Assembly (NCBI GenBank): GCA_028554795.2
Contig: JAPYKE020000512.1
Location: 1 to 64,000, forward strand
Direction of reading: 5' to 3'
From: Sinohyriopsis cumingii
Taxonomy: Eukaryota; Mollusca; Bivalvia; Unionida; Unionidae
DNA: 64,000 nucleotides
Position 1 is the stretch's first letter. Every line of letters begins with the position of its first letter. Shown here one piece after another: positions 1 through 64,000 of the stretch. The notes beneath the pieces were generated by a model. That model was not told the DNA's origin. It ran no database searches and worked only from the letters and a program-made list of their open reading frames with translations. The translations under genes were made by a program, and so were the position numbers.

Positions 1-2989
1 TAATATAATATTCGTGTAGTTCACGTTTAGTGCAACCTTCTCTGCAGCTCAACTTCTCTACCATTTTCCTTCAGGTAATTTCGAAAATAATGTAGCACAT
101 ATCTCGCATCCGTTTGTTAGTCATTGAATTATTGTTGATATTGTACACTAGCCTCCATTTTATTCCTGTTGCACGATACGTTTGTTTCAAGGACTCGTGA
201 AATATTGATTATTTAAGTGCCCAAATCTAGAACAACTGGGTGCATGAAATACACGTCGAAAGCAGAATGAGGAAAGAACGTAAAGGCAGACACTTAAGGA
301 TTATCATATAATAAACAGAGAGAGGGTCTCTTGGTGTTCTAAATACGACAGGAAACATCTGATGTAAAATCTATGAAAGGGAGTAGAACAAATCAGCTTC
401 CTTTCATGAAACCACAAACATTAATGGAATCGTGTGCATCGTTGTTAATGATTCATAAATTGGGTGGAAACTCATTCGAAAGAAAAGAAACTAAAACAGC
501 TAATGCTTTGATGAAATGTACCAGTTATTCTTCCACTACTTAAAGAAATAGCTATTGTGTGAACAGCAAGATTATACAAAGAAAGAAGAAGACAATTCAT
601 ATGAAAATGCAAAACCTCGTAACACAATAGTTGATTGGAAACATTACCGAGCTGGAGCTGCTCAGACCTCATTAAGGCAAAAAGTTCAGTCAGATGTATT
701 AAGTACATTTCTGAACCTTAAGGGAATCTTTTGCATCGTTGTAATCGTTAGAACACAGTAAAGATGGCATTATAAGGTAAGCAGTATGCCTGAATGTTCA
801 ATGTCTTGAGAAATGACGATATTGTTTAAGATCTCACATACCATATTTTTATAGAATATAAAACAGAAACATGAGACGACGTGTACAATAATAAACGGAA
901 ATGGCATTGCACGAGAAACGGTTAAAAGAAATCTTCGAGAAGACTGAACGTGGTTGCACAAATGCTACCTATATTTGGTATTTAACGGGTTATTCAACAG
1001 TTATCAAGACTCAATGTATATGAAGAGATCATAATATGGAATAATTATGGTAATTTCGAAGGCAATAATTGCGATGAGTTTTGTGAGAATTGTATTGAAA
1101 GCTTAAAACTGTATAAGTAAATAATTTGAAATTGTAGCAAACTTTGATCATCTTAGACACGATTAAATATAAAGTTATTCGCATGGAAATAAAGACAGTT
1201 ATGTTATTTGCCAAAGAAATTACCGAAAATGTAACTAGAAATAAATATAGGATTTACTCTTACCAGACTCAAAGAGATTGAAAACGAAATACAATATACA
1301 GAATATATGGCCTGTCAGTTGTGATAGAGATGAAATGGTCAAGCAGTGAAATTACAAATTGCAATGAAAGCGCGAGCATCGTGGTTGATGGAGCATATTT
1401 GAACAGCACAACTTAGCTTAAGAAGCTGGATTTCCTCTGGAAAAGTCTGTTTATCTGAAAAAGGATTAATTTCTTGACACCAGTTGAGGGATATGGCAAT
1501 GCTGACCGATGGGTCGCTTTAGGATGAAAAGAGCTGAGATCAGTTTTGGGACAACACGAACTTTGCAGGTGATGATATAAATGAAAGAGCAAAAAAGCCA
1601 ATCATACATTGCAGATACCTCATTGTCGAATGAAATTGTCACGTGCGATAAATGATCTGTTTGTTTTAAAAATGATATGCAAAATGTTCATTGATGTTTA
1701 AATTCAATAACATGACGTTTTCTAGGAAAGGGATGGAAGACATCCGTTTTCTATGCACATGAAGAAGACACTCTGCATAAGAACATAAAGGAAACATCTA
1801 TTAAATATGATGAAACTTATTATGCAGCATGATAGAATGATTACGAAATAGCAAAGAAAAGAAAGACAAAATAACTTGTCTTCTTTGAAGTCACAAACCT
1901 CAATGGAATCGTGCGCATCGTGGGTAATGAGTATTATATTGGCAGGAATGTATTTGAAACAACAGTGATTATAAAAAATAACCCTTCGATCAAATGTAAC
2001 AATTATCTTGCACTATTTCAAAAAGAGTTATTCTTTGAACTAAACAATATTCAAACAAAGACTACGACATCTCATACGGAAAATCCAAATACTTATCACA
2101 GAACAGTTAAGGGGAGAAAATAGCGCGTTGGAAATCTTGAGAACTCATTGAAAAAAAAATAAAGTGTAGGAAGATTTAGCAAGTATATTTCCAAACCATG
2201 AGGGAGCCTTGTACATCGTGGTTAATGCTTAATAACTTCAAAGATGTAATCCCATGTTAGGAAGATGCCTTAATGTTAATTACCTTGCCAAATGGCGATA
2301 TTGTTTAAGACCTAACCGATCCAGTATGCGTAGAAAACAGGAACATGAGATGATGTATAAAAACATAAACGCCAATGATATTGCGAGAACAATGGTTAAA
2401 AGAAAATTTCGAGGCGATTGGACTTAACTGAAAACTCTCTACACATATTTAATGTTTAAGGAGGGTTTCAACATTTATCAAGACTAATACTTACTAAAGG
2501 ATCTTTAAGAGTAATATTTTTTTTAGGAGATTATCAATACGATAAGCTTGTGAAATTTGTTTTGAAACCTTGAAACACTATAAGGAAACAATTTGACACA
2601 GTGTAACAAAATGTAATCATCCTAGACACGATTAAATATAAAATTATATTCGCATTCAATTAAAAGAGTTAGGCCATTTGCGAAGAAGATGCAGAAAAGT
2701 TGTTATAACCAAACTATAATGTTAACCCTAATATCAGATCAAGAGAGATGGAAAACTGAATACAAAATACAGACGATTTGTAGGACATTGTAGGGGATGT
2801 GGTCAGGTGGTGAAATGACAAATTTAAATGGAATCATGAGCATCATGGTAAATGCGGTAGATTAGGTCAGTGTAACGCAGTTTAAGACACGGTACTTCTT
2901 CTTCAACTGTAACCTGACCAATTTGGAGGAATATTTTGAAGATTCAATACATTATGACCAAATAGTCGTTTTAACATATGAGCTACTAT

Positions 2990-5428
2990 CTACTTCCAGC
3001 AATATAAAGAAAAAGAAAAAGCACTAAAACAAACTATAAAAATTGCTAAAATTAATATATGGCAAACCTTTTGCTCTAAACTGAATCTAAAATCAAACTC
3101 AAAACAAATATGGGAGAAGATAAAAGCCATAGAAGGGAAAGCAACTACCTCAGCCCCAAAAATTAAAAATGCCATAACAAAAAAAAAAGATAAGGCAGAC
3201 CTCCTAGCGAAGCATTTTTCGAACATGAGTAGCAACAATAATCACGCCAGAAACTTTCTAGAACACAAAAAACTAAAGGAGGGAACCCAACCTCAAATGT
3301 TTCAAGACCAAGGAACAAAAGAATCTCACCTAAATAGCTACATCACAGTACATGAATGGAAGATAGCCCTACGATCCAAAAACGAAACATCCCCTGGTAA
3401 GGATCAGTTAGGTTACATTATCTACAAAAAATATACCTATCAATATAACAATAGCCATAATCAAACTCTTTAATAGGATATGGGATAAAGGCCAACTATC
3501 CACCAAATGGAAACAGGCCATAGTAATACCAATCCCCAAGCTAGGTAAAGATCCCAACAACATAAATTCGTACCAACCCCTCTCCCATACAAACAATATT
3601 TGCAAAATAATGGAGACAATAATCGCAAATAGGTTAAAACACCACCTAGAAACCAATAACCTACTCTCCATAAATCAATGTGGCTTTCGGAACAAACGGT
3701 CCACCACTGACCAACTTCTCAGGTTGGAAACAGACATGGAACTCGCTTTATCGCACATAGGAAACCGATCCCAACCTCATAGCGGCTTTTTTAGACCTAG
3801 AAAAAGCGTTCGACCAATTATGGACCAATGGATTAATGGCCAAATTAAACCAATTTGGAATAACTGGACGCTTGTTCAACTGGATTGGCGATTTCATCAC
3901 AGGCCGGAAAATTACCACAAGAATAGGCAACACCCATTCGGAAGAATTTTCACTTGAAAATGGAACACTGCAAGGCAGTGTAATAAGTCCGTTACTATTT
4001 AACCTAATGGTAAACGACCTTGACCTCAATGTAGCCTCCACAAAAATAAACTTGTCACAATTTGCAGATGATAGTGGCATATGGAGGAATGGAAATCCTG
4101 CCAATAACACAGTAGTTAAAGAAATCCAGCAGAGCCTAGACAACATAGGGAAATGGGCGGACAAATGGGGTTTCAAAATAGCTCATGAAAAAACTGGCAA
4201 TCATATTCACCCCAAAACGAAATAACAACCTAGTCTATGCAAACTTCTATATACAAAATCAATTAATCAAATACGTAACAGTAGTAAAATTCCTAGGAAT
4301 GTTCTTTGACAACCACCTCACATGGAAACAGCACATTGAACAACTCACCCAGAATTGTAACAAAGATCTCAATTTACTCAGGAACATCACAGGGACTGAC
4401 TGGGGATCCAACCAGGAAACCCTCCTCACGATATATAAAAGCCTAATTAGATCAAAACTGGATTGCGGTTGCCAAGCATATAACTCGGCTAAGCAGCCTG
4501 TACTACAAAAACTTGACACTATCCAGAGAAAAGCCTTACTATTATGCACAGGAACACTCCCCTCAACATCATTAGAAGAACTACAAACACTAACAGGAGA
4601 ACTACCCTTAAAATTACGTAGGCAAGAGCTGCTCCTCCGATACTCCATTCGATTAGATACCCACCCAGACAACCATCCAACCAAAATAGCTATAAATAAG
4701 TGTAAAGTTGTCTTCAAACCCAAAATCATACCTATCACATCAAGTGGCAAAGTAATCCTTGAACTAAGAGAAAAGATACCTCTACTGAAAAAACAGGTAA
4801 CAAACAATACAGACCAGAACAAATCACCATGGTTACAAAAACCACCAAGGATTAACATTGAAGCTATCAAATTAGGCAATAAAGAACGACAAGAAAACTT
4901 ACTAAAACCTGTACTGGTAAACGAAATCAACCAAAAATACCCGGACTATGTTAAAATATATACCGATGGATCAAAAACAAACAACCCACCAAGAACAGCA
5001 GCAGCAATAGTCATCCCTGAATTCAATATACAAACGGCATCCAGATTACCTGACTATTGCTCCATTTACACCACTGAATTCTGGGCTATACTTGAATCAC
5101 TACAATGGATCAAAAATAACCAAATACCTAAAGCAGTCATTATAAGCGATTCCCTAAGCGTTATCAAATCGATCCAAAATCGCAATACACACTCTAGGGA
5201 ACAATTCCTCGACCGAGCATGCCAATTAATCGATGATATCACCACAGCACATCAATTAGTCGAGCTCATGTGGATACCGTCGCACATTGGAATATCTGGC
5301 AACGAAACAGCAGACAAAGTTGCAAAAACCAAACTAGGAGATCAAAACATTATCAAGCTTAACTATAGCTCTACAGAAGCAATAAGCTTCGCACAAACAT
5401 ATATAGACCAAACATGGCAAGATTTTTG
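2990..5428 (+). pseudogene. LINE reverse transcriptase-RNase H, frameshifted (copy 1)
   Basis: The decayed ORF2 protein of the LINE copied RNA into DNA at the insertion site. The reading frame changes about 3,430-3,470, about 3,770 and about 4,190, so no full-length protein can be made. Visible RT motifs are FLDLEKAFDQLW (motif A), GTLQGSVISPLLFN (motif B) and LSQFADDSG (motif C, the FADD form of YADD). The last intact stretch, 4,185-5,428, holds the thumb-like region and an RNase HI domain with IYTDGS, an acidic TTEF, ISDSLS and WIPSHIGISGNETAD. A further cysteine/histidine motif (near 5,605-5,665) is interrupted by a TGA after CFN. Copy 2 has the same breaks, so the element was dead before the unit duplicated. 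Confidence 0.9.
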
Positions 5429-5983
5429 AAACTCCTCCACAAAAAGTAAAAAGCACCATGAAACTCACAAAAACGTAGATAGGAACATACAGCTACCTAA
5501 GAGTACCTATTTAGAACAGAAAACCATAAACAGGATAATAACTGGAAAAACTAAACTAGCAAGCAGTTTCGGAAGGTTTATAGGACCCAAACCAGCAACC
5601 ATTAACTGCTTTAACTGACACACCACAGAAGATCTACACCACGTATTCAATATATGCCCAAAATATCAACCCGCTCGGAAAATATTTATCAAAAACCAAA
5701 AAGAGATTGGATCACCACACACATACCCAGAGTTACTTATGGACTCTAATAAAAATAAACAATCAGCATATAAAAATATAAATCAATTTATAGACTCAGC
5801 AGGACTTAGGAACAAAATATAATTACTATCCCCACAAAACCAAAAGACCCAGTAACTAGCTAAATAAATTTAGAAGCCACCACATAAAACCCCATAACAT
5901 ATCATTCAATTTTATAAAAGTATTAATAAATAATTCACTTACGAAGCACCAATAAAAAACTAAGGAAACCGCAAAATCGGATG

Positions 5984-6073
5984 TCCTAGATGTCCTTAAC
6001 GAACCGAGTAATCAGCTAGGATTCCGGTCCTAGATGTCCTTAACGAACCGTGTAATCGGCTAGGACTCCGGTC
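5984..6073 (+). repeat. Two 44-bp direct repeats in LINE 3' region
   Basis: The stretch TCCTAGATGTCCTTAACGAA... occurs twice in tandem with a few changes (GAGTAATCAGCTAGGATTCC versus GTGTAATCGGCTAGGACTCC). It lies between the stop of the RNase H region and the end of the element and recurs at the equivalent place in copy 2. Such 3' repeats may help the reverse transcriptase recognise its own RNA, but that is inference. Confidence 0.75.
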
Positions 6074-9000
6074 TCTTGCTAAATAAAGTATAAATAACAT
6101 TCAATCTCTAAAAACATCAATTAATAAATAACTTAAAGAGGTAATATCTAAAAACTTATAAATAACATAACGTAGGAAACACACTTAAACAGCTCCACTA
6201 GTAATACCATAATAACCTTGAAAATCTCTCTTCATACATGATATCTACTAAGAACCTCTATAAACAGCATAGAACATCCCCCTCCTTTTAGAAGATTTTG
6301 AAGAAGAAAAAAAAGAAGAAAAAATCGAGAAAAGAAAAAAAATGCAAGAAACACCAGGCAAATTCAACAAGAAACCAGCGATGTAAAGCAAGCAGGACCG
6401 TTCCCGAGCTCTCCTTCCCACTAATGACAGCCAACCATTCAACTGTAGGGACCTTTATGGACCCACAGATTGAGGCCAAACTATCAGGGTTAATTGAATC
6501 CATAAAAGCCTGGGGGAGGTGGCGCCATCCTCTTCCCCAGGAACAACTAGCAGGCTGCGGTGCAGTCAGAAAAAAGTGGCACATGCACAATTGTGCGCAC
6601 GCCACTATAATTAAACTCAACAATAACAAAGCTACGCTCGTATAGTGCAGATACAGCAATGTAGAATCAGATTCTCACATGTGACATGTTTCTTAATCGC
6701 TCTAAAATGATATGAAGAACGTAATGATTGATTGTTAAATTCAATCAAACAAAGTAGAGTAGACAAGCGACAGAATCAATCCGTTATATATGCACACGAG
6801 AAAGACGCCTCACATAGAAAGAAAAGAACATCTTTCAGAATATGACGAAATTTAGCTAGGTTGTGTAGTAGTAAAAGATTCAACTAATTCATCAATTCTA
6901 CTTCTTCTCTATATTTTGGAAATAATGTCTAAGGTAATATAGTTATAATCATTCGCTTGCTAATCATGAATTTCTTTGAAAACATATATTGTGCAGTAGC
7001 CTCAATTTCATCTTACTGGACGAAAGTTTCTTTCACATACTGAGCAAATATTGGTTATATAAATTTCAAAATTTCGGACGATTGGTTGGATGAAGATCGC
7101 TGAAGACTGCATGAGGAGAACGAACGTAAAAGTAGAAATTTAACTATTATGTTATAGTAAATTTAGACATAGCCTATGAAGGTTCGGAATATACAACAGG
7201 AGAACACTTACCAAACGGCGAAGAAACGAGAAACAAAACGCGTTTCTTTTATGAAATCACAAACCTCAATGGAATCGTGCGCATCGTGGTTAATGATACA
7301 TAGACCATATACCGTTTTAAAACTTATATCAAAGGTGGTACGATTCATTTTTAAATTCAGTCATAAAATGTTGTATGGGGAAGAGACGGAACAAATCCTT
7401 TCTAGATGCACACGAGAAGGATGATGTACATGCGACGGAAAAAAAACAACATATGTGTGAATACGATGAAATTTAGCATCTTTGTAGCGTGAAAAGATTC
7501 GATTTCAAAACGTCGAGTAGGAAAGGGACAGACACAGCCTTTTCTATATGTACAACAAAAGGCCTTCTGCATAGAAATTATTAAAATATGCATCCGTGAC
7601 ACTAGTATGTAACTTAAGATCGTTGAATGGGAATATAATATTCGTGTAGTTCACGTTTAGTGCAACCTTCTCTGCAGCTCAACTTCTCTACCATTTTCTT
7701 CAGGTAATTTCGAAAATAATGTAGCACATATCTCGCATCCGTTTGTTAGTCATTGAATTATTGTTGATATTGTACACTAGCCTCCATTTTATTCCTGTTG
7801 CACGATACGTTTGTTTCAAGGACTCGTGAAATATTGATTATTTAAGTGCCCAAATCTAGAACAACTGGGTGCATGAAATACACGTCGAAAGCAGAATGAG
7901 GAAAGAACGTAAAGGCAGACACTTAAGGATTATCATATAATAAACAGAGAGAGGGTCTCTTGGTGTTCTAAATACGACAGGAAACATCTGATGTAAAATC
8001 TATGAAAGGGAGTAGAACAAATCAGCTTCCTTTCATGAAACCACAAACATTAATGGAATCGTGTGCATCGTTGTTAATGATTCATAAATTGGGTGGAAAC
8101 TCATTCGAAAGAAAAGAAACTAAAACAGCTAATGCTTTGATGAAATGTACCAGTTATTCTTCCACTACTTAAAGAAATAGCTATTGTGTGAACAGCAAGA
8201 TTATACAAAGAAAGAAGAAGACAATTCATATGAAAATGCAAAACCTCGTAACACAATAGTTGATTGGAAACATTACCGAGCTGGAGCTGCTCAGACCTCA
8301 TTAAGGCAAAAAGTTCAGTCAGATGTATTAAGTACATTTCTGAACCTTAAGGGAATCTTTTGCATCGTTGTAATCGTTAGAACACAGTAAAGATGGCATT
8401 ATAAGGTAAGCAGTATGCCTGAATGTTCAATGTCTTGAGAAATGACGATATTGTTTAAGATCTCACATACCATATTTTTATAGAATATAAAACAGAAACA
8501 TGAGACGACGTGTACAATAATAAACGGAAATGGCATTGCACGAGAAACGGTTAAAAGAAATCTTCGAGAAGACTGAACGTGGTTGCACAAATGCTACCTA
8601 TATTTGGTATTTAACGGGTTATTCAACAGTTATCAAGACTCAATGTATATGAAGAGATCATAATATGGAATAATTATGGTAATTTCGAAGGCAATAATTG
8701 CGATGAGTTTTGTGAGAATTGTATTGAAAGCTTAAAACTGTATAAGTAAATAATTTGAAATTGTAGCAAACTTTGATCATCTTAGACACGATTAAATATA
8801 AAGTTATTCGCATGGAAATAAAGACAGTTATGTTATTTGCCAAAGAAATTACCGAAAATGTAACTAGAAATAAATATAGGATTTACTCTTACCAGACTCA
8901 AAGAGATTGAAAACGAAATACAATATACAGAATATATGGCCTGTCAGTTGTGATAGAGATGAAATGGTCAAGCAGTGAAATTACAAATTGCAATGAAAGC

Positions 9001-10614
9001 GCGAGCATCGTGGTTGATGGAGCATATTTGAACAGCACAACTTAGCTTAAGAAGCTGGATTTCCTCTGGAAAAGTCTGTTTATCTGAAAAAGGATTAATT
9101 TCTTGACACCAGTTGACGGATATGGCAATGCTGACCGATGGGTCGCTTTAGGATGAAAAGAGCTGAGATCAGTTTTGGGACAACACGAACTTTGCAGGTG
9201 ATGATATAAATGAAAGAGCAAAAAAGCCAATCATACATTGCAGATACCTCATTGTCGAATGAAATTGTCACGTGCGATAAATGATCTGTTTGTTTTAAAA
9301 ATGATATGCAAAATGTTCATTGATGTTTAAATTCAATAACATGACGTTTTCTAGGAAAGGGATGGAAGACATCCGTTTTCTATGCACATGAAGAAGACAC
9401 TCTGCATAAGAACATAAAGGAAACATCTATTAAATATGATGAAACTTATTATGCAGCATGATAGAATGATTACGAAATAGCAAAGAAAAGAAAGACAAAA
9501 TAACTTGTCTTCTTTGAAGTCACAAACCTCAATGGAATCGTGCGCATCGTGGGTAATGAGTATTATATTGGCAGGAATGTATTTGAAACAACAGTGATTA
9601 TAAAAAATAACCCTTCGATCAAATGTAACAATTATCTTGCACTATTTCAAAAAGAGTTATTCTTTGAACTAAACAATATTCAAACAAAGACTACGACATC
9701 TCATACGGAAAATCCAAATACTTATCACAGAACAGTTAAGGGGAGAAAATAGCGCGTTGGAAATCTTGAGAACTCATTGAAAAAAAAATAAAGTGTAGGA
9801 AGATTTAGCAAGTATATTTCCAAACCATGAGGGAGCCTTGTACATCGTGGTTAATGCTTAATAACTTCAAAGATGTAATCCCATGTTAGGAAGATGCCTT
9901 AATGTTAATTACCTTGCCAAATGGCGATATTGTTTAAGACCTAACCGATCCAGTATGCGTAGAAAACAGGAACATGAGATGATGTATAAAAACATAAACG
10001 CCAATGATATTGCGAGAACAATGGTTAAAAGAAAATTTCGAGGCGATTGGACTTAACTGAAAACTCTCTACACATATTTAATGTTTAAGGAGGGTTTCAA
10101 CATTTATCAAGACTAATACTTACTAAAGGATCTTTAAGAGTAATATTTTTTTTAGGAGATTATCAATACGATAAGCTTGTGAAATTTGTTTTGAAACCTT
10201 GAAACACTATAAGGAAACAATTTGACACAGTGTAACAAAATGTAATCATCCTAGACACGATTAAATATAAAATTATATTCGCATTCAATTAAAAGAGTTA
10301 GGCCATTTGCGAAGAAGATGCAGAAAAGTTGTTATAACCAAACTATAATGTTAACCCTAATATCAGATCAAGAGAGATGGAAAACTGAATACAAAATACA
10401 GACGATTTGTAGGACATTGTAGGGGATGTGGTCAGGTGGTGAAATGACAAATTTAAATGGAATCATGAGCATCATGGTAAATGCGGTAGATTAGGTCAGT
10501 GTAACGCAGTTTAAGACACGGTACTTCTTCTTCAACTGTAACCTGACCAATTTGGAGGAATATTTTGAAGATTCAATACATTATGACCAAATAGTCGTTT
10601 TAACATATGAGCTA

Positions 10615-13600
10615 CTATCTACTTCCAGCAATATAAAGAAAAAGAAAAAGCACTAAAACAAACTATAAAAATTGCTAAAATTAATATATGGCAAACCTTT
10701 TGCTCTAAACTGAATCTAAAATCAAACTCAAAACAAATATGGGAGAAGATAAAAGCCATAGAAGGGAAAGCAACTACCTCAGCCCCAAAAATTAAAAATG
10801 CCATAACAAAAAAAAAAGATAAGGCAGACCTCCTAGCGAAGCATTTTTCGAACATGAGTAGCAACAATAATCACGCCAGAAACTTTCTAGAACACAAAAA
10901 ACTAAAGGAGGGAACCCAACCTCAAATGTTTCAAGACCAAGGAACAAAAGAATCTCACCTAAATAGCTACATCACAGTACATGAATGGAAGATAGCCCTA
11001 CGATCCAAAAACGAAACATCCCCTGGTAAGGATCAGTTAGGTTACATTATCTACAAAAAATATACCTATCAATATAACAATAGCCATAATCAAACTCTTT
11101 AATAGGATATGGGATAAAGGCCAACTATCCACCAAATGGAAACAGGCCATAGTAATACCAATCCCCAAGCTAGGTAAAGATCCCAACAACATAAATTCGT
11201 ACCAACCCCTCTCCCATACAAACAATATTTGCAAAATAATGGAGACAATAATCGCAAATAGGTTAAAACACCACCTAGAAACCAATAACCTACTCTCCAT
11301 AAATCAATGTGGCTTTCGGAACAAACGGTCCACCACTGACCAACTTCTCAGGTTGGAAACAGACATGGAACTCGCTTTATCGCACATAGGAAACCGATCC
11401 CAACCTCATAGCGGCTTTTTTAGACCTAGAAAAAGCGTTCGACCAATTATGGACCAATGGATTAATGGCCAAATTAAACCAATTTGGAATAACTGGACGC
11501 TTGTTCAACTGGATTGGCGATTTCATCACAGGCCGGAAAATTACCACAAGAATAGGCAACACCCATTCGGAAGAATTTTCACTTGAAAATGGAACACTGC
11601 AAGGCAGTGTAATAAGTCCGTTACTATTTAACCTAATGGTAAACGACCTTGACCTCAATGTAGCCTCCACAAAAATAAACTTGTCACAATTTGCAGATGA
11701 TAGTGGCATATGGAGGAATGGAAATCCTGCCAATAACACAGTAGTTAAAGAAATCCAGCAGAGCCTAGACAACATAGGGAAATGGGCGGACAAATGGGGT
11801 TTCAAAATAGCTCATGAAAAAACTGGCAATCATATTCACCCCAAAACGAAATAACAACCTAGTCTATGCAAACTTCTATATACAAAATCAATTAATCAAA
11901 TACGTAACAGTAGTAAAATTCCTAGGAATGTTCTTTGACAACCACCTCACATGGAAACAGCACATTGAACAACTCACCCAGAATTGTAACAAAGATCTCA
12001 ATTTACTCAGGAACATCACAGGGACTGACTGGGGATCCAACCAGGAAACCCTCCTCACGATATATAAAAGCCTAATTAGATCAAAACTGGATTGCGGTTG
12101 CCAAGCATATAACTCGGCTAAGCAGCCTGTACTACAAAAACTTGACACTATCCAGAGAAAAGCCTTACTATTATGCACAGGAACACTCCCCTCAACATCA
12201 TTAGAAGAACTACAAACACTAACAGGAGAACTACCCTTAAAATTACGTAGGCAAGAGCTGCTCCTCCGATACTCCATTCGATTAGATACCCACCCAGACA
12301 ACCATCCAACCAAAATAGCTATAAATAAGTGTAAAGTTGTCTTCAAACCCAAAATCATACCTATCACATCAAGTGGCAAAGTAATCCTTGAACTAAGAGA
12401 AAAGATACCTCTACTGAAAAAACAGGTAACAAACAATACAGACCAGAACAAATCACCATGGTTACAAAAACCACCAAGGATTAACATTGAAGCTATCAAA
12501 TTAGGCAATAAAGAACGACAAGAAAACTTACTAAAACCTGTACTGGTAAACGAAATCAACCAAAAATACCCGGACTATGTTAAAATATATACCGATGGAT
12601 CAAAAACAAACAACCCACCAAGAACAGCAGCAGCAATAGTCATCCCTGAATTCAATATACAAACGGCATCCAGATTACCTGACTATTGCTCCATTTACAC
12701 CACTGAATTCTGGCCTATACTTGAATCACTACAATGGATCAAAAATAACCAAATACCTAAAGCAGTCATTATAAGCGATTCCCTAAGCGTTATCAAATCG
12801 ATCCAAAATCGCAATACACACTCTAGGGAACAATTCCTCGACCGAGCATGCCAATTAATCGATGATATCACCACAGCACATCAATTAGTCGAGCTCATGT
12901 GGATACCGTCGCACATTGGAATATCTGGCAACGAAACAGCAGACAAAGTTGCAAAAACCAAACTAGGAGATCAAAACATTATCAAGCTTAACTATAGCTC
13001 TACAGAAGCAATAAGCTTCGCACAAACATATATAGACCAAACATGGCAAGATTTTTGAAACTCCTCCACAAAAAGTAAAAAGCACCATGAAACTCACAAA
13101 AACGTAGATAGGAACATACAGCTACCTAAGAGTACCTATTTAGAACAGAAAACCATAAACAGGATAATAACTGGAAAAACTAAACTAGCAAGCAGTTTCG
13201 GAAGGTTTATAGGACCCAAACCAGCAACCATTAACTGCTTTAACTGACACACCACAGAAGATCTACACCACGTATTCAATATATGCCCAAAATATCAACC
13301 CGCTCGGAAAATATTTATCAAAAACCAAAAAGAGATTGGATCACCACACACATACCCAGAGTTACTTATGGACTCTAATAAAAATAAACAATCAGCATAT
13401 AAAAATATAAATCAATTTATAGACTCAGCAGGACTTAGGAACAAAATATAATTACTATCCCCACAAAACCAAAAGACCCAGTAACTAGCTAAATAAATTT
13501 AGAAGCCACCACATAAAACCCCATAACATATCATTCAATTTTATAAAAGTATTAATAAATAATTCACTTACGAAGCACCAATAAAAAACTAAGGAAACCG

Positions 13601-14258
13601 CAAAATCGGATGTCCTAGATGTCCTTAACGAACCGAGTAATCAGCTAGGATTCCGGTCCTAGATGTCCTTAACGAACCGTGTAATCGGCTAGGACTCCGG
13701 TCTCTTGCTAAATAAAGTATAAATAACATTCAATCTCTAAAAACATCAATTAATAAATAACTTAAAGAGGTAATATCTAAAAACTTATAAATAACATAAC
13801 GTAGGAAACACACTTAAACAGCTCCACTAGTAATACCATAATAACCTTGAAAATCTCTCTTCATACATGATATCTACTAAGAACCTCTATAAACAGCATA
13901 GAACATCCCCCTCCTTTTAGAAGATTTTGAAGAAGAAAAAAAAGAAGAAAAAATCGAGAAAAGAAAAAAAATGCAAGAAACACCAGGCAAATTCAACAAG
14001 AAACCAGCGATGTAAAGCAAGCAGGACCGTTCCCGAGCTCTCCTTCCCACTAATGACAGCCAACCATTCAACTGTAGGGACCTTTATGGACCCACAGATT
14101 GAGGCCAAACTATCAGGGTTAATTGAATCCATAAAAGCCTGGGGGAGGTGGCGCCATCCTCTTCCCCAGGAACAACTAGCAGGCTGCGGTGCAGTCAGAA
14201 AAAAGTGGCACATGCACAATTGTGCGCACGCCACTATAATTAAACTCAACAATAACAA
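10615..14258 (+). mobile_element. 5'-truncated LINE (RT + RNase H), copy 2
   Basis: The same insertion as in unit 1, at the same base of the unit, with the same 5' truncation, the same AGCTA flanks (10,610-10,614 and 14,259-14,263) and the same frameshifts. It arose by duplication of the whole unit, not by a second insertion. It contains the paired 44-bp repeat at about 13,613-13,702. Confidence 0.9.
10619..13057 (+). pseudogene. LINE reverse transcriptase-RNase H, frameshifted (copy 2)
   Basis: Decayed ORF2 of the second LINE copy. The RT motifs (FLDLEKAFD, GTLQGSVISPLL, FADD) and RNase HI motifs (IYTDGS, ISDSLS, PSHIGISGNETAD) are all visible, spread over three frames. The longest intact stretch is 11,814-13,057. 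One residue differs from copy 1 in the RNase H domain: the A after TTEFW in copy 1 is P here. No product is expected. Confidence 0.9.
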
Positions 14259-15258
14259 AGCTACGCTCGTATAGTGCAGATACAGCAATGTAGAATCAGA
14301 TTCTCACATGTGACATGTTTCTTAATCGCTCTAAAATGATATGAAGAACGTAATGATTGATTGTTAAATTCAATCAAACAAAGTAGAGTAGACAAGCGAC
14401 AGAATCAATCCGTTATATATGCACACGAGAAAGACGCCTCACATAGAAAGAAAAGAACATCTTTCAGAATATGACGAAATTTAGCTAGGTTGTGTAGTAG
14501 TAAAAGATTCAACTAATTCATCAATTCTACTTCTTCTCTATATTTTGGAAATAATGTCTAAGGTAATATAGTTATAATCATTCGTTTGCTAATCATGAAT
14601 TTCTTTAAAAACATATATTGTGCAGTAGCCTCAATTTCATCCTACTGGACGAAAGTTTCTTTCACATACTGAGCAAATATTGGTTATATAAATTTCAAAA
14701 TTTCGGACGATTGGTTGGATGAAGATCGCTGAAGACTGCATGAGGAGAACGAACGTAAAAGTAGAAAATTAACTATTATGTTATAGTAAATTTAGACATA
14801 GCCTATGAAGGTTCGGAATATACAACAGGAGAACACTTACCAAACGGCGAAGAAACGAGAAACAAAACGCGTTTCTTTTATGAAATCACAAACCTCAATG
14901 GAATCGTGCGCATCGTGGTTAATGATACATAGACCATATACCGTTTTAAAACTTATATCAAAGGTGGTACGATTCATTTTTAAATTCAGTCATAAAATGT
15001 TGTATGGGGAAGAGACGGAACAAATCCTTTCTAGATGCACACGAGAAGGATGATGTACATGCGACGGAAAAAAACAACATATGTGTGAATACGATGAAAT
15101 TTAGCATCTTTGTAGCGTAAAAAGATTCGATTTCAAAACGTCGAGTAGGAAAGGGACAGACACAGCCTTTTCTATATGTACAACAAAAGGCCTTCTGCAT
15201 AGAAATTATTAAAATATGCATCCGTGACACTAGTATGTAACTTAAGATCGTTGAATGG

Positions 15259-18200
15259 GAATATAATATTCGTGTAGTTCACGTTTAGTGCAACCTTCTC
15301 TGCAGCTCAACTTCTCTACCATTTTCTTCAGGTAATTTCGAAAATAATGTAGCACATATCTCGCATCCGTTTGTTAGTCATTGAATTATTGTTGATATTG
15401 TACACTACACTCCATTTTATTCCTGTTGCACGATACGTTTGTTTCAAGGACTCGTGAAATACTGATTATTTAAGTGCCCAAATCTAGAACAACTGGGTGC
15501 ATGAAATACACGTCGAAAGCAGAATGAGGAAAGAACGTAAAGGCAGACACTTAAGGATTATCATATAATAAACAGAGAGAGGGTCTCTTGGTGTTCTAAA
15601 TACGACAGGAAACATCTGATGTAAAAGCTATGAAAGGGAGTAGAACAAAACAGCTTCCTTTCATGAAACCACAAACATTAATGGAATCGTGTGCATCGTT
15701 GTTAATGATTCATAAATTGGGTGGAAACTCATTCGAAAGAAAAGAAACTAAAACAGCTAATGCTTTGATGAAATGTACCAGTTATTCTTCCACTACTTAA
15801 AGAAATAGCTATTGTGTGAACAGCAAGATTATACAAAGAAAGAAGAAGACAATTCATATGAAAATGCAAAACCTCGTAACACAATAGTTGATTGGAAACA
15901 TTACCGAGCTGGAGCTGCTCAGACCTCATTAAGGCAAAAAGTTCAGTCAGATGTATTAAGTACATTTCTGAACCTTAAGGGAATCTTTTGCATCGTTGTA
16001 ATCGTTAGAACACAGTAAAGATGGCATTATAAGGTAAGCAGTATGCCTGAATGTTCAATGTCTTGAGAAATGACGATATTGTTTAAGATCTCACATACCA
16101 TATTTTTATAGAATATAAAACAGAAACATGAGACGACGTGTACAATAATAAACGGAAATGGCATTGCACGAGAAACGGTTAAAAGAAATCTTCGAGAAGG
16201 CTGAACGTGGTTGCACAAATGCTACCTATATTTGGTATTTAACGGGTTATTCAACAGTTATCAAGACTCAATGTATATGAAGAGATCATAATATGGAATA
16301 ATTATGGTAATTTCGAAGGCAATAATTGCGATGAGTTTTGTGAGAATTGTATTGAAAGCTTAAAACTGTATAAGTAAATAATTTGAAATTGTAGCAAACT
16401 TTGATCATCTTAGACACGATTAAATATAAAGTTATTCGCATGGAAATAAAGACAGTTATGTTATTTGCCAAAGAAATTACCGAAAATGTAACTAGAAATA
16501 AATATAGGATTTACTCTTACCAGACTCAAAGAGATTGAAAACGAAATACAATATACAGAATATATGGCCTGTCAGTTGTGATAGAGGGGAAATAGTCAAG
16601 CAGTGAAATTACAAACTTCAATAAAAGCGTGAGCATCGTGGTTGATGGAGCATATCTGAACAGTACAACTTAGTTTAAGAAGCTGGATTTCCTCTGGAAA
16701 AGTCTTTATCTAAAAACGGATTAATTTCTTGGCGCGAATTGAAAGATAAGGAAATGCTGACCGATGGGTCGTTTTAGGACGAAAAGAGCTGAGATCAGTT
16801 TTGGGACAACACGAACTTTGCAAGTGATGATATAAATGAAAGAGTAAAAAATCTAATCATACATTGCAGATACCTCATTGTAGAATGAAATTATTACATG
16901 CAATAAATGATCTGTTTGTTTTAAAAATGATATGCAAAATGTTCATTGATGTTTAAATTCAATAACATGACGTTGACTAGGAAAGGGACGGTAGGCATCC
17001 GTTCTCTATGCACATGAAGAAGACACTCTACATAAGAACATAAAGGAAACATCTATTAAATATGATGAAACTTATTATGCAGCATGATAGAATAATTCCG
17101 AAATAACAAAGAAAAGAAAGACAAAATAACTTGTCTTCTTTGAAGTCACAAACCTCAATGGAATCGTGCGCATCGTGGGTAATGAGTATTATATTGGCAG
17201 GAATGTATTTGAAACAACAGTGATTATAAAAAATAACCCTTCGATCAAATGTAACAATTATCTTGCACTATTTCAAAAAGAGCTATTCTTTGAACTAAAC
17301 AATATTCAAACAAAGACTACGACATCTCATACGGGAAATCCAAATACTTATCACAGAACAGTTAAGGGGAGAAAATAGCGCGTTGGAAATCTTGAGAACT
17401 CATTGAAAAAAAATAAAGTGTAGGAAGATTTAGTAAGTATATTTCCAAACCATGAGGGAGCCTTGTACATCGTGGTTAATGCTTAATAACTTCAAAGATG
17501 TAATCCCATGTTAAGAAGATGCCTTAATGTTAATTACCTTGCCAAATGGCGATATTGTTTAAGACCTAACCGATCCAGTATGCATAGAAAACAGGAACAT
17601 GAGATGATGTATAAAAACATAAACGCCAGTGATATTGCGAGAACAACGGTTAAAAGAAAATTTCGAGGCGATTGGACTTAACTGAAAACTCTCTACACAT
17701 ATTCAATGTTTAAGGAGGGTTTCAACATTTATCAAGACTATTACTTACTAAGGGGTCATTAAGAGGGATATTTTTTTCGTAATTTAGGAGATTATCAATG
17801 GAATAAGCTTGTGAAATTTATTTTGAAAACTTGAAACACTATCAGGAAACAATTTGACACAGTGTAACAAAATGTAATCATCCTGGACACGATTAAATAT
17901 AAAATAATATTCGCATTCAATTAAAAGAGTTAGGCCATTTGCGAAGAAGATGCAGAAAAGTTGTTATAACCAAAATATAATGTTAACCCTAATATCAGAT
18001 CAAGAGAGATGGAAAACTGAATACAAAATACAGACGATTTGTAGGACATTGTAGGGGATGTGGTCAGGTGGTGAAATGACAAATTTAAATGGAATCATGA
18101 GCATCATGGTAAATGCGGTAGATTAGGTCAGTGTAACGCAGTTTAAGACACGGTACTTCTTCTTCAACTGTAACCTGACCAATTTGGAGGAATGTTTTGA

Positions 18201-19008
18201 AGATTCAGTACATTATGACCAAATAGTCGTTTTAACATATGAGCTAGGCTGGTATAGTGCAGATACAGCAATGTAAAATCAGATTCTCACATGTGACATG
18301 TTTCTTAATCGCTCTAAAATGATATGAAGAACGTAATGATTGATTGTTAAATTCAATCAAACAAAGTAGAGTAGACAAGCGACAGAATCAATCCGTTATA
18401 TATGCACACGAGAAAGACGCCTCACATGGAAAGAAAAGAACATCTTTCAGAATATGACGAGATTTAGCTACGTTGTGTAGCAGTAAAAGATTCAACTAAT
18501 TCATCAATTCTACTTCTGTATATTTTGGAAATAATGTCTAAGGTAATATAATTATAATCATTCGTTTGCCAATCATGAATTTCTTTAAAAACATATATTG
18601 TGCAGTAGCCTCAATTTCATCTTACTGGACGAAAGTTTCTTTCACATACTGAGCAAATATTGGTTATATAAATTTCAAAATTTCGGACGATTGGTTGGAT
18701 GAAGATCGCTGAAGACTGCATGAGGAGAACGAACGTAAAAGTAGAAAATTAACTATTATGTTATAGTAAATGGAGACATAGCCTATGAAGGTTCGGAATA
18801 CACAACAGGAGAACACTTACCAAACGGCGAAGAAACGAGAAACAAAACGCGTTTCTTTTATGAAATCACAAACCTCAATGGAATCGTGCGCATCGTGGTT
18901 AATGATACATAGACCATATACGGTTTTGAAACTTAGATCAAAGGTGGTACGATTCATTATTAAATTCAGTCATAAAATGTTGTATGGGGAAGAGACGGAA
19001 CAAATCCG
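15259..19008. repeat. Tandem-array unit 3 (truncated, no LINE)
   Basis: A third copy, about 3.75 kb. It lacks the LINE and reads straight through the empty target (TATGAGCTAGGCTGGTATAG at 18,238-18,257). It is more diverged from units 1 and 2 than they are from each other, especially at 16,585-16,880 and 17,740-17,820. It stops abruptly at about 19,008, within a sequence that continues in the other units, where unrelated DNA (GGGGGACATG) begins. Confidence 0.92.
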
Positions 19009-19500
19009 GGGGACATGTTCCTGGCCCGTAGGATACCTCACTATATCAATACACGTTTTGTGAAGACTTTTAATATTTGCACAAAATAGAAAACATTCGA
19101 GATTTGCAGTAAGAAATGTCTCTGGTAGTATGCATTCCAACTAGAAAATAATTGATATAATTTTAATAATATCATAGCAAAAAGAATTAGAGATCCTTTG
19201 TACAGAAATGGTAAGTAGTATACATTTAAGGTGGCAGCACAAGATTTGCATGAGAACTTAAATGACACTGAATAAATTTGAAGGAGGTCTTCATTCAAAA
19301 GATATCGAAGGTAGCTCTTAAAAGTATAGCAAACCTTAAAGATTTCATTTAGGAAGAGATCTACCCTGGATAAAGAACCGTGCCTTTAGAATTTTTGTAG
19401 TAGTGAACATAACTTTTAAATATATAGTCGTGGTACTTGTTGTTGTTCTAGGGTTTAACGCCATTTTTCAGTACAAGATAGGCTATACATGGCTGCCAGT
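19009..19500. other. Unique AT-rich DNA, no gene seen
   Basis: Non-repetitive, AT-rich sequence between the end of the tandem array and a SINE. No coding sequence, RNA gene or element end could be supported. Confidence 0.6.
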
Positions 19501-19504
19501 ATAA

Positions 19505-19690
19505 CTGGTGGAGGAAGAACCCTGGAAAACCCGGAGAAGAACCACCGACCCACGAGAAGCTACTGGCAGGCTTTCCCACATACCCACTCTAGCCGAGCCT
19601 TGGACTCGAACCCACACAGACAGAGGTGAGATGGCAGTGATCCGGAACGGTGAGCGCTTTAGACCATTTGACCACTCTGGGCCTCTGTCG
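19505..19690 (-). mobile_element. tRNA-derived SINE
   Basis: Read on the minus strand, the sequence begins with a tRNA-like head. An A-box-like stretch AGTGGTCAAATGGTCTAAAG lies at about 19,654-19,676, and a B box GGTTCGAGTCC at 19,602-19,612. A GC-rich body rich in GGTTCTTCTCCGGG-type sequence follows to about 19,505. The spacing of the two boxes and the GC-rich body, unlike the AT-rich surroundings, fit a Pol III SINE. The head is longer than a normal tRNA between the boxes and cannot fold into a plain cloverleaf, so it is not a tRNA gene. The family is not assigned. Confidence 0.65.
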
Positions 19691-19699
19691 TGGTACTAA

Positions 19700-20900
19700 G
19701 CAAACGTGAAATAGATAATGTAACTAACATTAAGTTGGCAATAGGCATTCAAATTATGTCAGGAAATAAACGAAATTACAAGACAAATGTTTGACAGAAT
19801 TCACTATTTCGCATTGCGCATACAATATTATCAACCACCAGGAGAAATATTTAATATATATATTTGAATGAATGGGTTATGAACTGAAACAAGACCGTTT
19901 AAATGAAAACAAAGTTGGTTAATGACTGCTATTTCTATGCTCCGGTGACAAAGTTGCACACTGTCAAATACAAACAACAGAGACCATAAAAAATAATTAT
20001 GAATGACCTATTGAAAGGAAATACAGTAAGATGTGGAATCCCTTGTATGACTGAAACGTCCCATAGGCAACGTAAACAGTGGCGCGATAAAATATAAAAG
20101 AACGGCATGCTGGCATGTTAAAAACGGCCCCAATTAATATAATGATATACAGCATTACTATATTAAAATAAAAGATTTCCCACACTTGATGCCATTACAT
20201 ATTAATACATATCACAGGCAGAAACACATTTAATGAACATTTATGACATTTTTCATTGCACAAAAAGAATTATCAAGCGATAATTGAGTACATTGCAATA
20301 TAAATAATGCAATAGAACCTCCAAAACTAGAAGTACCAATTAAAAGTTAAAAATGTTCTTCTGACTTTGACATCATCGATTTGCCAGAAACAACCTACAG
20401 AGTTGGTACAATAGTGACTGTCAAAGGACACACTATAATATACTTTCCTGGCGTATTATATCAGACGCAGTATGTGTGAGTGAAAGTTACAATCCAAACA
20501 TATTGTTTGCTACTGACTCTTACGACTATACAGCAGTCGCCTATTCATTACGTACAGAGCCGACAAGGGGGGGGGGGGTGACAAACGGTGATGTATCCCC
20601 GGGGCCCAGGCCCGTAATAGGCCATGCTCAAACGACACTTTTTAATTTTAGATAAGAAAACTTTTGTTTGAACAAGAACTAGGATAGGCCTGGGTGTTTC
20701 TTACCCCCGGGACCGTGTTCAGTTTCTACGGCCCCGATTACGTAGATAAAGCGACCCAGAAGAAAAGGTATTAATCATTCCAATCAACTAAAAGAAACAT
20801 ATTTCATTCAGAATAATGCTCTATTTTAAGTACTTTGCCACAAACTAAGTTACCTCCCTTGAGCACAAAGACTAAAACTTCTTTTTTGTTAGAGACTAAT
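19700..20900. other. Non-coding DNA with short G tract
   Basis: AT-rich unique sequence with a run of about ten G at 20,569-20,579 and two GC-rich patches (20,590-20,620 and 20,690-20,750). No gene or complete element recognised. Confidence 0.55.
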
Positions 20901-20919
20901 ACATCTCTACGCAGTATTC

Positions 20920-21249
20920 AGATTTCCGAAACCGGAGTGATATTTCTTGTTTCTACAAGGAACTGTAGACTTCAACACTACAGATTACAACATACGTCAT
21001 CGTCTTCCATCTTGGATTCTTCGTCGGAACTCGAACTTGAAATCGTTAGAACATTTTGTTATTAGGACTTCAAAAATTGTATTCGTGGATTATTCTTGGA
21101 GTATTTTTGGATTTGATTCTTAAAACCTTAAATTCATTATTTTTCAATTTTTCAGAATTTTTCGAGGGAAATAAATTATTCTATTTTTCAAAGCTTGTTG
21201 TTTTCACTCTTTCTTATGTTACTGTTTATTCGAGCCTAAAGACGTAACA
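20920..21249 (+). mobile_element. 3' part of a solo LTR (Gypsy family of 39.7-42.3 kb)
   Basis: This segment matches the 3' third of the LTR at 39,731-40,765: it shares AACCGGAGTG / AACACCGGAGTG, the TCGTGGATTATTC stretch, TTTGGATTTGATTCTT, AAGCTTGTTGTTTTCACTC and the terminal CGTAACA (ends at 21,249). There is no primer-binding site or gag after it, so it is a solo or truncated LTR. Its 5' portion could not be aligned. Confidence 0.75.
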
Positions 21250-23290
21250 TAAGAAAGATCCATTATTATTTGAAATTCTTAACATGTCGATAAGATCCGA
21301 ATCAGGTGATTGTCAATAGTTTCAGGCAAAGCACACACACACATACACACACTCGCACAGACACGCACGCATAAAACAAATCAGCCATATCAAAGGACAA
21401 AATACACCATTTGGGGAACGAAAATAAGGACTCCACTATAATAGATGACATTTTAAACAAAAACGAGCAAAGTTGGAAAGTTAAGATCATACGAAAGGTG
21501 GTAGGAGTTAGCATACCCATCTGTAGAGAGGACATACTGTTATGCTCTGATATCTTTTCACCTGCACTGAACATCGACTGTTTGTAAACAAATCTGGATT
21601 TTGAAATCAACTGTCTGCCATTAGTAAGCATGCACTATGAAACTACCTTTCTGAATTTTGTTGCTCGTTAAAATCACAGCTATTTTTCTGTGTATATTAC
21701 ACCAAAAGCTATCATCATTAAATATTAGCTTCTAAGGCATATATTCAATTTATAAATGGAAAACAACATGTATATGGAAAACGAGTAATTGGCCAGTGTA
21801 CTCTCACTTTTTATGATCACATTGAAAGTTTATTATACATGCTTTCTATGTGTGCTGGATACAGTACTTTTACTCGCTATTCACCTTCCATAACATGCAT
21901 GCAATTTGCACAATTATAGTCCCTTGTTGTACTTGCCCATAGAAATCATACAGCGAATCATCCCACTGATATAAATTATCCATTAATGAATGGCTTCCTC
22001 ATCCAAATCACTGTTCTATTTTTTTCAGCATTCCCGATTTCAAAATTCCTGCATGACACTCAGAGTAATTAAAATGTTTGATCTGCTACCTATCATAATG
22101 CTGTGGGCCATCTTGGACAATTCGTGGCTTTTTGGAATAACATTGAGGTGGACGTCATGTGCATCAACTCGAGTTACAGAGTGAATGTAATTGAGATGCT
22201 AATAAATGGTTTTAGCTGTTGAGACATTAAATCAGAACATTTACAGACTTTCAGGTTTGCATGGATGTAGTATATTAGTACATTCAAGACTTGTCATTCA
22301 TTCAGAACATTCCATATGTTTAGACTCGTGATAGAACATTTAGGATAAATTTGGATTTGCTTCACAACACAGTAAGGATCTCTTAAATGTTCACTTTTAT
22401 GTTAGAGATACAAATTGCTTTTTCATTTTGGTTATATTGTTGTTTTTCTCACTTTTTCTGTTTATTAATTTAAGATCTAGAATAGCAACAGTGTATCAGA
22501 TTGTGATTAGCATACGAATATGTATATATTTATGATATTAACAGTACCGTCTTCATTATTTGTTCTCTAGACGAAATGACAAATATCATCTAAGTCATTA
22601 TTAAAATAATACATTGTTGAGAAAAAGTAAGTATTAGCAGTTAAATGCATATTTCTATTTCAATCTAGCAAGTTAGACATCCGATTCATATCCCTTCAAC
22701 TTTAAATTTCTCTTTCTCCCATTATATATCTCTCCATTTTAGGAAATCAGCCGAGTAAGAGACCATTTAAACATTAATACAAACCTTAATTTGAACTTAC
22801 ACCCAAAATATTAGACGAGGCAATAACACAAATTTGCAATAAAAAGCTGGAAAGTCAAGGGCTCTGAAACATCCTTCTCTAGGTGTTACACGTACAGTGT
22901 ACTCTCTCTCTGGGCGCCTCGGATAGCCGAGTATTTGAGTACTCGCCTTTACTGATCTCTCTCTCCCTTCCTCTCTCTGTCTCCGTCTGTCTGCCTGTCT
23001 CTAGGTCTTTCTCTCTAGGTGACAACTAAACAGTCCAACGATGAGAGAGAGATGAAGGCTACGATAGCTAAAATGAGGTCCTACATCAACTGAGTTATCT
23101 CCTCTGTGTTCGTTATATCACTTGAATTGGCGTATAATACTCACAAGGGATCCAAGGAATAAACATGACTGCATTTAACTTTGTGGAAAGCTACTGTAGC
23201 TATACACTGTTTTGGAAGCGGTTTTTATATTTTGAATCGCAAACGTTTCTTTACAGTAGGCAAACATGACTGGATACAAGAGAATTACAT
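21250..23290. other. Non-coding DNA, simple repeats
   Basis: AT-rich unique sequence with a short CA/CG-containing tract (21,334-21,372) and a CT-rich tract (about 22,955-23,015). No credible coding sequence. Confidence 0.55.
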
Positions 23291-23301
23291 CTGGTGCCAA
23301 A

Positions 23302-23445
23302 TGTATGTATGTATGTATGTATGTATGTATGTATGTATGTATGTATGTATGTATGTATGTATGTAGGTAGGTAGGTAGGTAGGTATGTAGGTAGATAGGA
23401 AGGTAGGTAGGTATGTAGGTAGGTAGGTATCTTTGTATGTATGTG
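23302..23445. repeat. (ATGT)n / (AGGT)n microsatellite
   Basis: About 16 copies of ATGT (23,302-23,364) run into degenerate AGGT/AGGA repeats to about 23,430, then a few more ATGT. It abuts the start of the decayed helicase and may have expanded at that edge. Confidence 0.95.
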
Positions 23446-23449
23446 TGTA

Positions 23450-24540
23450 TTACAAAAATAATCAGATATCAGAATTATCGTCTGCGGCATCCGTGTATGA
23501 TCCAGCATCCAGACACAAGACTGTTTATCTAAACGGACCTGGAGGCTCTGATAAGACGACTCCAATGACCGAATTATTTCGACAGATTTCGGATGATATG
23601 GTTGTTTTAACACTTACACACAGACTCGCAAGAGAAATGAAACAACGAGGAGTGAGATCATGTATTTATCATAACTTTTTTCGATACAAGGGTGATCTGA
23701 TCGAATGGGAAAGAAATATATTCCAAACATTATTATTTGGAATGAAGTATGCACAGTATCTAAAGATATATTAAAGATGTTTCTCGATTGGCTGTTATTG
23801 AAAAATACAGATGTGGTCATGTGCGGCGATCATGGTCAACCACCACCGTTTGTTGGGCCATCTCCACAAGGGTGGCTAAATAATTTAGTAGATTATTACG
23901 AGTAGATTATTGATTATCATAGATCTCTTGATGTACAATTAAAAGATGTTTAAGAAATTAATCAGACTAAAACCGAATAAAATTCAGTGTGAAATAATGC
24001 GCAAAATAATTTCAGAAACTTATATGAACGATTTGCTGCAAATGAGACCAAATGATTTAATAGTGGCAAGTAGAAAAATAGTTCGTGATACATTTCAACA
24101 GCGGTAATTTCAGTTGCATAAAGAAAAGTTTTCAGATGTACGTGTACCATTGTTTTATAGACCAGCTGATACACGATGACAGAATATCGACATTGAAATA
24201 CCAGGACAGACTGAGAAACAGAATCTCGTACTAAATGAAGCTGTCGCATTTGAGGTCAGTGTTCCTGAGGATATGCTACGCGCTCATAAATCACCATGGA
24301 CACAGGGATACGCAATGACAGTTCACTCATCTCGGGGGTTAACTATTTTTAATACAGTTGTTTGGATGATCATGTCGAATGTGCAAACGTAGTTTATCTC
24401 GCAGTGTCTCGAGTCAGAAGAATATCTCAGCTGCAGAGAATTATCGTATACTCTACAAAAACCATCAATGATGTTATTGATAGTGATATAGTTAAAATAG
24501 CTGGTTATAAACAAAGTGACAAAACAAAACAAACGAGAAT
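23450..24540 (+). pseudogene. Decayed superfamily 1 (PIF1-like) helicase
   Basis: Remains of an ATP-dependent DNA helicase. The N-terminal part shows a damaged Walker A (NGPGGSDKTT, with D where G is expected), LTHRLAREM, YHNFFRYKGDL and, after a frame change near 23,705, the acidic NEVC and the QPPPFVG region (about 23,770-23,865). The C-terminal part near 24,290-24,450 shows GYAMTVHSSRG and VYLAVSRVRR, the last helicase motifs. Many stops and frame changes lie between them. It sits beside an integrase and a packaging ATPase, so it belonged to a virus-like mobile element rather than to the host. Confidence 0.75.
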
Positions 24541-24747
24541 TTGATTCTAGATGTTGAATTTGTCATAGCATTGAAGCAGCAGCAGAATAATCATCGTTCG
24601 AGCAGTAATACAGTAATGTTGTGGCAGTACTCGAGTAATGATCCAAAACAATTTACCGTAGATAGAAAAGATAGTAGTCTTGGTCATACACGTAAAAGTG
24701 TGATGCGGACCTGTCTTGAGTGTAAGCGGCGTAGAGGTGCTAGTTAA
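24541..24747 (+). other. Short frame of unknown identity after the helicase
   Basis: An open stretch of 68 codons continues just after the helicase remnant and includes a CxxC (RTCLECKRRRG) near its end. It may be the tail of the helicase protein or a small zinc-binding gene of the same element. No family was recognised. Confidence 0.3.
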
Positions 24748-24754
24748 GTGATCA

Positions 24755-25650
24755 TGGTGGTAATTGTGTATCCGTAGGAATCACTTGTAATTGTTCATGC
24801 GTAAATCCACATTGAGGAGGAGTTGAATCTAATCTGTAGATTTGCGGGCCTACCAGTAGATGCAACCACGCTGGAAATTTTGTGTGTGGTAATACTCCAG
24901 ATAGAATCAGTCTCTCTTTTTTCACCACCTTCAAGTTCACCAGGCTCATATAAATATCATACAGTAACATTACCCAGCACTGGCTGCGCTGAAAAATCAC
25001 GTCGTTGTACGGGTATATGTTTTTGTGATCTCGTTAATAGGTTTCATGTTGATTGTTCGTGTTATTTCATTATTTAATAGAGCTATCACACTTGGTAATC
25101 TTGCAACCCATTCACAAGATCTTTTGTCTTGAATTATCTCCTTCGTGTATTGATATCTAAATAACCGATCAGCAAGTGTTCTATTAAATCGTTCAACAAT
25201 TGCCTGATGACGAAGAATTACAGTATGTCCTCGTCGTATTTTGACGTTATGTTGCTTCATCAATGATGTTACTGCACCCTGAAATTCTCTGCCAGGATCA
25301 ACTTGTAGCAGTGTGGCCATCGTAGACTACCACGTCGATAAATTTGTTCTGCTTCCTTGTATCTACTTGCAACATCAACGACAGTTATCGCGTATTTGTA
25401 TGTTAATTGACGTCTACCAATTTTAATAGTATCATGTGGTAAAAATAAAATATCAACCTGTTGAACTTCATTTGTAACGCTAACATCGAAATGTGCATGA
25501 TGAATTGTTTAGGTGATGGTAGTTAAATTTGCCATATTGCCTGTCCTGCTAACCATTTTTCAGCAGTCGAACATTCGGCACCTGCTGCTTCGGCGAGTTT
25601 ACTAATCGCTGCTCTACCTTTTCAATATCCTCTTGGGCTATAACAAATCG
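24755..25650 (-). pseudogene. Decayed rve-type integrase (Polinton-like)
   Basis: Remains of a retroviral-type DDE integrase. Reading on the minus strand from about 25,650: an N-terminal helical part containing AEKWLAGQAIWQI (about 25,520-25,560); the first catalytic Asp in QQVDILFL (about 25,450); the second in LLQVDPGREF (25,300); and the Glu in AIVERFNRTL (about 25,180-25,210). The far C-terminal end is PPQCGFTHEQLQVIPTDTQL (24,757-24,840). At least three frame changes and several stops break it. Gene order and motif set match Polinton/adintovirus integrases; it is clearly a different lineage from the integrase at 49.3-50.5 kb, and no chromodomain was seen. Confidence 0.8.
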
Positions 25651-25689
25651 TCTCCATTATAATAATAATAATAATCGGTTGATTACCGG

Positions 25690-26037
25690 CTCCTAGTACA
25701 AGCTTACCTTTCATCACAGATCTCACCAACCAATTAGCTAATGATTCTTTAAAAGATTTATTTTTTATGGAATTTATATCAAGTCGAGTACCAGGACCGC
25801 AATAGTTATATCCTGGAAGATGTTTTTCTCCTGGATATTTCACCCATGGAGCTCCTTTTAACTTTGTTAACTTGGCGGCAATATCACCTCCCGTTTTTTG
25901 AAAATACTGTTTGGATCAGGAATACATTTTAAAAAATTTACCACATCGCTCACACTTACGTGTAAACGCTTGTTTGTTTTTTGTTGTTATAGTTGTTGTG
26001 GGAGTACGCGCCATGCATTTCACACAATATAAATCCA
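25690..26037 (-). pseudogene. Decayed zinc ribbon + phospholipase A2-like protein
   Basis: On the minus strand, a start at 26,037 gives a short protein with two CxxC pairs (LYCVKC and KCERCGKF), a small zinc ribbon. After a stop and frame change, a segment with LPGYNYCGPGTRLD follows (about 25,790-25,825). The YxGPG signature is the calcium-binding loop of the phospholipase A2 domain known from parvovirus capsid proteins and from some adintovirus-like elements. The catalytic HD helix is not found, so the domain is incomplete. A (TAA)n-like run (ATTATTATTATT) interrupts the end. Confidence 0.65.
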
Positions 26038-26060
26038 TATTATTTATTATATTTCTATAG

Positions 26061-26705
26061 CATGGCTGTCAATGATTTCTCGGCAACAAAAAAGCGCGGA
26101 AACCGGTCAAGCATCATCCAATGTTGCCAAATTCGATTCAAATGATTATTATAAGACCGTCCTGTTCTGGTAAAACACAATTGCTACTTAATTTGATAAT
26201 GAATTGGATGAAATGGGATTAGTTGTATTTGCTATATCCGTCAGCCGATGAACAACGATTGTTACAATATACTTAAAGACTTTAACGAGCGCGAGTGGAT
26301 GATACAAGACGAAGATGTTATTGATTTTATCACTGATATTGATGGCTTTGATAGGTCTATTAACAATTTAGTTGTGTACGATGATGTGATATTGGACAAA
26401 CAATTAAATCCTGCTGGAATATTTTCCCGAGAAAGGAATAAAAACACCGATGTGATTTTATGTACTCAGCGGTATACACAAATGCCTAAAGTGATCAGGG
26501 ATACCTGTAATGTCTTTGCTGTGTTTAACGGAGTTAATAAGAATACGATAAGAACTATTTATCAGACTTGGTGCCGCGGTGATATGGATTATAATGGGTT
26601 TAAAAATTTATTTAGTAAAGTGGAGTCAACCCCGTATGGTTTCATAACAATAAAATTGCATGATCCACGGATGCGATATCGAATTGGTCTTGATAAAAAA
26701 AATTA
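26061..26705 (+). pseudogene. Decayed A32/FtsK-type packaging ATPase
   Basis: Remains of a viral genome-packaging ATPase. An N-terminal Walker A-like stretch (RPSCSGKTQLL in one frame, about 26,155-26,195) is followed by a frame change. An intact frame of 152 codons (26,248-26,703) then includes the Walker B NLVVYDDVILD and a downstream LCTQRYTQMPK sensor-like motif. The first part is broken by stops. With the helicase, integrase and PLA2 gene next to it, it identifies this 3.3-kb stretch as a second, much older virus-like element. Confidence 0.75.
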
Positions 26706-27122
26706 ATTGATAGCAACAGAGAGGGCGCTGCCACAGATGTGTGTCACGGTGGGTAAACGCAGTGTATACTTGAAAAAACACGGACGCAAAAAAAGTAACA
26801 AAAACAGCTAACCCGTAAGAGAGACTCACTCATGGAAAATTAGAGGCTTAGGTTTCACGTTATCGGCGTATTTTATTTGCTTCTTTTTTTTTCTTCTTCA
26901 CTTTCGTATAAGCCTTAGTTTTCATAAATATACCTTATAAAAAGTCCTCCGTTCGCCCTCCCTGCTGCTGGACGCTTATTGATCTAAAAACGTGAGCATC
27001 ACCAGCAACTGGACACTTAACTCATTTCTCATCGAACATACATTTATTATAATAAGGCTGAAAACTAATGTATATATTCGATGGCACACAAAACATACAT
27101 GCTGTCATTAGTGCAAATCGGC

Positions 27123-27199
<77 letters not shown>

Positions 27200-28772
27200 A
27201 AAGCACTTAGATAGGCCGGTAGCTTCGCGTGTATCGTTCTTTCTTTATGTTTATAATGGTCTTTTCCAGCAACTATATGTAATCTTACAATGTCGATGTC
27301 TTCCAGTAACATGTATGTATGTTTATTTACAAATATGAACGATTTGACTCTGTGTATGAACATATTTTACTTATATACGAATGGATGCAACAAGGAATTA
27401 TGATGCATGCTTTGATTGATGGATATATTTGCATAGGTATGAGTTGTTCAAAACTATCGCTAATTCGGTACCTTTGTACAAAACCCCTGTCCCTAAGCAC
27501 ATGTTGTTCAATCTCTCTAGTTCTCTCTTCCGATCTTTAATTCAATTCATTGAATTGCCACTGTTCCCATTGTTCCCACTGTTATGTATATTTAATTGTT
27601 TACTGGACTTTATAAATTGTAAATAGAATGTTTGCATAACACTGAGTTCGTAACATTCTAGACTCAGTCGTATTTACAATTAGATTGGAATTTCCCATTG
27701 AAATGATTCGTATCTAGGAAAAGTGTAACTTGTATAAATAGGGATTTAATAAAAAACTTATTATCGGTCAGGGGAATCCACGATCTGAATTTTCACTTGT
27801 GTTATTGACATATAATTCGAGAAGAATTATTTAGTTAAAATATTCATTGGGATTGCTAAAGTGGTCTTTGACTTTTGAATTAATACATTACTTTGGAATT
27901 GTGTGCACATAGTCAAAGACATTATGGATTGCATGGTTGTCTTTTATCAGGATTTGACTATATTTCTGGACCTGTGATATGATATTTAGGCTTGTTTGGA
28001 ATTTAACGTGCAAGGTTGTAAATATATTTTGAATTTTTCTTTTGCACTGTAGGGAAATACAAAACATTGCTTAAAATTGTTGGTTTCGGTTTACTTTCGT
28101 TTTTGTTACAAAATTTAAAACCTAGATTCGTAACATCAGAAGTTCACAACACTCTGATCAACATTAAATCTTACAACACAGTGAAATGCCTCAATGATTC
28201 GAACCGCTAATTCATTTCCCATATAAATGAATGTCATATATTTAAATAATACTTTCTTCATTGGATTGGTATGAAAACCAAACATAGTTCCGTTTATCAT
28301 AAGTTTTGTCAGCTTTGAAAAAACAGGTGTTTTGTAACATTTTCTTGAGACTCGTGCCGATAAATAATCACCTAATAATATAGCTTCGTACGAATAGTCC
28401 ATATACTATCTTGTCAGTAAGAATTTAAATACAGGATACACTTATCTACAATTTTTAGACGTTGTCCGCTTCAAAGATAAAATGTTCTATTTATTATAGA
28501 GTTTGACAGTTGAAACAACTTATTGGCTACGAGTTCCAAGATATTTAAGTTTTTCCCTTTTACGTCTATGCATATAGTGTAGATAGTATAGTTTTAATCA
28601 TAAGCTGTAAACCTAGGTCTTTTCATGTGTTTATGGTTGCTTCACATGATAATATTTCATCTGTCCTGTTTATTTAGCACTTTCAAAAACAGCAAATGGG
28701 TTACATAAGTGCAGTTTATTATTAAACAAAATGCAAAAACCATTATGTATATATAACTACATAGATTAGTCC
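26706..28772. other. Non-coding DNA with LTR-like patch
   Basis: AT-rich sequence holding a long (AT)n tract (27,124-27,197). A patch near 27,720-27,790 has GTATAAATAGGG followed by AATAAAA and could be part of an LTR promoter, and CGTAACA occurs at 27,648 and 28,131. I could not define LTR ends or an internal region, so no element is called. Confidence 0.4.
27124..27197. repeat. (AT)n microsatellite
   Basis: About 37 uninterrupted AT dinucleotides. Translations in YI repeats across it are artefacts. Confidence 0.97.
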
Positions 28773-30329
28773 TTATTCAGTGTCTACTCGGCGCTTCTTG
28801 GCTTGTCTCTTGTATTCATTAAATGAATCTCTTGTCATTGTCCAGCAATAGTCTGCAACCATTGATGGGCTCCATTTGCCCTGATTCTCCATTGTAAAAG
28901 GCCCTGGTCAAATCGATCACCGTGCTCGTCGATCATTGATCCGCGGATCGGTGGAAAAAATATCGATGAGAGTGCAAAAATGTATTTTTGGTGACATGAT
29001 GCAACTGAGGCTTTTGGAGGTTTTCAACCAACTCCAAGTAGTTGTCTGCCTTGTCGTTTCCGAGAAAATTTGTTGCCACTAATCGAAAGGCTTTCCATGC
29101 CGAATTTTTCTTGCCACTCAATGCTCGGTTAAATGCATCATCTCGAAGAAGTTCACGAATCGGAGGACCAACAAAGACACCTTCCTTTATCTTAGCATTA
29201 CTTACCCGCGGAAAGATTCCATGGAGATACTTGAAAGCTGCTTATGTTTTGTCCATGGACCAGCTTGTTGTGCAAGGGTGGAAACACAATTTGCCTTGAT
29301 TCAACAAGTGGTGAATGCTGAAAACGTTTCCTGGTTCCAATGACTGTCACAGTGGCCAATTTCTCTTCAAGTAGTATGAATCTCTCGCACGACTATCCGA
29401 TTCAGAGAGAAAACAGCAATACTTTGTGAATCCTGTATGTAGACCAAGCAAGAGAACAAGAACCTTCAAATCGCCACAAAGATGCCACTAATGTTCGTCT
29501 ATGCACCTCAAAGGTTGTTTCATGTTTTCATAGGTTTCCTTTATATAGACTGCATGCGCAACTGGAATTGATGGCAAAATATTGCCATTATGGAGCAAAA
29601 GAGATTTAAGACTCCTCTTTGATAAATCAATTAACAGTCTCCACTTCTCTGGATTATGAACGATGTTGAAGGGTGCCATCACAGCATCGATGTTGCTGTA
29701 GGTTACAAGATCCCTTTGACGGATACTGAGCAGGGAAACCCTAGCATGACCTAACAGGAGATTCCACTGCTGCAGTCAGGATCTCAACAGCTCTGCGCTA
29801 CACCTGGATTGTTCCAAATCCATGATAAGGTGATTCAATTCGCCTTGTGTTATGAGATGTGATTGAGAGGAGGAGGATGGGAGAAAATATGGATCATGTG
29901 ATATTGATGGTTCGGATCTAGACATTTCATCCTCGTCCTCTTCCTCATCTGATTCAAGTGAGAATGATTCAGGTGCATCAGGAATTGGCAATCCTTCTCC
30001 GTGGGATACTGGGTGTATAGCTGATGGAATGTTTGGATAATCCACAGTCCATGGTTCTTCTTTGACACACCTTTCCCGACTGGAGACCCCATGCAGAAGT
30101 AACAATTCCTAATATGATCTGTTGGATCTCTCCGAATCATTGGCACTGCAAAAGTCATAGATTTCCTTTTCCTGTTCAATCACTGGCAAAGCTTTTCCGC
30201 ACAAGTGTTGCAGCATAAATTAAGGTGATATGTTTTCTTAGTGATTATAATGCGCTTTTGTGATACAAAAGTCACTTCACCACAAACAATGCAGAAATTG
30301 TCTGCTTTGTTTACACAAGTACGAGACAT
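28773..30329 (-). pseudogene. Decayed multi-copy zinc-binding protein gene
   Basis: On the minus strand the sequence starts MSRTCVNKADNFCIVCGEV with several paired cysteines, continues with HIRNCYFCMG and an acidic/serine-rich linker (ESDEEEDEDEMS), and ends near 28,773 with QGKWSPSMVADYCWTMTRDS and a basic tail. This pattern matches a protein family that is present in many copies in cnidarian, arthropod and mollusc genomes and is usually thought to travel with mobile DNA; its function is unknown to me. Frame changes and stops occur throughout, and a central segment is poorly preserved (29,300-29,480), so the copy is dead. Confidence 0.65.
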
Positions 30330-30339
30330 CACTGCTCAC

Positions 30340-31430
30340 TTTGGCTAAACATAAATGTGTCCCTTTCCAAAATCAAACACTGACAAATAAGAGAGTATGA
30401 TTTCTGGAGTTGATATACGGCAATTTGTTTAGCAGAGTGATGTAAGCTTACTTATGATTGCATCATCCATGACTTCTAGGAATAACATGACGCGATTCGT
30501 ATCGTGTATGACGCAATGCCAGCTTCGGATTTCATCATTCATTGTTTTGCCAAACAACAAGTACTGTCCACGCCCATTCATACATTTATTAATAGATCCT
30601 GTCAATGACTATTTTAGTCATTTCTGGTTTAAACTGAGAGTTCTTTCCTTGATTACTCACTTATCGTCCGCTATTCCCAAGTCAAGGGTCGTATACCCAG
30701 TATCGTATCTTTAAAACTAGATACATTCAACACATTTAAGCATTATTTTCGTTTTCAGTGACCCAGAATAAGTAACGTCTGACTACATTTAGTTTGGAAG
30801 CATTTTGGCTGTAGATCAGTGATATCAAAATAAAAATAAATATTTTATTGTGAACAATAATACATAGATTGAAAATTATGAAAAACATAATAGAATAAAA
30901 TTACATTCATTTACCAGCTACTGATTGCTTTATTTTTTATTTTTTATTCACCTACCATCACACTCGCGCTGTAAATTAATGGTTCGATACCTATCCCGAT
31001 CATCAAATGTATACATTGATATGTATTGACAGAATTGGGAAACAAGTTTGCACTGCACTAATTAGGGTGGAATTCTAAGCACATGCAATGATAAAATTCG
31101 ACACTTATGTAAAGCCTACAAATGCTAAGAATGTTGCTTTGCAAGAAATGTTCACACATTTATATATTATAGATGTAGATAACTGAAAAAATGCACCTAT
31201 GTTAATAGTAAAAAGAATGGTTTTCTTAATTTTCTGTGTCTGCCATACACATGCACATTTAAAAACGTTTGCCTATGAAATTTATGTAATAGGAAGTGTC
31301 ATATTTGTCTGCTACGCACGATTACATATAAAACCAATTAAGACACATCATTTGTTATAGTTCGGTAAGCAATTAAAACACATCATGTGAGAAACACCTA
31401 CATGTCATCATCATCAGTCTCTTGATCTAG
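30340..31430. other. Non-coding DNA, nothing recognised
   Basis: AT-rich sequence between two decayed elements with no supported gene, repeat or RNA. Confidence 0.55.
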
Positions 31431-31439
31431 TGTGGTCGT

Positions 31440-34390
31440 CTAGGCGCTGTGCTGCTTAACATCTGACCATTTCCCTCCACTTGTCTCGATCATGTACCAA
31501 TGCCTGTGTCTCCGCAAAACTTTTCCTGGTCCACTTTTTCTCTGTCTACCTCTCCTTCTGCCACCATGGACGCTGCCCTGCAGGACTGTTGTGGATAGAC
31601 TATTGGCTCTAGTGACATGGCTATACCATTTCAGCTTTCTCTTTTTCATGGTGGTGAGGAAGTCTTCATATTGGCCTACATTGCGCCTGATGGTGTTACC
31701 AACTTCTTCATTTGTGATGTGGTATATGTAAGAGATGCCGAGGATGGTTCTGTAGCATCTCATTTCAAGCGCCTGAATTATTCGTTGTAATTCTGCTGCC
31801 AGGGTCCAGGCCTCACAAGAATACAAACCAACTGAGATGACTAGTGTTCGCAATAGTCTGATTTTAGTTTTCATTCAGATATTCCTGTCTCTCCAGATGG
31901 GTCTTAGCTTTGACATAGCTGCCGTTGTTTGTGCTGCTCTTGACAACATTTCTGCTGTTGATCCTTCTTCGGTGATTACGGAACCAAGATATGTGATCTG
32001 GCTCGCTGTTTACAGTTAATGTTCTCTGACTTTAATCTTGTCTGAGATTTGTTTGCCACTATATGTCATCCGCTTTTGTCGTCTCAGCGCTTATCTCCAT
32101 GTCAAATCTGGAAAATGTTTCATCCAGATTCTTCACTAAGGTGGCAAGCTCGACTTCACTGCCTGCCAGCCCATCAATGTCGTCTGCAATGCGGAGGTTG
32201 GTGATGTTACGCCCTCCAATGCTGACTGTCCCACAGTGGTTTTCCAGGCTTCGCTCATGATGCGCTCTAAGTAGATGTTAACAAGCGTGGGTGACAGGAG
32301 ACCGCCTTGACGTACTGCGACTGTTGTCTGGAACCAGTCCCCCCACATAACCTTGGGCAATTACTGCACTGGTAGACTTGGTGTACATCTCCTTGATGGC
32401 ATTGGTCAACTTTTGGTCACTGTCAAAGGCCTTTTTGAAATCTATGAACACATGATAAATGTCTTGTTCATGTTGCGAGCACTTTCACGCACAACCATGA
32501 GATTGAATATTTGTTCTGATGTGCTTCGTCCACTCAGGAACCCGGCGGTTTCAGTCTTTTCATGATGATCGTCATCATCAGCTTACTAGCATTGCTGATC
32601 AAACTTATAATTCTGTAATTAATTTTGGCATAGCTGGAGATTGCCTTTTTGGGGGAGTGTTATAATCAGTGACTGGGTTCTCCGTGTTGGCCATTCTCCT
32701 GTCTGCCAGATCTTGTTGCAGATTGTTGTTAGTAGCATGTTGTCTACTCCAGCTGCCTTTCCATTCTTCAGTGCTCTTATTGCTGACTCCACCTATTCTT
32801 TGAGAATGGGGAAATCATCATCATTTGAGGCGTTTGGAACTACAATCACCTCTGGGTCTCCCGTGGACTGATGGTTGTAGAGTTATTTGCAATGCTCTTT
32901 CCATCTTTCTGCAATGTCACTCGCTTCTGTGAGGCATTTTCCATTTTCGTCTTAAATGGTACTGACTCTTGGTTGGTTCTGTCTGGTGAGGTCTTTCACA
33001 ATTTGGAATGCCTTTTTGCTGTTATTCTTTATCAGACTGCTCTCTATTTCTGTGCACTTTTGTCCAATGCAATCTTCGTTTGCTTTCTTCAAGTTTTTTT
33101 CTCTGATATTCTTGTTTATTTCTCGGTACTCCATTGCCCCTGTTGTTTTTTAGGTCTCTTTGGGCATCACACGACTTCAGAATCTCTTCTGTAACCAAGG
33201 GTTATTTCTTTGGGCGATGGAGGCCAATGATGTCATTGGCAGCTGCTGTCATGACTGTGTTGAATGTGTCTCTTATCACTCTAACATCACCATCCATGAC
33301 AAGGAGTGGAGCAAATTTTCCTCCAATTGTGGCATGGAATGTTGGATTTGATGTTCTTTGTCTTGTTAATGTTCTTCGGCATCACTCGGAAGTTCATAAT
33401 CACAAGGTCGTGATCGCTCACAACATCAGCACTTGGGAACGTCCTTGTTTTTGCTCTATTGATGCCAGATAGGTAACGGCTTTGAACCAGTATGTAGTCG
33501 ATCTGGTTATGATGGGTTCCATTTGGTGTGTGCAACGTCCAGTATCGTGAAGCTTTATGTTGGCCCAGGGTGTTGGCTAGTACACAGTTGTTGTAGCTCG
33601 CGAACTCGAGCAGCCGTCTCCCTCTTTCATTGGTAAGCTTATTACAAGAAGGTCCACAATGATCTTCTCAGTCTTTTAGAGCATCTTTGCCAGCTTTGGC
33701 ATTCCATTCTCCATAGATGATGTTCTTTGTACTAACCATGTTTAGAATACCCTAGCATTTGTTCTAAAACTCATATATTTCTTCATCGTCATAATCGGTA
33801 GTCGGAGCATAGACTTGGCTAATTGTGATATTAAAGGGAGATGCGTTCAGACGAATGGAAATGATCCTGCTAGATATGGGGCGCATTCAAGCACATAGCC
33901 ATTGATGCTTTCGTTTACAAGGTAGCCTACTCCATTTATGGACTTGTGAAACTCTCCACTATAGTAGAATATATGCCCATCTTCAGTTTGGTGTTGTTCT
34001 AGGTTTTTTCATCTGACGTCACAGAGTCCCATAATGTGCCATGTGTAGTGTTCCAGCTCATGTGTCATCTCTTGGAGTCGTCCAAATTTGCGCCAGAGTT
34101 CTAATGTTCCAGGTGGCGATGGCGATGCTGTCTCTCGCTCTGATTTTATGCAAAGTACCAGAAGCACACTTGTCACCTCGGTCCTGGTGGACAACGACAG
34201 GCGCGGTCATTGTTGACCCGGGTGACGACCGATCCGGTATGGTAAGTTCAGATTTGTCCAGCATTATCAGTGTGTCTTGGACAAAAGTCGTCCGGCGGAG
34301 CCCATCCCTCTCCAGACCAAGGAGTTGCCAGAAAGGGATGCATAATGGTAGTACATAGTCCAGCTGCCTTATAGCTTCCACTCCGTATTT
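31440..34390 (-). pseudogene. Decayed LINE ORF2 (endonuclease + RT)
   Basis: A non-LTR retrotransposon lying on the minus strand. Near 34,110 it shows the start of an apurinic-type endonuclease (IATWNIRTLAQ), then DHDLVIMNFRV and NQIDYILVQSRY near 33,370-33,510. RT motifs follow: VRQGGLLSPTLVNIYLERIM (about 32,250-32,310) and IADDIDGLAGSE (about 32,150-32,190). The C-terminal tail (31,440-31,874) carries MRCYRTILGI and KRKLKWYSHV, a tail found in RTE/CR1-like LINEs. Frequent stops and frame changes make it inactive. The clade is not firmly assigned. Confidence 0.82.
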
Positions 34391-35536
34391 TCTTATAGGG
34401 TTTGCTCCCTTAGATTTTGGCTAACAAAAGATAACCTGCAAAGCAGCAGGATGCTCGTGGATGAGCGGTTGCGTCCATTTCCCGAGCAGATAAAGCATCT
34501 GCCACTGCCCACCTACATGTACGCTGTACAATATTTGAACACTGAAGTGTATGAAATGTAGCTAATAAATTGTGTCATATCATTATGTTTAATCAATAAG
34601 CTTTACATTAAATTATAATCCAAGCTTTTGTTGGATAAACTATTTTGTTTTACATATTTGGGCTGGTTGTCAAAGGAGTTTTACCTGGTCACACTGACCG
34701 AACATTGTGCTTTCCCACTCAAATTTCTAAATATCGCAAGGCGCACCGTTTGTTTCTACCCTAACTCTGTATGCGGTGCTGAGAAGAATCAAGGAAGTTT
34801 TCTTTTCATATGAATATTCATATTGCCGAATTTTCCCCAATTGTGACCATGAATGGGGAAATTTCTAATCATGTTTCAGGACTGCAGGTATGAAGCAGAA
34901 AAATAAAAAACTGTTGCTGCCATTTGAGGTTAACAAAACAACGTTTGTAGAAAAAAAGAAATAATAAACGTGCAAGAGAAGTGTTTTATATGTATAGCTT
35001 TAATGGGTTGTGAGTAATAACCAAACGCATGGTGGTTAGTTATACAACAACAAAATAAAATGATAGCTTCAAACTTAAAAATTTGATACCCAGTAATCAC
35101 ATCTCTCTGCAAGGAGATGTACTCGTCGGTTCTACATGCGGGTTCTGTATTATGTTTTCTTTTGAAAACTATTCTTGGCGTACAAATAGATTCTATTCAT
35201 GAGGAAGTATTGATTCATATCTTGTTTATTTTACTCTACTAAGCTGTTGTTTGTTGTTATGTATGTGATGCACAGACCATGCTGAAGTGAAAGTTTTTCT
35301 GTATTCACCACCACTATTTTTTAAACATTTTTTTATCTTCTTCAGTTTATCGGTCACACTAATTCCGATGATAAATTTAACAGACACTACATATATGTGT
35401 GCGTTATGTAGAAGAAAAGTGTCAAAAATCACCGTTTCACACAAAATAGAAAATGTATGGCATAACAGTTGTAATTTCCGGGTTTTGTAGAACTGTTGCA
35501 CATTAATTTATTTTGAATTATGCATTTGTTTAGTAT

Positions 35537-35538
<2 letters not shown>

Positions 35539-35590
<52 letters not shown>

Positions 35591-35604
35591 CGCGTGTGTG
35601 TGTG
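35539..35604. repeat. (TG)n microsatellite
   Basis: About 30 TG dinucleotides with two CG interruptions at the 3' end. Confidence 0.97.
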
Positions 35605-36033
35605 CACATCTAGTGCAGATGTACAGCAAATTTCTAACCTTTATAAAACAGCATTAACAAACTTCTTCAGTGATTAATTTTGTTAAATAATTAGAGAGAC
35701 AGGGTAGTCCGACAGAGAGAGTTTCTCCTGATTGTTTAGCGTTAAGCATTTAAAACAAATGGAAGGTTGGCGAATTAGTAATAACATTTAGCTAATCTGA
35801 CTGATAGGGGGAAAATGTTATCGTCCCTTATTTTCAGGTAACGTATATTTTCAGCTCGTGCTACTCCGTACATTAATAAGAAGTGGCACAACAATTACTG
35901 GTTTATAAAGAAATATCCACACATAGTCGATAAATCAGCGTAAATACAGTTTTGAAAACTAATACCGTAAATAATCGAAAATGTTTTAAAAAATCGTTTG
36001 TAGCTTTTGTTTGTCTTATTATGGAAGTAAAAC

Positions 36034-36078
<45 letters not shown>

Positions 36079-37205
36079 TGTGTAAATAAAAATGTTGAGC
36101 ACACAAAACAATACATATTCAAATGGATTAATTTAATTTAAAGCTATTACATCTGGTACTTGTCAGCACGCTTTTTTATTGATAATCTTAATTTGGTATC
36201 CTTTTTACCATCAACATATAACAATAAAGCATTTCTTTCTACATAGTTATGTGCATATACACAAATTGAACGGCCTGTTTGAAGCTTTAATTATGAATCG
36301 TTCATTTCTTGTGCTAATTTTCCAGACATTATTTTCCTTGTTACTTTAAGGTAATGCAGCTGAGCGCTGAAGTCTACATGTACCTTTTCCGTTAGTAAAC
36401 TTAGTTTGAAAAAAAAAATCTTTTCAGCGTGCATCTTTGCTTTTTGCTGGCCCAATTCGTATGCTAATATAACTTTGCTGTATTTCTATGATATTTTGTT
36501 AAAGAAAAGTCATATTGTTCCCATGATACAGCTGTTTATTGCTGCCATGGTCCGCCTGTAGGGTCATTTGTGGGCATGCATTAAAATCCACGCCCAATGA
36601 CGTGATAAATAACGTCATTTTAAATACAATGGTGTTCATTGCTTTGGCGTTTAAGTAAGAGTAAGAGAGGAGGCGTGCACAAAACTCATGAAGAAACTGA
36701 ATCATATGCATCAGATTGTCGTGAAATGGGATGATACATTGAAATGGAAAAACTAAACAGGACTGAATGGAAACGTTATTACTGGTGTTGCGATTGGAGG
36801 TCAATTTTAAACTCAAAACAAATTTATATATAACGTGGTGGAGCCATCGAAGTTTTAATTGAATATTTAAGTTAGTATTCGATAACAGCTTTTTCTAAAA
36901 ACTTTCTATTTGATGTTAATCTCATAGCGTCGTGAATATTCTGCAATTTTAAATGTTTTGAACTTAATCAAAACCTTCTGGCATTTAAAGTGTAAAGGAG
37001 CAATGCAGTAATATGAAGGAAATAAAATTTATCTCTAAAGTCAATTTAAATGCATACAATAAAATACACCAACATATTTCTTTTGATTTGCAATCACTTA
37101 ACCCTTGGCTTCTAGGATCGGTCGATTTAATTTATAACAAAACATTAAAGAAATATATCTATCTTTTTGTATTAGATCCTTGGTCATGATCATTTCCTCA
37201 TAATA

Positions 37206-37206
<1 letters not shown>

Positions 37207-37251
<45 letters not shown>
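37207..37251. repeat. (TCTA)n microsatellite
   Basis: Eleven tandem TCTA tetranucleotides. Confidence 0.97.
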
Positions 37252-38715
37252 GTCTAATTTGGAACTGTGATAGATTTACCAGCTTACATAATAAGTCATA
37301 CATCCCTATATTTATTATTAAATATCATTCAATCTGTTTGTATATTTGTCTCTGTCCATGCACGCATGTTAAGTAGTCATGGCTGTATGCATTTTTCTAT
37401 CTAAGCGGTTTCACAGGTCTCGCGTAATTTATGCACTATTGTTTTATTGAATACATCAAGGAAATGTTAGAACATTTTACAGTCTGGTGATTCCTATTTT
37501 ACGCTTGATTAATAGAATACGCACGCGCATCTATTCATTAGCTACAAACTTGAAGTTTGAAGTTAGAGAAACATAATACTCATGAAGTTCTTATAAATGT
37601 AAAGATTGTTTAAAAATAACTTCATAATCTGTCCAAACATCAGTCCACCCACTACTAACTCATCACATTAACGATTCGCCCATTAAATCATTTCAGCAGG
37701 AAGAATGATGAACAAACTGCATTATTTTAGGTGCTTTTCTTTTTGTTGTTTTGTTTTGGGGGAGGGGTACTCTCCCTGGTTGATCTTTTCAGACCATTTA
37801 GGGAGGCCCCCTACCCTACTATTATAGTTGTCCAATAACATTAATGTTACTAGTTGTGGCATAGTATGTTTTGTTTTGTTTTTAATTTTGTTTGGTTGTG
37901 GGTTTGTAAAAATTATAAATAGCTTATTTAATCAATTTTATTTCAGTTTTTCCCCGGTTAGTTTGTGTAGAGTTTTATTCGAGACATTTATAACATTGAA
38001 GTAGATTCGTTCCGATCATTCCCTCGTCCTCTTCTCTTTTTGTCTCCTTTTAGTTCTCCTTCTAATTTTGTCTCTTTCTGGGTTTATTTCTTGTTGTTCT
38101 GTTGCTGTCAATTATATTTGTGGTAATTCTGTTGTTTTTGTCTCTGTTGGTGTTGACCTTAATGTTTTTAACATCTGTCTTTCTTCTTGCTGATTTTGTT
38201 TTCCTTGTTGTTTATTTTCTTGCATTTATGCTTGGATCTAATTAGTTTCATCTTTTGTCGTTTCCTCGATACAGTGTTGCTGTTTTGGGTTCTTTTGTTG
38301 TTGATGTTGTTGTTGTTTTGTATTTCTTGTTTCTGTTTTTTCTTGTTGTTTTTGTATTTCATGTTTCTATTTTTCTTGTTGTTGCTGTTGGTTTTGCTTT
38401 TGTTCTAGTTGTTAAAGGTCTTGCTTGTTCTCTTTGTCTCGGTTTCGGTTTCGGTTTTTCTTCTTCTTGCTGCTTTTTCCCCATCTTTTGTTTTTGATGT
38501 TGCTATTGTTTCTTCTCGATTGTTTTTGTTCTTTAATCTCTTCTCTTGTCTTTGCTTGGGTCTGTTGGTTTTTAGGGCATTTATACTCTGTCTCTCTACA
38601 TATGTTGTATTTTCGATGATAGTATTATCCCTTATACCATGATTGCATCAGAAATCTATGTAAATAGGAAGTTTGTTTCACCTTTGTAAGTTTGCTCTAT
38701 TTTATTTCCAATATT

Positions 38716-39409
38716 CTAATTCCATTGTATATTGTGGTTAATGGAATAGTTTGTAATCTTGATGCTATCACTTTTTCTCTCGAACTTTTCTGCCGTTGCT
38801 TGTAATGGTATCTCGAGTCGAATATTAGATAGAAGTAAGTCTTCAGTGTGTTTCCTTATTTTCCTGAAAATGGGTGTGTGCTCCTTTACTGTGACTGTTT
38901 CTCCTGCAACAATTATTTCACCGAGCGGTAATATCGGTTTGGTTCTTCCTGGTCTTAATATGTAGTCTTTGGATCCGTTTTTGTTGAGAGAGTATATTTG
39001 TTGTATGTACTCTGGATTTATGACCATTAGCACTATCTTATCACCACTGCTCTTGTTCCTGGTACCCTATCTCGTGGTATTTTTGACATATCCAGTTCTT
39101 GAGTACCTTCTCTGTATGAACAATCAAGGAACGATCCTTCACTTGTATCTATCATTTTTGTCTTGAAACAATTCTCTAGTTCTTTAACTTCCTCCCAGCA
39201 GCCGCTAATATTTTCGTATATCTCTTGTATAAGTAGAAATCCCTGTTCAGTGTTGTTTTTTTCTTTTGGTTAGTCTTTCTGTATTATTTGTATTATATAG
39301 TTTTTCTTCTTTAATTCTTTATTTCATGGTTTCAGAACAATGTTCTAATCCTTGGCACGTATAATCATAAACCTTTAAACTTGCGCACAGTCTGCTTCGT
39401 TCGTGCCAT
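38716..39409 (-). pseudogene. Decayed gene of unknown family with histone-H3-like start
   Basis: A protein-like reading stretch runs on the minus strand from 39,409 to 38,716 over several frames. It opens with MARTKQTVRKFKG and a TGA stop at 39,365-39,367. The first ten residues differ from the histone H3 tail only by V for A. Further on are LIQEIYENISGCWEEVKEL (about 39,180-39,240), DTSEGSFLDC and KIPRDRVPGT (about 39,060-39,150), and an open stretch of 105 codons ending at 38,716 (LMVINPEYIQQ... TVTVKEHTPIFRKI). Amino-acid composition is protein-like, but I do not recognise the family. Whether the H3-like start and the later frames were one gene is inference from their order and spacing. 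Confidence 0.4.
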
Positions 39410-39667
39410 GGTAAATGTTTGCATGAAATAGGAAGACTTTCCTTTTCAAGAATGAGTGTCAGAATGGTGGGTTTCTATTCAAAGCAAAATGTATTCCTAA
39501 ATTGAAACAAGAAAGTCTGTATCTACATCAAATACTCTGTTTATGTCGATCAAGCTATTTATTATGTAATATTTATGTAAATAGCAAGCACCACTAAATT
39601 AACATTTACATCTTTTGTTTCCTTTACTCCTCTCCCCCTCTCCCTCTTTCTCTCCGTACACACACAC

Positions 39668-39671
<4 letters not shown>

Positions 39672-39730
<59 letters not shown>
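39672..39730. repeat. (TA)n microsatellite next to LTR
   Basis: An AT dinucleotide run that ends exactly where TGTTACG, the LTR start, begins. Confidence 0.95.
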
Positions 39731-39734
<4 letters not shown>

Positions 39735-39749
39735 ACGTCTATCTGATTT

Positions 39750-39845
<96 letters not shown>

Positions 39846-40765
39846 CATGCATATACATATATATATAATTGTTTGTTTGTCAGTTTCACATTTTTATTCT
39901 CTAACATGCTATTGTAATGTAAATTTCTTCACTAGAGATGATACGTTTTCAGAAATTTGTTTGACCTTGACTGTTAGTTTATAAACAACAGGTGTTGATC
40001 TAAATTCTGCCTGGGTTCAGAATTAGTAAACAAAGTTATATTTTATTGTAAAATGATTGCATGTTGTCAAGGTCGTGATGGGACTAGTGGGTTAAGAAGT
40101 AAACACTTTTTAAAAAAATGTATTCCTGGAATAATATCATTGGTCTAATCAAGGCCATATTCTGTGTTTGTGATATAAACATGATCATGTGACCTCCCCA
40201 CTTCTGATTTCACAACTTTGGGGAATTTCGAAACTGCGTCTTATGATACAATATAATCTTTGTTTTGAGAGAGATTTCTCAGTTTTGGGCCTTTAATACT
40301 GATGTCAGGATTGAGCTATAATAATTCTTCATATCAGTTGGATTTCAAAAGGACTAATTCTTTATTCTGTGGAAATATTTTGAGGAGTGCTCACGCATAA
40401 ATTTTGAAAAGACATTATTTACAAATTTAATTTGGATTTCCAACACCGGAGTGCCATTATTTCTATTTCTACTAAGAACTATAGATAAGTACAGTACTGA
40501 CTACAGCATTCGGCGTCATCAATCTTGGATTTTCCATCAGGATTCGAACTTGAAATTATTAGAATATTTATTACTGGACTTTTGCAATTTAATTCGTGGA
40601 TTATTCGTAGAATAATTTTGGATTTGATTCTTGAAATTGTAAGTTATTCTCCTTTTTTATTTTTACAGAATTTTCCAGGAAAATAAATTATTTATTAAAT
40701 TTTATAAAAGCTTGTTGTTTTCACTCTTTCTGTGTTACTGTTTATTCTAGCCTAAACACGTAACA
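39731..40765 (+). mobile_element. 5' LTR of a Gypsy-type retrotransposon
   Basis: It starts TGTTACG and ends CGTAACA, the inverted ends of an LTR. A primer-binding-site-like sequence (TTGGGCGCTCGTCCGGGAT, 40,772-40,790) and a gag-like frame follow. An (AT)n tract of about 90 bp (39,752-39,840) has expanded inside it. A partial second LTR copy lies at 41,767-42,284 and a partial solo copy at 20,920-21,249. Confidence 0.82.
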
Positions 40766-40771
40766 AAGAAG

Positions 40772-40790
40772 TTGGGCGCTCGTCCGGGAT
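40772..40790 (+). other. tRNA primer-binding site
   Basis: TTGGGCGCTCGTCCGGGAT lies 6 bp after the LTR end and resembles the proline-tRNA-type primer site used by many retroelements. The tRNA identity is inference. Confidence 0.6.
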
Positions 40791-40899
40791 ATTTGAATTT
40801 CAGCTAAAATATTTCAGAAAACTTTGTTGTTTTTTTTGGTCAAATTTGAATTCCCCATGTTTTTCAAATCTTTAGTGAGATCGACAAGCTTTTTCTAAA

Positions 40900-41525
40900 A
40901 TGGCATTAAAAGTAGAAATCTTTCTTTCAAATCCTACCGAGGAACAGTTAGATCTTTTCAAAAAAGATGAGTTGATTCAACTTGCCAGAAAATACTATCT
41001 TTCTGAAGTAAAGGCTTCTGGAATGAAACAGGAAATAAGAAATATTTTGGTTCAGTATTTGGCAGAAAAGAATGTTTTGGATAAAAGTGCTTTGGTTTCA
41101 GTCAGTACGTCTTTATCAGACTCTGACACAAAAATGAAGGAATTAGAATTAAAATACATGATGGAATTGGACTTGAGGGAGCTGGACATTCAGACAGAAG
41201 AAAGAGAAAAACAAATGTAAATGCAGTTACAGTTGGAGAAAGAGAAAGAACAAATGAAATTAGAGAAAGAAAAAGAACAAATGTAATTGGAGACAGAGAG
41301 AGAACAAATGAAATTAGAGAAAGTAAAAGAACAAATGAAATTACAAGCATAAGAAAAAGAAAGACAAATGCAAGAAAAGCGATTGAAGTTACACTATGAA
41401 AAAGAGGCAAGAGAGAAAGAAAGACAAATGGAATTACAAAAAGAGCAGATGCAAATACAGTTACAAGAAAAACAAACAGATAAGGAGAGAAAGAGAAGGA
41501 GGAAAGGGAATATCAATGTAAAATG
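40900..41525 (+). pseudogene. Gypsy gag remnant
   Basis: A gag-like frame starts MALKVEIFLSNPTEEQLDLF and is open for 106 codons. It then continues in the same frame through several TAA codons (41,218; 41,284; 41,350), each within repeated EREKQM / KEKEQM-like coiled-coil text. The repeated E/K/Q segments (41,195-41,490) look internally duplicated. No nucleocapsid zinc knuckle was seen. Confidence 0.65.
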
Positions 41526-41619
41526 AAAGAAATTTAACTGGCAAGTGACAACCACATTCGTACTTCAAATTCAAAGTTTAGTTTTGATCTTGCAAAGAGC
41601 ATTTATCAACGAATCAGAA

Positions 41620-41766
41620 ATTCTTTGACAGACACACAGATGCATGTTTGACAATTAATTTATCTAAAAGTGAGTTCTGCCGTGCTAGTGTATCTTTTCT
41701 AGGACATATCGTGGGACATGGACAAGTTAAATCTGTATATGCTAAGGTCGAGGCTATTTCTGAATT
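41620..41766 (+). pseudogene. Gypsy reverse transcriptase fragment
   Basis: A short stretch reads LTINLSKSEFCRASVSFLGH followed by IVGHGQ, the end of a Gypsy RT domain. It is fused almost directly to the gag remnant and is followed immediately by the 3' LTR, so most of pol has been deleted. No RNase H, protease or integrase remains. Confidence 0.8.
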
Positions 41767-42284
41767 TCCCGTGTATATAAATGTATTATTTCATGTACAC
41801 TGTTTGTAATTCATAAGGGTACTTATGTTTTTCTTAAAACTCATGTATTAATCCATGGTACAAAAAAAGCTAGAGATGATACTTTTTCAGAAAATTGTTA
41901 GACATTGACTGTTAGTTTATAAAGAACAGGTTTGATCTTAATTCTGACCTGGGTTCGGAATTAGTAAACAAAGTTCTATTTTATTTTAAAATGACTGGTT
42001 GATGTCAAGGTCATGATCTGACTAGTGCGTTAAGAAGTAAACACTTTTTAAAAGTTTTATTCTGGGAATAAAATCATTGGTCTAATCAAGGCCATATTAT
42101 GTGTATGTGATATAAACTGCGCCTTATGACGCAATATAATCTTTGTTTTGAAAAAGGTCTCTCGGTTTTATGGCTTTTAATACTGACGTCAAGTTAATTT
42201 GTTGTAGCCAGATTTGAGCTATAAAAAAATTCTTCAGATCAGTTGGATTTCAAAAAGATTAATTCTTTATTCTCTGGAAATAGT
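41767..42284 (+). mobile_element. 3' LTR of the Gypsy element (truncated)
   Basis: It aligns with 39,920-40,380 of the 5' LTR (AGAGATGATAC, TTAGTAAACAAAGTT, GGTTAAGAAGTAAACACTTTTTA, TCTAATCAAGGCCATATT). It lacks the last third. The match ends about 85 bp before the Polinton starts. Confidence 0.75.
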
Positions 42285-42370
42285 AGATGGTTAAATATAC
42301 AAAATAAGATTAAAATTCAATGATTAAAACAATTCATTTATCAAATGACTCATTTTCCAATTACACTTCT

Positions 42371-42376
42371 TCCGCT
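42371..42376 (+). repeat. Left target-site duplication (TCCGCT)
   Basis: TCCGCT directly precedes the left terminal repeat and is repeated perfectly at 61,979-61,984 after the right one. A 6-bp duplication is the hallmark of Polinton integration. Confidence 0.95.
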
Positions 42377-42760
42377 AGTAGTGACTAGGGTCACCCTAGC
42401 GTCAATGGGAATTAGCATTACAGACCCCCCCCCCCCCCGGGTCAATCTAGCGTCAAGGGAAAATTAACATGGAGAAAAATCGTGGGTCAATCTAGCGTCA
42501 AGGGGAATTTAACATGGAGAAAAATCGTGGGTCAATCTAGCGTCAAGGGGAACTTAACATGGAGAAAAATCGTGGGTCAATCTAGCGTCAAGGGGAATTT
42601 AACATGGAGAAATAATCGTGGGACTGTCTAGCGTCAAGGGAAATTGAATATGGGATTTTTTTTAAAAAAAAATATAAAAAAAAATTTTAAAAAAGGGGTA
42701 GGCAATGGAAAGTCATTCTCTTTTCGAGAAATATGGGTGGCCCTGAAAAGAGCCTTTGGT
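42377..42760 (+). repeat. Left terminal inverted repeat of the Polinton
   Basis: About 384 bp. It has an outer unique part with a long C run (42,426-42,438), then about five tandem 45-bp units of the type GTCAATCTAGCGTCAAGGGG with AACATGGAGAAAAATCGTGG, then an A/T tract, a conserved stretch (GGGGTAGGCAATGGAAAGTC) and, at the inner border, a histone-type stem-loop on the minus strand. The right repeat has about one 45-bp unit fewer. Confidence 0.95.
42739..42754 (-). terminator. Histone-type 3' stem-loop, gene A
   Basis: On the minus strand it reads AAA-GGCTCTTTTCAGGGCC-ACCCA, the metazoan histone mRNA stem-loop with a 6-bp stem (one G-U type pair) and a TTTC loop. It begins 64 nt after the stop codon of the coiled-coil gene at 42,819-43,142. 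A GAAAAGAGAATGA purine box follows (42,714-42,727), at the distance expected for U7 snRNA binding. Confidence 0.85.
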
Positions 42761-42818
42761 TTTTTCTTCTTCTGCTTCTAATTTCTTCTTTTTCTCAACC
42801 AACTTCTTATTTTCTCTC

Positions 42819-43142
42819 CTACACTCTTTCTCTTCTTTTCTTTCTTTTTTTCTCCTCCTCTTCTTTCTTCTTCTCTTCCTCCTCCTCTTTCTTCCTCTTC
42901 TCATTTTCTTCTTCTTCTTCAATTTTTTCATTCCATTTTCTTATCCTTATCCTTTCCTCTTCATCCTCCTTCTCCTCCTTTATCTCTTTCATGACATCAC
43001 TTATTATGTCCTTTACTTTTCTTAAATTGTTGATCTCCATCTTTACTCGATGGGGACTATAGGAATAGTGATCTTCATTGAGTCTCACTAACATCTGCTC
43101 CATCATTCCTAAATTGTCCAAAAAGTCTTGTAATTTTTGCAT
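42819..43142 (-). CDS. Polinton accessory coiled-coil protein A (107 aa)
   Basis: A small highly charged protein. An N-terminal part of about 50 residues (MQKLQDFLDNLGMMEQMLVR...) is followed by a long E/K/R-rich helix likely to form a coiled coil. It is the leftmost of three tandem genes with similar layout (also 43,603-43,965 and 44,450-44,857), each with a promoter-proximal repeat and a histone-type 3' end. A TATA-like CGTATAAG (43,217-43,224) and two copies of the GCGGACGTGAAGGAAAACAT element lie upstream. No known family was recognised; the function is unknown. The charged tail is low-complexity, but the conserved flanking signals support a real gene. Confidence 0.7.
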   Translation of the reverse strand: MQKLQDFLDNLGMMEQMLVRLNEDHYSYSPHRVKMEINNLRKVKDIISDVMKEIKEEKEDEEERIRIRKWNEKIEEEEENEKRKKEEEEEKKKEEEEKKRKKRRERV

Positions 43143-43230
43143 TTTGTCAAGGTGGTTCGAAGCAATCTTCTTTTTTATTCTTTGTAGAATGGTTTGAACG
43201 ACGAATACTGTGGGTTCTTATACGAAAAGC

Positions 43231-43255
43231 GCGGACGTGAAGGAAAACATCCCCC
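43231..43255 (-). promoter_or_regulatory. Conserved upstream element, gene A copy 1
   Basis: Plus-strand text GCGGACGTGAAGGAAAACAT followed by CCCCC. On the transcribed (minus) side it sits immediately 5' of the TATA-like box at 43,217-43,224. The same element occurs at 43,300, 44,014 and 44,901, always upstream of an accessory gene. Confidence 0.75.
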
Positions 43256-43299
43256 TAAAACATAAAATTGATCTTACCTAGATCATGACCAAACAACGC

Positions 43300-43324
43300 G
43301 CGGACGTGAAGGAAAACATCCCCC
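43300..43324 (-). promoter_or_regulatory. Conserved upstream element, gene A copy 2
   Basis: A second copy of the GCGGACGTGAAGGAAAACAT element, about 70 bp further upstream of gene A, with no TATA box of its own. It may be a duplicated binding site. Confidence 0.7.
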
Positions 43325-43559
43325 ACTTTCTCATTTCATATAATAAAACCCAAACTATACTCTCCACATACGCTAAGAAACAATAAAGAAACCCATAATC
43401 TTCTACTCACACAAACTTACGTGATCAGTTACAAACACAAACACAAACACACAAACACATACACTCACATTATGAAAAAGAGTCAGTGTTTATATTCACA
43501 CTACTCTACCTACACACATTGGCAAATCGATGGTTATTTCTTTTCTAGAGTATTGGGTA

Positions 43560-43575
43560 ACCCTGAAAAGGGCTG
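43560..43575 (-). terminator. Histone-type 3' stem-loop, gene B
   Basis: The minus strand reads AGCCCTTTTCAGGGTT followed by ACCCA. The stem keeps all six pairs through one A-U and one G-U pair, and the loop is TTTC. It begins 27 nt after the stop codon of the gene at 43,603-43,965. A purine box TAGAAAAGAAATAA follows at 43,535-43,548. Confidence 0.83.
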
Positions 43576-43602
43576 TTTTTTTGGAACTTCATGGACACCT
43601 GG

Positions 43603-43965
43603 TTAATGGTGGCACCTTCCAGGCCTGGCGCCACATACACATCTTGTTCCCCAGTTGCTTTTTACTTTTTTTGGGGAGAGAGCAGAGGCAGGATCAATAG
43701 CTTCAGAATCCCAATTTTCTGTCTCTGGGATTCTGATATTTCTTCTTCTCTCTTTTTCCTCCTCTTCTTTGTTTCTTCTCTCCTCCTCCTCTTTGTATCT
43801 TCTCTCCTCCTCTTCTTTGTTTCTTCTTTCCTCCTCTTCTCTCATCCTTCCCTCTTCGACAATGGCCTCCGCGGCCAGTTCGTTCAACAGGCGCCTGGCA
43901 TATTCCAGATGCACATGAAGTTCCAACAGTTTCGCTAGTCTGGTGTTCATTCTGGTGTTGATCAA
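43603..43965 (-). CDS. Polinton accessory coiled-coil protein B (120 aa)
   Basis: The N-terminal part NTRLAKLLELHVHLEYARRL resembles the start of gene C (KLAKLNEAYVNLHRVRHS). It is followed by repeated EEEERRNK / EEEERRYK units forming a charged coiled coil (about residues 40-74) and a C-terminal tail with a few cysteines and histidines (GTRCVCGARPGRCHH). The start at 43,965 lies below a good TATA box (GTATAAATT, 43,999-44,007) and the shared upstream element. Paralogue of genes A and C by tandem duplication; function unknown. Confidence 0.72.
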   Translation of the reverse strand: MINTRMNTRLAKLLELHVHLEYARRLLNELAAEAIVEEGRMREEEERRNKEEEERRYKEEEERRNKEEEEKERRRNIRIPETENWDSEAIDPASALSPKKVKSNWGTRCVCGARPGRCHH

Positions 43966-43998
43966 TCAACAAGGTAGCTGGACTGACGAGTGACTTTT

Positions 43999-44039
43999 AA
44001 TTTATACTAAAAGTGCGGACGTGAAGGAAAACATCCCCC
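43999..44039 (-). promoter_or_regulatory. Promoter of gene B: upstream element plus TATA
   Basis: The conserved element (GCGGACGTGAAGGAAAACAT, from 44,014) and the TATA box (minus strand GTATAAATT, 43,999-44,007) are separated by about 6 bp. The first ATG at 43,965 is about 35 nt further on. Confidence 0.78.
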
Positions 44040-44404
44040 CTAAAAACGTAAAATTGATCTTACCTTGATCATGACCAAAAACAACGAGCCGACCTAAAAG
44101 AAACACTCACTCAATTTTTTTATACTACCCATCACTATTATAAAAAAGTTTTCATTAATCACTTCAATATACTATCCACATACGCAAAGCAATCCATTCA
44201 AACCCCCAAATCTACTCTCCCCACACCTCAAACACCAAAAAAAAGCATCATCTTAATCTACTATCCACACCAACGTACGTGAGGGGTTACAAACACAAAC
44301 ACATACACTCGCACTATTAAAAAAAGAGTCAGTGTTTATATTCACACTACTCTACCTACACACATTGGCAAATTGATGGTTATTTCTTTTCTAGAGTATT
44401 GGGT

Positions 44405-44420
44405 AGCCCTGAAAAGGGCT
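44405..44420 (-). terminator. Histone-type 3' stem-loop, gene C
   Basis: The minus strand reads AGCCCTTTTCAGGGCT, a perfect 6-bp stem with a TTTC loop, followed by ACCCA and a purine box TAGAAAAGAAATAA (44,380-44,393). It starts 29 nt after the stop codon of the gene at 44,450-44,857. Confidence 0.85.
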
Positions 44421-44449
44421 GGGTTTTTTTTGTTTGCTATGGCAATCTT

Positions 44450-44857
44450 TTAGTTTCTAAGAATGCGATGTCCTCTGAGGATAGACTTTCTGGCGATAGG
44501 TCTGCTTCTTCGGAAAGAGAAGAAGAACTCTTTGGTGTCGATACGACAATCGACAAAGCCTCTGTCGGCTTCAGGTTGCTGCTGCTGCTGCTGCTGTTGT
44601 TGTTGTTGTTGTTGTTGCTGCTGCTGTTGCTGCTCCTGTCTCTGAAGTCTGTACTTCTCTGTCCATTCTTCTTTCTCCCTGTTCACTTCTTCTCTGAAGA
44701 GCTCTTCTATCAGGTCTTCAGTGACTTTTAACATTCTCACATTCTCTATCTCTTCTGGCTTCGGTATCAGACTGTGTCTGACCCTATGCAAATTCACGTA
44801 GGCTTCGTTTAGCTTAGCTAGTTTGGAGCACATCTTCGTAGGAGGATAAGTCGACAA
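44450..44857 (-). CDS. Polinton accessory coiled-coil protein C with polyQ (135 aa)
   Basis: The N-terminal part (MSTYPPTKMCSKLAKLNEAY) is related to protein B, followed by an acidic helical segment (TEDLIEELFREEVNREKEEW) and about twenty glutamines encoded by mixed CAG/CAA. The C-terminal end is SIRRHR-poor, with FFFSFRRSRPIARK basic residues. The shared upstream element lies at 44,901-44,924; a clear TATA box is not seen. The polyQ tract probably varies in length between copies. Function unknown. Confidence 0.72.
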   Translation of the reverse strand: MSTYPPTKMCSKLAKLNEAYVNLHRVRHSLIPKPEEIENVRMLKVTEDLIEELFREEVNREKEEWTEKYRLQRQEQQQQQQQQQQQQQQQQQQQPEADRGFVDCRIDTKEFFFSFRRSRPIARKSILRGHRILRN

Positions 44858-44900
44858 TGGATGGTTAGACTGGAAACAACCCGGTTCTCAAAGTCAAAGC

Positions 44901-44924
44901 GCGGACGTGAAGGAAAACATCCCC
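44901..44924 (-). promoter_or_regulatory. Conserved upstream element, gene C
   Basis: GCGGACGTGAAGGAAAACAT followed by CCCC, about 45 bp upstream of the gene C start codon. Unlike genes A and B there is no TATA-like sequence directly after it. Confidence 0.72.
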
Positions 44925-45052
44925 ACACGGTTTTCGAGCCGCAACGTTCAATGAGTGTCATGAGAGGGATAGTAAGAAATTAAAGAGCATGAATCAAACA
45001 TTCTTATACCCAAACAAAAGACAAAGGCATTTTTTTTCAAAACACAACATTT

Positions 45053-45058
45053 TTTATT
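45053..45058 (-). terminator. Poly(A) signal after the protease gene
   Basis: AATAAA on the minus strand, about 157 nt after the protease stop codon, in an A/T-rich stretch (45,020-45,170). It would end the major late-type transcript with a normal poly(A) tail, in contrast to the neighbouring accessory genes. Confidence 0.5.
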
Positions 45059-45214
45059 CAAAAATCACTTAACACTAAACAACAACTCTAACATTTTTTT
45101 TTAACAATAATCCAACATTATAACATCAAACATTTTTTTCTAATTACAAACATTTTTTCAATTCACACTCTACTTTAAACAGGGCTGACAACGTTGTGAA
45201 TGAAATTGTGATTT

Positions 45215-45730
45215 TCACTGTTGGAAGTCATTAGGCCATTGATGGACACTACGTTTCCTAGCTTGAGACAAAAGATAAGCATAATGGTCACAAAACCATC
45301 GATCTACTTTCACATCGTTTCTCGAAGAAGAACGAGGATCAAAATGAGTCACTAAATGTTCTAAGGAATAACCCAGGCTCCGATGATGCAGAAAATACAC
45401 ACAGTACTGTCCGCACACCAAGGAATCTGTGCCTTGTAATTTCACATTATTGAATCCGGTGGTCTGAGCATTTCTTCTCATAAAGTCAATAATATCGTCT
45501 TCCAAACGGGGCAATCCGTACGAATCGAAATATTCCACACATCCTTCTTGAGGAAAGTAAACGGCTACCCAGTGGGTTCCTGGGAGATGACTGTCGTCCG
45601 TGTTGATCACGTAAGCTTGATGGTCTTGAGGTTTGCGATGAGGGAGTTCATCTTTAGCACAGACGACAGGATTCCATGAAGCCGTATACGAACTGTGGTT
45701 CAAAAGGTAATAAAGTTCCCAGGTATCCAT
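45215..45730 (-). CDS. Adenain-like cysteine protease
   Basis: Capsid-maturation protease of the Ulp1/adenovirus-protease family; it probably cuts structural proteins during particle assembly. Counting from an upstream in-frame ATG at 45,760, the catalytic set is visible as His63 (GTHWVAVYF), Asp79 (EYFDSYG), Gln109 (KLQG) and Cys116 (LVCGQYC). The ATG at 45,730 (MDTWELYYLL) is the better start because it avoids overlap with the upstream gene and a lysine-rich lead; this gives about 171 residues. The frame is intact. It is the last core gene before the accessory cluster. Confidence 0.9.
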   Translation of the reverse strand: MDTWELYYLLNHSSYTASWNPVVCAKDELPHRKPQDHQAYVINTDDSHLPGTHWVAVYFPQEGCVEYFDSYGLPRLEDDIIDFMRRNAQTTGFNNVKLQGTDSLVCGQYCVYFLHHRSLGYSLEHLVTHFDPRSSSRNDVKVDRWFCDHYAYLLSQARKRSVHQWPNDFQQ

Positions 45731-45750
45731 GTTTTGTGTTTTTTTCTTCT

Positions 45751-46236
45751 TCACAGGCAATAATAAGTCGTCAATTCGATCCTGACTTTTTGCTTGAAAA
45801 TGTCTGACAAATAACCGTTTCTTCGTTTCGTCTCCTCACTCTGATTCAGGAGAGTTTCGATACTATGGATCTCTTGAGTGGTTAATGGTGGACAAGAATG
45901 TTCACGCAAGTCTTTATACCACTGGTGCCACACGTCTTCGTCCGAGATGAGACTCCAAGCTTCGTCCAGATACTCGTCCAATTTTTCTTCTTGACTCAGC
46001 ATCAGACATTTATCGTGTTGAATTTGACTGGGATGATCGTTTTGACATCCATAGCAATTTTTCTTGATCAATTCCGTCATTTTTTCGACCAAGTGTTTGG
46101 CAAAACAGGAGACTAAATGGGCTTCTTGTTCTGGCCATCTTGACTTCATCATGATCACTTCTTCTTTTTCCATGGTCTCCTCACATTCCATGTCCAAAGT
46201 TTCTCCACTAGGTAAAGAGGGATAACAGTCTTCCAT
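45751..46236 (-). CDS. Conserved Polinton protein with CxxC (161 aa)
   Basis: An intact frame between major capsid and protease. It has an acidic N-terminus, a possible metal site KKNCYGCQNDHPSQIQHDKC (residues about 58-77: C-x2-C with nearby H and C), and a C-terminal helical half. A gene of this type, with the same short cysteine/histidine block, is common next to the capsid genes of Polintons; its function is not established. It starts 6 bp after the capsid stop and probably shares its transcript. Confidence 0.75.
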   Translation of the reverse strand: MEDCYPSLPSGETLDMECEETMEKEEVIMMKSRWPEQEAHLVSCFAKHLVEKMTELIKKNCYGCQNDHPSQIQHDKCLMLSQEEKLDEYLDEAWSLISDEDVWHQWYKDLREHSCPPLTTQEIHSIETLLNQSEETKRRNGYLSDIFKQKVRIELTTYYCL

Positions 46237-46241
46237 GGCTT

Positions 46242-47547
46242 CTAGTAATCTAGAATAACTTCTCTCAAACTGTTGATTTCTATGGTATTATCGAATTCTG
46301 CATACAGGATGACGTTCACCGTCTCTGGTAGAGCATTAGTAAATTGAAGTTCCACACGAATCTGGCCAGATTTTATAGGGTGGAAATGTCCCTCGTCGCT
46401 GCCTTGGTCTGGAGTGAAATCGAAAGCCCACAAAGTGTAGCCATCTGCATAATCTTCGTACGTAATGCCGTGACTGGTGTTGCTTCCTAACTGTCCAGTG
46501 GCTTCGTACAGGGACAAGTACGACCTCAAGTAATTCTTCTTGGTAAAGTCAGGTTCGAAAGGTCGGGTACACAAGGTCTTGCCATCGCGACTGACTTCGA
46601 TCTTGGACACGTCAAAGTGTCGAAAGTGGAAAGGATTGTTTTCGAAGTCTCCGTTGAAGGCTGAATTCTCGACCATACCAAGGATCAAACGTTTGGGTAA
46701 CTGTCCTTGGAACAGATGATCTTCGATCATGGATCGCTGTCCCTTGGGAATGGTGAAGGTTTTCACTTCCACGCGACGTATGGGATACTTGGCGGTCGTT
46801 CTGCTCAACGTCTGACTGATGTCGTTTCCCACTTTGGGTAACACTTCCATGCGTCGTACGTAGAGTTTGGCCTCCTCGATTTTGCTTTTAGGAGTGCCAG
46901 TCTTAGTAGCATCATCATCAGCCAACAAATGGAAAGTGGCACTGCTGCGATTCAGTCTTAAGCGGACATTGACCCCGTTCAGCAAATATTTCTCTTGCAA
47001 CCACATGTCCAAATGCAAACGATCCATCAGTTCTAAACTCTGTCCCGCTCTGATTTTCTTTCGTCTTTCCTCAAAGCCGTCATTGTTAGTTGCGTCAAAC
47101 TTGCTCGCTTCGTCAGGTTCCCACAGCACACAAGCATTGAGATGAGTATTCTTGGCATCTATTCCGTACGTCAAGAGATTTTCCAGGTAGGCACGGTAAG
47201 GGTAAGTAGCCATGCTGCTGCTGACCAGTTTGTTATTCAAGTACAAGTCCACTGAGCTGAACAAGAAATGCATGAACTTGTTGACGGGAGCTATATTCTC
47301 AGTGTCTTCTACTGCACCATTATCCTTATCTAGAACTTTGACTTTCAAGTACAAAATAACTGCTATTCAGATCGATGTAATCTTCGGGCTGTCCCTTGAT
47401 TTCAAACTCGATGGGAGCGGAATCGGTCAATGAGGAGACGGGGTGAAATTCCACCCATTGGGATTCTTGCATCGTCATCATCGTGGGGGGCATGGCAAAC
47501 AGGTCCAGTTCCGACTTGGATCAAGCGCAAGATTCTCGGTGCATCAT
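46242..47547 (-). pseudogene. Major capsid protein (double jelly-roll), broken
   Basis: The main shell protein of the predicted virion. The large 3' part (46,242-47,352) is open and contains MHFLFSSVDLYLNN, YPYRAYLENLLTYG and ENNPFHFRHFDVSK, text typical of Polinton hexon-like capsids. The 5' part starts at ATG 47,547 and has two breaks: a TGA at 47,521-47,523 nine codons in, and a change of frame at a run of four T (minus strand, 47,353-47,356). Total coding length is about 434 codons. Neither break is near a splice-like signal that I can see, so the copy is judged dead. Confidence 0.88.
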
Positions 47548-47561
47548 TTTTTCTCTGTGTC

Positions 47562-47975
47562 TCAATAATCGAAAACGTCTAAGTCTCGAACGCTTCTTTT
47601 CTTGGCCTTTCTAGCTTGAAGTCTGGTGAAAGGGTGTTTTCTTCGTCGTCTCTTTCTGCCTTGTCCTTGCTGAATGCTTGACTCGGTAGCGTGCAGGGTA
47701 TTTATAGGTGTGTCTCGTCGGCCCAAAATGTCTTTGCCCGTTTGCAGCAAGACATTTTTGCCTGCCCTCATGAAGGCTTCTTTAGGGTTTTGTTTGTCGA
47801 TGATGACATTTTGGAGAAATTCTTTGCCTTGCGTCAGTGCCGCATCTTTCAAGGCGTGCAATCCGCGTGTCACCATCGGTTTCAACACCGGGGCCACCGA
47901 ACGAAAGGCCGATTTTAACATATCTCCTAAACCGTGTCCTCGCTGTCGAGCAACCCCTCGGTACACTGGATACAT
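47562..47975 (-). CDS. Small basic Polinton structural-type protein (137 aa)
   Basis: An intact frame between the two capsid genes. The N-terminus MYPVYRGVARQRGHGLGDML is followed by an amphipathic helical region (residues about 18-75) and a strongly basic C-terminus (GRKRRRRKHPF, QARKAKKRSVRD). Proteins with a similar GHGLG start and basic tail lie at this place in many Polintons and are thought to be virion-internal or membrane-active, comparable to adenovirus small core or pVI-like proteins; that comparison is inference. Confidence 0.72.
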   Translation of the reverse strand: MYPVYRGVARQRGHGLGDMLKSAFRSVAPVLKPMVTRGLHALKDAALTQGKEFLQNVIIDKQNPKEAFMRAGKNVLLQTGKDILGRRDTPINTLHATESSIQQGQGRKRRRRKHPFTRLQARKAKKRSVRDLDVFDY

Positions 47976-47978
47976 GAC

Positions 47979-48912
47979 TTACGAGTCGTGAGAGAACCGT
48001 TTTCGAAAATGGAGTTTCACCGTGACTTTTCCTTTGGTGAATGGAATATTTTGTCCCAAATCTCCTTTTATAGTAATGTTGACCGTGTCCAAATACGACT
48101 TGCTGACAGGCAAATAGTGAGGATGGACAAATTCGCGGTGGACGTGGTAAGTGTTTCCACCTTCCTCGTCAGCGTTCGTGGCAGAATCCACTTTGAAAGG
48201 AATGACACGCAGTAACGGCACGGAGGTGTGTCCCACCACGTTGTACTCCACCACATCGGAATACACGAACATCAAATTCAGTCCTTGGTTCAGTTCTACC
48301 GGGGTACGAAATAACTTGCTAAAAGAATCGTTGTCGTAATCGATGGGTAATTCGTTTTTCTTCATTATGGTCATTCTCATGTTTATGTCTCCGCCCAACA
48401 TGTCAAACAATTCAGGACAAAATAAGAAAGACATGATTTTACCCCCCTCAGGAAATTTCATCAGGAAGCGACGAGGTGTTTTGTGGTATTCCAGGGTGAC
48501 ACTTTTTTTTGGCATCCTCCAAAGCTTTCAGAAACACGCCATTAAACCTGGTGGCTATGGTGCTGACCAAATGTTGACCACTAAAATAATAGCCTGGGGG
48601 AATGAACAAGTGATGGGTGGTGTACTTTTGATTTTGTAAACGGGTTTTCTTGTCAAATTTGCCCTGGGTATCCAACCACTGTTGCACTCGTTCGTCATAA
48701 ACTTCCACATCAAATCTATTTTCATTGGGAAGGACATTGAGGACTTGGGTCGGGTGAATGATTTCCACTAAAGCCACTTCCCAATGGGCTTCGTGATCTA
48801 AGGGGATGGCCTGAGGTAATTTGGCCGTGTAACAGCACAACGTGTTGTTGGGAAACACCTCCATGGAACTGTCACTGGGTAAGGTTAAGTAAAATTGGTT
48901 TTGGTGACTCAT
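47979..48912 (-). pseudogene. Minor capsid (penton-like) protein, frameshifted
   Basis: The vertex capsid protein of the predicted virion. The first half (from ATG 48,912) contains MSHQNQFYLTLPSDSSMEVF and HWEVALVEIIHP, the usual opening of Polinton minor capsids. The second half, in a different frame, runs to 47,979 with LNLMFVYSDVVEY and VPLLRVIPF. The switch lies at a run of eight A on the coding strand (48,503-48,510), so a single-base slip accounts for it. Total length of about 310 codons is normal for the family. A sequencing error at the run is possible and should be excluded. Confidence 0.85.
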
Positions 48913-49337
48913 AATTCCAGAGTTCTGTGGCTGTCCGAGGGGTTACTGGACATCAGAGGCGTGTCTCCGCCCAAAATGGGGTTCTGGTTGTGATTGTGGT
49001 TGGAGTGGTGGCTGGCACTGGCACTGGACACAAGGTTCCCGTGGTTCCCGTTCGAGGAGAATTTCAGGGAGGGATTGGGAAGCAGGTAACCGATGCAACT
49101 GCTCAAAAAAATAGTCCACAATTGTTTGTCTCCTTGTTGCAAACTCAAATTGGCAATGGCTGCCCCGATGACACAATACACCACGAAGATTTGGCAGAAA
49201 AAGAAGACTTGCGTTTTAGGCACACGTTCTCCACACCACACCCACAAGGGTTGTTTTTGTAAATCTTGCACAGAAGAACTGGGTGAAGGAGGAGTGGTCG
49301 ACGTAGCTGCGTCTGTGTTAAAAGGCATGATGGTCAC
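48909..49337 (-). CDS. Two-span membrane protein (142 aa)
   Basis: An intact frame overlapping the minor capsid start by 4 bp and the integrase stop by 4 bp. It has a serine/threonine-rich N-terminus, then LWVWCGERVPKTQ, a membrane segment at residues about 43-64 (VFFFCQIFVVYCVIGAAIAN), a second at about 73-86, and a histidine/asparagine-rich C-terminal tail. A protein with two membrane segments next to the minor capsid is typical of Polintons; it may sit in a virion inner membrane. Function is inferred from position only. Confidence 0.75.
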   Translation of the reverse strand: MTIMPFNTDAATSTTPPSPSSSVQDLQKQPLWVWCGERVPKTQVFFFCQIFVVYCVIGAAIANLSLQQGDKQLWTIFLSSCIGYLLPNPSLKFSSNGNHGNLVSSASASHHSNHNHNQNPILGGDTPLMSSNPSDSHRTLEL

Positions 49338-50482
49338 TTCTTTTTATAGTCGATGACTTGCGAAGCGTCGATCCAAGAATCAAAACTGGGTGGATATCCT
49401 TTCCAACGTACTTTGACTTCTTTGACACGTCGTTTGCCCACTTTACGGGTTCTGCGTTCGAGAATGCTTTCGATGTCGTACACGTCGTCTTCTTTTTTGG
49501 TCACACGTTGTAACTCGGGCAAATAAAACGTTCCTTTGAGCACTTCTCCGTTCATGTCTTCCAATTTATAGACGGCAGGATGACGACCATGCACTCGTCC
49601 AGTGACACGAAACAATTCTGTCGTCCAGTTAGGTAAGTAACCTTTGTCGAAAGTGCGTTTGGTTGTGCCAATGCGCACCCAATCTCCACCGGCCAACTCT
49701 CCACTTTTCTTAGGGACAGCCCTCGTCGGGAACGTACCAAACAGGCGCTCAAACACCAACACTTCGTTCTCGGGAGTCACTTCTTGCGGGGCACGTCCAA
49801 TGCTTCGATGGTAACATTGGTTGTACGCTTGCACCAGGTGCGGTAAGATGTCGATGTACTTCAGAGTGTGGTGATGCGTAAAATATTTCCACATGCGTTT
49901 TTTCAAAGTGCGTTGAAAACGTTCCACGATGCTGGCTTTTGTTTCGGGATTCTCGGTGGTAAAAAAATGAATGTCACGTTTCTTTAATTCTTTTTGGAAA
50001 GCTTGGTTCAGAAATTCGGTACCTTTGTCCGTTTGCCATCGAAGAGGGTGACGACCGCTTTGTTTCAACACTCGTTGCAGGGCTCGCACTAACTCGCTGC
50101 TCGATTTGGAAGTCAAGGGTACGACCCAGGCAAATTTGGAAAAGACGTCGATGACACAAAACAAATATTTGTAGCCGCGGTTGTAGCTGGCCAAATGAGA
50201 GACATCGGCTAAATCGGCTTGCCATTGATGATCGATGCCTTCCACTCGGGTGCGACTTCTGGCAAACTTGCGTCGAATGGGTTTGTGTAAAGTGTAGGTA
50301 GCTTGTTCTTGCAACCATCGTTGCACTTGAGGTAAACGGAGACTTTTCAATCGAGTTTTGGCAGCACGATACAATTTTTGAACTCCTGCGTAACCTGCAG
50401 GATGAGAGGGATCGTAGTAAATGCTGGCTAAGACTTTTTCCATATTTTTTTGTGTTTGTTTGTGTGTTAATAAGGCACCCAC
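49334..50482 (-). CDS. rve integrase with C-terminal chromodomain
   Basis: Inserts the element into host DNA and creates the 6-bp duplication. The catalytic triad is intact: Asp90 (QWQADLAD), Asp152 (WQTDKGTEF) and Glu187 (ASIVERFQ), with 35 residues between the last two as in retroviral integrases. The C-terminus (about residues 333-382) is a chromodomain (YDIESILERR, VRWKGYPPSFDSWI), which could steer insertion to chosen chromatin. No HHCC zinc motif is seen at the N-terminus. An alternative start at 50,443 (MEKVLASIYY) would remove 13 residues. One of the few core genes without damage. Confidence 0.93.
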   Translation of the reverse strand: MGALLTHKQTQKNMEKVLASIYYDPSHPAGYAGVQKLYRAAKTRLKSLRLPQVQRWLQEQATYTLHKPIRRKFARSRTRVEGIDHQWQADLADVSHLASYNRGYKYLFCVIDVFSKFAWVVPLTSKSSSELVRALQRVLKQSGRHPLRWQTDKGTEFLNQAFQKELKKRDIHFFTTENPETKASIVERFQRTLKKRMWKYFTHHHTLKYIDILPHLVQAYNQCYHRSIGRAPQEVTPENEVLVFERLFGTFPTRAVPKKSGELAGGDWVRIGTTKRTFDKGYLPNWTTELFRVTGRVHGRHPAVYKLEDMNGEVLKGTFYLPELQRVTKKEDDVYDIESILERRTRKVGKRRVKEVKVRWKGYPPSFDSWIDASQVIDYKKK

Positions 50483-51107
50483 TCTTGGAAGATGCTACTC
50501 TTTTTCTCTTGGGGTATTTTCTTGGATTGCAATGCTTTGCGTGTGCGACCGGCAATAGGTGTTGAAGAGGAGGATGTCTGAGCGGGGGATATCGGTTCTT
50601 GTTTCACTTCTGTCTTCACTTCTGTCTTCACTTTCTTTTTCTCTTGTGATGAAGAAGGGGTGGCCATCATCTTTTTAATCCATCCAATTCTGGAGGTAGG
50701 TGGTGTTGTTAACTTGCGTACTTTTTCTGGTGGAGTTTGAAACCCTTTTTCTTCTTCTTCTTCTCCTTTTTCTGTCTTGGTCACTGGTAGTGGTGGTACT
50801 GGTACTGGTACTGGTGATGGTGCTGGACTTTTCAACAAGGTCTTAAAATCTTTCAAAGTGGGTAGAGCTGTTTCGTCTAAAGCTTTCTGGTGAAAGAGTT
50901 GCAGTCGTTGAAGAGTTGACCGTACTTTTGCGATTTTTCTGTTTCGGACAAATCTTGGCGATCCATCAAGGACTGCAATTCGTGTTGTAACTGGGACATC
51001 TCGCTCAAATGGGGATTGGGACGTAAATGCGGGGTGCGTTGTTCTTGCCACCGATGGTATTCCATCCATCGTTTGTAAGGCACTAAAGCTAGTTTTCGTC
51101 CTTCCAT
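50467..51107 (-). pseudogene. Conserved Polinton structural-type protein, frameshifted
   Basis: It starts MEGRKLALVPYKRWMEYHRW, a block seen at the start of a widespread Polinton protein of unknown role. The frame changes near 50,900, after SETEKSQKYGQL, and the second frame continues to 50,467 with a proline/serine-rich and lysine-rich tail including KVKTEVKTEVKQE. A TATA-like AGATAAAAAGG lies at about 51,152-51,162. Total about 213 codons. A single-base indel accounts for the break. Confidence 0.68.
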
Positions 51108-51156
51108 GGGTTTGTCAGGGGTCGATTCTGAGATCTTGGGACTTCCGAGGGCCTTT

Positions 51157-51543
51157 TTATCTTGCTCCCACCAGTCCTCCCAACATGGTTCCCAAGACTC
51201 CTTTCAGTATGGGACCTAACAAGAGGGGTAAAATGCCTCCACGTTGGACCAACAGCTTCTTTTTTTGACGAATGGGAATTTTCTTTTGAACCATTTGGCG
51301 AAGAACGTGACGATGTTTGCTTAAGCATTGTTTCTGGTGTTTGGACAAAGGGATCGTGCCTTTCAAGACGTTCAAACAGCATTCGCACACGGTATCGATG
51401 ACCTCTTTGGAGGCCGATTGAATGAGTTTTTTTCGTAGAGGTGGAGAAGCTTTGGACAGGACAGATAACATGTCTCCATGTTTGACTAAACGTGGTGGTA
51501 GTCCTTTCCTTTTCTTTCCTTGGGGTTTTCTGGAGGGTGACAT
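51157..51543 (-). CDS. Small basic core-type protein with hydrophobic C-terminus (128 aa)
   Basis: A conserved Polinton/adintovirus protein, compared by others with adenovirus core protein X. It has a basic N-terminus (SPSRKPQGKKRKG), a helical centre with CECCLNVLKGTIPLSKHQK, KKKLLVQRGGILPLLLGPIL and a glycine-rich hydrophobic end. The frame is open back to 51,624, but a TATA box (GTATAAAA, 51,601-51,608) lies inside that extension, so the ATG at 51,543 is chosen. It is a paralogue of the N-terminal half of the next gene upstream (51,780-52,538). Likely a DNA-condensing or membrane-active virion protein, by inference. Confidence 0.75.
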   Translation of the reverse strand: MSPSRKPQGKKRKGLPPRLVKHGDMLSVLSKASPPLRKKLIQSASKEVIDTVCECCLNVLKGTIPLSKHQKQCLSKHRHVLRQMVQKKIPIRQKKKLLVQRGGILPLLLGPILKGVLGTMLGGLVGAR

Positions 51544-51779
51544 CTTTGAGTCTTCAGGAGCACCAAAAAACACTGATACCCCGACTTGGTCACAGGCCTT
51601 TTTTATACTGGAACGCGTCGCCACTGATTGTCTTTACGTCGTATTAGTTTGAGGACAGGCATGACACGTCGTGCAGAGGTACGCAACGGACTAAATCGAG
51701 CCAGTTCTTGCTTGGACAAATCCAGTAAACTTTGTAACATGCCCGATCTTTCTTGGACTTTGATTTTGGGAGAAGGTAC

Positions 51780-52538
51780 TTAGTGAGCAGCAGCCACTGC
51801 CACTAAATTGGAGGGTCCTGCTACTGGGGAAGTTCTTTTTGGGGTCATCAACGGAGAAGTTCTTGGTGTAATCAACGTCTCCAAGTACTCTTCAGTTCTT
51901 GGTGTCATCAACGGAGAAGTGGATGAACGTGAGGATGCCAGAGACGCAGTCACTGGTTTGCGAGTGTAAAGTTGCGTCCTGGCCGAAGTGCCTCTCTTGC
52001 GACTAGTTTTCTTCTGTGGACTTTTCTTTTTCTGGGGACTTTTTCTCTGTTTCTTTTTCTGGGGGCTTCTTTTCTTTTTCCGGGGTGGTGTCTGGTAAGA
52101 GGAGGGTCCCGCCACTGGAGAAGTTCTCCTTGGGGACCTGGTCTTTTTCTTTTTCTTCTTGGGGCTTCGTTGGACTTTTTTCTTGGGTATAACTTTGGGG
52201 GCATTAGGATCCCATCTTAAGAGAGAGCGAATGATGACCCCTCCTAGAGTACCGCTCCCTCCAGGTTTCAAAATGATTTGTTTTTTGGTTTGAGTGTCGA
52301 TGCGGGGATCGGCCAGTTGCACCAAAGCGACTTTGTTTCGATCGTAAAAGCGTTTGGTTTGATGAGGAATCTGAATGATTCCTTGGAGTATTTGACGTGC
52401 CGTCACCGTGAACCATCGTAAGACTTCTTTGAGACTAGCTTCTAAGACATGAGCTCGTATTTGTGGATTTTTTTCTCGACTGATGCCATACAAGGCACGA
52501 ATCAATTTGACGGGAAGATGCGACTGAAGGGACGTCAT
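51780..52538 (-). CDS. pX-like protein fused to an SPKK-rich histone-H1-like tail (252 aa)
   Basis: The N-terminal half (residues 1-100) follows the same pattern as the neighbouring 128-aa protein: LIRALYGISREKNPQIRAHV, a helical centre and KKQIILKPGGSGTLGGVIIR. The C-terminal half is very basic, with SPKKKKK, SPRRTSP, SPQKKKQ, SPQKKKSPQKK and two RTSPVAGPS repeats. SP(K/R)(K/R) repeats bind the DNA minor groove in histone H1 tails, so genome packing is likely. The frame is open upstream to 52,772, but a TATA box (CTATAAAA, 52,577-52,584) sits inside that, so the ATG at 52,538 is preferred. Confidence 0.78.
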   Translation of the reverse strand: MTSLQSHLPVKLIRALYGISREKNPQIRAHVLEASLKEVLRWFTVTARQILQGIIQIPHQTKRFYDRNKVALVQLADPRIDTQTKKQIILKPGGSGTLGGVIIRSLLRWDPNAPKVIPKKKVQRSPKKKKKKTRSPRRTSPVAGPSSYQTPPRKKKRSPQKKKQRKSPQKKKSPQKKTSRKRGTSARTQLYTRKPVTASLASSRSSTSPLMTPRTEEYLETLITPRTSPLMTPKRTSPVAGPSNLVAVAAAH

Positions 52539-52576
52539 GTTGACGTTGTGTGAGACAGACGAAAAAGGGTCTGAGG

Positions 52577-52584
52577 TTTTTATA
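52577..52584 (-). promoter_or_regulatory. TATA box of the SPKK-tail gene
   Basis: CTATAAAA on the minus strand, about 39 nt before the chosen ATG. It decides against the longer start. Confidence 0.6.
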
Positions 52585-52606
52585 GATTTTTTTATGTGGA
52601 GTGAAA

Positions 52607-53335
52607 TTAAGTCGAGGACGGAGACGTGTACAGGACAGGCCCTCCTTCTTGGCACCAGTGCTGAAACAAGTGGGTACGAAATCGCAAATCCTCGGGGGTT
52701 GTAGGTTTCAAATCGACGAGTAAATAGGCGTGTGGCGTTTGCGTGGCATCGTCGTACGCCTGAGTCAGCCAAGGCGTTCCTAACTGTTTGGCTAAGACTT
52801 GCACTTGCGATTTATCTCAAGGGCTTTTAAACAAGACCACGTAATGCGCATTGAGACTGATGGTGCGATGGGCTTTACTTTGTTGAAACAAATTTTGGGT
52901 AATGTAAACGACACTGGCATTACGGTGATGCCCTTTGCGCGTGAACCACAGTTTAATTTCTTCTTCGTCTTCTCCTAACATGTCGTCGAAAATGACCAAA
53001 TGGGTTTGACGGGAGTCAGAGACGATGCCGTCGTCTTCTTTAGGAATGCCTTCCACAAACACGATGGAATCGCCTTGACTTTCTCGCAAGAGGCTGTACG
53101 CCGATTGCCACTCTTTGTAACACCACACGATCCGCTGAGGTGGCAGATCGATCAAATGATGTTTATGTTCGATCAAACGTTTGACGAATTCGGTTTTGCC
53201 TGAACCGCTAGGTCCAGCAATGAGCATGTTAAAGGGATGGCGAAGATACAAAGCCTCCCAACTGGCACGATCTAAGTGTTCGTCGATGACTTTGACAGTA
53301 GAGGAAGAGGGAGCAGAGACAGCAGAGGTAGCCAT
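52607..53335 (-). pseudogene. A32/FtsK-type genome-packaging ATPase, one nonsense codon
   Basis: The motor that would fill the capsid with DNA. It has Walker A AGPSGSGKTEF (residues 40-50), Walker B THLVIFDDML (111-120) and a VYITQNLF sensor motif. A TGA at 52,817-52,819 ends the first frame after 172 residues (LFKSP). The same frame continues without further breaks for 70 codons to 52,607 with text that belongs to the family's C-terminus. Total about 243 codons, the normal size. TATA box GTATATAAAC at 53,380-53,390. Confidence 0.88.
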
Positions 53336-53380
53336 AGTGTGAGAAATGTCATTTGTGACACGAAAACAAACAAGACGAGA

Positions 53381-53390
53381 GTTTATATAC
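53381..53390 (-). promoter_or_regulatory. TATA box of the ATPase gene
   Basis: GTATATAAAC on the minus strand, about 46 nt before the ATPase ATG and next to the poly(A) signal (53,406-53,411) of the gene before it; the two genes are packed with almost no gap. Confidence 0.6.
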
Positions 53391-53405
53391 TTTTTTCAGA
53401 ACACG

Positions 53406-53411
53406 TTTATT
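53406..53411 (-). terminator. Poly(A) signal after the membrane-anchor gene
   Basis: AATAAA on the minus strand, 7 nt after the stop codon at 53,419. Supports ordinary polyadenylation for this gene. Confidence 0.55.
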
Positions 53412-53418
53412 GAATGTT

Positions 53419-54140
53419 TCAAACATGAATACGAAAGACAAAAATACATAAAAGCCAAAGGCTTAAGTACAAGGATAAAAGGCACATGATAACCATTAAC
53501 GTGGAATAAACACAAGTGTCTGTACAACATGTTTTGGGTAATGTTCTAACCAGTTCTATAGTAGGGGGTAAGGTTACACAAGTGTCCTCCCGAAAGGGTC
53601 TTTCAGACCTGTCCACGACAGTCCCGTCCTGGGTGACGGGTTCTTCTGGCACCGTCACTAACACGGGTTGAAAAGTAACTTTTTTCCTTGAACAACTCTC
53701 GTGCATACTGGGCCACTTCTTGGGTCCAAGCCTCAAAATCCCATTCTTTCCAGGCACGGACATCTGTCCAATGGGGATGTAAGTCACAAGCTACACACAC
53801 ATCGTCATACACGTCTTGGGTAGCTAAAAGTTGACGAATCTTTTTTTCCTGTTGAGGTCGAGAAGTATCCAGATGAAACCGCAAGGCTTTGAGCAAAAGG
53901 AGTCTCTCGTGACCATTTAAGCCATTGAGGTGGTAAGTACTGATCGTAAAGAGTCCACAAAGAATCGGCTGGTAAACGAAATCCCAGAAAACAAGTCACT
54001 AAGACACACACCACTTGTCGACCCAAATTGAATGGATACAGTTCTTGTAATAATTGATGGTAATGATCCACGGTTTGAATATGGTCATTGAGTTCCTTCC
54101 ACGGAATCTGTTGGATTACATACGACATAAGTCGTGGCAT
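53419..54140 (-). pseudogene. C-terminal membrane-anchored protein, two frameshifts
   Basis: Protein-like text runs over three frames: 54,140 to about 53,915 (YVIQQIPWKELNDHIQTVDH, FNLGRQVVCVLVTCFLGF), about 53,915 to 53,690 (CVACDLHPHWTDVRAWKEWD) and 53,690 to 53,419 (PVLVTVPEEPV and a terminal membrane segment STLMVIMCLLSLYLSLWLLC). The second switch is at a run of six A on the coding strand (53,680-53,685). A TATA box CTATAAAA lies at 54,151-54,158. It reads best as a single gene of about 240 codons damaged twice; three overlapping genes is the less likely alternative. Family not recognised. Confidence 0.55.
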
Positions 54141-54603
54141 GGCAGCCTGTTTTTATAGTCTCTTTGTTTCGGAGGCAATACACGTACTTTCTAGTCAGAC
54201 ATCTTCGTTCTCCAGTGGGGAATCTAAATGTTGCATACTGTAACCGAAACGTGAGACTTCGTTTGGATGTTTCCTCTTCCGCTAAGTAGATTCCACGTAA
54301 AATATGTCGGTAATCCTTTACCTTGTCTTCCTCAATGTGTTGTACTAGGTGAATCTCGAAGTAACCAAAATGATCAACACGTGGATGATCGGGGGGCTGG
54401 AAGTATTGAACAAGGTCTGACCACTGAAACAATTTCTGACGAATCAGTTCTCTTATACCATTCAGGTACCAGTGGTTAAAGATCTGGTGACGTAACGGAT
54501 GCAATTGTTCTTTACGTTTGACTTGTATTTTGACCAGCTCTCGGTAAATGCGTTCTCTCAATTCCACAGGCAAAGCACGAATGTTCTCTAGCAAAGTATC
54601 CAT
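54085..54603 (-). CDS. F-box-like protein 1 (172 aa)
   Basis: An intact frame starting MDTLLENIRALPVELRERIY. The LPxEL-x-x-x-IY block at the N-terminus is the core of an F-box, the module that docks proteins to Skp1-cullin ubiquitin ligases. The remainder has no recognisable domain. The neighbouring gene at 54,625-54,981 carries the same block, so the two are a tandem pair. Role in redirecting host protein degradation is inference from the motif alone. Confidence 0.6.
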   Translation of the reverse strand: MDTLLENIRALPVELRERIYRELVKIQVKRKEQLHPLRHQIFNHWYLNGIRELIRQKLFQWSDLVQYFQPPDHPRVDHFGYFEIHLVQHIEEDKVKDYRHILRGIYLAEEETSKRSLTFRLQYATFRFPTGERRCLTRKYVYCLRNKETIKTGCHATTYVVCNPTDSVEGTQ

Positions 54604-54624
54604 GAATAGGTCAGTCCGTACAAT

Positions 54625-54981
54625 TCACAATCTTCTCCTAGAGCAAAAGTAATCCACATAGTGAGTAATTTCTGACCACTGCCATTTAGGGTAACGTCCA
54701 AGAATGTCACTGAACTCTTTTGATGCAAACGGTCTAAAGTAATACAATAGGACGAATGCACACTTGACCCAAAGAAATCTAACACACTGGTTGACTTTTT
54801 TCACTTTCCTCTTGTGAATTTCACGGCACAAAAGTTCTACAGTGACCCATTGAGATTTCACTCTGGCAAGTCCTTGCCAAACTTCCTTGTAAATCTTCTC
54901 TTGCAGTTCTTTAGGTAATGATTCAATATCGTTTTTGAAATGAAGTTTAAATACTGGTCTCGTTGATGTCCAACATTTCAC
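54625..54981 (-). CDS. F-box-like protein 2 (118 aa)
   Basis: The N-terminus KNDIESLPKELQEKIYKEVW has the same F-box-like LPxELxxxIY core as the next gene. A hydrophobic stretch lies at about residues 66-84 (VRFLWVKCAFVLLYYFRPF). Shorter than its neighbour; an additional Met start is not obvious. No further domain recognised. Confidence 0.55.
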   Translation of the reverse strand: MKCWTSTRPVFKLHFKNDIESLPKELQEKIYKEVWQGLARVKSQWVTVELLCREIHKRKVKKVNQCVRFLWVKCAFVLLYYFRPFASKEFSDILGRYPKWQWSEITHYVDYFCSRRRL

Positions 54982-55028
54982 TCCTAGCTAAACTGGTTTC
55001 TTCTTCGTCAACGACATGGTAAGTTACT

Positions 55029-55667
55029 TTAATGTCTCGGTCCCACTAAGGGTAAGTAATGACAATTCGGTGACCATCGAGCATGTTCTACGTAGGCCGA
55101 ATCTTGCGGTTCCCAGTAATGAAGTGACACACCGCAACTGAAGCACTTGACTTTATCTCCTTCGCCCAAGTAGAAAAATCCAGCTCTGGCTAATTCTTCG
55201 GGGGTCGGTCCTCCCAGATACTTAGGCCATTTTCCTTTGAACGATTGAAGACGATTTTCAAAGTCACAGTATTCCGACAAACGCACAGGAAACGAATATT
55301 CGTCTTTCACAGGTTCGTTTCGATGAGGGTTGGGTGACATGAACAGGAGTTTCCTCAGGGCTGGATGACATCCGTAGGGGGGTAGACGTGAAGGTGAACA
55401 TTCCCTTTTAAAACGAAACCCAGTAAAATGTCCAAGAGGACGAACGGCATCACTTTCGCATCCCTCAGGTTTGACACGCACAGCATCCCTTTCCATGATA
55501 GGGGTAGTGACACTAAAGTTCCCACGATGCTTTACGGCATCGCTAAGGTCACAACGTACAGCATCGTACCCATCGCAAGGCTCACAATCGCATTCCACTT
55601 CAGAAGCCTCACACTTGAATTGTGCCTTTCTAAACAACTTGTTTTGTGTTTCTCTGAAAGTATTCAT
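55029..55667 (-). CDS. BIR-domain (IAP-like) protein (212 aa)
   Basis: A probable inhibitor of apoptosis. The C-terminal third is a single BIR domain with a perfect C-x2-C-x16-H-x6-C zinc site (CFSC ... EHARWSPNC) preceded by RLQSFKGKWP and the typical ARAGFFYLGEGD turn. The N-terminal half has four short DAVR/DAVK-centred repeats (residues about 33-82). There is no RING domain. A TATA box (GTATATAAAAA, 55,723-55,733) overlaps the 3' end of the polymerase gene. Blocking host cell death during replication is the family's known role in viruses; here it is inferred. Confidence 0.88.
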   Translation of the reverse strand: MNTFRETQNKLFRKAQFKCEASEVECDCEPCDGYDAVRCDLSDAVKHRGNFSVTTPIMERDAVRVKPEGCESDAVRPLGHFTGFRFKRECSPSRLPPYGCHPALRKLLFMSPNPHRNEPVKDEYSFPVRLSEYCDFENRLQSFKGKWPKYLGGPTPEELARAGFFYLGEGDKVKCFSCGVSLHYWEPQDSAYVEHARWSPNCHYLPLVGPRH

Positions 55668-55699
55668 CTTGTTCGCTCGGTCTTGGTAGTCACAATGAA

Positions 55700-58600
55700 C
55701 TATCGATCTTGCCTAGGGTTCCTTTTTATATACAGACCAATACCGACGTGTCCATACGGTAAGGTGAAATGATTGGGAAGTCGCACTCGCTTCTGGTACA
55801 CGATTTGATAGACTTTTTCCAAGGGCCGACTGACGATGTGATGAGTGGGTAAACGTACAATCTTGTTCGGTTGATAGGTGGTCACTTTAAAGTTTCCATC
55901 CTCTCCCGATCGCAAGGCTTCTTTCATTACCCCAAAGTTGATCACACGACTGGTACGATAATTCAGAGTCAGTCCTTTCACTTTGCACGTCGTGTGCACT
56001 TCTCCTTGTGGGTCCCGGTATTCGTAGCCGTAATTTTTGGGACCGCCACTGACGAAACTTAGAATCTTGTCGTCGGGATGCTCGTCTGTCCAGGCTCCTA
56101 AACGGTCTCCTACGATGTCAGGGTGCTGTTGAATCGGGTGATGGATGTAAATGCAACTGTCCGTGTCAAAGTAGAGGACGCGTTCCCCTAACAGTTCTAA
56201 AGCTTCGTACAATTTTAAGCGAGCATGAGCTGTCACGTAAGCCGCAATGATGACATTTCCAAAAGGGTCGTCTTGTACAAAGTCCAGATCTTCTTTGTAA
56301 TTGACCAAGATCAAATCCTCTCGAACGACGTCCACGTGTTTCATGTATTTGGTTTTGTCGTGAATCATCTGGAAGTAGCGGGAAGGTTCTGTCAAATATT
56401 CCGTCTTGGGTAAACACGGTCGTTGTGCCATTTTACCCCACAAGCAATTTAACATCACTTTGGCAAACGATCACCTGCCTTCGTTTTTCTCGATGTGGTC
56501 TAAAGTGATGCCTTCTTGTTCATAGTATTTCTCTTTGAATTGTATTTGGTCTTCGGGAGTGTGACACCAGGATGGATAGCCGCTGGCTTCTTGTTTCAGT
56601 TTCAAAAAGGCATCCACGTAGTCTGCGAAAATGCCTTTCTGACTGGGATCACCCTTGTGGTATTCTTGTGTCTTGGGAAAGTGGCAAATTTCGTACACTT
56701 CCAACAGTTGATATCCCATGTCCAGAGCTTTGAACAATTCCACGCTGACCCACGTCATCGTCAAGGCCCGTTCTTCCTGGGTGTGCTGGCAAGGTTGGTC
56801 TTGGTTGCACGTTTCGGCACAAGTACGGCACAAGGGAAACATCAGTTTGTCTTGACAATGGTGAGGTAAGACGGGATGGTATAGGTTCGTGGGAGGCAAA
56901 ACTTTACACTTGATCAAACCTTCGTATTGTCGAATGTTTTTCAGGTCGATGTTTTCCGTGAACAATTGCGGGTGCCCTACAGGAAAGCGACAATATTTGC
57001 ACACGTAGGGATACAGCGAACACACGTCTAAGTATTTGATTTCTTCTCCTTTCTCTTCGTCGGCTTGGTACAGCAAACAGGTGGCATTGGTCCTTCCTCC
57101 GTACAAACTATCCCTCGGGTTCAGCGGGTCCATGAACTGCTAACTTTCCACGAGGCGTTTAAACTCGGGATCGGTTTTCATACGGTGATCGTACTCGTGT
57201 TCCCACATTTCCACCACTTGGTATCCTTCCTGTTCCAACTTTAGGTGCCGCTGACAAGTGTCCTGGTACAAGTCTTCCATGGTTCGTTGTAAAATCTGAT
57301 TTTTAGTGCTACGATCAGGGTAACAGACGGGACATCCGTGAAATAAGCAACCGTTAAACTCGTACACGATCTTGGGGTTTTCTAAGTCCCAGCCATCGAC
57401 CGAATACGTTCCGATGTCTTCCTTGTCGCACAAGTAATGTAACCAACGTACGGCTTTGACCGAGTATTGACGTTTGACAAAGTGGGTCGTTTGAGGGCTG
57501 ATGACATCCACGGTGTTTTCAGGCATGAATCGTTGTCGATACACTAAGGAACACGCTTTGGCAATGGTGCAAGCTTCTTTCAAAGGATCGACCCCTCCGT
57601 GTTCCATGAACTGTTCTCGAAATTTTCCACAGCAACGCCGTAAAATGTCCACGTCGGAACGACAATACTTTAGCATTTCTTCCTGAAAGTCGAAAGGGTC
57701 CGAGGCGTGAGCCTGGTACCAAGCGTAGGAAGCTTCTCGTTGTTCGGTACGCATGTTGTCGGGGTCGTAATAGTGAGCCTCAGGTAAATGGGGTAGAACG
57801 GCGTGTTGATTGGCTTCCGTAGTGAAAAAGTGTGGAAAGTACCCTTTAGCCATTTCTGTCATTCCAAACGTTTTAGGCATTCGGCTCAAAGGCATGGCCA
57901 AGTAACTCATCGAATCTTTAAACTGTACTTGTCCCACTTGCATGAAAATGATTTTGGCTCCGTTCAAAGTCACTTTAGGACGCTCGGTGTCATGTTCCGT
58001 ATAGTATCTGAGAAGAAACTGTCCATCGTATCCGGAGAAATTGTGAGCCATCACCGTGGCATGACGATGACAATCTCCGTAACGTTCGATGTCCTCTTGG
58101 CTCCACGTCTTGTCGACGGGGTCTAAGACCCATTGGGCAAAATCGGCTAACGTGTTCGGTGCTCGAAAGATTTTTTCCCGTCCTCCAGGAATCTTGCTGC
58201 AGTGAGGGCAATGACTGAAGATAGGTTCTTGAATGCACTTCTCGCACGCTCGATGAGCCACGCAGAAATTAGGAATGTGAATACCGGTCTCTTGCATGAT
58301 GAAATTGCCTTTCTTCTTGTGACCGTCCTCTTTCTCTGGTGGAGGTTGGTATTTTTGCACGTAGCATTGGTGTTCCAAGTCCACGATGTGGTGACAAATG
58401 TGACATTTTTTCTTTCCTCGACATACGTGTGCCTTGGCAGTATTGGTACATATGCCTTGTCCACACGTAGGGCACAATCTCAGGAGTTGACAAGCACATT
58501 TCTGCTGTGAACCTTGCGTCTTCAGATGTTGTTGGTAACAGGTAGGGCTGACAAACGTGCGCAGACAAGTTGAACAAGGCACTGGTCCTTCGCTCAGACA

Positions 58601-59701
58601 GGGTGGAGAGGCCAAACATCCTGGGCATTTCGATCCGCAATATTTGTGTTGCTCTCGATTATTATAACCACGGTCACATTTCTCAAAATAATAAACATAT
58701 CCCAGGAATCCGGTGATGGTGGTAATGGTATCGAAATGGTCATCGTGATATTAAACATGAATGTATTTTCCATCCTTAAAATCTTGGCCTCGAAACAACA
58801 GAGGCCCACGCATTTCTTGAGGGTGCACTTTCAAGGTGTAGCGAGGAGCTAGGACATCTTGCAATTTTTGCATCTCAGGAATGCCACAGGGTGTGTCTTT
58901 GGACAGTCCGGCTTGTTGTAACAGGAGTTCTGCTTCGTTTCGTTGTTTGGCTCGATCGGATTGTTGAATAGTTCTCCAGGTTCTTTTCCATTCTACCGTG
59001 TTGTTCTTGTTGGCATAGGTTCGTCCCACCACGATGGCACGGGCTAAACACATCTGGTCTTGAGGGTTGTTAATTCGGACGAGACTTGTTTTGGTGTTGC
59101 GAAGGTCGTCCACCAATAACATCTTTTTGCGTCCAGTCCCTTGAGGAGGAGAGACGTGGGTCATGTCCAGTGTGGCTTTACCATCGGTGATGTCAAACTG
59201 GTCATTAGATTGTTGTACGTGTTGAATCTTGTCCATGACTTTCGAAGCGGTCAATTCTGCAGGGGTGCTAAACTCGATCCAAACAGGGGATTTCAAACCG
59301 TCGTGTTGTATGGAAAGTCTCAAGCGATCGTCTTCTTTGGGTTGACATTTTCGCTTGAGTGTGGTGAGCAAAGAATCCCACACCCCAGTGATAAACATTT
59401 CTGCTTTCTCTAACGGCACTTCAGCCTTGAAATCTTTAAACTTCACCGTGTATTTGTAAGCCGTGGTTCTAAATTTTCTAGAGGAGCGCTTTTCCGTCTC
59501 TCGAATGGAATAGTATTTTTCAGGGTTGACTAAGGGTGGCAAACTTGGTTTAGAGGGTTCGGATTCTGGTTCACTCATGTCCTCTTCAAAATCACTGGCA
59601 TGAATTTGTGCCAAGATTTCAGTCCTGGTACGAGGCGATAGATCACGTTTCTGCCTCTTACTTTCTTCTTCTTTCTTCTCGAATGAATAGGATCGTTTCA
59701 T
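55700..59701 (-). pseudogene. Protein-primed DNA polymerase B, three nonsense codons
   Basis: The replicative polymerase of the element, 1,333 codons in one frame from ATG 59,701. Exo II (HNFSGYDGQF, codon about 551) and Exo III (YCRSDVDIL, about 680), motif A (DVCSLYPYV, about 890), motif B (LNCLWGK, about 1,087) and motif C (YFDTDS, about 1,180) are present, plus KVKG. The Exo I acidic motif is missing: text runs KKKGNFIMQETGIHIPNF with no D-x-E. The N-terminal region and a cysteine-rich segment (codons about 340-470) are typical of Polintons. In-frame stops lie at 58,751 (TAA), 57,140 (TAG) and 56,471 (TGA), without any frameshift. TATA box at 59,748-59,756. Confidence 0.93.
55723..55733 (-). 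promoter_or_regulatory. TATA box of the BIR gene
   Basis: GTATATAAAAA on the minus strand, about 55 nt before the ATG, inside the last codons of the polymerase frame. Confidence 0.6.
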
Positions 59702-59747
59702 CTTGAGTGAAAAACGTCAAATGACTCAAGTTTAAACACCATAGACT

Positions 59748-59780
59748 AATTTATAGTCATGGCAGACAGCGTATATAAAA
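59748..59780. promoter_or_regulatory. Divergent promoter: polymerase (-) and zinc-knuckle gene (+)
   Basis: A TATA box for the polymerase on the minus strand (CTATAAATT, 59,748-59,756) and one for the rightward transcript on the plus strand (GTATATAAAA, 59,771-59,780) lie 15 bp apart, so the two genes share a very short control region. Confidence 0.65.
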
Positions 59781-59799
59781 GGGTGTGTGTCTTGTCCTT

Positions 59800-60286
59800 T
59801 CACTATTCATTTCACTCTCAAACCGAGCACAACGATCGAAGAGACTAGCCAAATCGAACGTTTCGTCAGAGCTTTGCGAGGGGTCATTAGAAAATTCTCT
59901 TCAGACCAGCCGACGGACTACTCTCCTTCCTTTCGAGATAAAAGTCAAGATACTTGCTATATCTGTCAGAAGAAAGGGCATTGGTCTTCAGAGTGTCCAG
60001 AGCGTCAAAAAAGAAAAAAAGGGCTAAAAAAGACAAAAGTCAAGATACCTGTTATTATTGTCATGAAAAAGGACATTGATCTCCAGATTGCCCAAAAAAG
60101 AAACAAGAGGAGTCAGAAGAAAAGATGAATTCTTCAGAAGAAGAGAGGGATTCTTCAGAGGAAGAGAGGGATTCTTCAGAGGAAGAAGAGGAAGAAAGAA
60201 GACAATTCCTTTACAAGAGGCAAAGAAACAGGAGAAGAAAAGAAGAAGGGAAGAAAATGAGGAGAAAGAAGAGGAAAAGACGGTGA
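59800..60286 (+). pseudogene. Two-zinc-knuckle protein, broken and without ATG
   Basis: A small basic/acidic protein with two CCHC knuckles: CYICQKKGHWSSEC (about 59,957-59,998) and, in another frame, CYYCHEKGH followed by SPDC (about 60,050-60,095). A TGA at 60,077-60,079 interrupts the second knuckle. Downstream it is rich in SSEEERD repeats and then R/K residues, with a stop at 60,284-60,286. No ATG exists between the TATA box (59,771-59,780) and the first knuckle. A poly(A) signal AATAAA lies at 60,395-60,400. CCHC knuckles bind single-stranded nucleic acid; the role here is unknown. Confidence 0.6.
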
Positions 60287-60394
60287 TGAAATTCAAAAAA
60301 CAGAGAGACTAAACAAGGAGAAAGAAGAAGTCAATGAACTTTTTTAAAGTGTTCTGTTGTGAATTGTGAATTGGATTGTAATTATGGATAAACG

Positions 60395-60400
60395 AATAAA
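60395..60400 (+). terminator. Poly(A) signal after the zinc-knuckle gene
   Basis: AATAAA about 110 nt after the end of the zinc-knuckle frame, on the plus strand. Confidence 0.5.
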
Positions 60401-60489
60401 TTAATTATATAAGGTAAGTGTCTTTGAGTTTTGATTTTAAAATAAGAACGTACACTCACGCACTCATACACAGATACGTACTATAGGGG

Positions 60490-60590
60490 TAAAATGGGCT
60501 GGTTTTTTTTTTTTTTTTTTTTGAGTTATTGGCAATTGAAAGTGTATCTCTTTTCGAGAGGCGTGGGTGGCCCTGAAAAGGGCCTTTTTT
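60490..60590 (-). repeat. Internal partial copy of the terminal repeat
   Basis: A T run followed by TTATTGGCAATTGAAAGTGTATCTCTTTTCGAGAGGCGTGGG aligns with the inner end of the left terminal repeat (GGCAATGGAAAGTCATTCTC, TTTTCGAGAAATATGGG), up to and including the stem-loop. It shows that the 3'-end module has been copied within the element. Confidence 0.7.
60569..60584 (-). terminator. Histone-type 3' stem-loop, Q-rich gene
   Basis: The minus strand reads AAA-GGCCCTTTTCAGGGCC-ACCCA, a perfect match to the metazoan histone stem-loop with flanks. It begins 21 nt after the stop codon of the gene at 60,606-61,178. A purine box TCGAAAAGAGATA follows (60,545-60,557). Confidence 0.88.
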
Positions 60591-60605
60591 GGTGTAGGGG
60601 TGAGT

Positions 60606-61178
60606 TTAAGCAATCAACTTTAACTGCCTTAAGCCTTTGCCACGGCCAAGGCCTACTTCTGGACTGCGTAATGTTGATGATGATGATTGGGTTGAAATCA
60701 CTAAGGGTGGTACGGTAGGCTTAGTCACAGGGTTAACGTGTTTAGCTCGGGAAGGTCGTATTCTCTTCGGTCGTAATAAAGAAGTCTTATACATTTGTTT
60801 CAGACTTCTTAACTCCGCTAAAATGTCCAACAGTACCGTAACCGTTTGATTTTCACCCTCTTGTTTCTTTGCTGCTACTTCTTCTTGCTGTTGTTGCTGT
60901 TGTTTTTTTCTTACCTCTTCTTCTTGCTGCTGTAGGAGAAAAGCTTGTTCCGCTTCCTTTTGTCGTTGTATAAATTTCTCCAATTCTTCTTTCTGTCTCT
61001 GTCTAAAATTCTCCACTTGCGGTAATGAAGAAGGTAACGAAGGTTCCGGAACAAATTCTTGCGAGTTAAGAAAATCCACAAAATCCCAATGTACCTCTTC
61101 TGAAAGTAAATCCGGGTTCCCTTGGGCAGTCTCCCCTGCTGGTGCACCCCAATGGATCGTTTTCTGAGTTTCCGTCAT
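60606..61178 (-). CDS. Q-rich coiled-coil protein (190 aa)
   Basis: An intact frame with acidic N-terminus, a long helix rich in Q/E/K (RQRQKEELEKFIQRQKEAEQ then a run of Q), a helical LLDILAELRSLKQMYKTSLL segment and a basic/serine-rich tail. A good TATA box (CTATATAGA, minus strand, 61,222-61,230) and a histone-type 3' end frame it. No family recognised. The coiled coil and 3' signal link it with the three left-end genes, although the shared upstream element is not seen here. Confidence 0.75.
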   Translation of the reverse strand: MTETQKTIHWGAPAGETAQGNPDLLSEEVHWDFVDFLNSQEFVPEPSLPSSLPQVENFRQRQKEELEKFIQRQKEAEQAFLLQQQEEEVRKKQQQQQQEEVAAKKQEGENQTVTVLLDILAELRSLKQMYKTSLLRPKRIRPSRAKHVNPVTKPTVPPLVISTQSSSSTLRSPEVGLGRGKGLRQLKLIA

Positions 61179-61219
61179 GTTGAATCACGGTCGCATTTGA
61201 CTGTACACAAGCGCTAGCG

Positions 61220-61350
61220 AATCTATATAGACCACGTGACGTCACAGACTGCTCTCTTCGGATTGGATGCGGGCTAACTGAATTTTGTAACGCGTGTTCG
61301 GATTGGTGAATGAACTCAATCCGTTTCAATCCTTCCTCTACCTATAAATA
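61220..61350. promoter_or_regulatory. Divergent promoter with CACGTG, TGACGTCA and ATTGG boxes
   Basis: Between the Q-rich gene (-) and the 76-aa gene (+). It contains minus-strand TATA CTATATAG (61,223-61,230), overlapping E-box CACGTG and CRE-like TGACGTCA (61,232-61,243), two inverted CCAAT boxes (ATTGG at 61,262-61,266 and 61,301-61,305) and plus-strand TATAAATA (61,343-61,350). Such boxes are common in cell-cycle and histone promoters. Confidence 0.7.
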
Positions 61351-61394
61351 AGCGCAGTTCACTGCATTGATTCACCTGTTCTCGTCGCTTCAAG

Positions 61395-61625
61395 ATGTGG
61401 ACCACAGTCGAATCATCCACCCTTGTGTCTTCCATGGTGTTTAGGACGGACATGCTCATGTATGTCCGGTCCAAGTGGACCGTTGTCGACAAGTCAGACA
61501 CCAGTCTGTGGATACGAAGAGTGTACGTAGAAAGACAAGGTTGCCTCAAGAGGACACTGATTTATGGCCCTCGAGTACGACGCAGCTTGAGGACAAGAAG
61601 ATGCCGCAGATGCCCTTTATGTTAA
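61395..61625 (+). CDS. Small basic protein of unknown function (76 aa)
   Basis: A short intact frame reading towards the right end, starting MWTTVESSTLVSSMVF and ending in an arginine/cysteine-rich tail (RRSLRTRRCRRCPLC). A TATA box lies 45 nt before the ATG (61,343-61,350) and a histone-type stem-loop starts 24 nt after the stop. These signals, not the protein itself, are the reason to believe it. No family recognised. Confidence 0.6.
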   Translation: MWTTVESSTLVSSMVFRTDMLMYVRSKWTVVDKSDTSLWIRRVYVERQGCLKRTLIYGPRVRRSLRTRRCRRCPLC

Positions 61626-61642
61626 TGGATACATTAACATAA

Positions 61643-61978
61643 ACCCAAAGGCCCTTTTCAGGGCCACCCATAGGTCTCGAAAAGAGAATGACTTTCCATT
61701 GCCTACCCCTTTTTCTAAAAAAAAAAATTATTTTTTTTTTTAAAAAAATCCCATATTCAATTTCCCTTGACGCTAGACAGTCCCACGATTTTTTCTCCAT
61801 GTTAAATTCCCCTTGACGCTAGACAGTCCCACGATTTTTTCTCCATGTTAAATTCCCCTTGACGCTAGATTGACCCACGATTTTTCTCAATGTTAATTTT
61901 CCCTTGACGCTAGATTGACCCGGGGGGGGGTCTGTAATGCTAATTCCCATTGACGCTAGGGTGACCCTAGTCACTACT
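61643..61978 (-). repeat. Right terminal inverted repeat of the Polinton
   Basis: About 336 bp, the inverted copy of 42,377-42,760, with about four 45-bp units instead of five and a shorter C/G run (61,921-61,930). It ends ...GGTGACCCTAGTCACTACT. Confidence 0.95.
61650..61665 (+). terminator. Histone-type 3' stem-loop, right-end gene
   Basis: The plus strand reads AAA-GGCCCTTTTCAGGGCC-ACCCA, matching the animal histone consensus at every position, with a GAAAAGAGAATGA purine box at 61,679-61,691. It lies at the inner border of the right terminal repeat and mirrors the one in the left repeat. Confidence 0.9.
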
Positions 61979-61984
61979 TCCGCT
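61979..61984 (+). repeat. Right target-site duplication (TCCGCT)
   Basis: Perfect copy of the left TCCGCT. Confidence 0.95.
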
Positions 61985-64000
61985 CAAACCTTTAATAAGC
62001 ATATCGCATCACTTGAATAGGAGTGTGAAATTGATTACCACCTGTCATTGGATTCCTACTGATCTGTTTTATTCTTTCTCTCTCTTATTTCTCCCAATTC
62101 CTTCTCCTCCTTCCCCTCGTCCTTTCTCTAAATTACTTCTTTTCCTCGACTTTCTCTAGTCTCCTTCTCCTACTCCTCTAGTTTATCCGTACTCCTTCTC
62201 CACCTCCACTTTCTCCCCCACGACTATACTTCTGTCGCCTTTAACTGTCTCGGCCACAGTTTCAATTCCGTCTCCAATTCTCGAAGACTTGGGACCCAAT
62301 TGAATATTATATTTTCCATTGAGGCTTTGACGCTCCTTTGCAAAGCATATAAGTCACATTCTTGACTGATCATCAAATTTGTAGGAAAAATCATATGCAA
62401 CGATAGAAACTTACGTGGATTTCCTGACGTAGCCTAGACGTAAGGCGACGGGAAATAATTGTTTATTTATGGACATAAAAAGGATCCAATAACAACTTAT
62501 TTAAAGCTGTTCGCCAGGGTCAGATTTACTATCCAATCAACGAACGTATATATGTCATAGCAATGATGATCAATGCTTTTGAATGAATTAATATAGTGCA
62601 GCAATTCGAATCTCGATATACTTAAATTTCATTATGATCTTAATAAATGTTGTCCTAATTATTAGTTACTACAATAAAGCTATATATTCAAAATATTGCT
62701 CAGGATAATAACGTTCTCCTACAAGCAATGAAAGAGAAACACATTTCCACGACTCTCTCGTCGTCTGCCTAATAAACAACAGGTATACTTTTAATACCCG
62801 TCCATATTACGCTAACTGTAACATTCATCCGAGCTACACAGTAAAATATTTCAGAGAACAACATAACCTTTTGGTTTGTTTTCAATAGGAAAAAGAAATA
62901 CAATTTTACATCACTAAGCAGAAACGTCTATAAGCCAACTATGAGTACACTACTATCTTCATAATATTGTAAAATATGTAGCATTCGTTACAACAGCTCT
63001 GTTACAAAATAAATCGTTCTCGCTCTATGTTCATTTTACCACGTTAGGCAACGGATTTGAAGACACTGACTTCATTTCAGTATAAATACTAAAAACTTTA
63101 TTCGTCAAGAAAAGGGCTTGGACAACGAATGGCAGGCAGACAAAACAAAAATGAACATATTTATGTTGTATTATATATACCTGTTCTTTCTTGTCATCTC
63201 TAGTTTTCCAAATCTGAAGCTGTTTAAAATTACTTTATGCACAGAAGTAAATAAATAGTTGTTACATTTTATGATAATGGTTTCGAATTAACTCTCAAAA
63301 TCAATTTTTGTGGAGTGGGCAATTACTAAGAAGGCCTACTGTGAACCATGAAAGTCTTGTGTTCTTACGTTTGGTTATATGATATATTTCCTGCATTTTC
63401 CGGACTTAAAAATAAAACCCAGCTCTTTCGGTTTTACTGTTTATACGTAAATTGAGGAAGGAATTTAAGGATGAAGTTCACAGAATACGTTTTCTTCCTG
63501 TTTTGAAATAGTCTTTTCGCCACGCATTACACACCGTTTGTGGTTTTAGAAGCAATTCATCAAACAAAAACCTTAAAATATTTCTTTCAATTTCCCAGTG
63601 ATACGAAGACGCGAGTGTGCTGTAAATATCCGAAAAATGTCAAACTTCCAATGATAGACCAGTTTTAGCACTTTTCTACAAATGGGTATCCCATATTTTC
63701 ATGAATTTATATAAGCATTGCGTCATGCCATGAATTGATAAACACACGTTATGATGATTATAAAGACCTTGAAATACTCCGCTAATTGAATCAAGCTGAC
63801 AAATTGGTATATCTCTAGTCTATCTGGTTGTTAAATAACACGACGCTTGAGGTTCAAATAATAGAATTAAGAAGCGACATTAAAGATCGAGTTTGCCACG
63901 AAGGTAAACAAATAGTAAGAGAGAGAGAGAGAGAGATAGGATGAGTAAGCAAACGTAAAATCTCACAGAGCTGTTTATCTGGATCTTAAAACGGAAAATT
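61985..64000. other. Non-coding AT-rich DNA, nothing recognised
   Basis: A C/T-rich stretch (62,068-62,230) and a short (GA)n tract (63,919-63,936) are the only visible structure. No gene, RNA or element end is supported. It does not continue the Gypsy LTR found on the other side of the Polinton. Confidence 0.6.

Follow-up and report, generated by a model that had tools for sequence, protein, structure and literature searches.

Accessory genes of a Polinton from Sinohyriopsis cumingii carry a histone-type 3' signal

In the window, a 64-kb stretch of S. cumingii DNA, the five accessory genes of a Polinton each end in a complete replication-dependent (RD) histone 3' signal in the format of the host, and their mRNAs are most likely made through host SLBP, U7 and CPSF73. 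The signal stands in sense orientation behind each gene, is conserved among copies of the element and matches the 3' ends of host histone genes; from these letters we would expect the accessory mRNAs to be cut at the signal, to lack poly(A) and to peak in S phase. In animals, the histone stem-loop is the SLBP-bound signal of histone mRNAs, with a U7 snRNP site downstream.

The Polinton (42377-61978, 19602 bp) is flanked on both sides by the 6-bp target-site duplication TCCGCT and bounded by two interrupted terminal inverted repeat regions, the left one (42377-42768) including a 45-bp tandem repeat at 42439-42653 and the right one spanning 61636-61978. On its minus strand the element encodes (i) an integrase with a chromodomain (49334-50443), (ii) a packaging ATPase with a Pox_A32 match (52817-53335), and (iii) a DNA polymerase B region (55700-58297) distributed over several frames, with Pfam matches in two of the three pieces tested and the reading frame broken in the window copy. 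At an E cut-off of 0.001, the ORF at the capsid position has 591 homologues, including several named ones from oysters and clams, and it is without a sequence match in Pfam or in the PDB, the latter searched with its profile; this ORF and the one at the protease position may encode a double jelly-roll capsid protein and an adenovirus-type protease, respectively. Terminal inverted repeats, 6-bp duplication, polymerase B, integrase and A32-type ATPase identify the element as a Polinton, and together with the chromodomain, the capsid-position gene and a gene order common to the window element and relatives in tubeworm- and mussel-symbiont records they liken it to the Polinton/Maverick (adintovirus-like) elements of animals, from which the histone-type 3' ends of its accessory genes set it apart.

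A strict scan for six standard pairs, a TT[TA][CA] loop and ACCCA immediately 3' returned exactly five sites in the 64 kb, compared with one site in 60 windows simulated by a first-order Markov model. Stem-loops 1 (GGCTCTTTTCAGGGCC, 42739-42754), 2 (AGCCCTTTTCAGGGTT, 43559-43574), 3 (AGCCCTTTTCAGGGCT, 44405-44420) and 4 (GGCCCTTTTCAGGGCC, 60569-60584) lie on the minus strand and stem-loop 5 (GGCCCTTTTCAGGGCC, 61650-61665) on the plus strand; an earlier, sequence-only reading had located four of them exactly and the remaining one a single nucleotide off, at 43560 and not 43559. As that reading had described, ACCCA directly after the stem and a GAAAAGA box are present in 5/5 copies, the box taking the form GAAAAGAG in stem-loops 1, 4 and 5 and GAAAAGAA in stem-loops 2 and 3. 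The Rfam model RF00032 (gathering score, 34), which it had proposed as a check, bears it out for three copies, stem-loops 1 (34.7 bits, match at 42759-42714), 4 (35.7 bits) and 5 (38.0 bits), and not for the two A-U-closed ones, stem-loops 2 (22.8 bits, E 0.075) and 3 (27.1 bits, E 0.0018), which score below the gathering value. The stem is indeed kept through changed pairs, in three copies and not in two as first counted, the outer pair being A-U at 44405 and 43559, with a G-U pair at 43559 and a U-G pair at 42739.

The accessory ORFs preceding these stem-loops comprise, on the minus strand, ORF 1 (42819-43142, 107 aa here), ORF 2 (43603-43950, 115 aa), ORF 3 (44450-44833, 127 aa, with a glutamine tract) and ORF 4 (60606-61178, 190 aa, with 20 database homologues), and, on the plus strand, ORF 5 (61395-61625, 76 aa, pI 11.1). 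Relatives of ORF 1 with the same start region reach 129-132 aa, and the ORF looks disrupted in the window copy. All stems are in sense, 24, 21, 29, 28 and 64 nt past the stop codon for the copies at 61650, 60569, 44405, 43559 and 42739, respectively, in agreement with the earlier range of 21-64 nt, and among 28 ORFs checked a stem core occurs within 400 nt only at the five accessory ones (0/23 others). Unlike RD histone genes, the five accessory ORFs do not appear to encode histones, none having a histone match in Pfam at E 0.01. Two sets of copies give ORF 5 a pN/pS of 0.25 and 0.225, and no structural conclusion was drawn from its AlphaFold model (mean pLDDT 52.7, pTM 0.31). Two longer database proteins, kin of ORFs 4 and 5, have tails that for the most part fit a stem followed by a box at an unchanged distance.

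Compared to RD histone 3' ends (RF00032), the cassettes share (i) the 6-bp stem, 4-nt loop, A-rich 5' flank and ACCCA, (ii) a purine box at a fixed distance, (iii) a position just past a short ORF's stop codon, and (iv) letters nearly those of the host's own histone genes, whereas the genes that carry them lack a histone match and belong to a mobile element. The host H3 and H2B genes contain the GGCCC stem, the GAAAAGA box and the spacing of 14 nt past the stem (+14) found in the cassettes, with H2A close to them at +15; RF00032 gives 35.9, 38.2 and 39.4 bits for the 3' ends of H3, H2B and H2A, and a profile of the five window cassettes matches them at E 9e-12, 1e-11 and 6e-10, respectively (3 kb searched). 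The letters after the stem in these three genes are ACACA, ATACA and ACACA. The sharing of signal letters and spacing with host histone genes suggests that the host histone pathway makes the accessory mRNAs, and the same stem with nearly the same box and spacing supports the interpretation as a histone signal advanced by the sequence-only reading.

The cassettes recur across the host genome. An RF00032 search, in which the best 75 of 589,472 candidates were scored and all 75 exceeded the cut-off, gave 68 loci that were retrieved, all of which (68/68) adjoin sequence of the window element and match its ends by DNA, with 65 encoding an accessory relative. These loci, chosen by covariance-model score, contain together with the window 141 cassettes, of which 126 have six pairs, 14 have five and one has four; ACCCA follows the stem in 115 and AGCCA in 11, and AAAAG is present in 138, in 136 at exactly +14. 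Among the 68 other cassettes in these loci, those that are not the listed match themselves, six pairs occur in 56, ACCCA in 43 and AAAAG at +14 in 64. Four elements chosen by their integrase display cassettes in 4/4 left ends and 3/4 right ends, the fourth right-hand stretch having fallen outside the element; the full stem is found in 15 of their 16 cassettes, all 15 at +14 (ACCCA in eight, AGCCA in seven), the remaining one lacking the 5' arm. In three older copies, one stretch of three contains a cassette, with one pair broken, and the other two are without similarity to the element end. An ORF of at least 60 aa ending within 40 nt of the cassette lies in sense in 99/141 cases and in antisense in 1/141, the antisense control being weak because inverted repeat often occupies the flank that faces away from the gene.

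The comparison of 266 pairs among 34 copies, chosen by score, gives a divergence of 1.5% for the stem-loop, 4% for stem plus ACCCA and 6.8% for the box, against 20% for the stem-to-box gap, 27% downstream and, in the adjacent gene, 26% at third codon positions; stem and box thus change far less than neighbouring synonymous sites do, which further favours the histone-signal interpretation. The outer G-C pair is changed to A-U in 22/141 cassettes; covariation amounts to about this one compensatory change and therefore adds little. These values bear on the possibility that the cassette began as a piece of host histone 3' flank, picked up by an ancestral element and since then a passenger with no role in the element's mRNAs. 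In 15/15 host-by-cassette comparisons the 50 nt downstream are indeed closer to host histone flanks than shuffled sequence is (p between 0.002, the lowest value the test can give, and 0.024; e.g., H2A with cassette 3), to which the box itself contributes, and a common origin with host histone flanks is plausible; a functionless relic is nevertheless very unlikely, since it would be expected to decay neutrally, against the 1.5% of the stem-loop compared with 26% at third positions and 20% in the gap, and since the cassette stands behind several different genes with its spacing fixed.

The core genes (polymerase, integrase, ATPase, capsid-position and protease) form minus-strand blocks that appear to end at ordinary poly(A) signals. 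An AATAAA at 45053-45058 (minus), followed by a GT-rich stretch and located 156 nt past the protease-position ORF, probably serves the left block as its poly(A) site, and an AATAAA at 53406-53411 (minus), 7 nt past the ORF at 53419-53763, probably does so for the right block. Accessory mRNAs polyadenylated mainly downstream, with the stem-loop only modulating, could use the AATAAA at 43174, some 380 nt past stem-loop 2, and have a precedent in the two kinds of end reported for some histone genes (PMC9756948, PMC3661734); this arrangement is very unlikely, in that neither AATAAA nor ATTAAA, the two variants scanned, occurs within 400 nt past any of the five accessory genes. Stem-loops 1 and 5 fall within the interrupted terminal inverted repeats, but a hairpin that serves the DNA itself, in processes such as packaging, replication or recombination at these repeats, with an incidental likeness to histone ends, is hardly credible given that the other three copies lie outside the repeats, some 1-2 kb into the element, that orientation follows the gene (99 versus 1), and that a near-palindrome working as DNA needs no polar ACCCA, no box at +14 and no match to host histone genes.

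In the histone-pathway reading, host SLBP would bind the stem-loop of the accessory mRNA, host U7 snRNP would bind the GAAAAG box, and CPSF73 would cut between the two, directly after ACCCA; the products would be short, poly(A)-free accessory mRNAs, with stability and translation mostly limited to S phase, the period in which the element could replicate. The element and its lineage of animal DNA transposon-viruses would probably keep two mRNA classes, (i) polyadenylated mRNAs for the replication and particle genes and (ii) histone-type, poly(A)-free mRNAs for the accessory genes, tied to S phase via SLBP and U7. We know of no other non-histone gene set, viral or cellular, that uses the histone pathway as its regular 3' end. 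If the reading is correct, the accessory genes would be the first non-histone set known to us, on a multi-copy mobile element, with regular histone-type ends, a DNA virus could time genes to S phase by a 60-nt RNA cassette, and poly(A)-selected RNA sequencing would miss the accessory genes. With 122 distinct 66-nt forms, the cassettes constitute a natural variant set for testing the requirements of SLBP and U7.

Beyond this host, the genome contigs searched with the capsid-position alignment yielded four distant relatives in other hosts, with no RF00032 match up to E 5 and no accessory gene by tblastn, and no match to the stem-loop pattern was found in the genome contigs. The viral contigs, searched with the ATPase and with the capsid-position alignment, gave no confirmed relative, and they contained no match to the pattern. 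In the literature searched, which leaves most subscription journals outside, no report joins Polintons with the histone stem-loop or adintoviruses with histone mRNA, and the titles and abstract openings surveyed name no signal of this kind for a virus or a transposon.

For the host U7 snRNA, an Rfam RF00066 search, run without a positive control, gave no match among the best 65 of 801,960 candidates scored. The pattern CTCTTTN{1,12}AATTTGTCTNG had 44 matches against 77 in a reversed control, and none of the 20 inspected by eye displayed a convincing U7 hairpin; the pattern TCTTTTCTAN{0,6}AATTTNTCT had 38 against 28 in the control, eight repeated matches reading as integrase coding DNA of older copies, as tblastn agrees for 3/3 tested. 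One source (PMC7026596) gives AAAGAG as the purine core and reports CUCUUU for the U7 of human, mouse and fly. For four window copies, 18-25% of shuffles equal the predicted pairing with human U7, which is thus no better than that of shuffled sequence; the fifth is borderline (7%), while the control mouse H2a beats all shuffles. With fly U7, three window copies are better than shuffles (2-3% as good) and two are not (42% and 49%). The mean over the 141 copies is lower than for shuffled sequences with human (-9.3 vs -7.5 kcal/mol) and fly U7 (-9.9 vs -6.7 kcal/mol).

Around the box, TCTCGAAAAGAGA is able to fold back in some copies, where it could form a second hairpin. Between 88% and 97% of copies have the commonest letter at its first three positions, TCT, against 54% at the fourth, and host H3 and H2B carry TCTAGAAAAGA; we read the TCT as part of a longer box.

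The 19,602-bp element at 42377-61978 is a Polinton, delimited by terminal inverted repeats with the 6-bp duplication TCCGCT on either side and encoding an integrase with a chromodomain, an A32-type ATPase and a polymerase B present as broken pieces. The capsid-position protein, named by its location, has 591 homologues in the database, several of them named proteins of oysters and clams, which makes a bivalve host probable; relatives in symbiont MAG records repeat the core gene order of the element. Since the capsid-position gene (46242-47493) and polymerase B (55700-58628), both on the minus strand, are broken across frames, and accessory ORF 1, one of the five small end genes, is apparently disrupted near its end, the window copy is probably inactive in part.

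Exactly five sites in the 64 kb combine six standard pairs, a TTTC loop and ACCCA, compared with 1 site in 60 simulated windows scanned under a loop rule slightly looser than that for the real sites. These are the five histone-type stem-loops claimed by the sequence-only reading, and each lies, as described there, in sense orientation 21-64 nt past the stop codon of a small ORF, the genes occupying both strands; the second coordinate was wrong by one, and changed pairs, claimed for two copies, occur in three. The Rfam histone 3' stem-loop model, RF00032, suggested as a check, scores the sites at 38.0, 35.7, 34.7, 27.1 and 22.8 bits, three above its gathering score of 34 and two below it. The observation of histone-type stem-loops is confirmed and strengthened.

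Within a list of 28 ORFs, the stem core occurs at most 400 nt past all five accessory ORFs, with no AATAAA or ATTAAA there, and behind 0 of the 23 others. The minus strand of the element carries AATAAA at 53406, 45053 and 43174 only; the first two are positioned after blocks of core genes (polymerase, integrase, ATPase, capsid-position genes and protease), so that poly(A) sites probably serve the core genes and, judged from these motifs, histone-type ends the accessory genes. The Polinton also contains an ORF (55029-55667, minus strand) with a match to the BIR (inhibitor of apoptosis) domain at Pfam E 2.1e-23; it has no histone-type end. In another copy (L038:1472-2470, minus strand), a 332-aa ORF fuses the protease-position protein with an accessory-type protein, and the histone-type stem-loop is still there, 23 nt past the ORF end. 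What occupies the left-end position varies among copies (L055, L067, L017, L004, L019, L068): several distinct Lys/Glu-rich accessory proteins occur there, with the same kind of cassette (stem-loop, ACCCA and GAAAAG box) behind them.

Over the whole assembly (2.9 Gb), RF00032 gave at least 75 scored matches among 589,472 first-look candidates; 68 of these 75 loci were fetched, and the list is incomplete, given that the host histone genes (35.9-39.4 bits, within range) are absent from the 68. All 68 loci match the ends of the window element at the DNA level, 65 encode an accessory relative and 67 some element protein. A profile search of these loci and the window recovered 141 cassettes, with (i) six stem pairs in 126, five in 14 and four in 1; (ii) ACCCA after the stem in 115 and AGCCA in 11; and (iii) AAAAG in 138, starting exactly 14 nt past the stem in 136. 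At 99 of the 141 cassettes, a sense ORF of 60 aa or longer terminates no more than 40 nt upstream; the antisense count is 1, a weak control because inverted repeat often occupies the far side.

As the 68 loci were chosen by RF00032 score, listed matches were separated from the remaining cassettes: six pairs occur in 65/68 of the former, with ACCCA in 67, and among 68 other cassettes of the same loci six pairs occur in 56, ACCCA in 43 and AAAAG at +14 in 64. An independent sample comprised four elements, fetched in part at both ends and chosen by integrase among 111 matches 98-100% identical to that of the window. Cassettes were present at 4/4 left ends and 3/4 right ends, the right stretch of the fourth falling outside the element; 15 of the 16 have a full stem and AAAAG at +14 (8 ACCCA, 7 AGCCA), and one lacks the 5' arm. 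From three older copies, whose integrase pieces are 81-86% identical, one of the three stretches contained a cassette, with one pair broken; the remaining two show no similarity to the element end. The integrase has at least 111 scored matches in its own genome (that of the window plus 110 at 98-99% identity, from 44,892 first-look candidates), 110 of the 111 without internal stop, which points to a recent burst of the element.

The host histone genes are arranged in repeats of about 8.27 kb, and three 3' ends from one repeat, assigned to H3, H2B and H2A by reading translations, all carry GGCCCTTTTNAGGGCC. The stem is directly followed by ACACA (H3), ATACA (H2B) or ACACA (H2A), and AAAAG starts at +14, +14 and +15, within GAAAAGA in H3 and H2B and GAAAAGG in H2A. 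RF00032 scores these ends at 35.9, 38.2 and 39.4 bits, and a profile of the five window cassettes matches them at E 9e-12, 1e-11 and 6e-10, respectively, values that refer to a search space of just 3 kb and owe much to the stem itself. Over the 50 nt past the stem, 15/15 host-cassette comparisons (p 0.002 to 0.024) show a likeness beyond that of shuffles, as do 2/3 host-host comparisons; it is plausible that the cassettes have a common origin in a host histone 3' flank.

Purifying selection acts on accessory gene 5: among 31 open equal-length copies, from 36 distinct ones listed, pN/pS is 0.25 over 120 pairs (mean pS 0.36) and 0.225 over 105 pairs (mean pS 0.34). For 34 cassettes behind open copies of this gene (266 equal-length pairs, excluding those with identical third positions), divergence averages 26% at third codon positions and 8.6% at the first two. 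On the same average, the 16-nt stem-loop differs by 1.5%, stem plus ACCCA by 4%, the box by 6.8%, the stem-to-box gap by 20%, the downstream sequence by 27% and the stop-to-stem spacer by 11% (157 pairs for the spacer). Covariation amounts essentially to one double change, the outer pair G-C to A-U, in 22/141 cassettes. In accessory ORF 4 (60606-61178, minus strand), a WDFVDFL-SQEFVP stretch is almost invariant across 17 aligned sequences, which also share a basic PKRIRPSR stretch; by likeness, the two might represent an activation domain and a nuclear signal.

Beyond this genome, accessory ORFs 4 and 5 have homologues (65% and 75% identical) among predicted proteins of greater length, whose tails were compared codon by codon, a reading from protein that leaves some bases unfixed. 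The ORF 4 homologue fits ACCCA and GAAAAG at the same offset, and the stem save its sixth base, which must be A; the ORF 5 homologue fits an AGCCC-type stem, with T required at the third base past it (hence not ACCCA) and a misfit at the last GAAAAG base. Four distant relatives gave no RF00032 match up to E 5 and no accessory gene. Polinton fragments also occur in bacterial MAG records of GTDB (L069, L070, L071 and L072; tubeworm and mussel symbionts, others), evidently as host contamination.

Passages of PMC7026596 describe SLBP binding the stem-loop, U7 pairing with the downstream element, CUCUUU with AAAGAG, and CPSF73 cutting between. All cis parts of histone 3' processing are present in the element, and at this level the histone-type interpretation is supported. 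At the level of RNA, the accessory mRNAs would be cut by the host histone pathway and may be coupled to S phase, with a possible role in replication timing. The host U7 snRNA was not found in the assembly with RF00066 on the best 65 of 801,960 candidates or among the inspected hits of two sequence patterns. Computed pairing of the window copies with human U7 does not clearly surpass that of shuffles; with fly U7 it does so for 3/5. Outside the Polinton, a segment at 3225-15221 recurs with an offset of 7629 bases and carries ORFs, those of the first copy matching reverse transcriptase and RNase H.
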